A stretch of 64,000 nucleotides of DNA. Source: Kappaphycus alvarezii (Eukaryota; Rhodophyta; Florideophyceae; Gigartinales; Solieriaceae). This document shows, in pieces, positions 1 through 64,000 of the stretch. A model generated the notes under the pieces. The model was not told the DNA's origin. It made no database searches and worked only from the letters and a program-made list of their open reading frames with translations. Numbering within the stretch: the stretch's first letter is position 1; the number at the start of each line of letters is the position of its first letter. The stretch spans positions 1,302,001-1,366,000 of the forward strand of contig NADL03000771.1 in the NCBI GenBank assembly GCA_002205965.3, in the 5' to 3' direction. Made by a program: the position numbers and the translations under genes.

Positions 1-163
1 CGTTGCGCAGTGAGTTATGCCGGTGTTTGCGACCAAACCCAGACGGGCACAAGTCTACAGCGCGGTCACCTAATATATCCATTTGGCGTTTACAATGCTC
101 GCAGTTCCGAGGAAGCGAGTCATCATAAACGGGCAGTCCCAAGTATCGGCGAAGCATTATTTT

Positions 164-2367
164 CTAGTGCACCGCGGAAACCTCCGTGTCAGCCGAGGGA
201 TGTGCGTAAAGAAAAGCAGCACCGGGGCCTTTGCGTAGCGCTAGACCGCGTATGCGTTGCCGTACATCTGCATCCGTGTGTCGGTCCGGGTTCGGAGATC
301 TAGCCCAGTGATCGTCGCGCCAATGAACCTTGGCCAGCGCCTCCTGCTGTACACGTTTTAGGTAGGTTTGGATGTGTGCGTGTGCAGTAGCAAGAGGGAG
401 CGGGTCGAAGGAACCGAGGTCAACGGGGTAGGCCATTCCAGGGATGTGCAGGAGGAAGTCTCGAATGTGACGGGCGGCTTGACAGAGAAGGAAAGCCTTG
501 TCACGGCGGTAGCGGGCGCCGGTGAGCGCGGTGGAGCGGGGCCCGATATGGGCTGCGGACCGCAGTCGTGCCGGTGCTGCATCCATGATACTCGAGGCAG
601 CGGCGCCATCTAGGAACGGTGAGATGAGGGTGAACCCAAGACCGCCCTGATGGAAGGGCAAGGTAGCCTGCGACCACGCGTTGTCGCTGAGTTGAACGCC
701 ATGAAGCTCGGTGAAGGACTTTTGCAGCAGAGTATCAAAAGCCTCGGCAGCAGTACGGGCTTCCCGTGGGTCAGCCAGCTTGAAGGCGTGGTCCACCAGA
801 CAGGCCGACGCACAGAGGCGGTGCATGTGAAACCGCGCGCGCGGGTCGTCAACCATGGGCAGGAGTTGGAGAGTTCGGCGGCAACCCTCAATCTTGTCTC
901 GTAGAAAGGCATTCGTGAAATGCCGGTTTCCGAGCGGAGCCCCGAGGAGCTCGAATCCGTCCGGGGAGCATTCAGCGAGGCGAAATTCCTGGAGAAAAGC
1001 CTCGCGCTGTGGGCGTAGGACCGTTGGCCAATGAATGCGCGTTTTCCCCGGATTGAGATGTAGGCCGTAGGTGGGTCCCTCGTCGCGGAGAATGCGGAGG
1101 GCTTGTCGGAGGTCGGGGAGGGACCCCATCAATGTACCATCATCGGCGTACCATTGGTTGAGGACGATGCCCGTGTTTCCTGCAATCCGGCGGATGAGGG
1201 GCTGGATCGTCAGGGAGAACAGGAGCATGCTGGCAGGGTCGCCTTGCTGTGTGCCTTCAGCACTCGCGATGGTCGTTTTGTCACCATTCGGCACGATCAA
1301 CGGCGGTTGCGAGCGTGCGTAAATCATGTTGATGAACCGGGCGAGACTTGGGGCGCGCGTGGGCAGGTGGTCCAGCATTGACTGGCGATCAACGCGGTTG
1401 AAGGCGTTATTCGCGTCAACGAGAACAGTGGCGGTATCCTTGCGATTAGAGAAGTGACGGAGCAGCATGCGCGTTTCGTGTACGATGGCGTCCATCCCAG
1501 CCCTGATGCCGTTAGCCAATTGGAAGGGGGCCAGAAATTGACGAGAATCATCAATGGCGGGTGGGAGGAGTGTCTTCGTTACCACTCTGCGGAGGATCGT
1601 TCCTACGACAATGGGCCGAATCTTGTTGGGTTTGGGCCGCAGAGGTAGCAGGGTTGCTGCAGCCAGGAGCGGCAGGACTGAGGTTGGCAGGTCACCTCTC
1701 GCGATCCGAGAAACGAGTTGCGTGAGCACCCCCTTGCCCGTAGTACCGGCTTCCGGGCTTACTGGCGTCTGCACGAGCAGATGGAACCAGCGCGCCGGCG
1801 TACGATCAGGGCCGGCCGCCGTATCCCGGGAAAGGCGGCGGCGGCGTTCTCAACGGCTTCGCTTGTAACAACAGGCGGCGGTGGGAGGGAGTCTGTTGGG
1901 ATGGGTGTGATCGGGCGCGGGGGCGCGGGGTGTAATGTGCGGAGTGCTTCGATGGTTGCAGGGTCGTTCACATCTGCTAGCGGGGCATTGTGAAGCGACC
2001 TCATTGCCTTGCCGTAGCGGGCATCAGCACATAGAACTTGCGCTCGCCGCGCCCTGCGCGCGGGGCTGGACGCGGGCCTTGGGCGGTGTTGTTCCGTCCA
2101 TTCGGTGCGGGCGTGGTGTGCATTCAAGGCTTCAGACCAGAGGGCTGCCCACTCAGTGCCAGTATGGGCCCGACGGATCCGGGAGCTGAGTGCTGCGTGT
2201 TGGCCCTTGGGGTGCTGCCATCCTTGTTCTCCTCGTAGGGAGCAGCGCATGACCGCAGTAGGAAGCATGTGGAGATGAAGAAACGCCCAGTGGGTGGCAT
2301 CATCGCCTCGAGCGTTGGCCGCTGTGCGGATCAGCTTGATGAACAGTAGGTGAAGGGCTTGAGGCAT
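164..2367 (-). pseudogene. LINE copy A ORF2: reverse transcriptase plus zinc finger
   Basis: An N-terminal frame (2367-1759, about 200 codons) and the RT frame (1774-164, 536 codons) overlap by 16 bases, so one frameshift separates them. In the RT frame one sees NKIRPIVVG (motif 1), VLVDANNAFNRVDR (block A, catalytic D), EGTQQGDP (block B), LNQWYADDGTLMG (block C, both aspartates present), then GLHLNPGKTR and FELLGAPLG (thumb side), and a conserved FHMHRLCASA stretch. A TAG follows ...EVSAVH. The same frame then reads on through a finger, C-x2-C-K-R-Q-M-D-I-L-G-D-R...C (about positions 70-25), ending at the window edge. The RT itself looks intact; the element does not, because of the frameshift and stop. 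Copy C has a stop at the equivalent codon. Confidence 0.8.
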
Positions 2368-2567
2368 GGGAAGGGAATGTTTTGGAAGATGTCCGCCTCA
2401 CGAAATGGGTGCGGAGGACTTCAAGGGGGAAGGAAGGTGAGAGTTGTCTTCGGGGATGGGGGGAAGGGGATTGAGGGATAGAGGAGTCATTGCGATGTGT
2501 TGAGGGGGGGGGTGTGAGCGATTACGCAGATTGGCCCTGCGGGTGGGTCGACACCGCCACGGCCATT

Positions 2568-3790
2568 TCACATACATCGTCTGGGGTCGGCACTTCCTTC
2601 GTGTCGCGTGCAGCCGGCGGAGCGTCCGGCATGGCGGAGTCCAAGGTAGTCACGGGAGGGGGGGATCGGGTCCGCGGGGACAGCCGACGGTTGGTCGGGG
2701 CCTCGCTCGTGCCGTGCTGCCGGGAGAGTCGGGAGGGGTGGCACCATGAGGGTGTCGACTCCTTTTTCTTGTGCAGGCCCGGCGGGTTGGGTCGCTGCCG
2801 GGCAGCGACGCTTCGTGGCCGACGGGGAGCCACCGGGCGAGTTAAGGGTTGCATCCTCGTCCTCGGACGGGGTGCCTTGGGGTCTTATGGCGGGCGACGA
2901 TGTAGGCGGGGTGGCAGAAGGGCGTTTGGGGGCCTGGGACGCGGGAGGAAGGATGGGGGAAGGAGCGGCTTGGGTGGCGGTCACGGAGGGGCCTGGGGTG
3001 CGGTGGAGGTCGAGGTGTTGACGGTCGGGGTCTTGGGGCTTGGGTCGGGAGCCGTGAGGATGGCTCGGGTGGCGTTTCTTCTATCGTTGAGGGCGGTCTC
3101 GAGGGCCTGGCGAGATGCCACGAGAGCGTCGCGGAGGGCTCGACGCGTCTCGAGTGGGGCGGTGGAGCGCATAGAGGTGCTGGTGATGGCCCGGATTTCT
3201 CGGGCAAGCCAGGCAGCGGCGCTGCGTGCCGCATGGGGCGGGAGGCAGTGTAGTGAGGCGGCCGGTGAGGACGTCGTCTCCTGGAGGTCCTTGAATGAGA
3301 ATTTCATTTGGGCTAGAATGCGGTAGAACCGCGGCAAGGTTGGTTCGGGGATGTAGACGTAGGTCCACTGCCCGAAATGCGGAAGGAGGACGTGGGACGG
3401 CATAGCGAGACCGACGTCAGCCGCCGCAGCGAGGAGGGCCTTTTGCGCGTGGTCATATGAGCGGAAAGCACGGCTGGGGTCAACGGATGGGGAAATCCAA
3501 TGGAGATGACATTTTTCGGGGGGGTGGGAAGGAGGCCAGTGCGTGGGCACAGATTCTAAATGGGCCCGACGGAAGAGACTAGGCGTCGGGCCTCGGAACG
3601 GCGGGTCGGCGCGGAGGGTAGGGTCGGCCATGATTATCTCCTCTTCTGCCAGGGTAAGCGGCGGGTTGGTGGGGGGTGGAGAAGGTGGAGAGTTCCGGGA
3701 CGTCGGTGGGGGAGATCTCCACGAGGGTAGCGGAAGGACCTGAGGCGGTGCAGCGGCCGCCGCCACAGCCGCGTAAGAAAGAGGGGGCAT
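2568..3790 (-). pseudogene. LINE copy A ORF1 (Gag-like), in two frames
   Basis: The upstream part (3790-2981, 269 codons) starts MPPLSYAAVAAAAAPP and is rich in proline and alanine. It has a more structured middle (around HAQKALLAAAADVGLAMPSH) and an arginine/alanine-rich helical tail (around LRDALVASRQALETALNDRR). The reading continues in another frame to 2568 (GTPSEDEDATLNSPGGSPS, then basic and proline-rich). No zinc knuckle is visible. The frames abut at 2981-2984, but the apparent start of the second is GTG, so reinitiation is not supported and a frameshift is the simpler reading. Position 5' of the RT frame makes this the nucleic-acid-binding first ORF, by analogy with other LINEs. Its 5' half is duplicated in inverted orientation at 3854-4093. 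Confidence 0.6.
3376..3612 (-). repeat. Inverted repeat arm 1 (LINE ORF1 segment)
   Basis: This part of ORF1 is repeated in the opposite orientation at 3854-4093 with only a handful of differences (roughly 95% identity by eye) across a spacer of about 240 bp. The arms could pair as a long hairpin in an antisense transcript. The high identity suggests that the inversion is recent compared with most elements here. Confidence 0.85.
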
Positions 3791-3853
3791 GAGGGGCGTG
3801 GTAGATTTTGTTGGAGGATAAACGGAGGAAGAAAAGAAGCAACAACCCGCGCC

Positions 3854-4093
3854 GACCCCCGCCGTTCCGAGGCCCGACGCCTAGTCTCTTCCGTCGGCCC
3901 ATTCAGAATCTGTGCCCACGCACTGGCCTCCTTCCCACCCCCCCGAAAAATGTCATCTCCATTGGCATTTCCCCATCCGTTGACCCCAGCCGTGCGTTCC
4001 GCTCATATGACCACGCGCAAAAGGCCCTCCTCGCTGCGGCGGCTGACGTCGGTCTCGCTATGCCGTCCCACGTCCTCCCGCATTTCGGGCAGC
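3854..4093 (+). repeat. Inverted repeat arm 2 (LINE ORF1 segment, plus strand)
   Basis: The plus-strand reading carries the ORF1 stretch RAFRSYDHAQKALLAAAADV and stops matching after CATTTCGGGCAG. It is either a 5' inversion made during target-primed insertion (twin priming), with the duplicated part kept in both orientations, or the truncated start of a second, head-to-head LINE. The sequence alone does not decide. Confidence 0.85.
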
Positions 4094-4379
4094 GGTGCAC
4101 ACTCGAGGTAAGTTATGAATAAATATCCTTCACCATCTATTGAAATGACAGATGAGTACGTAAATTATTGATTGATCTTTTTCACATGAGGGGCCGGATC
4201 CTTGTCAGTCGGCAAAGGGAGCGAATCATGGTCCGTGACCCAAGTGCCCGAAGGTCATATGACCAAAGTTAAAACACAATCAGCCGCTCCACGTTGTACA
4301 CGTCGGCCACGTGGAGATCCGTTTTTTTCAATTGTAGGTGAAGAAATAAATATAACAGTGACCTTCTAGCAGGCACGAA
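4094..4379. other. Spacer between LINE copy A and tRNA-Cys
   Basis: No reading frame, repeat or RNA gene was recognised. The stretch is a mix of AT-rich and moderately GC-rich sequence and probably holds the tRNA 5' flank. Confidence 0.5.
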
Positions 4380-4451
4380 GGGTTCGTAGCTCAGTGGTAG
4401 AGCAATCGACTGCAGATCGATAGGTCGCGTGTTCGACTCACGCCGGGCCCT
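4380..4451 (+). tRNA. trnC: tRNA-Cys (anticodon GCA), no intron
   Basis: A 72-nt cloverleaf folds without mismatch. The acceptor is GGGTTCG with CGGGCCC (two G-T wobbles). The D arm is GCTC/GAGC around AGTGGTA, which carries the A box. The anticodon arm is ATCGA/TCGAT around CTGCAGA, giving GCA at 34-36, purine G at 37 and T at 33. A five-base variable loop follows, then the T arm GCGTG/CACGC around TTCGACT (B box GTTCGACTC). The unpaired T after the acceptor is the discriminator base; U73 is a usual identity element for tRNA-Cys. CCA is not encoded, as expected for a nuclear gene. A T-rich run about 30 bases downstream could end Pol III transcription. It lies between two LINE copies. Confidence 0.95.
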
Positions 4452-4639
4452 ACTCTGAGTGTCACTTCAAGTGTGAGGGTTTATTTTTGGATCGACTTAC
4501 GGGGTTTCCTCCTCGTCTCCTACGTCACAACGTCAACGGGAAGCGAGGCGTTCAGGATAACTCTGCTTCGTACGAGGTTTGAACATACCGTACACAAATT
4601 CCATACAGGCTCCATCCTGAAATGAATATGATAGATACT
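4452..4639. other. tRNA 3' flank before LINE copy B
   Basis: It holds the presumed Pol III stop (TTTATTTTT near 4480) and then sequence with no recognised feature up to where LINE similarity starts. Confidence 0.5.
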
Positions 4640-6658
4640 CAAAGTTAATGGTGGACTTCGCCCTATAGCTGTTGGTCTCCTCCTCCGCCGCCTTATTGCC
4701 CGCCTCCTCGCTCACAAGGCTTCCTCGACTGCAGCTTCCTATCTCTTGCCTCACCAACTTGGCGTGGGCGTTAAAAGTGGGGCTGAGGCCATTGTTCACG
4801 CCGTCCGTCGCCTGACGCAAAACACCAAGTTCCAGGACCACGTATTGATCCAAGTCGATGCTCACAATGCTTTCAATAGCATTTCTCGGCAACGCATTCT
4901 TGATGCCGTTCTGGACTTTGCACCTGGCATCGCGCGATGGGTTCACTACTGCTATGGGGATACCTCTTTTCTCTCATTCGGTTCATTCTCCATACTAAGC
5001 GCCGATGGCACTCAACAGGGGGATCCGTTGGGGCTCTGCTTTTCGCTCTCGCTCTCCATCCTCTCGTTCTCAAGTTCCAGGAGCAATTCCGGCCCCGCTC
5101 AACGCTTGCAAACGATGGGAACTTGGTCGTTCCCCGCTCGCAGGCCCTCCGGGCTTTGCAATTCTTCCAGAGTCAGGGACAAGCCATCGGGTTCGCACTG
5201 AATATGACCAAAACCCACTTCTACGGCCTCTCCTATAATCCTTCTCCCCTCACTCTTCCCTGCCCCTTCTCCACGCCCGATGGCTTTACCGTTCTCGGCT
5301 CTCCCATTGGTTCCGATTCCTTCGTCAGCGCCGCATTCGACACCCGTCAAGCTGCAGTCGATCACATCTTTTCCTGTCTTCAGTCCTTCGATGACGCCCA
5401 GATGGCCTACCACTTGCACCGTTTCGTTGCGAGCGCTTGTAAGGTTATTTATCTGCTGCGGACTCTCTCCCCCCACCAATCTACGGCTCTGGCCGTCAGC
5501 TTCGACCGGAAGCAGCGGGAGGCGTTCGCACAGATTCATGGTCCTTGCACCGACTCCGAATGGGAGCAAGCCTGCCTTCTTATTTCCTACGGTGGTCTCG
5601 GCATTCCTCTCGCTTCTTCAATCCCTGAGTCCGCTTATGCGGCTTCGATGATTGATGTTTTCAGCCGTTTCTCAGATCTGCTCTCATTCTCGGGAGACCT
5701 ACACCTTGAGGAAGTGCCTCGGGCCGCGATCTCTCTATTATCTACCCGTTATCCAGGTCTTTCGGCTTCCCTGTCGCCCACTTCTCTGTTTCAGCGATGT
5801 CAAACGCCGGTCCCCGGCGAACGGCTCCAGTCTTCTATCTCGTCTGAGCTTCACAGTTTGACGTTCAATCGGATCTTCCGTTCATCCTCTGACCACGACA
5901 GATGTCGCCTCATGTCCGTCCGTGAGTCGTCCTCCTGTTCCGCGTTCTCAACTTTACCGCACTCTCACCGCGGCACCTATCTGTCCTCGCAAGCCTGGAT
6001 AGTGGCTGTCTCGCTACGCCTCGGCCGCGCGATTTTCTCTGGTCATGATCGATGTCGGGTATGTGCTCGCCGTTCCAACGACATCGCCCCGTTGCTCGAT
6101 CTCCTGGGCAAACGCGCCCTCACCTGAAAGTACGACGATGGGCAGACTCGTCGCCACAATGTCTTGCGTAACGCTCTCCATCGTTACTGTAAGGAGCTTG
6201 GAATTTCTGCCTCTCTTGAACATCTGCTTCCTCCCCTTCCCCCTTCGTCCTCTCCCTCGTCCGCCCTCCGCATAGATCTTTTTATTCCTGGTGCATATGG
6301 CCTCGACCCGAAGGATATCGCTTTGGATGTCACAGTGGCCCATCCACAGGTCACTTCTCGCGTTTCCCAGTGTGCCCTACCTGGCGGCGCAGCTGCCTCA
6401 ATGGCTGAACGTGCGAAACACACGCACTACGGTCTAGTCTGCCACACGAACGATATACGCCTTCTTCCTGTTGGTATTGATGTGTTCGGTGCCCTTGGGG
6501 CCGAGGGTGCGACTTTCTTCCGGCGCCTTTCTACGTTTGCTGCTGCCCGTCGAGGCACCACTCCCCAATGGGAGCTGCACCTCCTAATCACGCGCTTTGT
6601 GTTCTGCTTGCATGGGTTGCAAGCGCGTCAAGTTCTTACCAGATGCATTTCCGATTAG
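4640..6658 (+). mobile_element. RLE-type LINE, copy B, 5'-truncated and broken
   Basis: Recognisable sequence starts inside the RT (R-P-I-A-V-G-L near 4655). Reading on: VLIQVDAHNAFNSISR (block A), DGTQQGDPLG (block B, near 5020), a frame change, then LANDGNLVV where the catalytic Y-x-D-D box should be, FALNMTKTHFYG, FTVLGSPIG and YHLHRFVASACKV. The zinc finger starts C-R-V-C near 6060, and a TGA at 6124 replaces what should be a cysteine before KYDDGQTRRHNVLRNALHRY. The last frame (6164-6658) holds the RLE-like region: R-I-D-L-F-I-P-G, then ALDVTVAHP, then LLPVGIDVFGALGAEG and a conserved tail FVFCLHGLQARQVL. At least two frame breaks are present. The D-to-N change in block C predicts a dead RT. 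Confidence 0.8.
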
Positions 6659-6659
6659 T

Positions 6660-7220
6660 TCCTCTCTCATCCCCCTTCGCATGTTGGTTTCTCTGTAATC
6701 CCCCTCAGCATGTTCTCCCACATGCTTTTTCCAAATTCCGTAAAGATTACACACACAAAGTAAATAGCTTCGGCGCATTTCATGCGCACTGAAAACTGCG
6801 GACATATCCTGAAAGACAACCTCCACAGTTAGCGCGACTTTGATAGCTAATTTTAGGCGAATACCATATCTTTGAATTTGTCACATCCAAGTCTCTTGAA
6901 ACAGGCCTCAAAACCCACATGTCGACCATACTTAACATTCGCTTAAGACTTGAAGATCGAATATATCTTCCAAAAGTAAAAACATCCAGACCTTCTCCCC
7001 TTAAAACTTTAGTAGGCAAATGTTGGTTTTCAATACTCCATGGGTTTTCCGGGTCCTGTTATGGACTACAAGACCTCTTTTCCTGGTAACGGAGGTTGAG
7101 TGTAAAGTCGAAAGGGTTAAACATACTACCGGTCCGTGCAGCAAGCCGGCACCCCCAATCGCTCAATTGCGTATGGTCCCATCAAAGGCAGGTCAATGTC
7201 CTTCTCCGTGGCCGTGGAAA
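6660..7220. other. No gene recognised
   Basis: It starts with the LINE copy B 3' flank (GCATGTTGGTTTCTC... repeated loosely as CAGCATGTTCTCCCACATG). The short frames have no recognisable product. Nothing else was seen. Confidence 0.4.
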
Positions 7221-7224
7221 ACCC

Positions 7225-7765
7225 CCACTCTCGCGCCTTTACGTCTACCCATAGACGCCTTTGGGTTTGTTTGAAATTGGGCGGCTTCCAAAAAGGAAGA
7301 TTGGAGCTTCCCGTCACTATGTGACGGGGCGTGGGGTGTCCGGTACCACATGACTACGGACCTGTTTCTTTGGGACGGGCAACCATGACGAATACCATTG
7401 AAAAGCAACGCCCTCCTGCTTGCGCGCCATTCCCGTTTCGTCCAACGTGCTCCGGGGGCCACAGGTGGCGGTAATGTGCGGTATCGACACATTGGTCGAT
7501 ACCGCACATTACCGCCCAACCCCACTCTCGCGCCTTGACGTCTACCCATAGACGCCAAGGGTATCGGCCAGATCGGGGCAGGGAGAGCGCAGCGGTCGCG
7601 GCCTATCGATCTACACGGGAAACCCGCTAGACCGGTGGAATTGGCCGCGCCGCACCCGACGAAATGTAGCACGGGGCAGGGGCCGAAAGCGGTGAAATGT
7701 TGACGAAGCTCGGCAGTGGTTGGGTTGAATGATGAGAGGGGAAGTGGGGAGGACGTTAACGGGGA
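7225..7765. repeat. Dispersed repeat, copy 1 (related to 63095-63770)
   Basis: Two stretches of the type CTCTCGCGCCTTKACG followed by GTCTACCCATAGACGCC occur at about 7228-7262 and 7524-7556; a related one is at about 63123-63143. Between and after them the sequence shares long diverged blocks with the right end of the window: GCGCCATTCCCGTTTCGTCC followed by ...CTCCGGGG, then CTAGAC, CGCACCCGACGA and CACGGGGC, then GCGGTGAAATGTTGACGAAG. A minus-strand frame (7813-7193, about 206 codons) crosses the repeat and shares the short words R-W-T-K/N-R-E-W-R and T-A-E-L-R-Q-H-F with the frames at 63.5-63.9 kb. The repeat may therefore once have been coding on the minus strand. Family unknown. Confidence 0.6.
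7467..7516. repeat. Perfect 21-bp hairpin with 8-nt loop
   Basis: The left arm is GGCGGTAATGTGCGGTATCG plus A (7467-7487), the loop is CACATTGG, and the right arm (7496-7516) is its exact reverse complement. This copy of the dispersed repeat has the hairpin; the related copy at 63.55 kb does not. Confidence 0.9.
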
Positions 7766-7769
7766 TGAT

Positions 7770-8430
7770 GTACTGCGAATGGTGCAAAGGTTGTGAGTCC
7801 CATGAACTTGCATTTAACCCATGAAAAAGGATTTACAATGCCAATATTGGAGCTGGTCCACCAAGTAAACCGTAGCTTGTAGCCCAGTGAACAAGCAGGC
7901 CGCGTTCGAGGTGATCATCAACGCGACGTGCAGCCAGGAATTACCGATTCCGCACCGCTACGAGCCATTATACTGTAGGCGACGGAGCCTGGGAAACTAT
8001 CGCGCTCGTCGTTTACACAATCTTTGGTTGCCGCTCAACTCCTGGCCTGGTCGCAAAGTCCACTCGAACTGAAGAACTCCTTCTATCAATGCCAGTGGTG
8101 CTCTTGGAAGTAGCTCGACATTGATGGATAGGTGTAGTACAAGTCTTTAATTTGTATGTCCAACATAGGGACTTCACTGTGTTGCACGTACAAACTAAAG
8201 TGACAAAGTAGTCGTAATAAGTCTTGGACAAAAGATTTGCCTGAGGTACCAAACGTCCTGGCGGCTCTGTCGATCCCGAATAATTTCGAATACAGAGATG
8301 GACATCATGAATAGAACATGAATTTGCTGCTAGGTGTCGGGGAGCCAAATTCCTTTTTCTTAGTGCCTCGCCACTATTTTCATTTACTCATGAGCGTGCT
8401 ATACACTCATGACTCGTAATAAACCCGACT
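7770..8430. other. No gene recognised
   Basis: Short frames on both strands (up to about 110 codons on the minus strand at 8348-8013) show no known motif. No repeat or RNA gene was seen. Confidence 0.4.
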
Positions 8431-8545
8431 GAAGTAGCATTCCGCCGCCTTGCTTCCTTCGCTGCTCCCCGTCGCGGTTCCTCCCCTCAACAGGAGCTCT
8501 GCGACTTCGTTACCCGTTTGCTTGATGGCTGGCCTGAAGGTAGCA
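8430..8545 (+). pseudogene. 3' fragment of RLE-type LINE
   Basis: The plus strand reads FRRLASFAAPRRGSSPQQEL, then C-D-F-V-T-R-L-L. This matches the last 35 residues or so of LINE copy B (FFRRLSTFAAARRGTTPQ...) and the fragment at 42475-42690 (SPQQELDDFVTCL). It is a short 3' piece, as left by 5'-truncated insertion. Confidence 0.65.
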
Positions 8546-9125
8546 TTTTAGGGAGCGTAGTTCCTTCCCCATTACTGTGTCGGTATACCCTTTTTGAGTC
8601 GATCGTGGTTGTCTGGAAAACCATGAGATAGATCGGATTTATCTTCCAAGAGTAAAACACCCAAACGTTCCCTTACCCGTTTTGCGTTCAGTCTCCAAAT
8701 AATGTAGGCGCGACAGGTTTCTACCCGCCGCCCGCATCCGTAGTTAATTTATGAATACCCTCCGCACGCTTCTGTGCAACATTGTACAACCCATAAAGAT
8801 TTACCACCACCACTGAGGCCTTCAAGCCGTACAGCGCATTCCACTAACACTGCGAGAGCTTGTAATAGACGACAGTACCGGAAGTCAAATAAATAAAAAA
8901 AAATAAATGATGCCCCCTGTACTCAGCGCTAAAGGTAACTATAGAAACATCACACGCGTTACTAAGGAAGTACTACTAGACTCCAACCCTGTGGACGGTG
9001 TGGGGTCATCGAACTTTTGATGTGAAATTCAACTCCCTGTCAACTGCGAAGGCTACTACAACTACTCTCTGCCCACTTCCCCAGCACAACCAGCTCAGTC
9101 CTCATCTAAACCATGCTTCACAGGC
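8546..9125. other. No gene recognised
   Basis: A-rich runs (near 8890) and short frames only. Any 5' end of the Tc1-like copy that follows could not be placed, because no convincing terminal inverted repeat was found. Confidence 0.4.
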
Positions 9126-9129
9126 GCCA

Positions 9130-9975
9130 GATGTCATAATAAGAGCTTGCTTAAGCCTACGCGCTGCTCTAACCTGGAAAAAGCATTTCATCCATTGCTG
9201 CACAGCTTAAACGATTCCGGAAGGCTACTTTCACAATTCCTAAGGCTCTGAGTAGCTATGGAACCAAAAACAAGCGTTAGACTCGCAAAGAAACGACGTT
9301 AGGAGACGAGAAGAGACTGATTTGTGCAGTGTCAAATTCATCGCTCACATATCGATCGCCGCGAGACGCTCTTCAGCTACCAATTTCTGCGAGTAAGATA
9401 CGTATATATCCTAAAAGTTTTAACTATGATGGACCCCATTGCCTCCAGTACTACTGGCACGATCTTAAAAAGGAACCGTCAATTCTATCTAAGCGGCAAC
9501 ATCGTGGAAATAGCATCATGGTTTGGGCTGGACTTTTTCTGGCCATAGAAAGAAAATTGTTTTCCGTGTTAAGGAAATAATAAATGCAGATCGTTACATT
9601 TATTTGATAAAGACTAATGTTAAGCAATGGAACGACGAGGAAATGCTTGTGAATTGGAATTTTCAGTAAGGTAATTTACCGGAGCACTTAGCTAAAAATC
9701 TGCGGTCTAGTTCAAGGAGGAGATAATTCATGTAATGGAACGGCTTGCTCGCTCCCCTGACTTCACACCATCGAAAACTTGTGGGGAGTCCTAGAAAGGT
9801 ATCTTTACGCCAATATTAGGCAGTTTTAGACGCCTAAGGAAAGAATGGAATGCATTGAGAGTAGATGGACCGCTTTGGCCACATAGATAGTGGAAAATGT
9901 AGTAAATTCGATGAAAAAGCGTATAGCGGAGGTTCTATTGCGCCACGGACGTTTTATTGACTATTAACGACTAAA
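9130..9975 (+). mobile_element. Tc1/mariner transposon, decayed copy
   Basis: Scattered transposase pieces in several frames run in the family's order. First is a helix-turn-helix-like start (G-K-S-I-S-S-I-A-A-Q-L-K-R, near 9170). Next are catalytic-domain words FNYDGPHCLQYYWHDLKKE and MVWAGLF (9410-9545, D-G-P-D-G-box region and the G-G-x-x-M-V-W-G box). Then come RSPDFTPS (third-carboxylate region, near 9755) and a C-terminal stretch ERMECIESRW...NVVNSMKKRI near 9845-9950 ending HGRFIDY. There are many stops and frame changes. No terminal repeats were found. It differs from the copies at 41.0 and 61.0 kb, so at least three Tc1-type lineages are present. Confidence 0.75.
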
Positions 9976-12900
9976 AGAGACTGGATATTTTGCCCAGAAG
10001 GTCAAAAAAAGTTCCCTGTTCTATGAACCAAAACATCTTTCTCATTGAAGTGCTCGGATTACTCTGAATTAAACCACTTCCTGGATAAAACGTGTGATGT
10101 TTCTAGGGCGAATTTTAGCGATGAGTACAGTGGGCATAATGTTGTTATTTTGAGGTCTTCGTGGTGAATGAAGGGTTTGGGGGTGCTCTTTGCAATCAGT
10201 CAGCACTGTATGTAAGCATTCATTACAGCTCTGAGTGATTCGATTCAGTTGCATTGGTGGGAATTATTAACAGAATTCAGCTGGAATATCTGTGGAGCTT
10301 CCCTAGGGAACAAACCCCGATGAAGCAGTCAATGGACCATCGGAGTCTATTTATATTAGTCTACAGTATAACAAAGAAAAACAAGAATTATGCACTAATT
10401 CTCACTTGCACATTTAACAACAAATAATGGCTTTATCGATATCAATTCCAATAGTTCTGTCATCACGCGGTACAAATTTTCTTCTTTTCCTGGGTTTTTT
10501 TTATCGATTTAATGGCACACAAAGCACATTATAAAATTGTCCAATATATCTCAGAGTGTAGCCACGAAACGAATAAAGCCATACCAAACCTTCCACTGAA
10601 TTAATGAAATTCAGCCGATTTGGTTTGTACCAGCAACCAATGCTTTCAACTTGCTCCTTTCATAGGTTGCTATATAATCTCCAGTTACTGATCCAACCGA
10701 AGTCCAACCGTCTGAAGCCTCACTGACATGCCAAAATTTTCAAGCTAAACCAACCCGTGAGAAGAGTGATACATAAATTCGGCAGCTGCCTGTAACTTTT
10801 TAAGGAGGTGACAATAGTTTCCAAGTGATTGAAATGAGGTTTCAGTCTCTAGCAATTATTGCGTCTCATCCTTATGCAAACCAAGAAATGAAATTATAGC
10901 GGCTACCGTGAAGGTTTAGTTTCCTATTTTTGCTCCGAATTTAGAAGAGATGATGTTTATGGGAGACTTGCTCTCTAATAAGCAGCCTCATTCACACCAG
11001 CTTAAGTTTCGGAGCAAAACCTTCTAGATGCTCCTGTAGTTTCGCTGTTACTATACCTTTTTTAGATGTCTAACGAAAGAGGGTTTACCCCTCTCTTTCC
11101 CTTTCTCTTTCCTTTTTGGTCTACATACAGCAATTAAAATTCCTATCATCTCGTCACCAGAAATATTTTCAATGTCCTCCCAGAATATTTCGCCTTGTAC
11201 GTATGACCCCAAATATCTTCACCTGGGACCAAGAGTTCTACCAACGGCTCTTACAACAAAATTTTCCGATATGAACGTGGTTTCTGCTCAAGTGAAACTT
11301 CAAAATCAGTTCTCGTCTATTTCATTATTCACCAAGCCTAGTAACTTATGGTAAGAGGAATTAATAATATACCATCTAGTGTCTTCTTCTGGTCTCCAAT
11401 GCAATATAACCTTCTACATCCATCATTACCAGACTTCACCCCCTAAGAATTGTCACTCGTGCCTCCGTCAACCCAATAATACTGCTATTGAGGGCCTTAA
11501 GCTCCGTGAATTTGACCATATAACTTCTTTATTACCTCCTTAGCCAAGCAAAGGAGAAGATTATCTATTCAATCCCCTAAGTATTTTTGGAAGATGAGGC
11601 GAGGGCGAATGGGATTGTGTATGGATTGGGTAGGAAGGGAAAGTTAGCGAATATTTAGAGAAAGGTATGGCCCCGAAGTTGGGTTATGATGGGGTTGAGG
11701 CGTAATTTAAGGTTAAAAAGGGAGCGAAATTGTTAAAGGAGGGATGTTAAAAAATATCGAGCGCGAGAGGCTACACCACGAGATTGATGAAGCGTCGTAT
11801 AGATCTGAGCAGGTTATCTCAATGATGAGGCATCTGACTGAAACTAACATTCTTTTATACATTATCATAAATTATGCAGGATTCTCTTTTATATGCACTA
11901 AACTGAAATTCTTGTAAGTCATCATCATTCTAAGTATCTTTCATATGTAGTGATGACTGATTGCACATATAATTTCCTCCCCTCAGCTATAAGAAATGCA
12001 TCAGAATCCTCTTTTTACCTCCCTCTATATCAATAAAATTGGAGATTATAATCGCTTTTTCGACGGACAGGTGAACACACATTAGACGATCTTACCTAAA
12101 AAGACCGGAACTAACTTCACTAAAAATCATGGAATTAGTGAATCACTTTCTATCATATCCCCATGTCAATTGATACGATGGATCCTTTTGGTGCTTTCTG
12201 GCTCCTCTATCGATTAAAGATACAAAAACCTTATGAATATGTGTGTCATTAGTGGATAGAGGTTTAGATGTTTAGGGGTTTAAACCCCCTAATAAATGCC
12301 CTAATCCTCGCAACGTAAAACCGATAATCGATCCCTTCGTACTGCAACTTCATCCCGCGTCCAAGCTTAGGTCGAACTTGATTGTAATGACGCTTAGGAG
12401 GTCGTGAAAGACCGTGAAAGGAGGAAGAGGAATAAAAGTTGAGGATTTCTCTTTTGGGTCGGCATCTGCGAAATCAGTTGTATTGGTTCAGGCCAGCGGG
12501 AGATTCTCGGTATAGGCGGAAGACGCAAAGGGGCGGTACTAAGACTGATGGAAATTAGGAGAACCTCACGTTGCACACCATGCGACATTACCTTCACCCA
12601 GAAAGTCTACCTGCAGATACATTAAAGCAGTTAAAAAAAAGCACTATAAAGGGATTTACTTCTTCGCCAAAAACAAAAAGAATTGGAATCCTTTTTCATT
12701 GAGTTTTTGAAGAAATCTTCACTTCCTACCCAAATTACGGTTTGTTTGTATTTCTGTCCGCGCTGTGATTGGAGAGGGTGAGGTCGGGGGCTGAGCACCT
12801 TTAAATTTGCCCTCGCAGTCCCTCCATTCACCTTAGCCACGCCAATCCTAGGTATTTTCATGCGGAGCCGCGTTTGTTGGTTGCGACCTGCGTTTCATAT

Positions 12901-13060
12901 TTGCCTCTTGACACCATTCGCCGTTCCCGTCCCGCTGGTGCCGTTTGCCGTTGCTGTAGTTGACCTCTTGCTGTTTTCGTCTGCATTTTCGCTCACTGCT
13001 ATTGTTAGCCCTGTGAGTGGTGCTGTTGTGCCACTTTCCCCTTGCTCAATCGATAAGGCT
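9976..13060. other. AT-rich stretch without recognisable genes
   Basis: No frame longer than about 100 codons and no known motif on either strand. One TACAGTA word lies at 10362. A 16-base near-palindrome around AGGGGTTTAAACCCC lies near 12271-12288. The frames at 12.4-12.9 kb are short and unrecognised. Confidence 0.5.
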
Positions 13061-13068
13061 TCCACTCT

Positions 13069-13660
13069 GTGGCTATTGAAATGTCCCTGCCGCCTCAAAA
13101 AGGTCGTTTACCTCGGTTCGAGGAGAAGCGAAGGAAATCTCGCGAAGCTATGACTACCAGAAGAGCAGCACTGAACCCTGAACAACGAGAAGCTGAGAGA
13201 ACTCACGACAGGAGTGTAAGATGCAGGGGAGAGCTGCCAAATCTCAGCAAGCAGTTGAAAGAGAGACCAAGGGCTTCAGTAACAGAGGAGAGCTGCGAAA
13301 CCTCAGGAATATGGTTAAAAAGGAAGAGAAAGAGAAAAAGCTGGATAGCGTCACAGTATGGCGGCTCAAAGTGAACGGGAACGAGTTTGACAGTACGAGG
13401 AAAGATGTAGACAAAGAAGAGAAAGGCGAAATCAGAAACTACGCAAGAAACTGCTCGAAGGCTAGAGACCGAACGAGTTCGAGCTCTACACAGTCGCAAT
13501 GCAGCAGATAAATCGCAGACTATCTTGAGAAAGGCTCAAGTCCGAGAGGGAGCTCAGATATGGCGAAGAATGTTCACGGTTGACAAATCTCAGTATATGG
13601 ATGTCGAAGATATGGACATGCAGAGATCGAGAGCTAAAGCGCTTCAATTTTCGTAACAAC
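13069..13660 (+). pseudogene. Unrecognised charged coding remnant
   Basis: Three overlapping plus-strand frames (13069-13374, 13221-13511 and a third to about 13655) are rich in R, E, K and Q, for example RRAALNPEQREAERTHDR, then a basic stretch, then RNAADKSQTILRKAQVREGA. The repeated R-x-A-x-L-x-P-E-Q-R-E-A-E-R style is seen in disordered N-terminal parts of several transposon-borne proteins in algae and oomycetes. I do not recognise a specific family. The frame changes suggest a broken gene. Confidence 0.3.
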
Positions 13661-13759
13661 CATACAGGAACGGTGCTACAGCACCTCTAAAATTTGAAAA
13701 CTGTTGAGAGGGTAGTAAAGTATCATTAACACCTTTACCAGAGCCTCCTTTACTTCTCC

Positions 13760-14915
13760 GCGAGCTCTTGGCAGGTACTGAAATAGAAAAAAAGCGGGCA
13801 AGAACTTTATGGCAAAAGCGTTCAAGTCGAATGCGGATCTCATTCATGTTGAGACTAAGCCCATTCCTGTCAAGTCCCCTAACCCCATGACTGTCGCGGA
13901 GCGCTTCCATGCTCACATACGTTGAGCACATCAGATCATCAGAAGGGAAGCCCCCGACATGGATACAAAGTCTGCCCTTCAGTCTGCGGTAAAGGACGTA
14001 AACGATTCCATCGGTCCCAATGGTCTTGTGCCGACTCTTCTAGTTTATGACGCTCTCCCTCGCATTGGGGTTCCTAACGAAGGATTCACTAAGGAGCGTC
14101 CGATCCAAGCACTTGAGAAGCTCCTTGTCAAGAAAAAGATTGTGCTTACTCCAAATGCTTGGGTTAACCGCCCGCTTCAGGTTCCGTCATTGGCTCTTCA
14201 GTAACATCGCTCGAAAGTGGAGAATGCTGAGTGTCGTTCGAATCAGTTCCTAATTACACCATTCTCGCAAAGTAAGTCAGGATACATCCTGATTTTTTGG
14301 GTATCTTTTATTCCGATATGTTTGTCATTGCGAATTTTAGTTGTTGTTATACTTCCTTGATTTGTTCTACTGTATGATATCATACTTGTTCAGTGTAGCT
14401 TGAATTCTGAACTTTGAATATGTCGGGCTAATATCGTGGACGGCATCGAGAGTTTGAACTAGTATAGTTGCTCGGCACCGTTGCAAGAAATGACCTGGTG
14501 GTGCAGGCTAAGTCCAAGATCAGGGCAGGTGTGGCGGACACAACTGGAAAAGTGGTTCAGCTTGGTAGTGTTCCTCTACTTAAGCAGTCATGAACTCCGT
14601 CCAGGTTTTCGAAAGCAGACAGACAGAATAAAGCTAACCAACCCACAGCCATCTGAACAACATCGTCCCGGAGAGCATCAGCAATTCCCAGGAACTACCA
14701 CGTCGCAGAGGCGTCGAGCCCCCTACGGTGTTACGACATATGTTCACGTGGAGCGCCCGCTCTATGGACTCCCTGAGGCTGGAATCCACTGGTTTCAAAC
14801 ATAAACCATCACAAGTGTCCTCTTGCCATGAAACCTTCCACACATGATATGTGTTTCCTCTACACACCGGGGTTTCTCGCAACCGAACTCCAGGCGCGCC
14901 ATGACATGAGTAACT
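13760..14915 (+). mobile_element. Copia-like LTR retrotransposon fossil (partial)
   Basis: Plus-strand pieces of integrase C-terminal half (SIGPNGLVPTLLVYDALPR near 14010-14070, preceded by PMTVAERFHAHIR) are followed by an RT piece (ERPLYGLPEAGIHWFQT near 14750, then KPSTHDMCFLYTPGF). Integrase before RT is the Ty1/copia order. No LTRs were found. It is broken, with several breaks, and old. A TACTGTA word lies inside it (14368). Confidence 0.65.
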
Positions 14916-15075
14916 TCACTGCTGACCGCCGAGGGAAGCATCCTATGTCTGAATCCCGGAAGCTTAAGACACGTGTCTCGGCGTTTGTTCTACAGTACAC
15001 CGCAGTCATGATTAATCACCGAAAACAGAGAACATACCCCACCACCTGACGTCCATACGGGGCTCTTGCCTGATC
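14916..15075 (+). pseudogene. 3' fragment of RLE-type LINE (first of two in a row)
   Basis: KTRVSAFVLQYTAVMINHRK matches RTMVSAFVQRYTAVMINQRK of the next fragment and, more loosely, the end of LINE copy B. The flanking DNA (R-R-G-K-H-P before it, G-P-Y-G-P-L-like after it) is also shared with 15466-15640, so the unit is duplicated and diverged. Confidence 0.6.
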
Positions 15076-15118
15076 CCCCACTAGAAATCATGAATTAGGT
15101 GTCTTTTTCTCTTGCATA

Positions 15119-15156
15119 TACAGTATACTGTAAACTTGCACATACAGTATACTGTA
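15119..15156. repeat. Tandem TACAGTATACTGTA palindromes
   Basis: The 14-base palindrome TACAGTATACTGTA occurs at 15119-15132 and again at 15143-15156, each followed by AAA. It belongs to the TACWGTA tracts discussed in the findings. Confidence 0.9.
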
Positions 15157-15179
15157 AATTGTATTACAGTGATAAAAAG

Positions 15180-15640
15180 ATGGAAAAAAACCTTCTGGGG
15201 GGACGACACTCTGAAAGCCACCCCAAAGCCTCTTCGCTCCCTCCCCGCAGGAATCGACGTCATCATCGTCAGCCCGAGTCTCGCCCCTACCGAGGCCTCG
15301 CCGATGGCGGAACATCCGCGCTCGAACGAGCCACCCTGAAGAAGCACAACTACTACGGCCCTTCTTGCCGATCCGAGGGCATCGAACTGCGCCCCTTGGC
15401 AATCGACGTTTACAGCCAGATCGACATTTCCGGCCTCCAGCTCCTCCAGGACATTGCCATCTGCACCGCCGCTAGGCAGGGAAAGCCTGCCTTCACGGAG
15501 TTTCGCGCGCTTCGTACAATGGTGTCAGCATTCGTGCAGCGGTATACTGCCGTCATGATCAACCAGCGCAAATTCTGCGCGGTTGAACCCCAATATGTCC
15601 AGCCGGGGCCGTACGGTCCCCTCGTAATGCATTTTAGTAA
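15180..15640 (+). pseudogene. 3' fragment of RLE-type LINE (endonuclease region and tail)
   Basis: One frame carries PAGIDVIIVSPSLAPTEASP (the D-V-x-V/I-x-x-P element of the RLE-like domain, 15240-15305). A second, shifted frame carries ATLKKHNYYGPSCRSEGIEL, then R-P-L-A-I-D-V-Y-S-Q-I and the tail VSAFVQRYTAVMINQRK (15330-15575). This is the same order as LINE copy B, broken by at least one frameshift. Confidence 0.65.
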
Positions 15641-15664
15641 TAAAATGTTACCATTCCCCTAATA

Positions 15665-17720
15665 CCGCTGACCACGGCACTTCGTCAATACGCCGTCGGG
15701 CTCCGCGTATCTTCCCCGTCCCGTCTGGCGCATCCGCGTTCCTCACTACGCTCCCCTCTACCATATCTCGGGTCCCCAACGATGTCTGGTCCGCAATGCT
15801 GCTCCGTCAGCTGGAACTGCAGGATTATGGCGAATTGGTTTCGCATGCCAGCAAGAGCTTCCCTTCCTGTAGGCTGCCACATCCGGACGCCCTGGCGATT
15901 TCGTCGTCCAATCGAGCCTCCAATCCCAGGCAGTTCCTCCCTTCAGGCGGATTGCTCATTACAGTACAGAGCGATCTCCGTATGCTCCTGCTTTGATTCA
16001 AAATGCTGCTCGGAAGTCAAACGGGGTCGGTGAGATTGCGGATGTTGCCGCATTCCTGACATTTCAGTGGAAGGTGCGCAATACGGCCCTCCTACCAGCT
16101 GAAGCAAGTCCGTCACTCCATGCCAAACGGAACTTTGCAGCTTGCTTTTGATACACCAGGTGATACATCCGCGTTGTCCGCAACGTGTCATCGATGAACG
16201 TGCCACGCTCGTAACGTTCCGCCCGGTCAGGCGATATCACATTGCTAGGGGGACCATCTTCAGGAACAGCTGAGCTTCGCTATCTGGTCCAATATAGTCG
16301 CTGTTTTGTTGCTTGCAAATAAGGTCATGGAGCGGGCATTTGTTTGGACGTGCCCTTGCCGATGAAATCAACATGAGTATTCCGTATTTCCTGGGGAGGA
16401 AGACGCTACCCAGAAAATCGTCGTAGTAGACTTCATTCATGATTACCCCGTACGACATACACTAGATGGGAACACTTGAATCTGTCTCTGCTGGGTTTCA
16501 CTTCTCACTGCCTTAAAGAATCGTTAAAGTCAGTGTGAGACGTGTAGAGTCGGAGGGGTCCGAGCAAACATGGCATCGACAAGTCGCCAAAAATTTGTCG
16601 AAAAAAATGAATGCAACAAAGAGAGTGTGGGCACAAAGAATACCGGCTGCCGGGGAATTGACATTGGAGCTGTAAAGAGCACGGAAACAGTGTTCTTCAG
16701 GCGTATTATGGTTGGAGTCCGGGATATGGGTCCAACTGCGCTTTCACTACCTCAGCTCGGTCGCCGCTCCGATGTACACCTGACACTGTGGCTTTTATGA
16801 CAGAGTCACAGTATGCCACCAGTTGTGACGGCTCAAAACGTTTCAGCGAACCGTTCATGTTGCGCTGGAAGTTGCAATTAGGCTGCTGCTTTATGGAAAA
16901 GGGGATGGTAAAGATTGTTTCTTGTGCAGCGGGGAGCGAGTGGGAAGGATGTAGAATTTGGTGCAGGTAGACAGGGGTGGGGAATGCGCGGCGTCGCGGT
17001 TTCCACTAACTGGCGGAATAGAGAACGTGAATAAGCGATTCGAACTTTAAGAAGCCATGTCTATCCTATCCAATTTCAGTGGGAGATAGATCCTTTTTGA
17101 TGTTTGACGCCTCTGAGCATGCTTTTACCAAAAGGATGATCTAAACCGGAGGATGGCGTGCCCTCACTGAATGGGTTTGCGGCAGGAGGCGGAAAATGTG
17201 GTATTAGATGCTGAAAGAGACTTTCATTCGGTGACGGTGAAAGCGGATGCGGTTATCCGAGATGTCAGAGAGAAGGGAGCGTTCCTATCTGCATTATTGA
17301 AACGTTGCTTCCAGTGCCTTGCATTTGCATTTGTATTCGAGGGTATCAAATGAGCACACCAAGTGTCCTTAACTCTGTTTCCGCAGCCATTTTTGCGGCA
17401 AGAAGCACCGAGTTGCTGCGGAGCCGGTCAGGTAATGGAAGGAAGGCCAGTACCCTGCGGTTATAAAGGAGTTAAGGTCAGAGATTTATTGACAGGTTGC
17501 TGAGATCCCTCGCCTGACATACTCCGGTCGATTGCACCCTCTTCACGCATCCTTTTTCCCCTCCGGATCTGATGAAACCGCTGCTTCTCCCGTAAACCTT
17601 CCCGCGCTCCCCTCGTTTGACCTATCTCCTGTTCCTACGTCGACCTGATCGTCAACTTGCCCTACCTTAGCCATTTCCCAACAAAACCTTCACAAACCAA
17701 TCCAATTTGATAGATCATCA
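15665..17720. other. No gene recognised
   Basis: Frames up to about 87 codons on either strand (for example 15796-15996 +, 16206-15943 -, 16570-16800 +) match nothing I know. One TACAGTA word is at 15960. No repeats or RNA genes were seen. Confidence 0.4.
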
Positions 17721-18720
17721 GTGGACTCACAATGCGGTATTCCAATGACTCTCGTTAGATCGCTGGCGAAACGCAGTAAAACCCGTGCCACTTTTCCTCT
17801 TGTCAACACAGCAACCTTCAACTTACCAGAAATAACATCCCGTCAACCCGAGGGACAACAAAAACATAAACTCGAAATGTGGACTAAACAACTGCAATGC
17901 CGCACAGCAAAACAAGAGAGTATTAAGAAGCAACAAAACTACCCGCAAACCACTGTCCTCCAAATTCCGCCCACAAACCCAACCACCAGTCCGATATCAA
18001 CAACCCGTCAGTTCACACATTACCTGCAAAAACGATCCGCCCCAACTCCACATTTCGCACCCATCCCCAGATGCCCAAACAACTTACAAATGAATGCCAG
18101 GGCTCACCCCCGGCTGCAACCAATCTGGCAATCCCTCCGTTCCAACCGTGCCACCTCCACCTCCCTCGCCATCCCCTCGCACAGCAGACGTACCCACACC
18201 CGCTACATCAACACCACCGTCCGCCGCATTTGTCGCCGCCGACGACATGGACATTCAATTGTCCCCCGCTTGTTGTGGTTCCTCTTTCGATACAAGGGTG
18301 GATAGGCGAGGGGTAAAACAGTAGAGTAAACTTGGCGCGAATCGGTGACAATGCAAGCCTGGGTTGACGAGGTACGTCAATTTGATCAGCAGGGAACTCT
18401 GCAATTGTTTGAGGCAGAGTTGAAGTGGTGGCCGACCCGTTGGCAATTGGTTTCAAGTTTTGTTCCGGTATGATAATCAAGGGGAGGGATCAAGGCAGAA
18501 GTTTGATCTATGTGCAGGAAACCGAAGCAGCAAAATGTGCTGCGTGCTGCGTGGTACGTCAGCACATCAGCCGATCAACAGAGGATCAATGTTGGAAGGA
18601 GCCATACAAATGCAAAAAAATTCATTGCCGTACAGTACGCTCGAAGCCTCTGCGAAGATATCAGAGCGCGTATTCAGCTGCAAAATTTCCCTTGTTCGAC
18701 CGCAGCACTGAACAATCCTG
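17721..18720 (+). CDS. Unrecognised frames upstream of rsmI, possible gene remnant
   Basis: 17721-18305 is open for 194 codons with a basic, threonine/proline-rich product and no motif. A second possible exon starts at ATG 18351 (MQAWVDEVRQFDQQGTLQLF, then W-W-P-T-R-W-Q) and could splice to a frame from about 18510 (KQQNVLRAAWYVSTSADQQR). The pattern W-x-P-x-x-W ... V-L-R-x-x-W-Y/F loosely recalls the N-terminal part of DDHD-type phosphatidic-acid phospholipase A1. However, there is no room before rsmI for the GXSXG and DDHD domain, so this would be only a fragment. That identity is a weak inference; the region could also be non-coding. Confidence 0.2.
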
Positions 18721-18905
18721 CGCCTTCGACTTCCGACCATCACCAACACAACTGCGGCACCCCTGGCGGCTTCCTGTCATTCCCTAAAGCCCCCGTCCCC
18801 CACCCTCCCATGCAAGCCTTCCTGAACCGTGTTCCGCTCCCCTCCCTTCGCACTCCTTCCCGTTTTGTCTGCACTCTCCCGACCACTTTCCCGCCATTCC
18901 TCCAG

Positions 18906-19801
18906 CCCAACCCTCTCATCTCTACGTAGTCTCCACACCCATAGGCAACCCCGGCGATCTCACCCTCCGCGCCCTCACCATTCTCCGCACATCCTCAATC
19001 ATCGCTGCCGAGGATACACGACGCACCGGTCTTCTGCTTTCCTTTTACCACGCTCGTCATTCCCAACGTTTGGTTTCATGCCATCAACACAACTGGCGAT
19101 CTCGTATTCCGCAATTACTTGCATCATTACAGAAAGGTAGTTCCGTGGCTCTTGTATCCGACGCGGGAACTCCGTGTATCTCGGATCCTGGCGTTGAGGT
19201 AGTGCGGGCTGCTGTCGAGGCAGGAGTCACGGTGGTGCCTGTGCCAGGCGCATGTGCCGCCGTGGCGGGGTGGGTGGCAAGTACGTTTGGTGGTGGGTTT
19301 TGGTTTTTGGGCTTTTTGCCAAGGGGAGGACGAGATAGGACTGAGGTTGTGGAGATGGTGGATCGGTTTGATGGAGGGGTCGTATTGTATGAGGCCCCTC
19401 ATCGCGTGCGAGAGACGCTCAGGGACCTCACGAACATGGAGAGAGGTAGGAGTGTCTGCGTTGCGAGGGAAGTAACAAAAAAATGGGAGGAGTTTGTCAG
19501 ATTTCGAACCATTGAGGAGGCGTGGGAGTATTACGGCGATACGGAGCCGCGCGGGGAGTTCACAATAGTGCTAGGTGCGATTGATGTGAAAACAGAGGCA
19601 GGCACCAGTTTGGAACAGTTTTCGGACGCTAGGGTAGATATCAGGGAATTTATCAGAGGAATGGCGAGGGAGGGTATGCCTGCAAGTAGCATTGCGAGGT
19701 GTGTGGCGGGTGCGACAGGAGTTCCGAAGAAATTGGCATACGGATTTGCGGTCGAAGTGAAGGAGTGTCTGCGACAAGAAAGCAAAGGATATGTCAAGTG
19801 A
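18906..19801 (+). CDS. rsmI: RsmI-type 16S rRNA (cytidine-1402 2'-O) methyltransferase
   Basis: The S-adenosylmethionine enzyme of the tetrapyrrole-methylase fold that 2'-O-methylates C1402 in the decoding centre of bacterial-type small-subunit rRNA; in an alga it should act in plastid or mitochondrion. Motifs in order: LYVVSTPIGNPGDLTLRAL (start of the fold, 18920), AAEDTRRTG, ALVSDAGTPCISDPG, VVPVPGACAAVAG, FLGFLPRGG, VLYEAPHRVRETL, VAREVTKKWEEFVR, EPRGEFTIVLG, and a C-terminal helical part with TGVPKKLAYGFAV. About 295 codons, as in bacteria. The 5' end is unresolved: this frame has no ATG between a stop at 18785 and 19070, which lies past the first motifs. An ATG at 18810 is in another frame; a short intron (for example 18829-18905, ending CCTCCAG) would join it, but the donor is weak. 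The gene converges on MSI1. Confidence 0.88.
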
Positions 19802-20096
19802 CTCTGGAGGAACATTCATTAACGATCAATTTATGGTGAGGACGAAACGTGACGCTGACAAATATATCGACAGGGTGAGTGAGGGCTTCGGGTTGCTGAA
19901 CGCGAAAACAGTGACTCGTAGTGTATATACATAATAACCGCTTTCACAAGACGGTGGCTCGTAGTGTATGTACATTCAAACCACTTCGAGACAAAGGTGC
20001 CAGCGGTAGTAGTCATCACCATGCCATGATAATACTCGGACGCGCCGCGGGTGCGCATGCGCGTAGCATCGAAAAGAACGAGTTGTACAAGACTCC
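19802..20096. other. Convergent intergenic spacer between rsmI and MSI1
   Basis: About 295 bp shared by the 3' ends of two convergent genes. It contains a direct repeat CTCGTAGTGTATRTACAT (about 19915 and 19957). No further feature was seen. Confidence 0.6.
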
Positions 20097-23879
<3,783 letters not shown>

Positions 23880-24451
23880 ATGACGTCAAATCGCCCCTCT
23901 GTCCCTATCTCCAAAAATCGCCCTTCCCGTCCCATCAATGGCCTCCGTCTCGCCGCCTACGCGCCAACCGATGCCGACGACTACATCCGGCGGCAAATTA
24001 AGAAGAAAATCATCGATTTTGTTCGCCGCCTCTTCATAGAAGAAGAGGCGAGGGAGGTAAGTGAGGATGAGACTGAGAACGTCGAGGAGGAGAGCGGGGA
24101 GTCCTTCGAGGAATGGTTAGCCCCTGAGCTAGTGTACGAGACTCAGGAGAAGGATGCGGAGGATGGGGGGAGGATGGGGAGGAGGAAGAGGAGGGGGAGG
24201 AGGATGATGAGGACGAGGTGGATGAGGGAACAGGGGGAATGGAAAGTGTTGGACTGGTGGGGCCTGGACCGGAGAGTATAGAACAAGTGGTGCCGACGCT
24301 GGAACCGGATGGAGATATGTTTAGTAGTTGTAATATCTCCCAGGAGGGAATAGAGAGCTATGAGCCGTTCGCAGATATTTGTGGGGACTGCTTGGACATT
24401 ATGGATATTTTAGAGGAGTTGTTTGGATCTGATTTAGAGAATGGGAAATAA
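23880..24451 (+). CDS. Hypothetical acidic protein (needs one extra G to stay open)
   Basis: ATG 23880 begins MTSNRPSVPISKNRPSRPIN, a basic start, then DDYIRRQIKKKIIDFVRRLF (amphipathic helix), then an E/D-rich stretch. After the six-G run at 24165-24170 the frame turns basic (G-R-M-G-R-R-K-R-R-G). One more G would instead keep it acidic (G-E-E-E-E-E-G-E-E-D-D-E-D-E-V-D) and lead into the 24218-24451 frame, whose end (CGDCLDIMDILEELFGSDLE) is acidic and helical with a TAA at 24449. The continuous acidic character argues that the two frames are one gene and that the run is miscounted or mutated. No family recognised; function unknown. No introns are evident. Confidence 0.5.
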
Positions 24452-25555
24452 GAGGACCTCATTGATTGTTAGTTTCTTAAATATCTTTTGTTTACAGTAT
24501 ATCATCAACCTAAATTGTTTGTATGCATTTCCTGGTACCTTCTGTAGGTTTGTTCGGACTTTAGGGGTAGCCAAAAGTCTATATAAGTTGAGTAAACTGC
24601 TTCCTCATGGAGAGGTCAAGCAAGTTGGCAGACAACTTCAAGCCCAGTCCCAAATAGTTAGGAAGTTGAGAGTCAACTTCAGACCCAAGAAGCGTTTATT
24701 TTAAGCTAGTCACTAAGCATAGGTGGTAGACCCTGCCCCTTCCATACTTGCTTGTAGCCCTTTCAACTGTCGTCCCTATCCACTCCTTTTTGTTCGTTCA
24801 ACTATACCACGGTAGCACTTTTGTCGCTTGCAACACCTCCTTCTTGGGGTAACTGGTTCTGAGGACCTCTTCCCCTGTCGATTTATCCCTATCACCATCC
24901 ACTCCCTGTTCAATGAAATAGAAGATAAAAGCTAAGTAGACGTTCTCACAAAAATGTAGGACTTACGCTCTTGCACACACACGTGAATATAGAACTACTG
25001 AAGCCAAGGGGAGAACAAATTTTACCAATTGCAGTAAATTGGCGCAAAAAGACATTGAAGATTTTATTTCACAGCGGAGCAAAGGTTGCACAGTGGTTGG
25101 AGGAGGGGAAAGGCAAAGTCATATCTAACTCGGCAGTAGTACCCGTACCTGCCGAAACACATACTTTAAAGGGGTTCTGGACTGTGGAGCAGGATAAGGA
25201 GGCACGGATCGGCGCAAATTATTAATGATTCTCCCAACAGCACTTCTACTTCGACCTACTGATCTACATACGTCGCTTCCTCTTCTCGAAATGCACCGTT
25301 CCTGTAGTTTTGCCGCGCAGATCTTGCTGACTGCTTACGAAGGAAGTCAATAACGAAATTTATTAAAAAATCCACGCACCTGCGTCTTGCGCGCTGTAGT
25401 GCATTTGGTACTAAGACTGCACTTCCATCGGCAAAACTGATTATGATGATATTTTTTTGATCTGATTCACTGCTAACCAGCAGGCACTGCGCTGTACAGT
25501 AAGGGCAATTTTCGCTTGTCGCCCGCTATTATCCCGTGTACTGTATAACCACCCG
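24452..25555. other. No gene recognised
   Basis: Frames of up to 87 codons (24441-24704, 24971-25225) without motifs. TACAGTA at 24493 and 25495; TACTGTA at 25539. Confidence 0.4.
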
Positions 25556-25559
25556 AAGG

Positions 25560-26520
25560 GGCTTGCAATCTGGACCACTCGGCCCCCAAATGGGACCTGA
25601 TACTTTCGCAGGTGAAAGGCACCTATTAGGCCAAGTGTAGACTTTATTTATCTCTAACTTGGATCTCCCTAACTTGCCTGACCCTAACTTCACTCACCCT
25701 GCCGTCATAGATAACAATAACCTATCTATCTAGCATTCATACCTACCTGGCCACTAGGGCCCCAGATTAAGCAACCACCCCGGTGTTGGCTCTGAACTTG
25801 ACTCCTAACTTCCGCCTTTGCAGAAACCTTGCCAACGGCAACTTTAGTTATAGCCTCGTTTATCCGCCGGAGCCCCCCTCTTCATTCCCCCTTCTATATC
25901 CAATATTACATTACCCCTTTTTTTGTTTGCTTGTGATATTTATTCAAACTTGGCGCCCCGGACTGGCGACTATATACAAATAGGAACTTCAAGGTTGTCG
26001 TTGGTGACAAGATCCTTATCTCCAAAAGAGATATTCGGCACATATGACCCAATAATACATCTTCTTTGTACAGTATTACACCCCTGGTGTCTACGGTTCT
26101 TTGGAATCGACCCATACCACGTTTCTAGCATTCCTCGGACCACGGTCTGGCCTTACAACCCGGAGGACAAGTATAACGTCCAGCCGTCCAAGAAATTACC
26201 CCCGCTCTTCCAACTCCATTTTTCCTCGCCGTCGCCGAGCTGTGCTACTGCGTTGCAGGGTGCTTAAAAAGAAAGAGGTATAGCAAACACCCTGCTGGTC
26301 TTGGTGTGTGTGTTTTGTATTTCTCATTGTCTGACTGTGTTCCGTTCCTAGACGAGGAGAAATACGCACCGCACATCGGACTACACAAATCTGGTCTCCT
26401 GACCTAGAACGTATTGGATCAACTCCGAAGTCGTAGAAGATTCTCAATATTTTCGCCTTTAGTAACTCTACTTCCAAGTGAGAGTTTCTTTCTTTCGTCC
26501 TTGAGGATTGAAGATGCCCT
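25560..26520 (+). repeat. LTR-like region of gypsy element 1
   Basis: Shares ordered blocks with 32755-33680: CCAAGTGT followed by an A/T-rich stretch and CTAACTT; then TGGCCTTACAACCCGGAG (26150) against CGGTCTTACAACCCGGAG (33430); then CTACTGYRTTGCAGG, GCTTAAAAAGAAAGAGGTAT and a G-T-rich tract. The exact ends were not resolved. Confidence 0.6.
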
Positions 26521-29500
26521 TTTATCAAAAAATTTTAATTTCTCTGTTCCTCGTAGTCAAGCCGCCACCGGTGGATAAGGAATTTCTGGACTACGAAGTG
26601 GAAGGACTTCCGTTGGATATATTCTCCCTCGTACTCGATCGGGAACTGCACCTAACGGTGTAACCTCCTCAACAGCACCCCGTGCGCAGACTGGTTCCAG
26701 GGCTGTGGCCGGAAACATACCATCGGTCACGGAAGCACCCCCAGAGGACATTGAATCCCGCTGCCTGGAGGATGATGCATCTCTCTGGGAGGATATTTGC
26801 ACTTTGGTGCGCACGATAGACACTGTTAAAGAGCAGATTATTGCAATTCAGGAATCTCTGAGGAAGAGTGTAGTCCGGTTTGATGTTGACTTTCGCCAGC
26901 AAGAAACTCGTCTAAACAGCATTAGTGACTTGGAGGTTGTTGTTCGAACCTTGCAGGATGAGGTTGCCACTCTGAGGCAAGATTTAAACCGTCTGCTGGA
27001 AGACCTAGCCGTCGAAAAAGCTACGGGTATAGTAAGAGCCGAGCGTGTCAGCACCGGCCTGAGTCGTCTCGATTCTGGGGAAGTACTGGGTACCCAAACT
27101 CTCGATCTTCACCCGGACCAGGGAGCTCTCGGTATTAACGATGTTGAAGGACATCGTAGTAATGACGATGGAGACGATGATAAGGATGGAGATCAATGAC
27201 TTCGTGACCGTTCGCAACGAGGAAAAAAAGAAAATTCCTTAAACAAGAACAGGGTAAAGAAGAACATTAAGAAATTATATAAGGGCTCATCTTCGTCTGA
27301 ATATTGCTCACTCGATGTAATTGGAGAAGATATTTCTGAATATACTTTTACGAATTACGATTCGGACCTCTCTCTGGATGAGATCGGATGTCCGAAAAGA
27401 AGATATGAGAAGGCGCGATTCGCAAAGAAGTGCAAGAACCGCTCTTATCGAACAAAGGTCCGGACTGTATCAGAAACCTCTAGTAGATCCACCATGATAC
27501 GAATTGGCCTTCGTGAAGGACCCGGCCTAGGGTGGGTAGGTCTCGAGGAGTTATAGCCAACAAATCATTTGTATCGTAGGCTGCTATTCTATTGTACGTG
27601 CCGCTTGAAGCGAACCTCCCAGTCACCTAATTACTCTCAGAAAGGGAATCCTCGGACAAAAGCCAGACGAATTGTGCAAAAGATTATGAAGAAGGATTTT
27701 TTCTCGGGAGAGGACCCTATCATGGTGTCGACTTTCCTAGAACTGATGTTTAGGGAGTTCAACCTCCAGTGCATGACAGAATCTCAAGCCTTGCGGGTTC
27801 TTCCGACTTTTGAACTGGAATTGCAGAAAGTCAATTTCGCTCTGTCGCCGACACAACTTCCTCAGATACGAGCTGGTCGGAGGAAGTCCAGTGGATTCTC
27901 CGATCCTTTGCCAGTAACGATGCCATACAAAATGTGATACTCGCTACGCGAGATGTTCAGCAGCTACCCAACGAAGGCGAACGTGACTACTATTTGCGCC
28001 TTTCTGACGCCAGCAGCCGTTGTGGTAAAGCTCATGACGCCCAAGAGATTATTACAATGTACATCGACGGCTTGGATCGCTGAATCAAGGGATTTTTCAT
28101 CCACTACCGACCTATAAATAGGGCTGCTACCTTTATAGATATTGTCTAGTACGCCGAGATTCAAGGCATCGCCGTCAGAGCTCGCTCTCAAGCGCTCCGA
28201 AAGATCTCAAACCTAGTACCAGAATTGCGGCTCCTCGTTGGGATACAAAGTCCCCGTCAAAGACACGGACTTTGGTCCTGTTTGAATCTTCGTCCGCAAC
28301 TCATTATTCAACGATCGAGTCTGATGCCGATAGAAATGACTACAAGGCTCAAATATTTGACAAAGCTGGTGCTTCGGATATTCCAACTTGTAAGACGTAG
28401 AAAGGACCTACTTCAATATCCGAAGAGACCTATTATGATCCCTCTCTCCTACTATCGGATGGGGGAAATACTCCCGCACAGCGAATCACATACGCAGACC
28501 TCCACACAAACTTCAACCGCCCAGGTTGGGGAGGGCGGAGGTCGGCCCCATCAACTTCACACGATGTACAAAAGAAAAGCAGATAAGTTGCCGTCATAAA
28601 CTCACATGCCACACATGCCATGGCCGGAGACATATTTCGCCAGAATGCATTTTATACTTGCGGGAACTTCCGTCGGTATTACGGAGCTATGAAGCTTTAA
28701 TATCTCAAAAGAAGGCCCTGGTACCGTCTACAAGCTTTAGCTGCGTCGCCCGGATGTTGAAGTCGGATGCCGAGCATCCCAATACGGAACCCAGAGATGC
28801 TGCTAAACTCCATGCTTCGGCGATGCCGATAGATTTCATACCACTGGTTCCATCCCCGGCGGTCCCAGAGAATAAACTTTCAAAGAAAGAGTAAATGGAG
28901 GCTTCCCTTGGGAAGCGACTGTCACCTCGGACACCATCGCACACCAATTTGGGGCCCTACGGTCCCGCTCTCTTATTCACAGGAACGGTAGTACTTCAGA
29001 TACCTCCCGGATCCCTAAATGCAGCTGTTGGGGATCCCAAAAATAGTAGTTTCCGCTGGTTCAGATCACCTCTTCAAGCTCCAGCGTCCATGGAGGAAGG
29101 TTAGGGGCACGAAGCACCCAGACAGAGTCATGGTCATAGCGCGACGCAATTACAAGGTATATGCCTATATCTGCCTTAGACCAGGACTCATGCATCGGAA
29201 GCTTGTGGGTTTGGACACGGGAGCAGACCCTAACTTCGTCCAAAGTTCGGAACTCCCACCGGAAGCGATGACTCTTCTATCTTATGGCCCGCTCCCGGAC
29301 ATATGTGATGCAAATAACGACCGGTTGAGAACGCTCGGGACCATTAAGTTACCTATCCGGCTGGGAAGATATCTTGTACTGGTCACGTTCATCGTATGGG
29401 AGAAGTTCGCCGCACCAGTAATATTAGGAACAGATTTCTGCGACCGTTTTGTGTAATCTATTCGTCCCGGGAGAGGCTCGTTGAGCTCGAAGGAGGAATT

Positions 29501-32500
29501 ACGTTTCCAATAGTACGAAGTCCTTTAAAAGGGGAACCAAGTAAGAAATAGCTACCAACGGAGCTGGAACTGCCCTTGAAGGATGGAAGGGCATCGCCCA
29601 ACATTAGGATGTCCACCCGGGTTGCTATTCCGCCACAAATTCAATCATTTGTACCGATTTCAACAGACCGCCACGGCCTGATAGTTGTACAAACTGACTC
29701 AATTATCTACAAAAAACTCGGATTGGCAGCTGTCAATGGCATTCCAAAAGTAGAAGCCGGGATCCCAATTCGGTTGTTGATCGCTGATTTCACCAAATCC
29801 CCGATACCTCTCCATCGATTGGAAATAGTTGCTCAAGCATTACCTCATCCATCAATAACAGTACCAGGCCAGCTAAGTTTTGGAGAGGTACTCGGAATAA
29901 CCGAATAAATATCCCCAGAGTATGGTCCTGCAAAACCGCCTGCTGGACACCAGAGCCCTGGGCTTAACGATTACAAACAAAAAGCTCTGCATGGAGAAGT
30001 CTTAAGGCCAGAAAGGTCTACAAAGCAGTAGAATACCTCGACTGGAGCCACATGGATCCAACGCTGGCGACTAGATTCAAGGAAATGCTGAACAAGTACT
30101 CGAGTATGTGAGATGGTTCGCTGGGAGCCATCAATACTGTTGAACACCACATCGTACTGATTCTAGGGACTGGTTCTATCGCTCAAACGCCTTACTGGTC
30201 TAGACCCACGGAAAGGGATTAGAAGCAACCGAGGTACAGAGAATGTTAGTGGCAGGCGTAATTGAGCCCACACACAGTCATCATGGGCTGCACTGGTGGT
30301 GCTAATTTCGAAGCCCGATGGGACGGTTCGTTTTTGCAGTGATTATAGAAAACTGAACGCAGTCACAGTGAAGGACACTTACCTGCTACCAGGGATGGAT
30401 GAATGCATTGACTTCTTGAACGGTGCATCAGTATTCACTACCCTTGATTGCAACTCTGGTTACTTGCTAGTTCAAGTGGCAAAAAGGGGACAGAGATAAG
30501 ACCACCTTCTTATGCCACCCAGGATTATATAGCTCCAGGCGAATGCAATTCTTATCATGCAACGCACCTTCTACCTTTCAGCGGACCCATTCAGTTATTG
30601 TCCGACAATGGTAGCTAGTTTGCGTCCAAGTTCTTTTTGAGCATATGCTCGATTCTAGGCATCAAGAATTTGTTCACTATCCCATATCGCCCGCAGACGA
30701 ATGGGCAACCAGATCGTTTCAACCGCACAATACTTGCAGCCCTCCGCCACTACGTAGCTGATCACCCGAAGGACTGGGACCTCTTCACGGACGCGCCAAC
30801 ATTTGCTTATAACACACAAGTCCACAGGACAACGAGCTTGGTCCCCTTCAAACTCTTCTTTTCACGCGCGCCTACTTCCTTAGCAATCCAAGCGCAGCCT
30901 TCTCTTCAAGAGAACTCATCGGCAGTACAATACCACTACTGGTGGAGGGCTTGGTTAAAAGGTCTTATTCTACCGTGGACCAGTCCATAGAGAGGGAAAA
31001 AGCACGATACAAACGCAATTTTAACGCGCAGCTACGGGAATTGGCCACGAAATACAGATCGGATCGTTTGTATTCCTGAGGAGGGAGCCCGGGTCGAGCA
31101 AAGAACGTGGACGAAAGTTGTCTCCCGTGGCCACTGGCCCGCACCGAGTCCTTGACGTTCTCAAAGACACTGTTGTAATCGAAAATGGAGACTCGCACGA
31201 GAGGGTACCTCGCGATGGAGTAGAGCCTGCACTTATTCCATGGGGACACGTTCTAAACGAGGCACGGCAGGAAAAATTGATGCCAATGATGGAAAAACGC
31301 GGAATGACTCGTAACTCTGTTATTAAGAAGCCCACCATGTATAGCAACAACCCTGCATCCATCGTAACGCGAATCAACTCGAGTGGCATCCCCGAAGAAA
31401 GTTCTTTGTACAAAGGACTGCTTGATATTCCATTGGTTGAAACGCAAGGGGCGGTTGTCACTAATACTACGAAGGACTTGACAGAAAACACAAGACAGTA
31501 ATATGGAAGTGACGCTACAACCGGAAGATAAAATTCACAAGAAGGATAACAGTGGAGAAAAGGCGGTGACCTCAGCATCCGTTGCGGCCCGCAACACGCC
31601 AAAAAATAAGGTATCCCCTCAGAATTATACTGATCATCTCCTAACCGGAGGAAACTAGGCCCTTTTACAAGAGGAAGTGCCTCTCACCAAGTACCTGTGA
31701 TCCGCAGCAAACGATAGGGACGTCCAACTACCCTCCCGGGCCAGGCATAAAAAGTTGAGGGAACTACCGGATACAGAAAAGGAGCCAGAAGCCCCGAGTC
31801 GAGAATATGTCATAGAGAACATTTTATCACACGGTAGATCTGAAGACCAGGAGTACTGGACGGATTATCCAATCTCTGAGATAACATGGGAATCTGTCTC
31901 GGCGCTCCCAAGGGGCAAGGTGTTGAAATAATTCCGTAAAAATAAGTTACCCTTACCACTCGAGGTAGGTACCGCCCAAGTTGGGTAAAATGTTCGAGAT
32001 CATTTCGAAACTAGGAATCCTGTCCTAATCTTCAGAAGGAGGATAAAATAAGAAAGAGAACGAGAAGAGAAAAGCTCAACCAAGCATCCATTTTCTTTGG
32101 CCCACAAGGACCGTAGCTCGAGACAGCCCGTTGAATGGATCACTAGAAATAATTTGGCAAGGTCAATAGGATTGAATCGGGAGCCTCTAAAGATTTTTGG
32201 CGTATTAAGGTCGAAAACTTCGATATGAAATGGATTAACACTGCGTGGTCTCGTCTCACTCGTTAACTATCCCTTAGAAGAGGGTCTTTGCTCTGAAAGA
32301 GGACCCTCTTGTCCATTGCTTGTCGCTCAACAACCTCAACAAACGCGATCAAACTCTGATGCGTTTCTGTTACAGAAAATAGTATAGGGCTAATGGGATC
32401 TCCAACTACTTGAAAAACAAAATAAAAAATGACCCACAAAGCCTCCGCCGAGAAGAAAGTTCGATCCGAAGTCTGAATGTCAGGACTCCTGATTGAAGAT

Positions 32501-32740
32501 AGAACGTCCTCTTCCTCCCGACTGATGATATGATGGCGCGCCTTCATGATTGCGTCACGAATCTGGCCGACCAGAGTTGGTAACGTACTAGCCCAGGTCC
32601 CCTCAGGAGGAGTAAATGTGGTGCAGTTACTACCCGGGTTGCCTTGCTGGCAAGTTTGTCCGTTTTGGACGTCAAATTTTGATGACATTTAATGATATCT
32701 AAGGTGACTGACACTGAGTGACCTGACAGTGTCAAATACA
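25560..32740 (+). mobile_element. Gypsy-like LTR retrotransposon fossil (element 1)
   Basis: Old, broken element. Parts in order: LTR-like region (about 25560-26520), Gag with a coiled-coil-like N-terminus (26705-27199) and further Gag pieces to about 28600, aspartic protease (VGLDTGADPNFV near 29205), an RT piece (SKPDGTVRFCSDYRKLN near 30310), integrase pieces (TIPYRPQTNGQPDRFNRT near 30680; chromodomain-side tail to 31501), and a 3' internal part to about 32740. Protease-RT-integrase is the gypsy order. Pol is incomplete and there are probably ten or more breaks. The LTR-like region is only roughly 65-70% similar by eye to that at 32755-33680. A minus-strand frame (32688-32263) near the 3' end is unrecognised. 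Confidence 0.8.
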
Positions 32741-32754
32741 TGAAACTGAAGTGT

Positions 32755-33680
32755 CACTTGGGGTTACCCCACGCGGGCCACGAAGTACACCCCTAAGGGG
32801 TCCGATATATTAGGAGGGCCCTGCCGTCTTATTAGTCCAAGTGTCAAGGTATTTATTCACTAACGTAAGCCTAACTCTCATCCTGCAGGGGCCTGACACT
32901 GACTTTGACAAATTTAACTTGTAGTTTATGATAGTATAGTGTTAGTATAACTAGTATTTAAGCTCACTACTTGAGCCATTGGATCCCACTAAAGAAAGTA
33001 AACCCCGATCCTGGCTCGAACTTGTTCCCAACTTTCGTTTCGTCGATTAACCCTCCTCCTCAGCGGCTTTGGCCATTCCATGACCTAACTAACCGGGGGT
33101 CCCTTTCTTTTCCTTTTTGTCTTCTTGTCTTAACCACGTCTATATCTACCCGTTCTACGCGGTAGGACTATTTTTATATAGACCCCGGTAACCAGCGTCT
33201 ATATACAAGTTGGTTACGTTGCCATAGTGACATCGGGTCACTGTTCACTCCTAAGGAGAACCAAGTCAGCGCCGTTAGACCTTCCCTGTGACGCTTTGTT
33301 GCTCAGAACAGCCCGTCACGACCACTTCCGTCTCGAGGACAAGATATTACCGGACTCGAGACACTCTTTTGCCCTAAGCAGAAGAAATTTCCGTCCTCAG
33401 GACAACCACCGTTCCTGAGGAACACGGTTCGGTCTTACAACCCGGAGAGCCGCTACTCGGCTCAGCCGCCTTACGGAATACCCCAGGCCTACCACTCCAA
33501 GAAGTCTCCCTCACCGGCTCCTTCCTGGGCTACTGTAATGCAGGTCGCTTAAAGAGAAAGAGGGTATCCGAACTCCCTGTGAGTCTTTGTGTGCGTCTCT
33601 TCGTGTTTCGCTGCCTAAAGCATTTCTGTCAAACGGCTCCACAACATATCGATCGCCCATTTCACTACAGACACGAGAGA
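32755..33680 (+). repeat. Second gypsy LTR-like region
   Basis: Homologous to 25560-26520 but clearly diverged. Because Gag-leader-like sequence follows it, it may be the 5' LTR of a second element as well as, or instead of, the 3' LTR of the first. Confidence 0.6.
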
Positions 33681-34620
33681 TGCCAAGAATTTCTTAATGA
33701 CTTCGACGGAAGTAGGGTGATACCCTGTCGGTCCGTACTTGGGTGGAGAAGGTTGGGTGTCATCCACTAGCAGTACTGCCAGCACGGTCGCGGGAGCCGA
33801 TTTCCAAGCCACTTCGTGGTCAGACAAAGCTGAGGAAGAATCAGATGAGTGAATCTCCGCAAGGTGGGAGTCCTGCGTCGAAAATCCAGGAGCCTCTGCT
33901 CTAGTCGAACCAAGACAATGAGTCCGCCTCTGTGTCCTGGGGCGCCGTGATTATGTCCTCTGCAAACTCTCCCCAGCTACCGATGACATGTATTGGGAGT
34001 CCTCCCACTTGAGCCTTTCAGGAGACAGGGAGCCTTTGTCGGATGAAAAAACGATAAAATCAGATCTTTTAGATTCTACTGCTTGTGCTTCGGCAGTCGG
34101 AGGTGCACAAGACACTCCTCGAACTCGAGTCAACCCCCTCCTTTGCTCACTTCATGGACCCCGCCTTCCTCCGTTTCTTGAACACCGTCTGCAGCGCTTA
34201 CTGCATCTGCCGTACTCTCAACTTCCATGGTTCTGGGCGCTAGTTCTGGACTCCTCCTCTGTTTCTCAGCTGTTTCTACATCCTCAGAGGTTACTAGCAG
34301 TATCTATAAGGACTGGCGCTACCGTGTTAGCTATTTCGCGACTGGATCCGTTCCCAATCTGTTCGGCATATTTCCGTCTTGATGTGTGCATAATCCTTGA
34401 GCCCTACTTCTCTGAGAAGAAGACTTAGAACCTCCGGCCCGAGCCTCTCAAGGGCTGCTCGCACGCGAGGCGGAATACACCAAAGGCGAAAGATGACGAA
34501 GGCCTCCCATATAATGAAGCACACAAATGATATTGCCTATCCCGTGCATTGCACAGCCTATCATGCCGACGAAGGGTTTCCCGGGAAACAGGAGCCGCGG
34601 TAAGCGAGTTTAAGTGAAAG
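33680..34620 (+). mobile_element. Second gypsy-like fossil, Gag leader fragment
   Basis: The sequence after the second LTR (AAGAATTTCTTAATGACTTCG at 33685) resembles the start of element 1's internal region (AGGAATTTCTGGACTACGAAG, 26577). A frame at 33988-34428 lies in it. No pol was recognised downstream, so it is a truncated, broken and old copy. Confidence 0.45.
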
Positions 34621-37600
34621 TTCCGCCATTACGTCCCAAGAAACTTTCCAATCTTCCCACCATGTTGGAACTGGAACGTAGTGTACCGTTTCATGAGTGT
34701 TTAATTCTACTCTTTCTATACAGTAGATATCCGGTTGATACTTACATCCATGTCAGGTCTATCTAGGCCGCATAACCTATAGATATTTACTACAGTATAT
34801 ATTTATGGATACTCAAGAAAGATGTTTGCCCTAGTAGACAAAACTACTTGCGCATGCTAGGACTAGTCGACGGTGTCGAAACTGTGTATAAGTAGTGCGA
34901 ATACCGTACTTCATTGCGTAAAGGGAACCATCAATTCTTCGATCTTCAACCCCGATCCAGCTAGCAAAAACATATCTGTTTTTCAGAGTCGCCCGCAAGC
35001 GCAATTGCCTTTATTTACAATGGAATTCGCGACAAATTCCTTGTCTTATTTCCAGTCCTCATCTCTCTTTCAAGATAAGCCATTCTGCTCACTCCATTTT
35101 ATATGCAAACGGGCTGTCAATTTGAATATCGCAGACTTTGCATGTCCCGAGCTCCAATTTTTCCTCTCAAAAGGCTTTTCTGTTCAATTTCTGATCGATT
35201 TACCGGAAAAGGGCTAAAATTCTCTAAAGTCTTGTACTTGACTTCCGTACCTTGATTTTGCTTGATAGACGTCCTCATACTATATCTGGTGCCCTGTGCT
35301 GGTGTAAATGCCTGTCACTTTGTTGATCGGTAGATTCATGCTGCTACTATGTTTAGCGGATTCTCGCTCTAGTTTTCATAGATTAGCGTCTACGTGATTG
35401 AGGAGCAACCGAAGGAGTACAGCCTCAATTGATTCTAGTTCATGTCCCAATATCTTGAGTACTTCTCTTAGTTCTCTTCTCTCTATTACTAGCATCAAAT
35501 GTCCAGGCGTTTGTTTCTCTGTTTCTTTTCGGTCAGAAGCTGCTCATTTTTCCGTATTGCGCTCAAATATCCAATTTACATGTAAACCGCAAATATTCTT
35601 TTGACTGAGTCTGTAATTGGTAAAGTCTACACAATGGATCCCTTTGCTTTGGAGAGAAATCACTCAGGATGACATTTTCAATTTCGCAAACTGTTGAAAG
35701 CAGCTGTAACTTGTGCATACGAAGTGCAATTTGCCCCTGTCACCTCGGACAGGAGCACTTTTCATTCTCGTCTGGTCGGTCCACCTATACTATCTGACAT
35801 AAAAATTGAATGTCCGGTCGGTTGCCAAATTTTACAGTTTGTCATTGACGATCGCAATGTGTCACGCGAGATTTGTAACAGTCCGAAATTGGTCGAGCTA
35901 TTTCATTCAAAGCACAACAATTTGCACCGATGAAGTCGACATCAGCATCTGTCAACATCTGGATGGTCCCCGTCGCTGACATCAGCGCATTGTTGCATTC
36001 AGCGTTGTACGCCGTTATATGAGCTTCATATGCTGGAGTGTGGTCGTGTGGATACAGGGAGCATTGAGCAGCCAGCTTTGTGGTTTGATGGTAGCGATAG
36101 TTCTATTGCCATTCTCGCTTCAGACCATTCTCGTTTCTGCTGCAAACCTAAATTGTAAATGTGGTTATCTGATATTGGATCAGTTTTGTATTGTTCCCCA
36201 GGAACAGAAGAGAATATGTGATATTTATTGATTGAGGGCCTGAGAACGAAAGTAACGAAAGTTCTCACAAAACTAGGAAGCGTTTTAGCAATTACGGTAG
36301 TTTAGAAGAATCGATATCTACGCTCCGGTACAAATTTGCTGGATACCAACCCACATATCTACCACGGTAAATTAACCCCCATTTACACAGTTTGGAAGAA
36401 CAGAGTGTGTGCTCAATTCGTGACTTAGGTATGCAATTTCTAACTCAAGAGTTCATATTGACTTTAATGTTGACTTTTAAGTAAAAGTCAACCGCACAAT
36501 GTGTTAGTTTACGAGGATACGCTTGACTACATGCTTGGGAGGGACATTCCTCGGAGATAACTTTATGAGCTAGAGACTTTCAAATATTGTACAGTCTGAA
36601 GACCATTCAGTAAATATGATTTAGTATTGGGCGCGGGCATCTGCTATTTTCGATGGAAAGCAAAACAAAAAGATAGAAAAGAGAAAAGTTTGGGTAATTT
36701 ACCATTTGCAAAGGATTTCATTTCTTACAGTAACGCCAGCCGCCCCCATAGTTATACTATGCTAAATGGAAATGAGTTTGGTGTGAACATTTGATCCACT
36801 CGTAACGATGAGCCGACTAAGGCTGGTGGCCAAGGCCAATCGGCAGCAGTGGTCGGCAAGTGCTAGAAATTAGAGTGGCACGCTCTAATAATACAGGATT
36901 AGAGAATAGCGTTTTCCATTTTCTCTAAGATTACTGTAATGTTTATAGCGCTACACTGTACCGTGAGCCAAAACGTATGAAACTCGCTTCGGTTTAATGA
37001 CCGAGAGTAGTTTTATTGATGTCAACATCAAATGAGAAATGAGTACATGTATGAGCTACCCTTATTGGACATTATGTTTGTTTAGCTTTACTGAACCGTT
37101 TGTAATACAGCAACTTTTCTGCTATTATGCGCATTTCATGGTACAGTACCACTAACCTGCAGTACAGTACTGTACAGTATAGCAGCACAGCACATTAGAA
37201 TGTGAACAGGGGGGATTGACGAGGCTGCGTTTAGAGTAGTGAAATACAACTGAGGCAAATTGCAAAAAAGCAAAATAGCGCAGCTGTTGGCGGTGCTATG
37301 GCGATCCTACAGTTGCTCCCCACGTCGTGGAACACCCGTTTAGTTCTTTGCAGTACATTTACAGTACCCAGTACATGTACTGGCAGATCATTGCACGAGG
37401 CGGTATCCAATAGGATCTGAGAACACCAATAAATTATCATACTTTAGTCAACAGTTCGGAACTGCAGAGTGCCAGTTTCTTTTGGTTTTTTGAAGCACCG
37501 ATGCAAAATCCCTCGATAGAGACTTAACGACATTTCTGTAACCGTGCAATACTGTATTGCCCCCTTTTCGCTGCCTTAACGAGCAACATCGCACAGGTAG

Positions 37601-37743
37601 TGATAGGTGCAGCTCTACAAGTCTCTGTTAGCCAAACAGGATATGATCGCACGCCGGCTCTTCACCGCCTTATATTCCAGCAGTCAACTGCCATCTGCTC
37701 AACTCCCCCACCATGCACCACACCCCTTCCCATTTCGTTCACC
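34621..37743. other. No gene recognised; several TACWGTA tracts
   Basis: Short frames at 34873-35217, 35398-35604, 35694-35933 and 36019-36231 carry no motif. TACAGTA/TACTGTA words lie at 34719, 34791, 36729, 36935, 37142, 37163-37179 (three chained), near 37361 and at 37549. A 16-base perfect palindrome CCAGTACATGTACTGG lies at 37368-37383. The last few hundred bases should hold the promoter of the LtrA gene that follows. Confidence 0.5.
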
Positions 37744-39777
37744 ATGACTCAAACCAACGAAATATCCTGTCAATCTCAATCGCCTCCATCCTCTCACCGC
37801 CCTCCAGACAATGAACACGAGCATGCCCACCACATCCACGAATTCGGCGAGGTCCAGAAGCTCATTCACGTCAAGGAGCGCGAGTCCAGCGTCGAGGCCG
37901 AGCAGCGTCCTGTAGCCCCAGTCTCCAATAAGAGCCGTGCCGCCAGGCAAAACCGGTGGAAGCGCTTGCGTGGTAGACTGTTTCGTCGTCGCCATCTCAT
38001 GCAGTATTTTCGTAATGGAATTCTGTATCGAACCAATGGCTTGAGAAAGGTTACTACAGAGGAACTTTTCTTGGACTTGGTCATTGTCGCTGCTGTTGCC
38101 GCACTGGGTCATGAGTTGAGAGAGACGGAGATTTCCTGGCGCCCGATAGAGAAGTTTATTTTGTTGTTTCAGGCTGTGTATGCCAGTTGGCGGCATATTG
38201 TTTTGCTTTGGAATCTGTACGGAGTTCATCAAGACATACCAGAGAAAATGGGCATCTACGTCTCGTTTCTGGCATTGACGGGCGTGGCGTTGGGTGCGCA
38301 TGACGCTTTTATAGACAAGGGTAGACCCTATGTCGCCATTTCTGCCTTTATCGGCACTATCACCCCGTTAATTGGCCAGTTGACCTTCACTCTAAAGGAG
38401 CCACTTTTGAAGAATCCTCACCATCGCGTCAGTCAACTCATGGTCAGTACCATCACTAGTATGGTTGCCACTTTACCCTATTTCGCTGCCGCCTTTGTTG
38501 GGACGGAGAGCGCTACTAGAGCCTTGTATTGGACAGCCTTTGGAATGGAAGTTGGCTTCGTTTTTATTCCATATCAAGTGCACCGTTTCTTGCATCGCAA
38601 CACCTGCAATTACACTCGCGGCGCAATCAATATTGAGCTCTTTGTGGAAAAGTTTGAGGTGCTGACCATGATTGTCATGGGCGAGACTATGATCGGTTTG
38701 TTGTTTGAAGCAGGATGTGAGTTATTTTTCATATTCTCCAAAGATCCATGAATTGCCACAGGCCCGGGCATTAGAAGCAACGCAGAGCCTGCACGCATCC
38801 TTCCATTGCTTACTGACCTGAAACTAACCCACTGCCGCAATTTTTTTCCTCCTTCACCTCCCCAACACGAAATACACAGCTGTGTTATCTGTCGAGGAAT
38901 CTCGAATCGGATACATGTATCTCTCGGCAATGGCTGCAACAATCACTCTTTACTCTCTTCAGACCCTTTACGTGCAAGTTGACAATCGCATCCAAAAAGG
39001 CGGAACGCATGCCATCCGCCACAAGACGCTTACTGGATTTAGTTGGTCACTATTGCACATGCCGTACCACTTTTTCCTGGTAATGTTTGCCACCGGACTG
39101 TCGATCAGCCTGAGAGACGTTGCGGTGCCACCGATTCCCACTGAGACGGCACGACTCGTGTTGCGTGCCTCGAAACCAACAGCCGATGCTGTGCAGGGGG
39201 CTGCGCAGTTTACTCGAAATGCGCGTTGGTTATACTCGGTGGGGTGGGGGGGAGCGTGATTTTCTCGGCATTGATATCCGGGACGCATCAGGGAGGCCCT
39301 CGATCGGCGACCAAACGGTGGCGTCTTGCCGGAAGAATCGTTTTCGTCATGGGGCTCATGTTGGGTATGCCATTTACGGAGCTGCGGGCGGAATGGTTCC
39401 AGTTGGTGTTTATGGGAGTGTCGATGTTGATTTCAGCCGCGGAGTATGTGTTGGTGAATATGGACAGGATTGGATTTTTCAGATCCGAGGCGTCGGGGCA
39501 GTTGTCAAGTGGAGACTCAAGCTCAGACTATCCGGGATTTGTACAGAGATTTGACGACTCTGATTCGGACAGTATTGATTTAGACGTTGGGGATAAAGGG
39601 GGAGATTCCGGACCGAAGCATCCGGGTGAGGTAGATCTGGAAATTGGCAACGGGCAGAAAGGCTCGGACCTGGATTTGGTGGCATTGAAACAAAGGTTGT
39701 GTAAAGGACATCAAGTCAGGCTGGTACCTGTGAAGAAGGACAAGACTGATAAACACCTGGCCAAGGGGTGTGGATAA
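37744..39777 (+). CDS. LtrA-family membrane protein, gene 1 (two exons)
   Basis: Polytopic membrane protein of the 'low temperature requirement A' family, biochemical function unknown. The start is taken at ATG 37744 (ACC-ATG-A, MTQTNEISCQSQSPPSSHRP), giving a disordered acidic N-terminus with HEFGEVQKLIHV. It is followed by a basic patch (RLRGRLFRRRHLMQYF) and the family signature VTTEELFLDLVIVAAVAALG, then about ten hydrophobic segments including VEKFEVLTMIVMGETMIGLL. The intron is 38717-38879 (GTGAGT ... ACACAG), phase 1; exon 2 starts at 38880 (VLSVEESRIGYMYLSAM). After RWLYSVGWGG the frame meets TGA at about 39258. One more G in the seven-G run 39246-39252 would lead into SVIFSALISGTHQGGPRSAT, two more membrane segments and an S/D-rich acidic tail (DDSDSDSIDLD) ending at 39777. 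The paralogue at 51-53 kb confirms that this continuation is coding. Confidence 0.85.
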
Positions 39778-41040
39778 AAAGGTCGACAGCAAGGATAAAG
39801 AGTAGACTTGGGCATAATGGCGCTTTGAGGCACCTACAAACGGGGGATAAGTATGCACTGGGTCGTGGTCCACGTTATTGTATCCAGTAAGAAGTCGACC
39901 TTGGTTTCTCATGTAGGGAGAAACGCTCAGGAATACTGTATCGAGATGTGAACAGTGTTGTAGTGTTGTGCAACATATCTCCCATCTGATGCTTTGCAGT
40001 CTGGGGATTTTCAGACGAGATGCTTTTCTAGACCGGACTATGTGCATTCACACTCTGGGTTTGTGAGTGTCCTAGATAAAATCTCGACACTCAAGAGCAC
40101 ATCGTATCCTTTTTTTGAAATATACTGCACTTGGCAGCGAGTAAAATTGCGTATGATAAAGTGACGATAGCTACAGGCTATACAGAATCCTTGCGTTGCG
40201 TCCTATGTTGGAACCATAAGATCTCTGACTGCGCTGTACTGTTACAACTGCAACTTGAACTTGCAAAGTTTTGAGCGGGGCTTTGGTTCACCCAAGAGAA
40301 GATGACATTTATCTTCACTACTGGTTAGTCTCCTCACGTCTTTCTAGATAGAATGAAAAATCCTGCCATGCGCATGGACGACAAGGTACATCCAATTAGA
40401 TCTTGACCGTATAGTTAGGACGTGCGCAGTCCCCAGTAGATACTGAATGCATTAAATTTCATCTTCTTTGTTACACAGCGCCTTCCTCATAAACCCCCCG
40501 GTTCTCAGCCATCCGAGCTTCTACAGTAAACAAAACCCCTATCCCCCTGTTCTAGAATGTGTACCGACTGTACTCAATGAGTGCACATGTAGGTCAGGGG
40601 TACGTCACAGTATCATACTGTACTGTACTGTACTGTACTTTGCAGATCGCGGAGGGACACAAAATACTGTACAGTACACACCAGGTAAGCTATTGACACA
40701 AGGCCACTAACAGTCACTGAGCCGTTTATACGTAAACAAACCGTTTCCAGCGTGCATTTTGTTGGATTGTGGGTCCAGGTCAAGTACTGTACTTCACACA
40801 AGAAAGAAATTCGATGCATTCAGTATCTTCAGTACTGTACAGTACAGCAGTGGCAATAAATATACGACAGTTTGTGTATTCCGAACCACTGCGAAAAATA
40901 TTAAATTTTTACTTCTTTTTTTCTGTACAGGGAAACGGCTTTTAAAGGGCATTTTAAACCTGAAAACAAAGTTTAGAGAGCTTTATTATTTCTTGAGATA
41001 GAAGCATGTGAGTTAAAAATACCTGGCATTAAAGATAGCT
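39778..41040. other. Intergenic; dense TACWGTA tracts
   Basis: No gene recognised. TACTGTA at 39945; four chained units near 40617-40640 (TACTG repeated); chained TACTGTACAGTAC near 40665; TACTGTA near 40786; chained TACTGTACAGTACAG near 40833. Frames here are short and run through these repeats. Confidence 0.6.
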
Positions 41041-41041
41041 A

Positions 41042-42427
41042 CAGTCTCCGACAATATTGAGTTTCCAACTAAATGAGGTTCTTAATTGGACTTTTAGTGC
41101 TGAATCTTCTTCCCCTTTGCCTGTACAACACAAACACAGCGCTTCTGCATCGATTTTGTTAGCTTCATCAACAATGTTGGATCAATATTCTCCCATACTC
41201 TGAAAATGCATTCAGGAAGCGAACTCACATCTTCAACCTGGCGCTGGTTCGTGTAGACCTGCCTTAACAAGATCCCCCATAGATTCTCGATTGGATTGAG
41301 GTCAGGGGAGTACGCAGGCCACTATATTAGCGAAATTGAATTAGCCGAAAGCCAGTCTTTGGCTACCTTAGAACGATGACAAGGCTCACCATATTATATG
41401 AAAACCCACTGCACCGGAAGATTTTCAGAAAATGAGAGAAGATGATCTTTTAAACTCCTCACGTACTTCACTCCATCCTGTTTTCCGATTAAAATAACCA
41501 GTAGGAATATATATATTTTGCCCGTAAAGCAAGCCCAATCCATGATACTTTCCCTTTCATTTTGCCCCTTCGATAACCACTGCTTCTCTTTCCTCATGAC
41601 AAGCAATCTGTATGCTATGCCGTCTAGTCCATCTAAATTGAATTTTTTTATCAGACCAGACGACTTTTTCCCACTTAGACTCACTCTAAATCACCGTTTT
41701 CATCGCCCAGGATACTCGAGCTTGTTGCGTTGTTTCTTTTATCGCCAGCGTCCGAGAAATGCGCTTGTAGCGCAAATGAGGTTGCTGTTGAAGAAGCTTT
41801 TGCACGCAGCACGCCTTAACAGGCAACTAGAATGATTTCATTAAGGCAGAAGACTTCAATTCACCCTGAAATTTGATACGGATAACACGACTATCCATAG
41901 AATTAGTTCGTTTAGGTCGACGGCCGGGGCTTTTTTGACTCCGTATTGGTTTGGAGGCTAAATAAAGCGACTTACTACGCTTCTTGATTATTCAAGCTCT
42001 CTTTCGATGGCTAATATACTTCAAAACTCTGCGTAATAGGCGAAAATTAGGCCCGGAAAGGGGTTAAGGAGGGCTTCTGAGGCATTTTTTTGGGGATAGC
42101 TGAGAGAGCTTATTCGGATGTTTATCTATTAACGCCCCTTTAAGGGAGTTTTATGAGTTCATATACCAGTTTTTAGCTTCATAGGTCTGTTTTTTGGGCG
42201 CAACATGGCTGTTTCGGTCAAATTGTAGCTATATTTCTTGCTGGACTTTTTTGGCTCAGATGTTTATATCGCAGTAAAAAGTAAGTCATTTTAAACTTCG
42301 TTTTCTGCTCCGGGATTTTCTTTAAAAGTTTTGCTTCTGTATAGAAAAACAGTAATGTTTCTTTAATATTTTTGGGGGGGTTTCAAAATAGACCAACTTT
42401 CGTATATTTTTTGCCACCACTTTACTG
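41042..42427 (-). mobile_element. Tc1/mariner-like transposon, second lineage, decayed
   Basis: Minus-strand transposase, N-terminus near 42000: S-P-G-R-R-P-K-R-T, then YKRISRTLAIKETTQQARVS (HTH/linker side), then a middle frame 41684-41394 (KKFNLDGLDGIAYRLLVMRK, first catalytic D region), then GEPCHRSKVAKDWL, AWPAYSPDLNPIENLWGILL (third carboxylate, N-P-I-E-N) and a C-terminal tail with LTKSMQKRCVCVVQAKGK near 41120. In the Q-D-G-A-P-C-H box the D is replaced (Q-Y-G-E-P-C-H), so the catalytic triad is damaged. The proposed ends are TA|CAGT at 41040 and ACTG|TA at 42424-42429. The inner repeats match poorly, so the ends are tentative. If right, the right flank is a TACAGTATACTGTACAG tract. 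Confidence 0.7.
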
Positions 42428-42474
42428 TACAGTATACTGTACAGTTCTAAACACTGTGCTATTATTGACTCGTA

Positions 42475-42700
42475 TTACTGCTTCGTGGTGGTACAAACTT
42501 TACGAATTCTAAGGCACAAAAAGTATTCAGAGATCAACCACGCAGGCAGGCGGCGAGTGGAAACCTGTCGCGCCTGCATCACTTGGAGACCAAACACCAA
42601 GCAGGTCACGAAGTCATCAAGTTCCTGCTGAGGAGAGGAATCGCGACGGGAAGCTGCACTTTTGCAGCCATGCGAAATCAAGGCGACCACATGGATATCT
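42475..42700 (-). pseudogene. 3' fragment of RLE-type LINE
   Basis: The minus strand reads A-A-S-R-R-D-S-S-P-Q-Q-E-L-D-D-F-V-T-C-L then VFGLQVMQARQVSTRRLP, matching the tail of LINE copy B (FVFCLHGLQARQVLTR) and the fragment at 8430. It is truncated and isolated. Confidence 0.65.
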
Positions 42701-43177
42701 TTGTCCGCTCACAGCCTCTCGTTTTGCAGATCTGCATGGCCTCTGCCGAGCAGAAGCATTCTTTCTGATTAGGTCCTTTTGTGGATTGCTCAGCCCACGC
42801 CTGTGCGAGCACAAGTACCTAACCTGGCAAGAAGCGTTTTCCATGCCGCCCGTCCTTCTTCCATAGTGAGAAAGGAGCTCACTGCTCTTTGCAATAGCTC
42901 CCTCTTGTTTTTGGACCCTTTCGGCCGACTCTTTCTGCCTCATGCTGCTGTCTTGGTTTGCTCAGTGGACCCATTTGGAGTTTCACATCGAAATACATGT
43001 TCTGATGGTTGATAGAGATCTTATACAATAAAAATGGCCCAAATGTCGTGATTTTTAAAATCCTATACGTGTAGAAAATGTACCTTTGTCATTCTTAAGT
43101 GAAACTCAGTTACGCATACAGAACATGTCAACATGTGAGTATGATCCTACTTTATCCCCGCTCTTACAGTAGTCCCC
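42701..43177. other. No gene recognised
   Basis: The minus-strand frame 42943-42617 is unrecognised but may hold a little more of the LINE fragment in another frame. TACAGTA near 43166, just before the Harbinger-like transposase frame. Confidence 0.4.
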
Positions 43178-44135
43178 ATGAGGCAGAAAGACTACGCCAT
43201 AGGGCGTGCCAGGCAACGCAAGCGCAATCGAGGGCATCTATTACATCTTACTATGATGGAAAACGTTGAAGACGATGATTTAATCAGACTGCAGCGCCCC
43301 AATGACACGGCGGCATCGGATGTTAGCCTCCTACTGATCCACCCTGCTGCCCTCAGTATTGCAACGATCAACATCAGCAACTTAAAATTGAAAGATGTCT
43401 TACTCTTTCTCGTTTTCGGCTTTCTCAGATCAACACTGTAGACGAATCGATCGGTTGGAGAAGTGGAAGGATAAAGCGCTTCCGCTATAAGGTGACCCCG
43501 TTCACCGCTACGTCTATTATGCTTTGTCGCTTATCCTCCCCAACGAGATGGGTTGATATAGAGCCTATGTACGGAAAGAGATCTTCGGCTTTATCAGAAG
43601 TGTTTTGGGAAGTTGCTGAAACTGTAATCGAAAGCAAGGTGCATCTGTTGCAATTTTTCCATTTTCCCCTGAAGCTTAGACATCCTAAAAATAACCTTCA
43701 AGTGTACACAAGAAAGGGGCCCCGCTGGAAAACTGCGTAGGGTTCATAGACTGTACAAAGATACATATGCGCAGACCTGGTGGCCAGGCAACTATGCAGG
43801 GATGCTGATTTCGGGGTACAGAAGATTCTATCGCCTCATATAACAATCCGTGACCACGCTGGATGAATTGATTTTTCACCTATATGGACCGAAAGTGGGA
43901 CTGCGTCATGATATGACGCTCTGAAGAGGTACCAAGCTGGATGCTGTACTTCAAGATGTGCTTTTAATAGACGACAGGCAGTTTTTCTTACATGGAGAAG
44001 TGGCGTACATTTTGCGCTCCTGGTTGAAGACAGAATTCCCGCGTGTCGGAGCGAGCACTCAGGAGACTGTCTACAATACTGCTATGAGCAGTGTGCGCGA
44101 GGAAGTAGATTATTCATACAAGAATTTGAAGTAAC
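43178..44135 (+). pseudogene. Harbinger-like transposase (DDE_4), broken
   Basis: Pieces in several frames, in family order: a basic start (43178), LCRLSSPTRWVDIEPMYGK (43520, the 'R-L-x-x-P-x-R-W-x-D' box), CVGFIDCTKIHMRRPGG (43735, the G-F-I-D-G-T-x-x-I-C-R-P box with first catalytic D), LYGPKVGLRHDM (43885, the G-P-x-x-G-R-x-H-D box with second D), and LHGEVAYILRSWLKTEF ... NTAMSSVREEVDYSYKNLK (43990-44130). In the latter the usual G-D-x-A-Y is G-E-V-A-Y and V-E-x-x-Y is V-D-Y-S-Y. Several stops and frame changes; inactive. Confidence 0.75.
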
Positions 44136-44820
44136 TATGGTCGTCACAGGACTACAAACGTTAACTCAAAGTTTAGCAGTCACCTTTATATCTTCTCTAC
44201 AAGGCTGCGGCCCTACTTTGAATTTTTCGAGTCTGTATAGCGGGGGATAGACAAGTTGCCCCCTATTCCAACTGCCCACCACCATCAATGAGCTAATAAA
44301 TTGAGACTTAGGCTCCCTTACTTTACTATAGTTTCTTCACCAACGCGAATATGACCACTAGCATATCCTTGCGAGCTCCAATAGACTGGCGCCGCTCCTC
44401 CCGTTACAACGCGGCTTTATCAGCCTCGAGCGCCACATGATTTTCCTCAATTTGCAAGCGCTTCGCCTCGCGGTCTTGAGTGCAGTGCATACGAGAGTCC
44501 AAATGTTCTTCCCGCTCAAGCTCAAAGCGTAATCGCTCTTCCTTCATTTTGAGGCAGCGCTCCTCCAATTCACGACGGACAGTAACATCCGCGTTAATGA
44601 ATTCGCGCTCCTTTTCATCAGAGTCAACAATAATAGCTCTCTTTCTAAATTGTTTTCGATATACTCGTGTCGACTGCCTCTCCTCGCTGTCTTTTTCGCT
44701 CGACCTGTCGTTTTCTCTCGACCAGAACTCCCTCCCTATTGCCCTAGCTCGAATTTCCTCACCAGCCGCCGCTATATTCTACTCCGGCTCAGTCCTCTCT
44801 TCCCTATCAGTTCTTTGCTT

Positions 44821-45333
44821 CTATTCCCATTCACCTATTGCCAGGATTAACTCGTCAAGTAGCGTTTCTCTTTCACCTCGAAATTTAATATTCCCAGTAG
44901 CGGCATCCTTTGATCGATGGGCAGCGCAATGGCCGAGTAAAATCATCTTAAATCTGTCGCTAAACGTCTTCCAAGACGGGCCGCAAACTCCATCGAGCGC
45001 ACCAGAAGGAATTGCACCGTTGAAATTTTGAAGTGTTTCTTCATGGCGCTTTTGTGCTTCTCCAAGTGGAATAATGTGGGAATTCACAGGGGTGAATGCT
45101 TTAAGCAGTATGTTATCCCACGAGGTAGAGAATCCGAGCATGCGTCTGATAACAATTGCTTGTGCGGGCGGCTCAAGAACGGTAGATGGAGATTGGTGCA
45201 ACGCCTTCGTAATGGGGAGTGGAGATGCGGGCGTTGAAAGAGTAGCTATGATGGTGGTTTTGTGAGTGAGAAATCGGACGGGTGACAAAGATCGACCGGC
45301 CGGTGGGCGAATCACGGTGTCATTTTGGCGCAT
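44821..45333 (-). CDS. Myb/SANT-like partner protein of Harbinger element
   Basis: 170 codons on the minus strand. The centre reads SWDNILLKAFTPVNSHIIPL, then E-A-Q-K-R-H-E-E-T-L and a block P-S-W-K-T-F-S-D-R-F-K, then ERETLLDELILAIGEWE. This resembles the Myb-like/NAM-associated proteins that bind transposon ends and bring the Harbinger transposase into the nucleus. More K/E/R-rich coding sequence may follow to about 44400 in other frames. It faces the transposase gene. Whether it is still functional is unknown. Confidence 0.5.
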   Translation of the reverse strand: MRQNDTVIRPPAGRSLSPVRFLTHKTTIIATLSTPASPLPITKALHQSPSTVLEPPAQAIVIRRMLGFSTSWDNILLKAFTPVNSHIIPLGEAQKRHEETLQNFNGAIPSGALDGVCGPSWKTFSDRFKMILLGHCAAHRSKDAATGNIKFRGERETLLDELILAIGEWE

Positions 45334-46200
45334 TGTTTTTTGCTAAAACAGCCCACATCCGAAAAATGATATGAATTGGAACCGAGATTTCGGAAAAAGT
45401 TGACCACTTGTTCAACGCTTGCCTAAATTTGCAAGTCATGTGAAAAATGGGACGCTGCGTAAACTCTCTAATACCTAAAATACCTATATTACAACAGCAT
45501 GTAGTATAGTACTGTTACAGTATACTCCAATACTGCATCCACGGAACCAAATAACAGGGACTCACAGTCCCAACAGGTAACTTCACAGAGTCACTACCAA
45601 CGCTCTCACTCTAGCGCTAGCCTTACAGAGAACAGTCACTGCTCTCGAACAGCAAACAAATAGCTTGCTCAACGCGATAACCTAGTCGTAGACGGTAATA
45701 CTTTAATCTCAAGATGCCTATCCTTTTTCCTCTCACTGTGAGTGTCTACATTGTCCTGCTTACACAAGAGCATTCGTTCTCATACGCTGTCTGTGCATGC
45801 AACTTTTTCTCCCCTTTGGGAACTCCGAATCGCATTTGTCAGCCATCCTTGGCTTCCGACGTCAAACTTCATAAATTCGATCCGCGTCCACATAGTACAG
45901 TCGTGAATCTAGTGCAATGACTGTCAGCATTGTTACCTGTTGCCACCTAGAGTAGGTTCTGCCACAGTACTGTACCATACGGCACACCACAGCTTTAATT
46001 ACTGTACTTTGGAAGGATATTGTACTGTTATCGTAGAGTCGGGTAATCATAGTTTAAAAGGGTAACGTGGGTCAAAATTTTATTTATTTTTAAGATTTTC
46101 TAAAAAGCGCCCCAAAACATTCACAAATATTCATCTATCTTCTAAATAATTCATTTCTCGGCAAAATAGATGCCAACAATCGCCTTTTGGGCTACTTTTA
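45334..46200. other. No gene recognised
   Basis: TACAGTA near 45515, TACTGTA near 45965 and 46001. Short frames without motifs. Confidence 0.4.
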
Positions 46201-46329
46201 CCCCAAAATTCACTTTCTCCGACGAACAGTATCATCTAGAGAGGAAGGGAACCTCCCAAAGACCATACGAGAGGAAAGTCATAGTGGGTAACCGAAATGA
46301 GTATCCCCAACCCTTAATTATCAACAAAA

Positions 46330-47045
46330 CCCTGCACTCGCCTTGCAAATGCTCTGAAAGCCGTCGTAAACGACAAATTGAGCATTCGCAAGGCTGCGAA
46401 GGCGCATGGTGTATCGAACACAACGCTCAAGCGCCGTTTTAAGGATTTATCGCAAGGGAATGGCATTATCACAGCCAAATCATGACGTTGCCCTGCTCTC
46501 ACAGACTAAAAAGAGAGCATCGTTTTCAACAAATAGTTGCAGTTTGTGCGTATTGTCACTTTGTTGCAGAAGGAAGGGCTATGGGAAGTCATCAAATTAT
46601 TCTGTTTCAAGCTCTCATCTGCAAGGCAGGACCGACTTCCCTTTCGAGAAAACACACCAGGTCATGCTTATCCCAGCAACTTCCTAAGAAGGCACCCTGA
46701 ACTGAATTTAAAAAGAAAGGCGTCTTTGAAGAGTGTCAAGGCATCTAAAATGTCCCTGAAGAAATCAAAAAGTTATGCACGGCTCGCACAGGTTTACATA
46801 GAGTTTAAAGTGACGGTTCCGGAAAAAAATCTTTAATATCGATGAGACCGGATTTTCAACGAAGAATTCGACAAGGGCACACACCAAAGCAGTCACAGAG
46901 AGAAAACGGAGAAGAAACTTTGTTGAATTAAAATATTTATCCAATGCCGAACACGTAACTACCATGCCTGTTGTGTCTGTGCACGGCTCAAATTGGCGCC
47001 CCGTTGTCATTGTTCTGGAGAAAAAGCCAAAATGGCGTAAGAAAT
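46330..47045 (+). mobile_element. pogo-like (Tc1/mariner superfamily) transposon, decayed
   Basis: A Pipsqueak/CENP-B-type helix-turn-helix (KLSIRKAAKAHGVSNTTLKR, about 46370-46430, followed by R-F-K-D-L-S) is followed, across frame changes, by a lysine-rich stretch (LKRKASLKSVKASKMSLKKS). The start of a DDE_1 domain comes next: IFNIDETGFSTKNS (46830, first catalytic D in N-I-D-E-T-G), HTKAVTERKRRRNFVELKYL and PVVSVHGSNWRPVVIVLE (46960). The rest of the catalytic domain is absent after about 47045. No terminal repeats found. Confidence 0.75.
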
Positions 47046-48420
47046 CAGATTGAAACATTGAAAAGAGTGTCTTTTCTTACCACAAAATGCCCTGATTGCA
47101 TATCGGCACCCAGTGGGAGTATATTTAGTGTTGCTTACCAATCGGGCTAGACATTTTTTTGGGCAAACCAAAAAACTTCGCGAGAAAGACAAGTAACTCA
47201 TTACCTTCATCTTTACGATGAAAGGTAATGGGTAACATGTGTAATTCAGCGCGCTGGAGATTCTAAGAGAAAAAAACTCATCGCAGTTGGCTTTCCGCTC
47301 ACATAAGCCATCGTACGCAGCTTCCAGACTACACTGTTTTTCTCCTTGTAAGACATAAGAGCGGAATAAAATTAACAAGCGAATCATTGCCCAAAATCCC
47401 GAGCGGAAGAAAGATTTATACACCATTTGCGAAATGTCGCGCAACGGATATAGGAGGGCACTTACTTAAAATAACATCACGAACGTATTTCCAGTCCGTG
47501 CTGTTTATGGTAAAGTATCCAGGTCGTTTCTGCCTGAAGCCATCAAGGTAGCCGCCATATTGAATATAAATGGGTACAAATCGCGCTAGGAAGCGTTCAC
47601 TGAATTCAAGAGGCTCTGTACACATTATAAAGGCAACATAAACGTGCTGTAATCGGATGGGTCGGCGATGAAGTCAGGAACTGTTAACAAGGATATGGAG
47701 TTTATTGACTGGCGATGAAATTTTAACTGCAGTGACAGCAACAACAGCCCCGTGTAGATGAAGCGCTGCAAAGGGAGTTTAGGGCAGAAGAAAAGGACAA
47801 GAGAGGGCTTGTGAGAGAGCAGGAGGGGAATGAAGGTCAGGCAAGGGGGTATGACGAAAGGCAAGAAAATCTCCGCGAGAAACCGCAGTGTTCAACTATG
47901 CCGAAATGCCTTTGCAGTCGATGGAGTTTCTGGAAAGAGAATAGTGTCTTACGGAGGACTCTTGCTCGAGGCAGGGCTAGTGGGCTACTTCGTACGCAAT
48001 AAAAACATTTTATTGCTTTATTTATGATTTGTTACTTAATGTGACCCATAATTGGCCTGATATGCAGATAATTGAAGGATACAGGGGTCATCTCAAAATA
48101 ATTCGTTGATCCTGTTCTCATTTTCCAATTGTTCTGAATCTTGGCAAACTTTCTCTTTGGTAGTAGACAGACGCTTGTGACAAGTTTCAGGAAACCGATG
48201 AGGGTCGACCTATAACTTTTTGACAGCCGGAAATTGAAAAATGGAAAATATGACATGTGTCATGATTTCCAGAGTATTCCTTCTATTGTTGTTCTATGAC
48301 TTTGAAAATGAAACTGGAAACGTTGCTGATGGATTGCCGTGAGTCGCGGCTACCATTGCAGTAGCCATAACCGTGGGAAAGCTATTCACTTCCCACCAGC
48401 ACTTCCACCACCGCAGTCAA
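47046..48420. other. No gene recognised
   Basis: Minus-strand frames (47444-47007, 47625-47416, 47864-47625) and plus-strand frames at 47.8-48.0 kb match nothing I know. Confidence 0.4.
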
Positions 48421-48421
48421 T

Positions 48422-48945
48422 ATGCAACGGCATTCAGAGCTCATTGCTCGCAGATCGGTTGTCTTCAAGAAAATATTGTGGAGAAACCGCAAGATTACGG
48501 TGCTAAAAACCTTACTCCCTACCATGCTTCTTACTACAGCGGTATCTATGACAGCGCTGGATTTACGTAGAGGCAAGATCGTGATGAAATGCTGTTCGTT
48601 TTCCATTGATGAACATATTGTGGAGGTCGGTGTCAATCTGTTTAGAAGATTGTACAGAGTCGATCTTGTGCAGTTCAGGACTCTTTTTAATATCCTCAGG
48701 CCCCAACTTGACAGGAGATAGACAAGAGAAATTGCCCGGGTTCTGCCAAGAATATTGAAACTTTGCTCTGCACAACACTACGAATACTAGCCGAAGCAAG
48801 TGATGTCGATTTTGGGCGGCCATATGGTGTCGGACGTTCGAAAACGTACACCATCTTTAACAAGACGGTAGAAGCACTCAATGAGCTTCTCCCGTGTACA
48901 TCATTTCCTGTATCCGAGGAAGACTGCACATTTAGAGCTCGGTAG
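48422..48945 (+). pseudogene. PIF/Harbinger-like transposase N-terminal half
   Basis: FRRLYRVDLVQFRTLFNILR (48640) and then, in another frame, LCTTLRILAEASDVDFGRPY ... S-K-T-Y-T-I-F-N-K (48765-48870), followed by ELLPCTSFPVSEEDC. This is the helical N-terminal part of Harbinger-type transposases ('tLRxLAgas..D', 'F-P-x-S-E-E-D'). The DDE catalytic core is missing. It differs from the copy at 43.2 kb. Confidence 0.55.
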
Positions 48946-48994
48946 TTCAGAGTATTGCACATAAGTCCGTTATAAGTTATTATAGCTGCTGTAG

Positions 48995-50247
48995 ATGGCG
49001 TTTCTATTCAAATTCAGCAACCGAGGCCTAAGGAAACGCCTGATTCAAGTAAATAATATAAAAGAAAGGGATTCTTTGCCTTGCGTGTCCAAGCAGCCGT
49101 TGGAGCAGACTACAAATTTCTTTTTGTATCTGCTGGTCAAGCTGGGACAACGCCTTACTCCACTGCATTGCATTGAATTTCCTCTTAAGCACATCTCCTT
49201 CACGTTCATACCGCCGGAAAGCAGGATTGAGCGAGGCTAAATCTAAAAGACTAACACCTCCCGATAAAGTTGACTCGGTTGCGGGTTTGACGGACACATT
49301 GTTGAGTAAATTTGCAGTATTTTCTGTCCATAGATCGGTAGGCTAAGGATCTAGTTCAGCAATCGTTCTAGGTTCCATTAACTGCGTACGTACCGTCGTC
49401 GTTCGTGTGACTGCCATTAAGTGGAGATTCTGGAAGAATTAGGACGCCTCAAAGTCGGGCTCTCGCACGGGCTTGGGTTCTGAACAAATATTCTCATCAA
49501 TCGATACCACGGGGTCCCCTATTTTTACCTCGTCATTACCATCGAAAATGGGCTTATCGCCGCTTTGCCAAGTTATTCCTCACCGTCCCAACCTCCTGCA
49601 GTTGATTGACCACTCTTCGTCACCTTGACTACGGTTGGTTTGAGCCTTGCCAAACGTTGCGACGTAGATGATAAGACGACAGAAGAGTCCTCAGAGTTTT
49701 CGACGAGTTGAAGAGCATGCTCTACAGAAAATTACCGTTGGACCATCTTAGTAGCAATCGCCTTAAGTTTAGTACCGGCTTTGCCGTTAGAGATTCCGGA
49801 AACTTTGAGTTCTTTGATAATATATTTGCAAGTATATTTGTCGAGCAAACAAATGCGTATAGCATGTTTGGATTGCTCAAGGTTCTCGGGAATGGCCTTT
49901 TGCGTGTCAGTGGCCTGGAGTACAGAGGTAGTGTTGTCTTCATCGTCCTGCAGATGGAGCACCGTGGGAGCAGCGAGATAGTTACGAAAGTCGGGAAGTT
50001 CGGTTCGAGGTGCACGGAGATCGTTTGGTCTTGACGAGATCATTGGTGTTACCAAAACTGGCGCATCTGGCTGCATCGTTGATGTCGACGGAATGATTGG
50101 TGTAGGTGTTGTCGGAACGGACGGTGCTAGCGGAGCTGGTGGCGTTGCAGGAGTCGCTGGTTGAACAAGCGAAATAGTCGTCAGTTTTAGAGTGGATGCG
50201 CTGTTGGTGACGGGTACCTGACAGGCAGGAGGATGATCGTGCGTCAT
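48995..50247 (-). pseudogene. Possible Myb-like partner of second Harbinger-like copy
   Basis: The upstream frame 50247-49732 (171 codons) has a P/T/S-rich start (TPATPPAPLAPSVPTTPTP) and then ELPDFRNYLAAPTVLHLQDD ... CLLDKYTCKYIIKELKVSGI, not recognised. The downstream frame 49297-49028 has NPAFRRYEREGDVLKRKFNA, close to the 'Y-E-R-x-x-x-x-L-K-R-K-F' element of Harbinger-associated Myb-like proteins. Facing orientation to the transposase remnant at 48.4-48.9 kb repeats the layout at 43-45 kb. The assignment is an inference from that layout plus a short motif. Confidence 0.35.
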
Positions 50248-50968
50248 GCTGGTCCGGGAGGGGGAGCTCGTCGCGGAAAACGTGGAGAACCGGTGTGGTC
50301 AACCTTGGCAGGAAAGCGAATGGCAACTCAAGGTTTATTGGCAACCGCGAAGAAACAAGAAATATATGTTCTTTCTGTGTTTGTCGTCATAATTTCCCCG
50401 ACATGGCAAAAACTCGGAAATCTATGAGCAGTAAATGGTGCTTTTTCATTGGTCAACGAGATTATGATAAATTTCCATTTTCCATTTTTTTAACAACAAA
50501 ACAAATCATGCTGTAGATCGAACCTGATAGCAGAAGGGGGGAAATGTGGGGTGATATAAAATTTGAAAGATATGGTCAGAACAGAACTAATTTTTTCAAA
50601 AAAGGAAAACTTCTGACCCACTTTACCCAAACCTACGATACACTACAGTGCACTAAACGATACAGCATTTGAATCAAATTGTCCAGCAGCTGGCTGATCA
50701 CAGAACCCGATTATGAGTCTTGTTTACCGCAGCACTGCGGAAGTACAGTAAGGGCATCTGTCAGCATACTGCTCTTCTCATCTCGTCTTTCTTCTGTCGC
50801 ATCCGCGGTATGCTTCCCGAATACTTTGTACGTCAAAATGTGGGTTAGTCCAAAATTAGCCAAATCCAACTGTCAAATTCCTGTTTCGATCGCGGTTCGA
50901 GGGTGCTTGAACAAATCTCGATTTGTCTTTCCTCTGCAACCTATTTTCCAACTCCATAACATCCTCAC
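50248..50968. other. 3' flank of LtrA gene 2; no separate gene seen
   Basis: TACAGTA near 50749. The minus-strand frame from 51302 to 50856 probably belongs to the LtrA gene 2 tail (see that gene). Otherwise no features. Confidence 0.4.
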
Positions 50969-53044
50969 TCAACCCAGCCGCCCCTCTTTCCAAGTCTCTT
51001 GCCCCACCTCCGCCGGCAGCTTCCTCCGGGAGGGAGTTCGAGTCCGTATCCGAGTCTGAGTCTGAGTCTGAATCCTTTTCAATCTCATCCGACCCACCAC
51101 CCGATTCATTCCCAAGGCTCTCCTTCTGTCCCCCCGCCGGAAGAACCCCACCCGCTCCATCTGCACCACCAGAAATTCGGCTGCCGAAACGGCAACTGAT
51201 ACCCCCGCGATTACCATTTGATACCACTCCGCTCTCAACCCCGAGAACGGCAGCCCGACCATCACCCCAATTGCAATCACACTCCGAATCAACACCCGCC
51301 ACACCTTTGTCACCGCCCTTGCGCCGCCCTTATGCAGTCCACTCAGCAATCCACTACATATAAGCGAACCCGCCCACCCTACCGCATACAGCCATCGCGC
51401 GTTCGTTGTAAACTGCGCTGTGCCTTTCGCCGCGGATAACCCACCCTCTGCACGCACTACACTTTCCGCAATGACGTCTGGTGGTAATGCGACGTCGCGT
51501 AGACTGATCGCAAGACCGGTCGCAAACATTATGAGGAAACAGTGATACGGCATGTGAATGAAGCTCCAAGCGTATCCGGCGAGTACGTTGTGTCGCACGG
51601 CGTGCCGACCGCCCTTGGCAATGGGGCTGTCTATCTGCACGTACAACGTTTGGATAGAGTATAGAGTCGCCGTGCTGAGCATCGCAGACAGGTACATGTG
51701 TCCTACTCGCACTCCTTCAAAAGTTATGGCGGCTGTTTCCGGGCAGTGTCGCAGGGCACACATAATAAAGTCAGAATCGCGGGTCGATTATGGTGAAAAG
51801 GGGTGCGGCAGAGTTGGGATTACTAGCTTACCGCCGGCCTCAAACAATAGCCCGATGAGAGTCTCACCCATAACAATCATGGTGAGCACCTCGAACTTTT
51901 CGACAAACAATTCAATATTAACTGCTATTCTCGTGTACCCTTCCACATTCCTGTGCAAATAACTGTAGATCTTATACGGCGCAAACAGCAACAAAGACTG
52001 CAGCGCAAACGCCACCCAATACAACGACCTGGTAGCGCGCTCCGTGCGCATAAACGCCGCGACCAAATACGGCACCACACAAAACAGCGTGATAGAATTC
52101 ATCAACACCAACTGATTCACCCGATTCGCCGGGTTTTTTAACAAGCGCTCATGAATCGACCACACCATCCCACTCACCTGCGGCACGGCCGTGGCCAAAA
52201 ATGCCGAAACTCCCACATAAGGGCGTGCAACGTCATCAAACGCATTATGGGCGCCCAGTGCAATCCCCGTGAGCGAAAGAACCGTCAAATAGACGCCTAT
52301 TTTCCCGGCAAAGTCGACCTGAACGCCCCATAAATTCCATAGAATTACAATGCCACGCCAACTAAAGTACACCGCGGAGAATAGCAAGACAAACTTCTCA
52401 AGCGCGGCCCAGGAGATGGCACTCTCCCGTAATTGATGGCCGATGGCAGCAACGGCAGCAACAATAATGAGGTCCAGGAAAAGTTCCTCCGTGGTCACCT
52501 TGCGTATACCACGCGTGCGATACAGAATGTCATCATAAAAGTACTGCATGAGATGGCGCTTCATAAAGAGACGGGAATACAACTTGAACCATTTGTGGTA
52601 GAGAGGGGGCGGGTGGGCGGGGGCGGTGGCAGAAGCGGGTTGGGTGTGAAAGGAATCATGGTCGGAGGCTAAGGGCTTGTGAGTGGGGAGGTGGACGATG
52701 CGGTCGACTTCGCCAAACTCGTCGATGTGGTGGGCGCGGGGGTCGACGGAGGGGATGCGACGGATTTCGTGGGGGAGAGGGGGGTGGTGCAGGGGAGGCG
52801 GGAGGGGGTGGGGGGGTGTTGGGTGGCGTGGACATGGCGGAGTGATGGTTTGTGAGTGGATGGCGGGGTGGGGGGTGAGGGGAGGATTATGGGGGGTGGG
52901 GGCGTGAGGTGTGGTGGAGGGTTGTGCTGGTAGGGTGGTGTTCCAATTTGAATGGTTCATAGTGTGTTTACCGTGGGAGGGTGGCAGCAGGTGCATCAGA
53001 GCGGAGTGGTGGACTTGGCTAGGAGTTTGGCAGGCGGACGACAT
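50969..53044 (-). CDS. LtrA-family membrane protein, gene 2 (two exons)
   Basis: Paralogue of the gene at 37.7-39.8 kb. Exon 1 is 53044-51832 and exon 2 is 51732-50969; the intron is 51831-51733 (99 bp, GTAAGC ... AACAG), phase 1 at the same codon (LLFEAG|A) as gene 1. The start is uncertain: ATG 53044 (MSSACQTPSQ) gives 658 residues; ATG 52960 (MNHSNWNTTL) gives 630 and looks as likely. The N-terminus is P/H-rich, then HHIDEFGEVDRIVHL, basic KLYSRLFMKRHLMQYF, signature VTTEELFLDLIIVAAVAAIG, about ten membrane segments, VEKFEVLTMIVMGETLIGLL and HMYLSAMLSTATLYSIQTLY. After GFFRRG the present frame reads basic (R-T-R-T-P-S-R-R-K). One extra G in the six-G run (51130-51135, as C) would give an acidic tail with DSDSDSDSDTDSN to about 50856, like gene 1. 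Confidence 0.88.
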
Positions 53045-53310
53045 GGGGCGGCCGACTAGCAGGGTGACATTGTCTGAACAAGTGTGAAGTTGAATAGCAA
53101 AAGGAATCAAATCACATTTTGAAGCGTAGGTTGCCTCGCGATCGGGCCGTATGACAACCACTACCGATGACAGATGACTAAATATCATGTGCGCAAGTAC
53201 TGTACAGTGTACAGAATCGTACTGTACTTGCAAGTGTACTGTACAGTACTGTACACTTGCAAGTACAGATGTCGCGGGTCTTTGCTAGTGTTCTGCATGA
53301 TACTCTTCTG
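53045..53310. promoter_or_regulatory. Upstream region of LtrA gene 2 with TACWGTA tracts
   Basis: The presumed promoter region of LtrA gene 2. It contains TACTGTACAG (53199), TACTGTA (53219) and the 47-nt inverted repeat at 53222-53268. No TATA-like element was assigned. Confidence 0.4.
53222..53268. repeat. 18-bp perfect inverted repeat around TGTACAGTACT
   Basis: CTGTACTTGCAAGTGTAC and its exact reverse complement flank an 11-base centre made of TACWGTA units. It lies between LtrA gene 2 and LINE copy C. Confidence 0.9.
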
Positions 53311-54780
53311 TTCGGTAGTTTTCCAGAGCGATTGATCGACAATAATACCTACAGCCCGTCTTATGGTCTGTTTACTACCACCCACAAGACCCGCATCTCC
53401 TGGCCGCACACTTCGCCAGTTGATCGCGCTGCTTTCCTGGTCGAGTTTCCGCTTGCAGAATGCGCCGCCGACGGTTTCGAGCTCCTCGCGGCCCCGTTGG
53501 GTAACCCTGCCTTCACGAAGACATTCCTACGCAGCAAGGTAGAGGGATGCCGTCGCGCCCTGGCGTTGCTGAAAGGCGTCCAAGACCCCAGCCCCCGCTT
53601 CCACATGCATCGCCTATGCGCATCCGCATGCCGGGTGCCTCACGCGTTTCGGCTTGCTGACCATCACCACGCCGCGCAGCCTGCAGCGGAGTTTGACTCC
53701 CTGCAGCAATCCGCCTATGGCGCGCTGCATAATGTCCCCCTCACCGACGACGCCTGGGAACAAGCATGTCTCCCCCTCCGTCTAGGGGGGCACGGGTTTT
53801 CCAGGATTGGTCCCGCACCGCACGCGGCAGTTGCCGCCAGCATTCGGGACGCTGCCCCGCCCGCTTGTGCACCGCCGACTACGTTACACCCCGCTCCGTC
53901 GCCGTACTTGGGAAACAGGCACAGGATGATCGATACTTCCTGGTCAACCAGGCACGCCGGCCCCTGCCCAATTTCGTCCGCCAGATGCAATGGGATCCGT
54001 TTGCCACCGACCTAGGCCCCTTTGAACCCGCCTCCCTTGCTGCCATGCCCGTCAACCTGCAATCTCATTTAAATCGGGCGCAGTAAGAGGTCAGGGCAGA
54101 GGAGTTTTGGGAGGATGAACTATGGAAGAGAGTGCCTCGTCCTAGCTGCCACTCCGACATGTCCACAAGTCGCCGGATTCGAGGCTTGGCCTTCCGTCAC
54201 ACCGGTGCTGCGGCGTTCCTATATGCCCATCCCACCACTGCAACGAAGGTGTCATTAGAGCACTGAAGCATTATGCTGTGCAGGCACCTCGGTCTCCCAG
54301 TCTACACAGACTAGGTGCCATTGAAATGCCACCACTGCCAGCAGGACATGGATGTCCACGGTGACCATGCCGCAGACCGCTGCGTCTCAGAATTTGGACG
54401 CATTCACCGCCACAAATCCGTTCGCAGTGTATTCGCGTGGCACGTCTTCCGCGCCGTCGGCCTTGACTACGAGTTCGAAATTGAGAATCTCCTCCCCGGG
54501 ACGGATTACAGGCCCGCTGACATTCTCTTCGTACATCCCCCCGTGACACTGAAGCTGACCTACCAGACCGACCCATTGCATGTGACGTCGCCATCACGTC
54601 ACCGTTCAAGCAGACCTCCATCACCAAAGCGACGCAAGTCGCCGGTGGGGCTGCGCCCTCAGGCACCATCGCAAGATCCAGGACCTACAGCACAGGCTGT
54701 CAAGGCGCCTGGTCCCCCCTCTCCGCCCTCCCGCGACCCTGGTTTCTGATTCCAGCCTCTGGTTTTCGACCCCCGCGGTG
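53310..54780 (+). mobile_element. RLE-type LINE, copy C, 5'-truncated and broken
   Basis: Closest to copy A. Starts after the RT active site (Y-G-L-x-x-x-x-H-K-T-R near 53370), then FELLAAPLGNPAFTKTFLR, FHMHRLCASACRVPHAF, a frame change near 53850, DRYFLVNQARRPLPNFVR, RIRGLAFRHTGAAAFLYAHP, a TGA after ...KVSLEH, and a second stop before the zinc finger C-H-H-C-Q-Q-D-M-D-V-H-G-D-H-A-A-D-R-C (54327-54385). Then come RIHRHKSVRSVFAWHVFRA and RPADILF (54511; RLE-like first acidic motif). In a shifted frame I-A-C-D-V-A-I-T-S-P follows near 54580 (second acidic motif). The 3' end is near 54780, before an AT-rich stretch. Confidence 0.8.
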
Positions 54781-54913
54781 CCCCTTCTCCGAATACCGCA
54801 TTATTTATTCATATTTTATTGCATTAAGTATCTATAATGCTAGCTAAGAGCTAACAGGATGGTCCACGTCATCCACGTGCAAGGACATGCGCGAGAAAAT
54901 AGTTTGAGCAACT

Positions 54914-55040
54914 GAGGACCAGATAGTGCAACTCGAAGATTTTGTGCCACGTGTAGCCACGAAATGCCACACCTCGGACGCTACGATTCGCACACGCATC
55001 TACCAGCGTATCAGCGTATCAGTTGCACTTTGTGGTCCTC
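54914..55040. repeat. Inverted repeat next to the copia insertion
   Basis: GAGGACCAGATAGTGCAAC (54914-54932) and GTTGCACTTTGTGGTCCTC (55022-55040) are inverted copies, 17 of 19 matching, 89 bases apart. They could be the ends of a small non-autonomous DNA transposon. The copia element starts 10 bases after the right arm. Confidence 0.55.
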
Positions 55041-55049
55041 GGTGGCTAT

Positions 55050-55487
55050 TGTAGTATCACAGCCCAAAAGGTATGACACGTGTAGCACGCAGCAAGGTTG
55101 CTGGTGGAAGTCTACTGTAAGCCCTACAAGCCGAGGTTACAAAGTCTGACACAACTACTGACCGTTGTGCTCGACGGGTTGGCTTCCCCTTATTGCGGCA
55201 AGAACAAGTGTTTACTTCTTCTGTCTGATGGCTGATGATTCTTGTCTTGGACTTGCTCCGCTACTCGGTACGCAAGCCCTTATATAGACTTTTTTGTAGC
55301 CCGTCTGCCCTGTAGTTTGGAAGTACAGTACAGTACAGTACAGTATAGAACTAGTCCACCATAAAAATTAAATCTAATGGCTACAGTAGCATTTGGTACT
55401 AGATTAATATCATAAAATATCTAAGCATTCCTGCTGAGCTGTCACAGGTGCTGCGCTGGCACATTCGCACACCCTTTCTGTATAACA
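55050..55487 (-). repeat. Copia LTR, left copy
   Basis: Nearly identical to 60332-60769. Contains a (TACAG)-type tract, TACAGTACAGTACAGTACAG ending TATAG, near 55325. Confidence 0.95.
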
Positions 55488-58400
55488 TTCCCGCCCTTTC
55501 AAAAAGCGAGGCTGTTGTCCCTTACTTCTTACGGATAATCCATTGCTCGATGAAGATTTTGTCAACTCCAGTCCGTAGAATATTTACCAGAGGCTTGCAA
55601 ACATTCGGCTTGCTTAGACCATCAGCAGGATTTGCAACACCAGCGATAAGTCCAACATTTGATATTTCGAACATGTTGTAGGCTTCGCGAGCAGCAGCAA
55701 TGTCTATCATTAAACGTTTCTCAGTTGTATGCGAAGCGCGGGTAATGACATCGAAAATTTGCTTCGAGGCTGTGAAAATTTTCAGAGGTATCTTACGGCG
55801 TAACATGCGTTCCAAATCGTGTTTCAATATGTAAGCGACATCAAATGCGGCGGAGAATGCGTACACTTCTCCAGCCATGATAGGCCGTACGACGCTTCGA
55901 GACTTACGGCTGCAATAGTTCAAAACATGGCAGCGGTCTTCGTAATCACAAAGCAAAATAATGAATCCTAACTGCGAAGTGAGATCTGTGTTTCTCGCAA
56001 ACGATGCATATGCGTAAGCACGAATATGAAGAGTGTTGAAATTGAGCGAAGGATATTTGAGACGGATGTCTTTGGTATCTTTCACATAGCTTATGGAAGT
56101 GTTAAGCTGGTCTGTAGCCTTCTTTCCGAAATTTTCAACGGTTACTTGTGCTGCACGATTGACTGCACAGCATATCTCTGACGAGAGTGCGATAGCCAAC
56201 TGAATGCGGCTCAGACGGAACGAAAGAGTTCAAAGGTAGAATCATTTGGTATTGTTCTGAGCTTGGCAAGATAGTCTGGTTGATGGGCGTAGAAAGTTCG
56301 CTGACCATCAATCGATTTTTCGGCTTCAATATGGATGCCGATGAACTCAAGATTGTCATACTCGAGCAGTTTTGACTCAAACGAACGAGCTGTGAGTTCA
56401 ATGAGCTTATCAAAATTTTCATTTCCAGCAAACAAATTATCATCGACATAGGCTCCAAGAAGTCCGTGGGTACCCTCGGTACCTTTTTTCATGTAAAGGG
56501 ATGGATCTCCGTCGATTGGTAGCATTCCTAGTTCGTTTTTGATGAAAAATTCGAGAGTAGCGCCCCAGTAGTCGCCAGAATCACATATACCATGAAGAGG
56601 CTTTTCAGCTTCAGTACTTGATCTCCCCGGATGTTAGAGAACTTTCGATCTGCCTCACGGATCTTAAGATATATATCACGACTTAGCTTTTCTTTCGCTT
56701 GGAGGTAAGCTTGAACGAAATCAATCATTGCGAGGCGGTAATTAAGAATAGCAGATACTGAAAGGATTATTTTTGTGGAGCTTTGGCGTAGCGTTAGGAA
56801 GCTATGCACTATAACTCTTTCATGTCATCTTTGTAGCCTTGTCCAACGAAACGTGCTTTGGCCTTCTGACGTCGGTACCAGGATTCTTTAGCGTAAGTTC
56901 AAATCTTCCACCGATAATGTTTGCCTTTGGGGAAGAGACGAAATATTGACGACTTCCCAGTCCTTGCGATCAGAAAGACCCTGAATCTCGTTGCGTTTGG
57001 CTATTTCAAATGCTGTGGAGTTAGATCTTTTGTCAGCAGTAGGAATTTTCTCCATGATATACGTTAGGCTTGAGCCTCGAAGACATCAGTTTTTCCCTCT
57101 GTTTTGACCCGAACTTCAGCCATTTTTTCTTGAACGGTTGCAAGAAATGTTTCGCCCGAGAATACTCGGTCAAAGACAGTATCTATTTCGTCACGCTCAT
57201 TATCAGACAATTTTGCCTGTCCTTTCTGGTGATCGGATCCGTTATATACTCACGGACTCTGTCAATCGAAACCCTTTTAAGTTCGTTATTGATACTGATC
57301 CAAAGATTTTTTCATCTCCTGCAACAACCTTGTATGGGCCTTCCCATGCTTTCAACTTTCGCATATAATAGTACTTGAGATCCATTATAATCTCGCGGTC
57401 TGATGCAATCGGGACGTTACGATTAAGAGAAGTGCGGATGCGAGCAGAAGCAACAGCCTTAGACATTTCAGAGCGAGCATTTTGTAATGCTTTCATTCCT
57501 CACGCTGCTCGGGAAGATCTGAGAATCCTAGCGGAAATTGTGGAACGATTCCAAACACGAGAAGAGTGGGAGACAATCCATCTGGCCCGGCGTTGTTGTT
57601 CATGGCATGAACAGAAAGAGAAAGACAGTCATCTTTCGAAATCTTTGGGTGCTCCATTCGTACCTTACGAAAATTCGTCGGAGTAAGTCATGGTACTTTT
57701 CACCGACGCCAATAGCATTATGGCTTTCGATACCTGAATCCAAGCGTGTTATCCCACTCCTTGCAGCAAGTGACGCCACCGGTCACTATCGAATGCGGTC
57801 CACGATCAGTGTGAATTTCTTTCGAGTATCCGACGTACTTTGTAACATTGGCGGACGTAAGCTGTCCATACGTTGTTTGCCGACTCTCATCGAGGAATAC
57901 TGCAGCACTGAACACGTATCCTTGCAAACATGTGTAGTACGGGCATGCTTTCCAAGTACATAAGATCCATAAGCACAGTTCGGTTAAAGACTACGTCTTC
58001 GCTTGGCAGTGCGACGCGGAAACGACCAGGTTGTTTCGAAATCCTTTGACAAACATCACAAGATTCAGTAACTTTTTCGAGTGCCTTAAGTGTCTCTGGT
58101 GTCGCTTGAGGATCCTTGGCCTCTTCATCATTTTGTATATTCTCAGCGGATGCGGGTGATAAAAGTGTCGGTGGATCCTTTTCAATTCGGGCTCTGTATA
58201 CATAACTTCGTAGTTCCATTCATAGTAGGCATGCCCAGCTTTCGACTGAGAGGTGCGCTCCAGACAGGATCTTTGCATCTGATACGATTGTCCACGGTGT
58301 CTACTAGAAGCTTGTACTTATCAAGTACGTCGAGTCCTAAAAGAAGAGGTATTTCAATATCAACAACATCCAGAACGATCTTCATGTGACTGTTGTCGCC

Positions 58401-60331
58401 ATATGGGATTCGAAACTTTGCTTTTCCGATGCTTTCCTTCCTGTTTTCTCCAAATTTGTAGACCTTTGCTGCTGACGGTATGAGAGCTAGAGGGATTCCC
58501 ATAAGGCGGTAGTATGCCTCAGCTTGACTCTTCCCTACTACGGAGCTCTGAGCTCCAGTATCCAAACAGGCTCCATTGAACCTTTCAATGCCTTTTGGGG
58601 CCGAAGGAGAAGTAAGGTTGATTGTAGCGTCAGCTACAGATTTTTCATCATTTGTGTCTCTGACGTAATTAACAAGTGCATCGAAGAGATCAAAGTCTGT
58701 TTTTTCTTCTTCAACTTCATCGTCAACATTTGCATCTGTTTCATCTGGTACTTCTTGACTCATTTCCTCTTTTGCTTCATTTATAGAGTCGAGCTGTTGA
58801 CATAATTCAAACAATACAACCTGAGCATTTTGGGTGTTTCCATTTCTCTTCGACATGTACTCCATTTTTCGACGAGCGGCTTTAGCAAGATCGATCTTAC
58901 GCGGACATGAACTTAGCATATGATCAGGGGAATCACAATTGAAGCATCCCATGACCGAAAGTGGTCCAGATGGATCCTTCCACGGCCGTAACTACGTGTA
59001 TCACCGACACCACGATGTTGGTTTGCATAGCGAGCAGGTCCTTGATAGAGTATCCCAGGGATCTTTTCGTCCTCATCTGAAGTAGTACGTAACCTAATTG
59101 CAACTTTATCTCTCATGTTTGCCAATTTGGCTTCCCTAGAGAGATGTAAGGCTGCTTCAAGTTCTCCATAGAGTTGTTGAAATGAGATTCCATGGGTAGC
59201 GACGCGACTTAACGGCTCCGTTGCCCATGCATAACCGACGGTAGCTTTACGAAGAAATTTAATCTTGTGTGCCTCACTCCTGTGCGAAACAGGAACTTGC
59301 GGTGAAAGCTTTGTTATAAGCTTGTACATTTTTTCAAGTGCTGCAAGCTCATCAAGGCCTTCAGAAGTATACTTAGATAACCTAAGTCCACCGAGATAGT
59401 TCTTCACTCGATTTTGACGAACCACGGAGTTGTATTCATTACCAATGAGGTTTATGGCCTCAGTAAACGAATTAACTTCGTTGTCAATTCGATCCAGGTA
59501 AAATCTTTTAGCATCACCACGTAGAAGGTTATGAAGGTATTGCTATTTCTGCGCAGTTCTGAGACCATAGTCACGAGCGACTTGTTGGTACTCGGCAACA
59601 TATTCCACCCATGACTCACCAAGGTCTCCGAGAACTTTTGGTCCTTGTCACGGAATCTAGAGCCGATGTAGTACGCCAATTTTTCCTGATGCGTGGGACA
59701 GATGTGGTAAGAGATTGTCCATCTTCGGTGGTTGATTGCTCCTGGCCTCTTCGGGTTGTACGACGACCTTATTTCATTATGTCCTTTGTTATTTCTTCTG
59801 CAGCTAACTTGTCTTCGTGTTCGGTATAGAGATTAGCGGCTAGCTGGCGGATAACACGACGGGAGCTATGCGGCGGCATATTTGCACCACGGTCATTCAA
59901 CCAGTCACGAAGTGCTTTATAAGCAATAGGCAGAGCTTTTATAGCAGGAGAGAACAATACAGCAGGTGGAAAAAGTTCGGCAACCTCATCGACTACTTGA
60001 GGTCCAGTCATAGACCGAGCGGAGACACGATTCTCGAGTATTCGAATTGCGTCGATGAATCCTAAAACCTCTTGAGAGACATTTTCCAGTGCTATCTCCG
60101 ACAGAAACAAGTCCGATATATCTGCAGTGCTTCCTTGATCAATGTTGATCACTGACCTAGAAATTAGGATAAGTTCTGACTTGTTTCCAACAGAAATTTA
60201 GTGTGTGAGAAATAATATTCTGGTTCACGGTTAACGAAGGGATTTTCAGGCTTTTGTTCAGTGGAGTAGCATGCAGTTGTAAGAACAAAGTGTGTAATAA
60301 AACTGAGGACACTGTGAGGATAATTCGCGAA

Positions 60332-60769
60332 TGTAGTATCACAGCCCAAAAGGTATGACACGTGTAGCACGCAGCAAGGTTGCTGGTGGAAGTCTACTGT
60401 AAGCCCTACAAGCCGAGGTTACAAAGTCTGACACAACTACTGACCGTTGTGCTCGACGGGTTGGCTTCCCCTTATTGCGGCAAGAACAAGTGTTTACTTC
60501 TTCTGTCTGATGGCTGATGATTCTTGTCTTGGACTTGCTCCGCTACTCGGTACGCAAGCCCTTATATAGACTTTTTTGTAGCCCGTCTGCCCTGTAGTTT
60601 GGAAGTACAGTACAGTACAGTACAGTATAGAACTAGTCCACCATAAAAATTAAATCTAATGGCTACAGTAGCATTTGGTACTAGATTAATATCATAAAAT
60701 ATCTAAGCATTCCTGCTGGGCTGTCACAGGTGCTGCGCTGGCACATTCGCACACCCTTTCTGTATAACA
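60332..60769 (-). repeat. Copia LTR, right copy
   Basis: Same 438 bases as the left copy; the one difference seen is GAGCTGTC (left) against GGGCTGTC (right) near the inner-right end. For the minus-strand element this is the 5' LTR. Confidence 0.95.
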
Positions 60770-60774
60770 GCTAT

Positions 60775-60969
60775 GGCCATCATATCGCGGGCCCCACTGC
60801 ACGTGACCGATGTGGTCCATCCAGGTAGCTCTTAACTGAATAGTCGGTCAGTCGGTGTACACTCAAGATAAGTAAAGAATAAAAGAAAAAAAAGGGTTTT
60901 TATACTTAATTTTGCCTGCTAAGAGCAATCGCAGACTAGGACCACTGTAAGTAGGGTAACCACTTACTG
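60775..60969. other. Flank between copia and Tc1 elements
   Basis: No gene. The last bases before the Tc1 element read TTACTG-TA, a TACTGTA-type site. Confidence 0.5.
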
Positions 60970-60971
60970 TA

Positions 60972-62497
60972 CAGTGCGAGTCAAAAATATAAGACCGGCG
61001 GCTGACTACACCTCCGGTGACACCAGAAATTGAAATGACCATATTCTGAAAGCTCTTTAAGAGCTCAGTAAAGTAGTACAAAAAGTTTATTAATACACCC
61101 CATACTTTACATAATAGGAATAAAACACCTTACACAGCAAATCAAAATTATAGGACCGCGGAGCTGTTTGCCCAATTGGCGCCAAACGAAACCCAATTCA
61201 ACCCATACACCAATGCGAACAGTAGACCAAAAGCCCTGTCGTCATGATCTAGTCCACCAACACCGCGCATTCCACCGCAAACATGCCACGCGGTGAGACA
61301 CTAACCGAACAAGAAATCAGAGCAATAATTGCTCTTCACTGCGAAAACTTGGGCCACCGAGAGATTGCAATGCGAATCTTGCGCTCTAAACCCGTCGTCA
61401 CAAACTACTTCGAAGCGCCGCAGGCCTATAATTCAAAGAAGAGAAACGGTAGACCACCCAAACTGAACGCTCAGAAAACCGCCGCCTGTTCCGCGAAGCC
61501 CATAACACTGGAGAGAGCACTTTGTCTCTCAAAAAGAACTTGGAGCTTTCGGTCTTATCATCAGCCATTCGTCGTGCGTTGAAATCAGAGCGTCAATTTG
61601 TGCAAAAAAATGAAGAGAACGTTTTTCTTAACCCCAGAACACAAAAAATTTCGTGTGGAGTGGACCGCAGATCACACAACTTGGAGCGCAGCACAATGGC
61701 GCAATGTTATATTCTCTGATGAAAAAATTAACTCGGATGGTCCCGATGGATATGCTTCATACGGGCACGCGTTGGACACTGAAGAGCTTTGTTTTTCGAG
61801 GCGCCAAAAAGGTGGAGGTGGTGTGATGTTTTGGGGTTGCTTTTCTTACGTTGGTAAGGGTCCGCTGGTTGTTATATCTGTTAATCAGGATTCGAAGAAG
61901 TACATCAAGCTTCTTGAGGACAATTCATTGGATTGGGCGTCGATTACGCACGATGAATCATGGACGTTCCAGCGAGAAAATTTTCCTATTCATTTTTCTC
62001 AGTACTCTAAAAACTGGTTTGCTAACCGGGAGATTACTTTAATGAGCTGGCCAAGTAGGGCACCAGACATGAATCCCATAGAGAATATTTGGGCAGTTTT
62101 AGCTCGTCGTGCGTACTCTAATGGACGCTAGTTTTGGTCTTTTGATGACCTTCAAAAGGTGGTGTTGGAAGAGTGGGACAAGCTCGGAGAGCACGTGCTG
62201 AACGCGCATATTGACAGCATGCAGCGTCGATGCATAGCTGTGCTAAGGTCGCAAGGTGCGAAAACAAAGTACTCAAGCTTTTATTGAAGTCGTAGAGCGC
62301 CTGCAATAAAGCGTCCTTTAAATTTAACGGGCAATGTGACTCTTTTGCTGATTGTGCTGATGCTTTTAGGCGTTTCCAATTTATTTTTCCACACTTCATA
62401 TGAGCTTTTAAAGAGCTTTTGAACGATGTGCTGTAAATAATTTCATCAAAGGTCGAACAAACAGTTTCGTCTGGTCCTATATTATTTACTCGCACTG
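60972..62497 (+). mobile_element. Tc1/mariner transposon with intact ends
   Basis: Terminal inverted repeats of about 25 bp, CAGTGCGAGTCAAAAATATA... at the left (60972-60996) and the complement of CAGTGCGAGTAAATAATATA... at the right (62473-62497), both ending GACC on the inside; TA flanks at 60970-60971 and 62498-62499. Length 1526 bp, usual for Tc1. The transposase lies inside on the plus strand. The ends look mobile in trans even though the gene is broken. Confidence 0.92.
61283..62290 (+). pseudogene. Tc1/mariner transposase, frameshifted
   Basis: ATG 61283 begins MPRGETLTEQEIRAIIALHC (helix-turn-helix DNA-binding half), then NGRPPKLNAQKT (G-R-P linker). The reading shifts frame near 61495 (RLFREAHNTGESTLSLKKNL) and again near 61600. 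It then runs HKKFRVEWTADHTTWSAAQW, VIFSDEKINSDGPDGYASYG (first catalytic D), GGGGVMFWGCFSY, WTFQRENFPIHFSQYSKNWF and WPSRAPDMNPIENIWAVL (third carboxylate). The usual Q-D-N-x-P-x-H box reads R-E-N-F-P-I-H, so the second catalytic D is E. After a TAG at 62131 similarity goes on to about 62285 (VVLEEWDKLGEHVLNAHIDS), so that stop is premature. In all there are two frameshifts, one stop and one catalytic change. Confidence 0.85.
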
Positions 62498-62499
62498 TA

Positions 62500-63094
62500 C
62501 ATACCCTGAGACCGGAGGTTCACTCGAATGTACACAATTTCAAGTTGTGGCCTAACTTTCGCTCAAAAACCCTTCTAACAAACAACTGGCGTTATTATGG
62601 ACGAGTCTCGCCGCGTGACGAGCGAACAATGTTCGCTGCGCATCAGCAATCGGAACGGCTGACCGTGCGGCAATGCCAGTCGCAACCCGGTTGGTGAAGT
62701 CCCGAGCGGAAGGGTGCCAGCCCCCTAACATGGAGAGTGGAAGGGCAATGAAGCGATGCCCAGGATCCTTTTACCGTATCAACTCGGCAAAGCGAGTTTC
62801 CTTGCCCAGGCGAGCATTGTTAAGGGGCTTAAGTGGGCATCGAGCCAGGGAGGGAAGGCGGGCGGGGTCAGGGGATGGATAATGGTTACATCATAATATT
62901 CCGTGCCCCCATTCTCTCCAGGCGCCTTGATGCAGGGAAATTGGGTTTACTTAAATTTGGTTGGTATAGTTAGTTTTCCTTAATTTGTGTATTTTGAGTT
63001 GGTCTAAGGAAGAGGAACTCATCCACCACTGCCACATAACCAGCAGAGTGAAGTATAGACCCTGTACAGACAAATCCATGGCTATCCCCGCGCT
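62500..63094. other. No gene recognised
   Basis: A short frame (62673-62882) and a minus-strand frame that runs through to 63607 show no motif. Confidence 0.4.
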
Positions 63095-63770
63095 CGTATT
63101 AACCTCACCCGGGCGCCCATTTGACGCCTGCCCATAGACGCCTTCGGGGTTGAATATAATAGGGGCGGCTTCCGTAGAAGATAAGGGCGGCTTATCACCG
63201 ATTGGTGACGTAAGAGAGGGTTTCGGTAGACACGGAGGAATCACCGCAGACTTGCTAGTCTTGGGTACTGGAAGGAGTGGGGAGGACAACTGAAACGAGA
63301 GAGGGGTGAGCCAGAAAATTTCCACTGAAAATACCCTACCGAATAGAGCACCTACGGCTTGAAAAAACAGGCTCCTTCGCCTGCCGTTAAGAACCTTGCA
63401 AACCGGTGTGACGGCGACAAACTGCATGGTGGATAGGCGACATTGGCGAAAACCATGCAATGCCGCTTTACAACGCCGTTCGAAAAGAAACGCCATCTTT
63501 ACGCGCCATTCCCGGTTCGTCCAACGTCCTCCGGGGCGAGAGGTGGCAGTACTGTCGACAAGGATATCGAAGAGATCTGTGCAGCAAGTGCGCGGAAGTC
63601 GCGGCATGTCGATCTGCAGGGGAAATGCGCTAGACGGGAGGAAGTGGGCGCACCCGCACCCGATGACATGTCACACGGGGCGGACGCTGAAAGCGGCGGA
63701 GTGTTGATGAAGTTCTGCAGTGGCTCGGTTGAGTACAGAAAGGGTGGGGGGAAATGGGGAGTTGGGTTAA
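63095..63770. repeat. Dispersed repeat, copy 2 (related to 7225-7765)
   Basis: Starts with the GCCCATAGACGCC unit (63130) and later shares TTACGCGCCATTCCCGGTTC, then GTCCAACGTCCTCCGGGG, GCTAGACGGGAGG, CGCACCCGATGACATG and GCGGAGTGTTGATGAAG with copy 1 at very roughly 70% identity. Minus-strand frames (63607-62951, 63968-63630) cross it. Copy 2 has extra sequence between its first and later blocks and lacks the 21-bp hairpin. Confidence 0.55.
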
Positions 63771-64000
63771 ATTGGGTTTACTTGAATTTTTTGGTATATT
63801 TAGTAATGGAAATGTTGGCAGTCCTATGTACTTAAAATCAAACCATTGGCAGGAAGTAGTAACGTTAAAGGTTTCTTTTCGGCGGTAAAGGACACGTGGC
63901 AACGGTAGAGGACTATAGCAACGAAAAAAGTTGGTGACTGATGCCATACGACATGCACACCTGACCATAAACTAAAAGGTTGTAGAAAGTGTTACCACTC
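63771..64000. other. Right edge of window, nothing recognised
   Basis: GGGTTAAATTGGGTTTACTTG at about 63763 resembles GGGAAATTGGGTTTACTTAA at 62936, a short direct repeat that may mark the ends of the dispersed repeat. No gene was seen. Confidence 0.35.

Follow-up and report, generated by a model that had tools for sequence, protein, structure and literature searches.

The DNA analyzed here, a window of 64,000 nt from Kappaphycus alvarezii, raises the question of what has placed the 7-mer TACWGTA in it so often. There are 68 occurrences (35 of TACAGTA and 33 of TACTGTA, a near-equality that is trivial because the words are reverse complements of each other), 66 of which lie between positions 10362 and 60971. 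When one copy of the duplicated LTR described below is masked, the six motifs of that second copy are removed and 62 remain, distributed over 48 tracts: 40 single motifs, and ladders of two (four cases), three (two) or four (two) rungs. Simulations with Markov models of order 1, 2 and 3 (40 runs each) gave expectations of 4.3, 6.6 and 9.5±3.2, with maxima of 8, 13 and 20. These values bear out the original prediction of some 60 copies where about ten are expected; its statement that the first 10 kb lacks the motif was inexact, as copies occur there at 6185 and 7971 (two motifs in 368 TAs).

The excess centers on a precise word. In the LTR-masked window TACWGTA is the top-ranking 7-mer with strands merged, and among TA-NNN-TA words the strand-merged CAG/CTG class numbers 68 vs 14 for the runner-up. 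The blunt fill-in footprint TACAGCTGTA has no copy in the window, and the two-base footprint words are low as raw counts taken without a computed expectation (TACATA, 11; TATGTA, 6). When the flanks of 35 isolated motifs were compared with those of all TAs by chi-square, p was 0.04 at one of 12 positions and 0.09-0.99 elsewhere. What recurs is an exact TA-CWG-TA without clear further consensus, as in the footprint of Sleeping Beauty.

Two Tc1-type elements reside in the window, each adjoining such motifs:

60972 to 62497, + strand: element 1, Tc1-type, 1526 bp, with CAG...CTG ends, TA-flanked, carrying a broken transposase on the + strand
60965 to 60971: TACTGTA beside element 1, which uses the second TA of this motif as its target site
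40845 to 42422, - strand: element 2, Tc1-type, 1578 bp, with a CAG left end and a right end of CTT, not CTG
40833 to 40844: two-rung ladder TACTGTACAGTA, adjoining the left end of element 2
42423 to 42441: ladder TACTGTACAGTATACTGTA, adjoining the right end of element 2

Element 1 is the CAG-ended element that had been noted earlier, now confirmed, and element 2 is an addition. Element 1 has a duplicated TA target and inverted CAG...CTG ends, and its 29-nt arms (flanking TGTA included) are 90% complementary. Its transposase matches DDE_3 at 61583-62131 (1.8e-7, above the cut-off for that profile) and HTH_38 at 61283-61450 (1.8e-4, below its cut-off), and against the PDB (E up to 0.1) the sole match was Sleeping Beauty SB100X (5cr4, 2.7e-26). 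Despite this homology neither the DDE triad nor the reading frame is intact, and what we take to be the second catalytic Asp position of the aligned transposase is occupied by Glu; judged from its sequence, element 1 is a dead relic and not a working element. The inverted ends of element 2 span about 200 bp and are about 70% identical; its transposase relic, on the - strand with two stops read as X, matches DDE_3 at 5.2e-13 and SB100X at 4.9e-23, the following PDB matches being at 0.026 and 0.075. SB100X is the sole significant PDB match for either transposase, and both elements are, as far as their sequences indicate, dead. Both are lodged at TAs belonging to TACWGTA tracts, a class that makes up 110 of the 3205 TAs. 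Element 2 is much decayed, yet its neighboring rungs are perfect, and so would be younger than its decay unless something maintains them.

Among nine TA-CAG...CTG-TA pairs (60-6000 bp apart, at least 13 of 20 end bases matching), three were aligned further, and extended inverted ends were found only in the two Tc1 elements; a 4009-bp candidate element at 10364-14372 was rejected as having none. Relatives of the element 1 transposase were sought in viral contigs, phages and plasmids, with none confirmed, and neither the end words of element 1 nor the LTR words were found in viral contigs.

The remaining ladders and composite tracts are as follows:

22065 to 22071: single TACTGTA, followed by an apparent degenerate ladder CTG-TG-CTG-TA-CAG
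22397 to 22408: mixed two-rung ladder TACAGTACTGTA
37163 to 37179: mixed three-rung ladder CAG-CTG-CAG
40616 to 40637: pure CTG ladder of four rungs
40665 to 40676: mixed two-rung ladder TACTGTACAGTA
53237 to 53253: mixed three-rung ladder CTG-CAG-CTG, the center of a palindrome whose 10-base flanks, CTTGCAAGTG and CACTTGCAAG, are perfectly complementary
55324 to 55345: pure CAG ladder of four rungs, within the left LTR
60606 to 60627: right-LTR copy of that CAG ladder, not an independent event
15111 to 15158: tandem 24-bp duplication with TACAGTATACTGTA in each unit; of its four motifs, two are probably copies made by the duplication

Nested rungs number 14, as compared with a mean of 1.7 and a maximum of 8 in 5000 simulations. 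CAG and CTG are mixed in six of the eight non-redundant ladders, the two single-triplet ladders being those of four rungs, and the 14 neighboring rung pairs comprise eight unlike and six like (19 and 11 in a wider core count of 30). All six ladders shorter than four rungs alternate perfectly, an outcome with a chance of (1/2)^4 x (1/4)^2 = 1/256 under random order (calculated by hand for a pattern noticed afterwards). Short ladders are thus more regular in their alternation than random mismatch repair predicts. As a slippage control we used viral and microbial records, a scan of which for ladders of at least four rungs yielded 44 loci (11 + 33), with no demonstrated relationship to the window DNA; 38 are pure, and three of the six mixed ones deviate solely at the last rung. 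The purity of both four-rung ladders in the window, shared with these 38, suggests that slippage may have lengthened them. Two of the control loci (L015 and L018) were considered as Tc1-flanked ladders on account of CAGTGG or CAGTGC after the ladder, a reading dropped for L015, in which 3672 bases inspected by eye suggested bacterial genes, with no transposase noticed. When the window was compared with itself (E up to 1e-3), no copies differing by 5 bp at a tract were seen. The original proposal that ladders grow by repeated visits is upheld only in part: the excess of nested rungs and the mixture of triplets in most ladders favor it, the pure four-rung ladders and the over-regular short ones do not.

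The motifs are unevenly distributed, and the window also contains an LTR retrotransposon:

55050 to 55487: left LTR; the right LTR is at 60332-60769, with 1 difference in 438 and a target duplication GCTAT

This retrotransposon is young. Its interior contains no motif in 261 TAs, in agreement with the absence claimed at the outset for a "gypsy" interior; that label comes from the original prediction, and what we saw were aspartyl protease and zinc-knuckle matches, each below its cut-off. In the masked window, 60 of the 62 motifs are housed in 39.5 kb (2170 TAs), and none is found among the 669 TAs contained in three gene stretches, the two Tc1 elements and the interior of the LTR retrotransposon, the compartment borders having been drawn after the motif positions were known. 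Mechanically defined ORFs of at least 150 aa (41 in number) are only mildly depleted (12 of 62 motifs in 856 TAs, vs 50 in 2352), and in the ten ORFs with Pfam rows (six above cut-off) no motif lies 3' of the first Met. The stop-to-stop frames of the two LtrA-like genes contain five motifs and one motif, respectively, each of which precedes the first Met. Clusters of eight and five motifs lie 5' of these two genes, an arrangement also compatible with a regulatory motif. Tracts are clustered, with 16 gaps of less than 100 bp where 5.7 are expected (maximum 13 in 2000 simulations).

One-mutants of TACWGTA outside tracts are also in excess, numbering 122 as against 85.7 (order 2) or 91.8 (order 3), with 49 transitions as against 28.7 or 32.4. 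The excess is present at all seven positions but uneven, being largest at one of them (30 vs 16-18), and is weaker against order 3 (p 0.0015). This modest halo fits scars in decay. At least one exact motif has a different appearance:

33531 to 33537: TACTGTA, with no gap at the motif when aligned to a diverged copy at 26137-26323

This motif is probably one of those expected by chance, and not a footprint.

Taken together, these findings make it likely that Sleeping Beauty-type (Tc1/mariner) elements left most non-coding TACWGTA words as footprints on excision, with rungs perhaps added on re-entry. Such an element would enter at a TA and duplicate it; on departure, cleavage by the transposase three bases in from each end would produce CAG 3' overhangs that pair with an A.A mismatch at the center; and end joining would then leave TA-CAG-TA or TA-CTG-TA, which is 5 bp longer than the empty site. 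New elements might favor existing footprints or their vicinity, so that later excisions would add 5-bp rungs and build ladders of mixed triplets. Slippage may have lengthened the two pure four-rung ladders, one of which was copied along with the LTR retrotransposon. The step originally taken from 7-mer to footprint gains from the motif excess, the exact word, its plain flanks, its absence from recognized coding sequence and the LTR interior, the decay halo and the two tract-lodged residents. We infer from these an origin of the words by excision and repeated visits and, since both residents are dead, a source element elsewhere in the genome, active now or formerly. The perfect rungs beside the decayed element 2, the purity of the four-rung ladders, the unevenness of the halo and the chance-like motif at 33531 are points against.

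Four other explanations were weighed. TACWGTA could be a host regulatory motif (a transcription factor site or RNA-processing signal) that clusters in promoters and LTRs and whose exact form selection preserves, which we regard as unlikely though not negligible. Its presence in the LTRs and 5' of both LtrA-like genes would suit such a signal, as would an exact-word count larger than the one-mutant excess and flanks that are slightly self-complementary (mean 3.08 vs 2.52 of 10, one palindrome being partly responsible); however, conservation is not clear beyond the two TAs, one-mutants exceed expectation at each of the seven positions and not just at tolerated ones, and neither TA-sharing rungs nor the lodging of both Tc1 elements inside the motif is predicted. 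It is improbable that the tracts are a pentanucleotide microsatellite in which a TACAG or TACTG unit expands by slippage, with inversions: single 7-mers, too short for slippage, account for 40 of the 48 tracts, and one fixed unit per array is seen in only two of the eight ladders, even though these two, like most control loci, are pure.

A shade less probable still is a pre-existing target preference, whereby elements favor a TACWGTA that is abundant for some other reason. The position of both residents would follow, but the roughly six-fold motif excess would be left without a source, and isolated tracts have no clear context past the TA. A preference for palindromic targets was also set aside, the self-complementarity of the flanks given above being slight. 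Ciliate-type eliminated sequences and TA-bounded MITEs have ends of the form TAYAG..., TACAG being the end they share, and the motifs might accordingly mark such ends; this we consider the least probable explanation, as a TA after CAG is not required there and, of the end pairs aligned, only the Tc1 elements have extended inverted ends.

Counts of the resident copies of cut-and-paste elements overlook every jump whose element has since left. Provided that a recognizable 5-bp scar remains after each departure, excisions become readable from sequence, and footprints in this window would record roughly 45 to 55 of them vs two dead residents in 64 kb (by hand, 62 motifs minus about 10 expected by chance; the lower figure also omits tandem copies and pure-ladder rungs). 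They would, moreover, show how transposons can generate short tandem repeats, supply many ready-made 5-bp polymorphisms and, if a comparison of strains confirms them, tally how often such genes jumped. It is conceivable, at a little short of an even chance, that elements repeatedly re-entering their own scars have saturated a natural genome with footprints of the Sleeping Beauty type, at a density near one per kb; mixed CWG ladders would then be short tandem repeats made by transposition and not by slippage, and the ratio between intact and decayed scars would serve as an odometer of past transposition, outlasting the elements. Among the matches listed from open-licence papers, none described ladders of this kind, or footprints this dense, in a naturally occurring genome.

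Several known systems share parts of this picture. The viral and microbial TACAG/TACTG ladders (L001-L044) have the same 5-bp period, but most of them contain one triplet only. In intron 4 of the Triticeae beta-amylase gene, the published account of the site describes repeated natural gain and loss of Stowaway MITEs at a single position, the MITEs present there being enclosed by an older TA...GTA footprint (PMC1925063). The repeated visits and the elements within an older footprint resemble the window, whereas that part of the account concerns one locus across a phylogeny and other MITE ends, with no ladders or genome-scale density apparent in it. Closest is Sleeping Beauty, for which the passages on excision give TAC(A/T)GTA as the footprint (PMC4378557, PMC3432063) and 3-nt overhangs closed by end joining (PMC7827188). 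The word, the TA target, the CAG ends and the transposase homology all match. In the cases those passages cover, footprints follow engineered mobilization in mouse tumors and human cells, whereas the window is natural, its residents are dead, and its putative footprints occur at about one per kb and are partly stacked.

The 64,000-base window contains 68 copies of TACWGTA (TACAGTA or TACTGTA), 66 of them between 10362 and 60971, the span of the original prediction. Because the two LTRs of the LTR retrotransposon at 55050–60769 (one difference in 438 positions; target duplication GCTAT) each carry the same six motifs, we took the non-redundant count as 62. These form 48 tracts, namely 40 single motifs and ladders of two (four ladders), three (two) or four (two) rungs, a rung being one TA-CWG-TA unit chained to the next by a common TA. 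Markov models of order 1, 2 and 3 led us to expect 4.3, 6.6 and 9.5 ± 3.2 copies (simulated), with maxima of 8, 13 and 20 in 40 runs each, so that the predicted excess, about 60 motifs against about ten, holds for this window under the third-order model. TACAGTA is the most frequent 7-mer with strands merged. Among TA-NNN-TA classes (strands merged, LTR copy included), CAG accounts for 68 and the runner-up for 14; CWG lies between TA and TA 62 times, as compared with 30 for the second pair of two-base flanks and a mean of 14.8 over 136 pairs. Beyond the 7-mer little is conserved (flanks of 35 isolated motifs versus all TAs: chi-square p of 0.04 at one of 12 positions, 0.09–0.99 elsewhere). The window holds no blunt fill-in product and few two-base scars (TACATA 11, TATGTA 6). 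Judged from sequence, the words are likely footprints of Sleeping Beauty (SB)-type elements, each of which would leave a TACWGTA scar at a TA upon excision.

With compartment borders that we set once the motifs had been seen, 60 of the 62 motifs fall in the 39.5 kb (2170 TAs) outside the marked compartments, and none at the 669 TAs of the LTR-element interior, both Tc1-type elements, the RsmI/WD40 stretch and two LtrA-like gene stretches. Absence from the LTR-element interior, the "gypsy" of the original prediction, was thus upheld; absence from the first 10 kb, a region with reverse-transcriptase ORFs, was not, two motifs being present there (368 TAs). The RVT_1 matches in that region (164–1849, minus strand, 5.7e-15; 4635–5201, plus strand, 4.4e-5, below cut-off) are separate from the LTR element. 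At 3365–4095, in GC-rich DNA, a long inverted repeat (96% over about 250 bp; 99% for a 112-nt arm) has the potential to fold into a large hairpin. In none of ten ORFs matched by Pfam (E ≤ 0.01; the family cut-off is passed by six) does a motif follow the first Met, although six motifs precede it within the stop-to-stop frames of the two LtrA-like genes; depletion is mild across all 41 mechanical ORFs of at least 150 aa (12 motifs in 856 TAs versus 50 in 2352 elsewhere). (Note that annotation is partial: Pfam was searched with 20 ORFs, nine stretches of the window and the transposase relic of element 2.)

Some room must be left for TACWGTA being a regulatory motif, since clusters lie 5′ of both LtrA-like genes, a diverged pair in opposite orientations (37528–39132 and 50969–53284). 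One-mutation derivatives outside tracts number 122 versus an expected 85.7 (order 2, p 0.0001) or 91.8 (order 3, p 0.0015), of which 49 are transitions versus 28.7 or 32.4; the excess is present, unevenly, at all seven positions (peak 30 versus 16–18), and fits neutral scars in decay.

Two Tc1-type elements reside in the window:

60972–62497, plus strand: element 1, with CAG ends, TA flanks, inverted ends and a broken transposase
40845–42422, minus strand: element 2, a transposase relic between inverted ends that are 70% identical over about 200 bp

Element 1 is the CAG-ended element that had been predicted; element 2 had gone unmentioned. The sole PDB sequence match of the element 1 transposase at E up to 0.1 is SB100X (2.7e-26), and the alignment places a Glu opposite the second catalytic Asp of SB. 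The element 2 relic matches DDE_3 (5.2e-13) and SB100X (4.9e-23; next PDB matches 0.026 and 0.075). Element 1 occupies the second TA of a TACTGTA, and element 2 is bordered by TACTGTACAGTA (left) and TACTGTACAGTATACTGTA (right). Because just 110 of 3205 TAs are tract-associated, the location of both residents in tracts would rarely arise by chance (probability about 0.001, calculated by hand and post hoc). The flanks of element 2 are identical read inwards, so its rungs could also be part of its own ends; being unmutated beside a decayed element, they are either younger than the decay or maintained. Adjoining element 2, 23-nt inverted repeats (91%) at 40438–40828 surround 345 bp holding several tracts, possibly a MITE relic.

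If elements re-enter footprints, repeated visits would add rungs. Rungs nested in existing tracts number 14, as compared with a mean of 1.7 and at most 8 when 62 events were placed randomly (5000 simulations), and 16 gaps between tracts are below 100 bp (5.7 expected), which suggests either that elements favor footprints and their surroundings or that slippage made some rungs. TACAGTA and TACTGTA are mutual reverse complements, so their near-equal counts are uninformative on repair, and only order within ladders is informative. By middle letter the eight ladders read AT, ATA, TTTT, TA, TA, TA, TAT and AAAA: the predicted mixing of CAG and CTG is found in six, both four-rung ladders being pure. 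The order may depart from random: each of the six short ladders alternates without exception (a 1/256 chance under random order, by hand, post hoc). The wider set of CWG-TA-CWG cores comprises 19 unlike and 11 like (n = 30). Among 44 control loci in viral and microbial records, all with ladders of at least four rungs, 38 are pure and six mixed; the two pure four-rung ladders may therefore be slippage products, whereas mixed ladders are harder to obtain in this way. Ladder building by repeated visits is thus plausible and partly supported. A 47-bp near-perfect palindrome (53222–53268) has a three-rung ladder at its center, with perfect complementarity between the ladder's flanks CTTGCAAGTG and CACTTGCAAG. 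Among the controls, a bacterial MAG contig (L015, 748–769 and 1788–1814) has two similar regions whose TACAG ladders differ in rung number and CAG/CTG make-up, and a viral contig (L002, 13082–13301) has 15 TACWGTA in mixed order in a short region, some adjoining inverted repeats.

SB makes its cuts three bases in from either end, and end joining then seals the resulting 3-nt 3′ overhangs (PMC7827188); PMC4378557 and PMC3432063 report both TACAGTA and TACTGTA as footprints, and a review (PMC8151067) gives CAG. The word, the element ends and the transposase in the window all agree with SB. A natural precedent for footprint re-entry appears in PMC1925063, in which present Stowaway elements of Triticeae beta-amylase intron 4 are enclosed in TA...GTA footprints. 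The mouse genome is reported to contain more than 300,000 TACWGTA words (PMC4378557), roughly one per 9 kb, as compared with about one per kb here. The words in the window would be a dense natural form of an already known product, the SB-type footprint.
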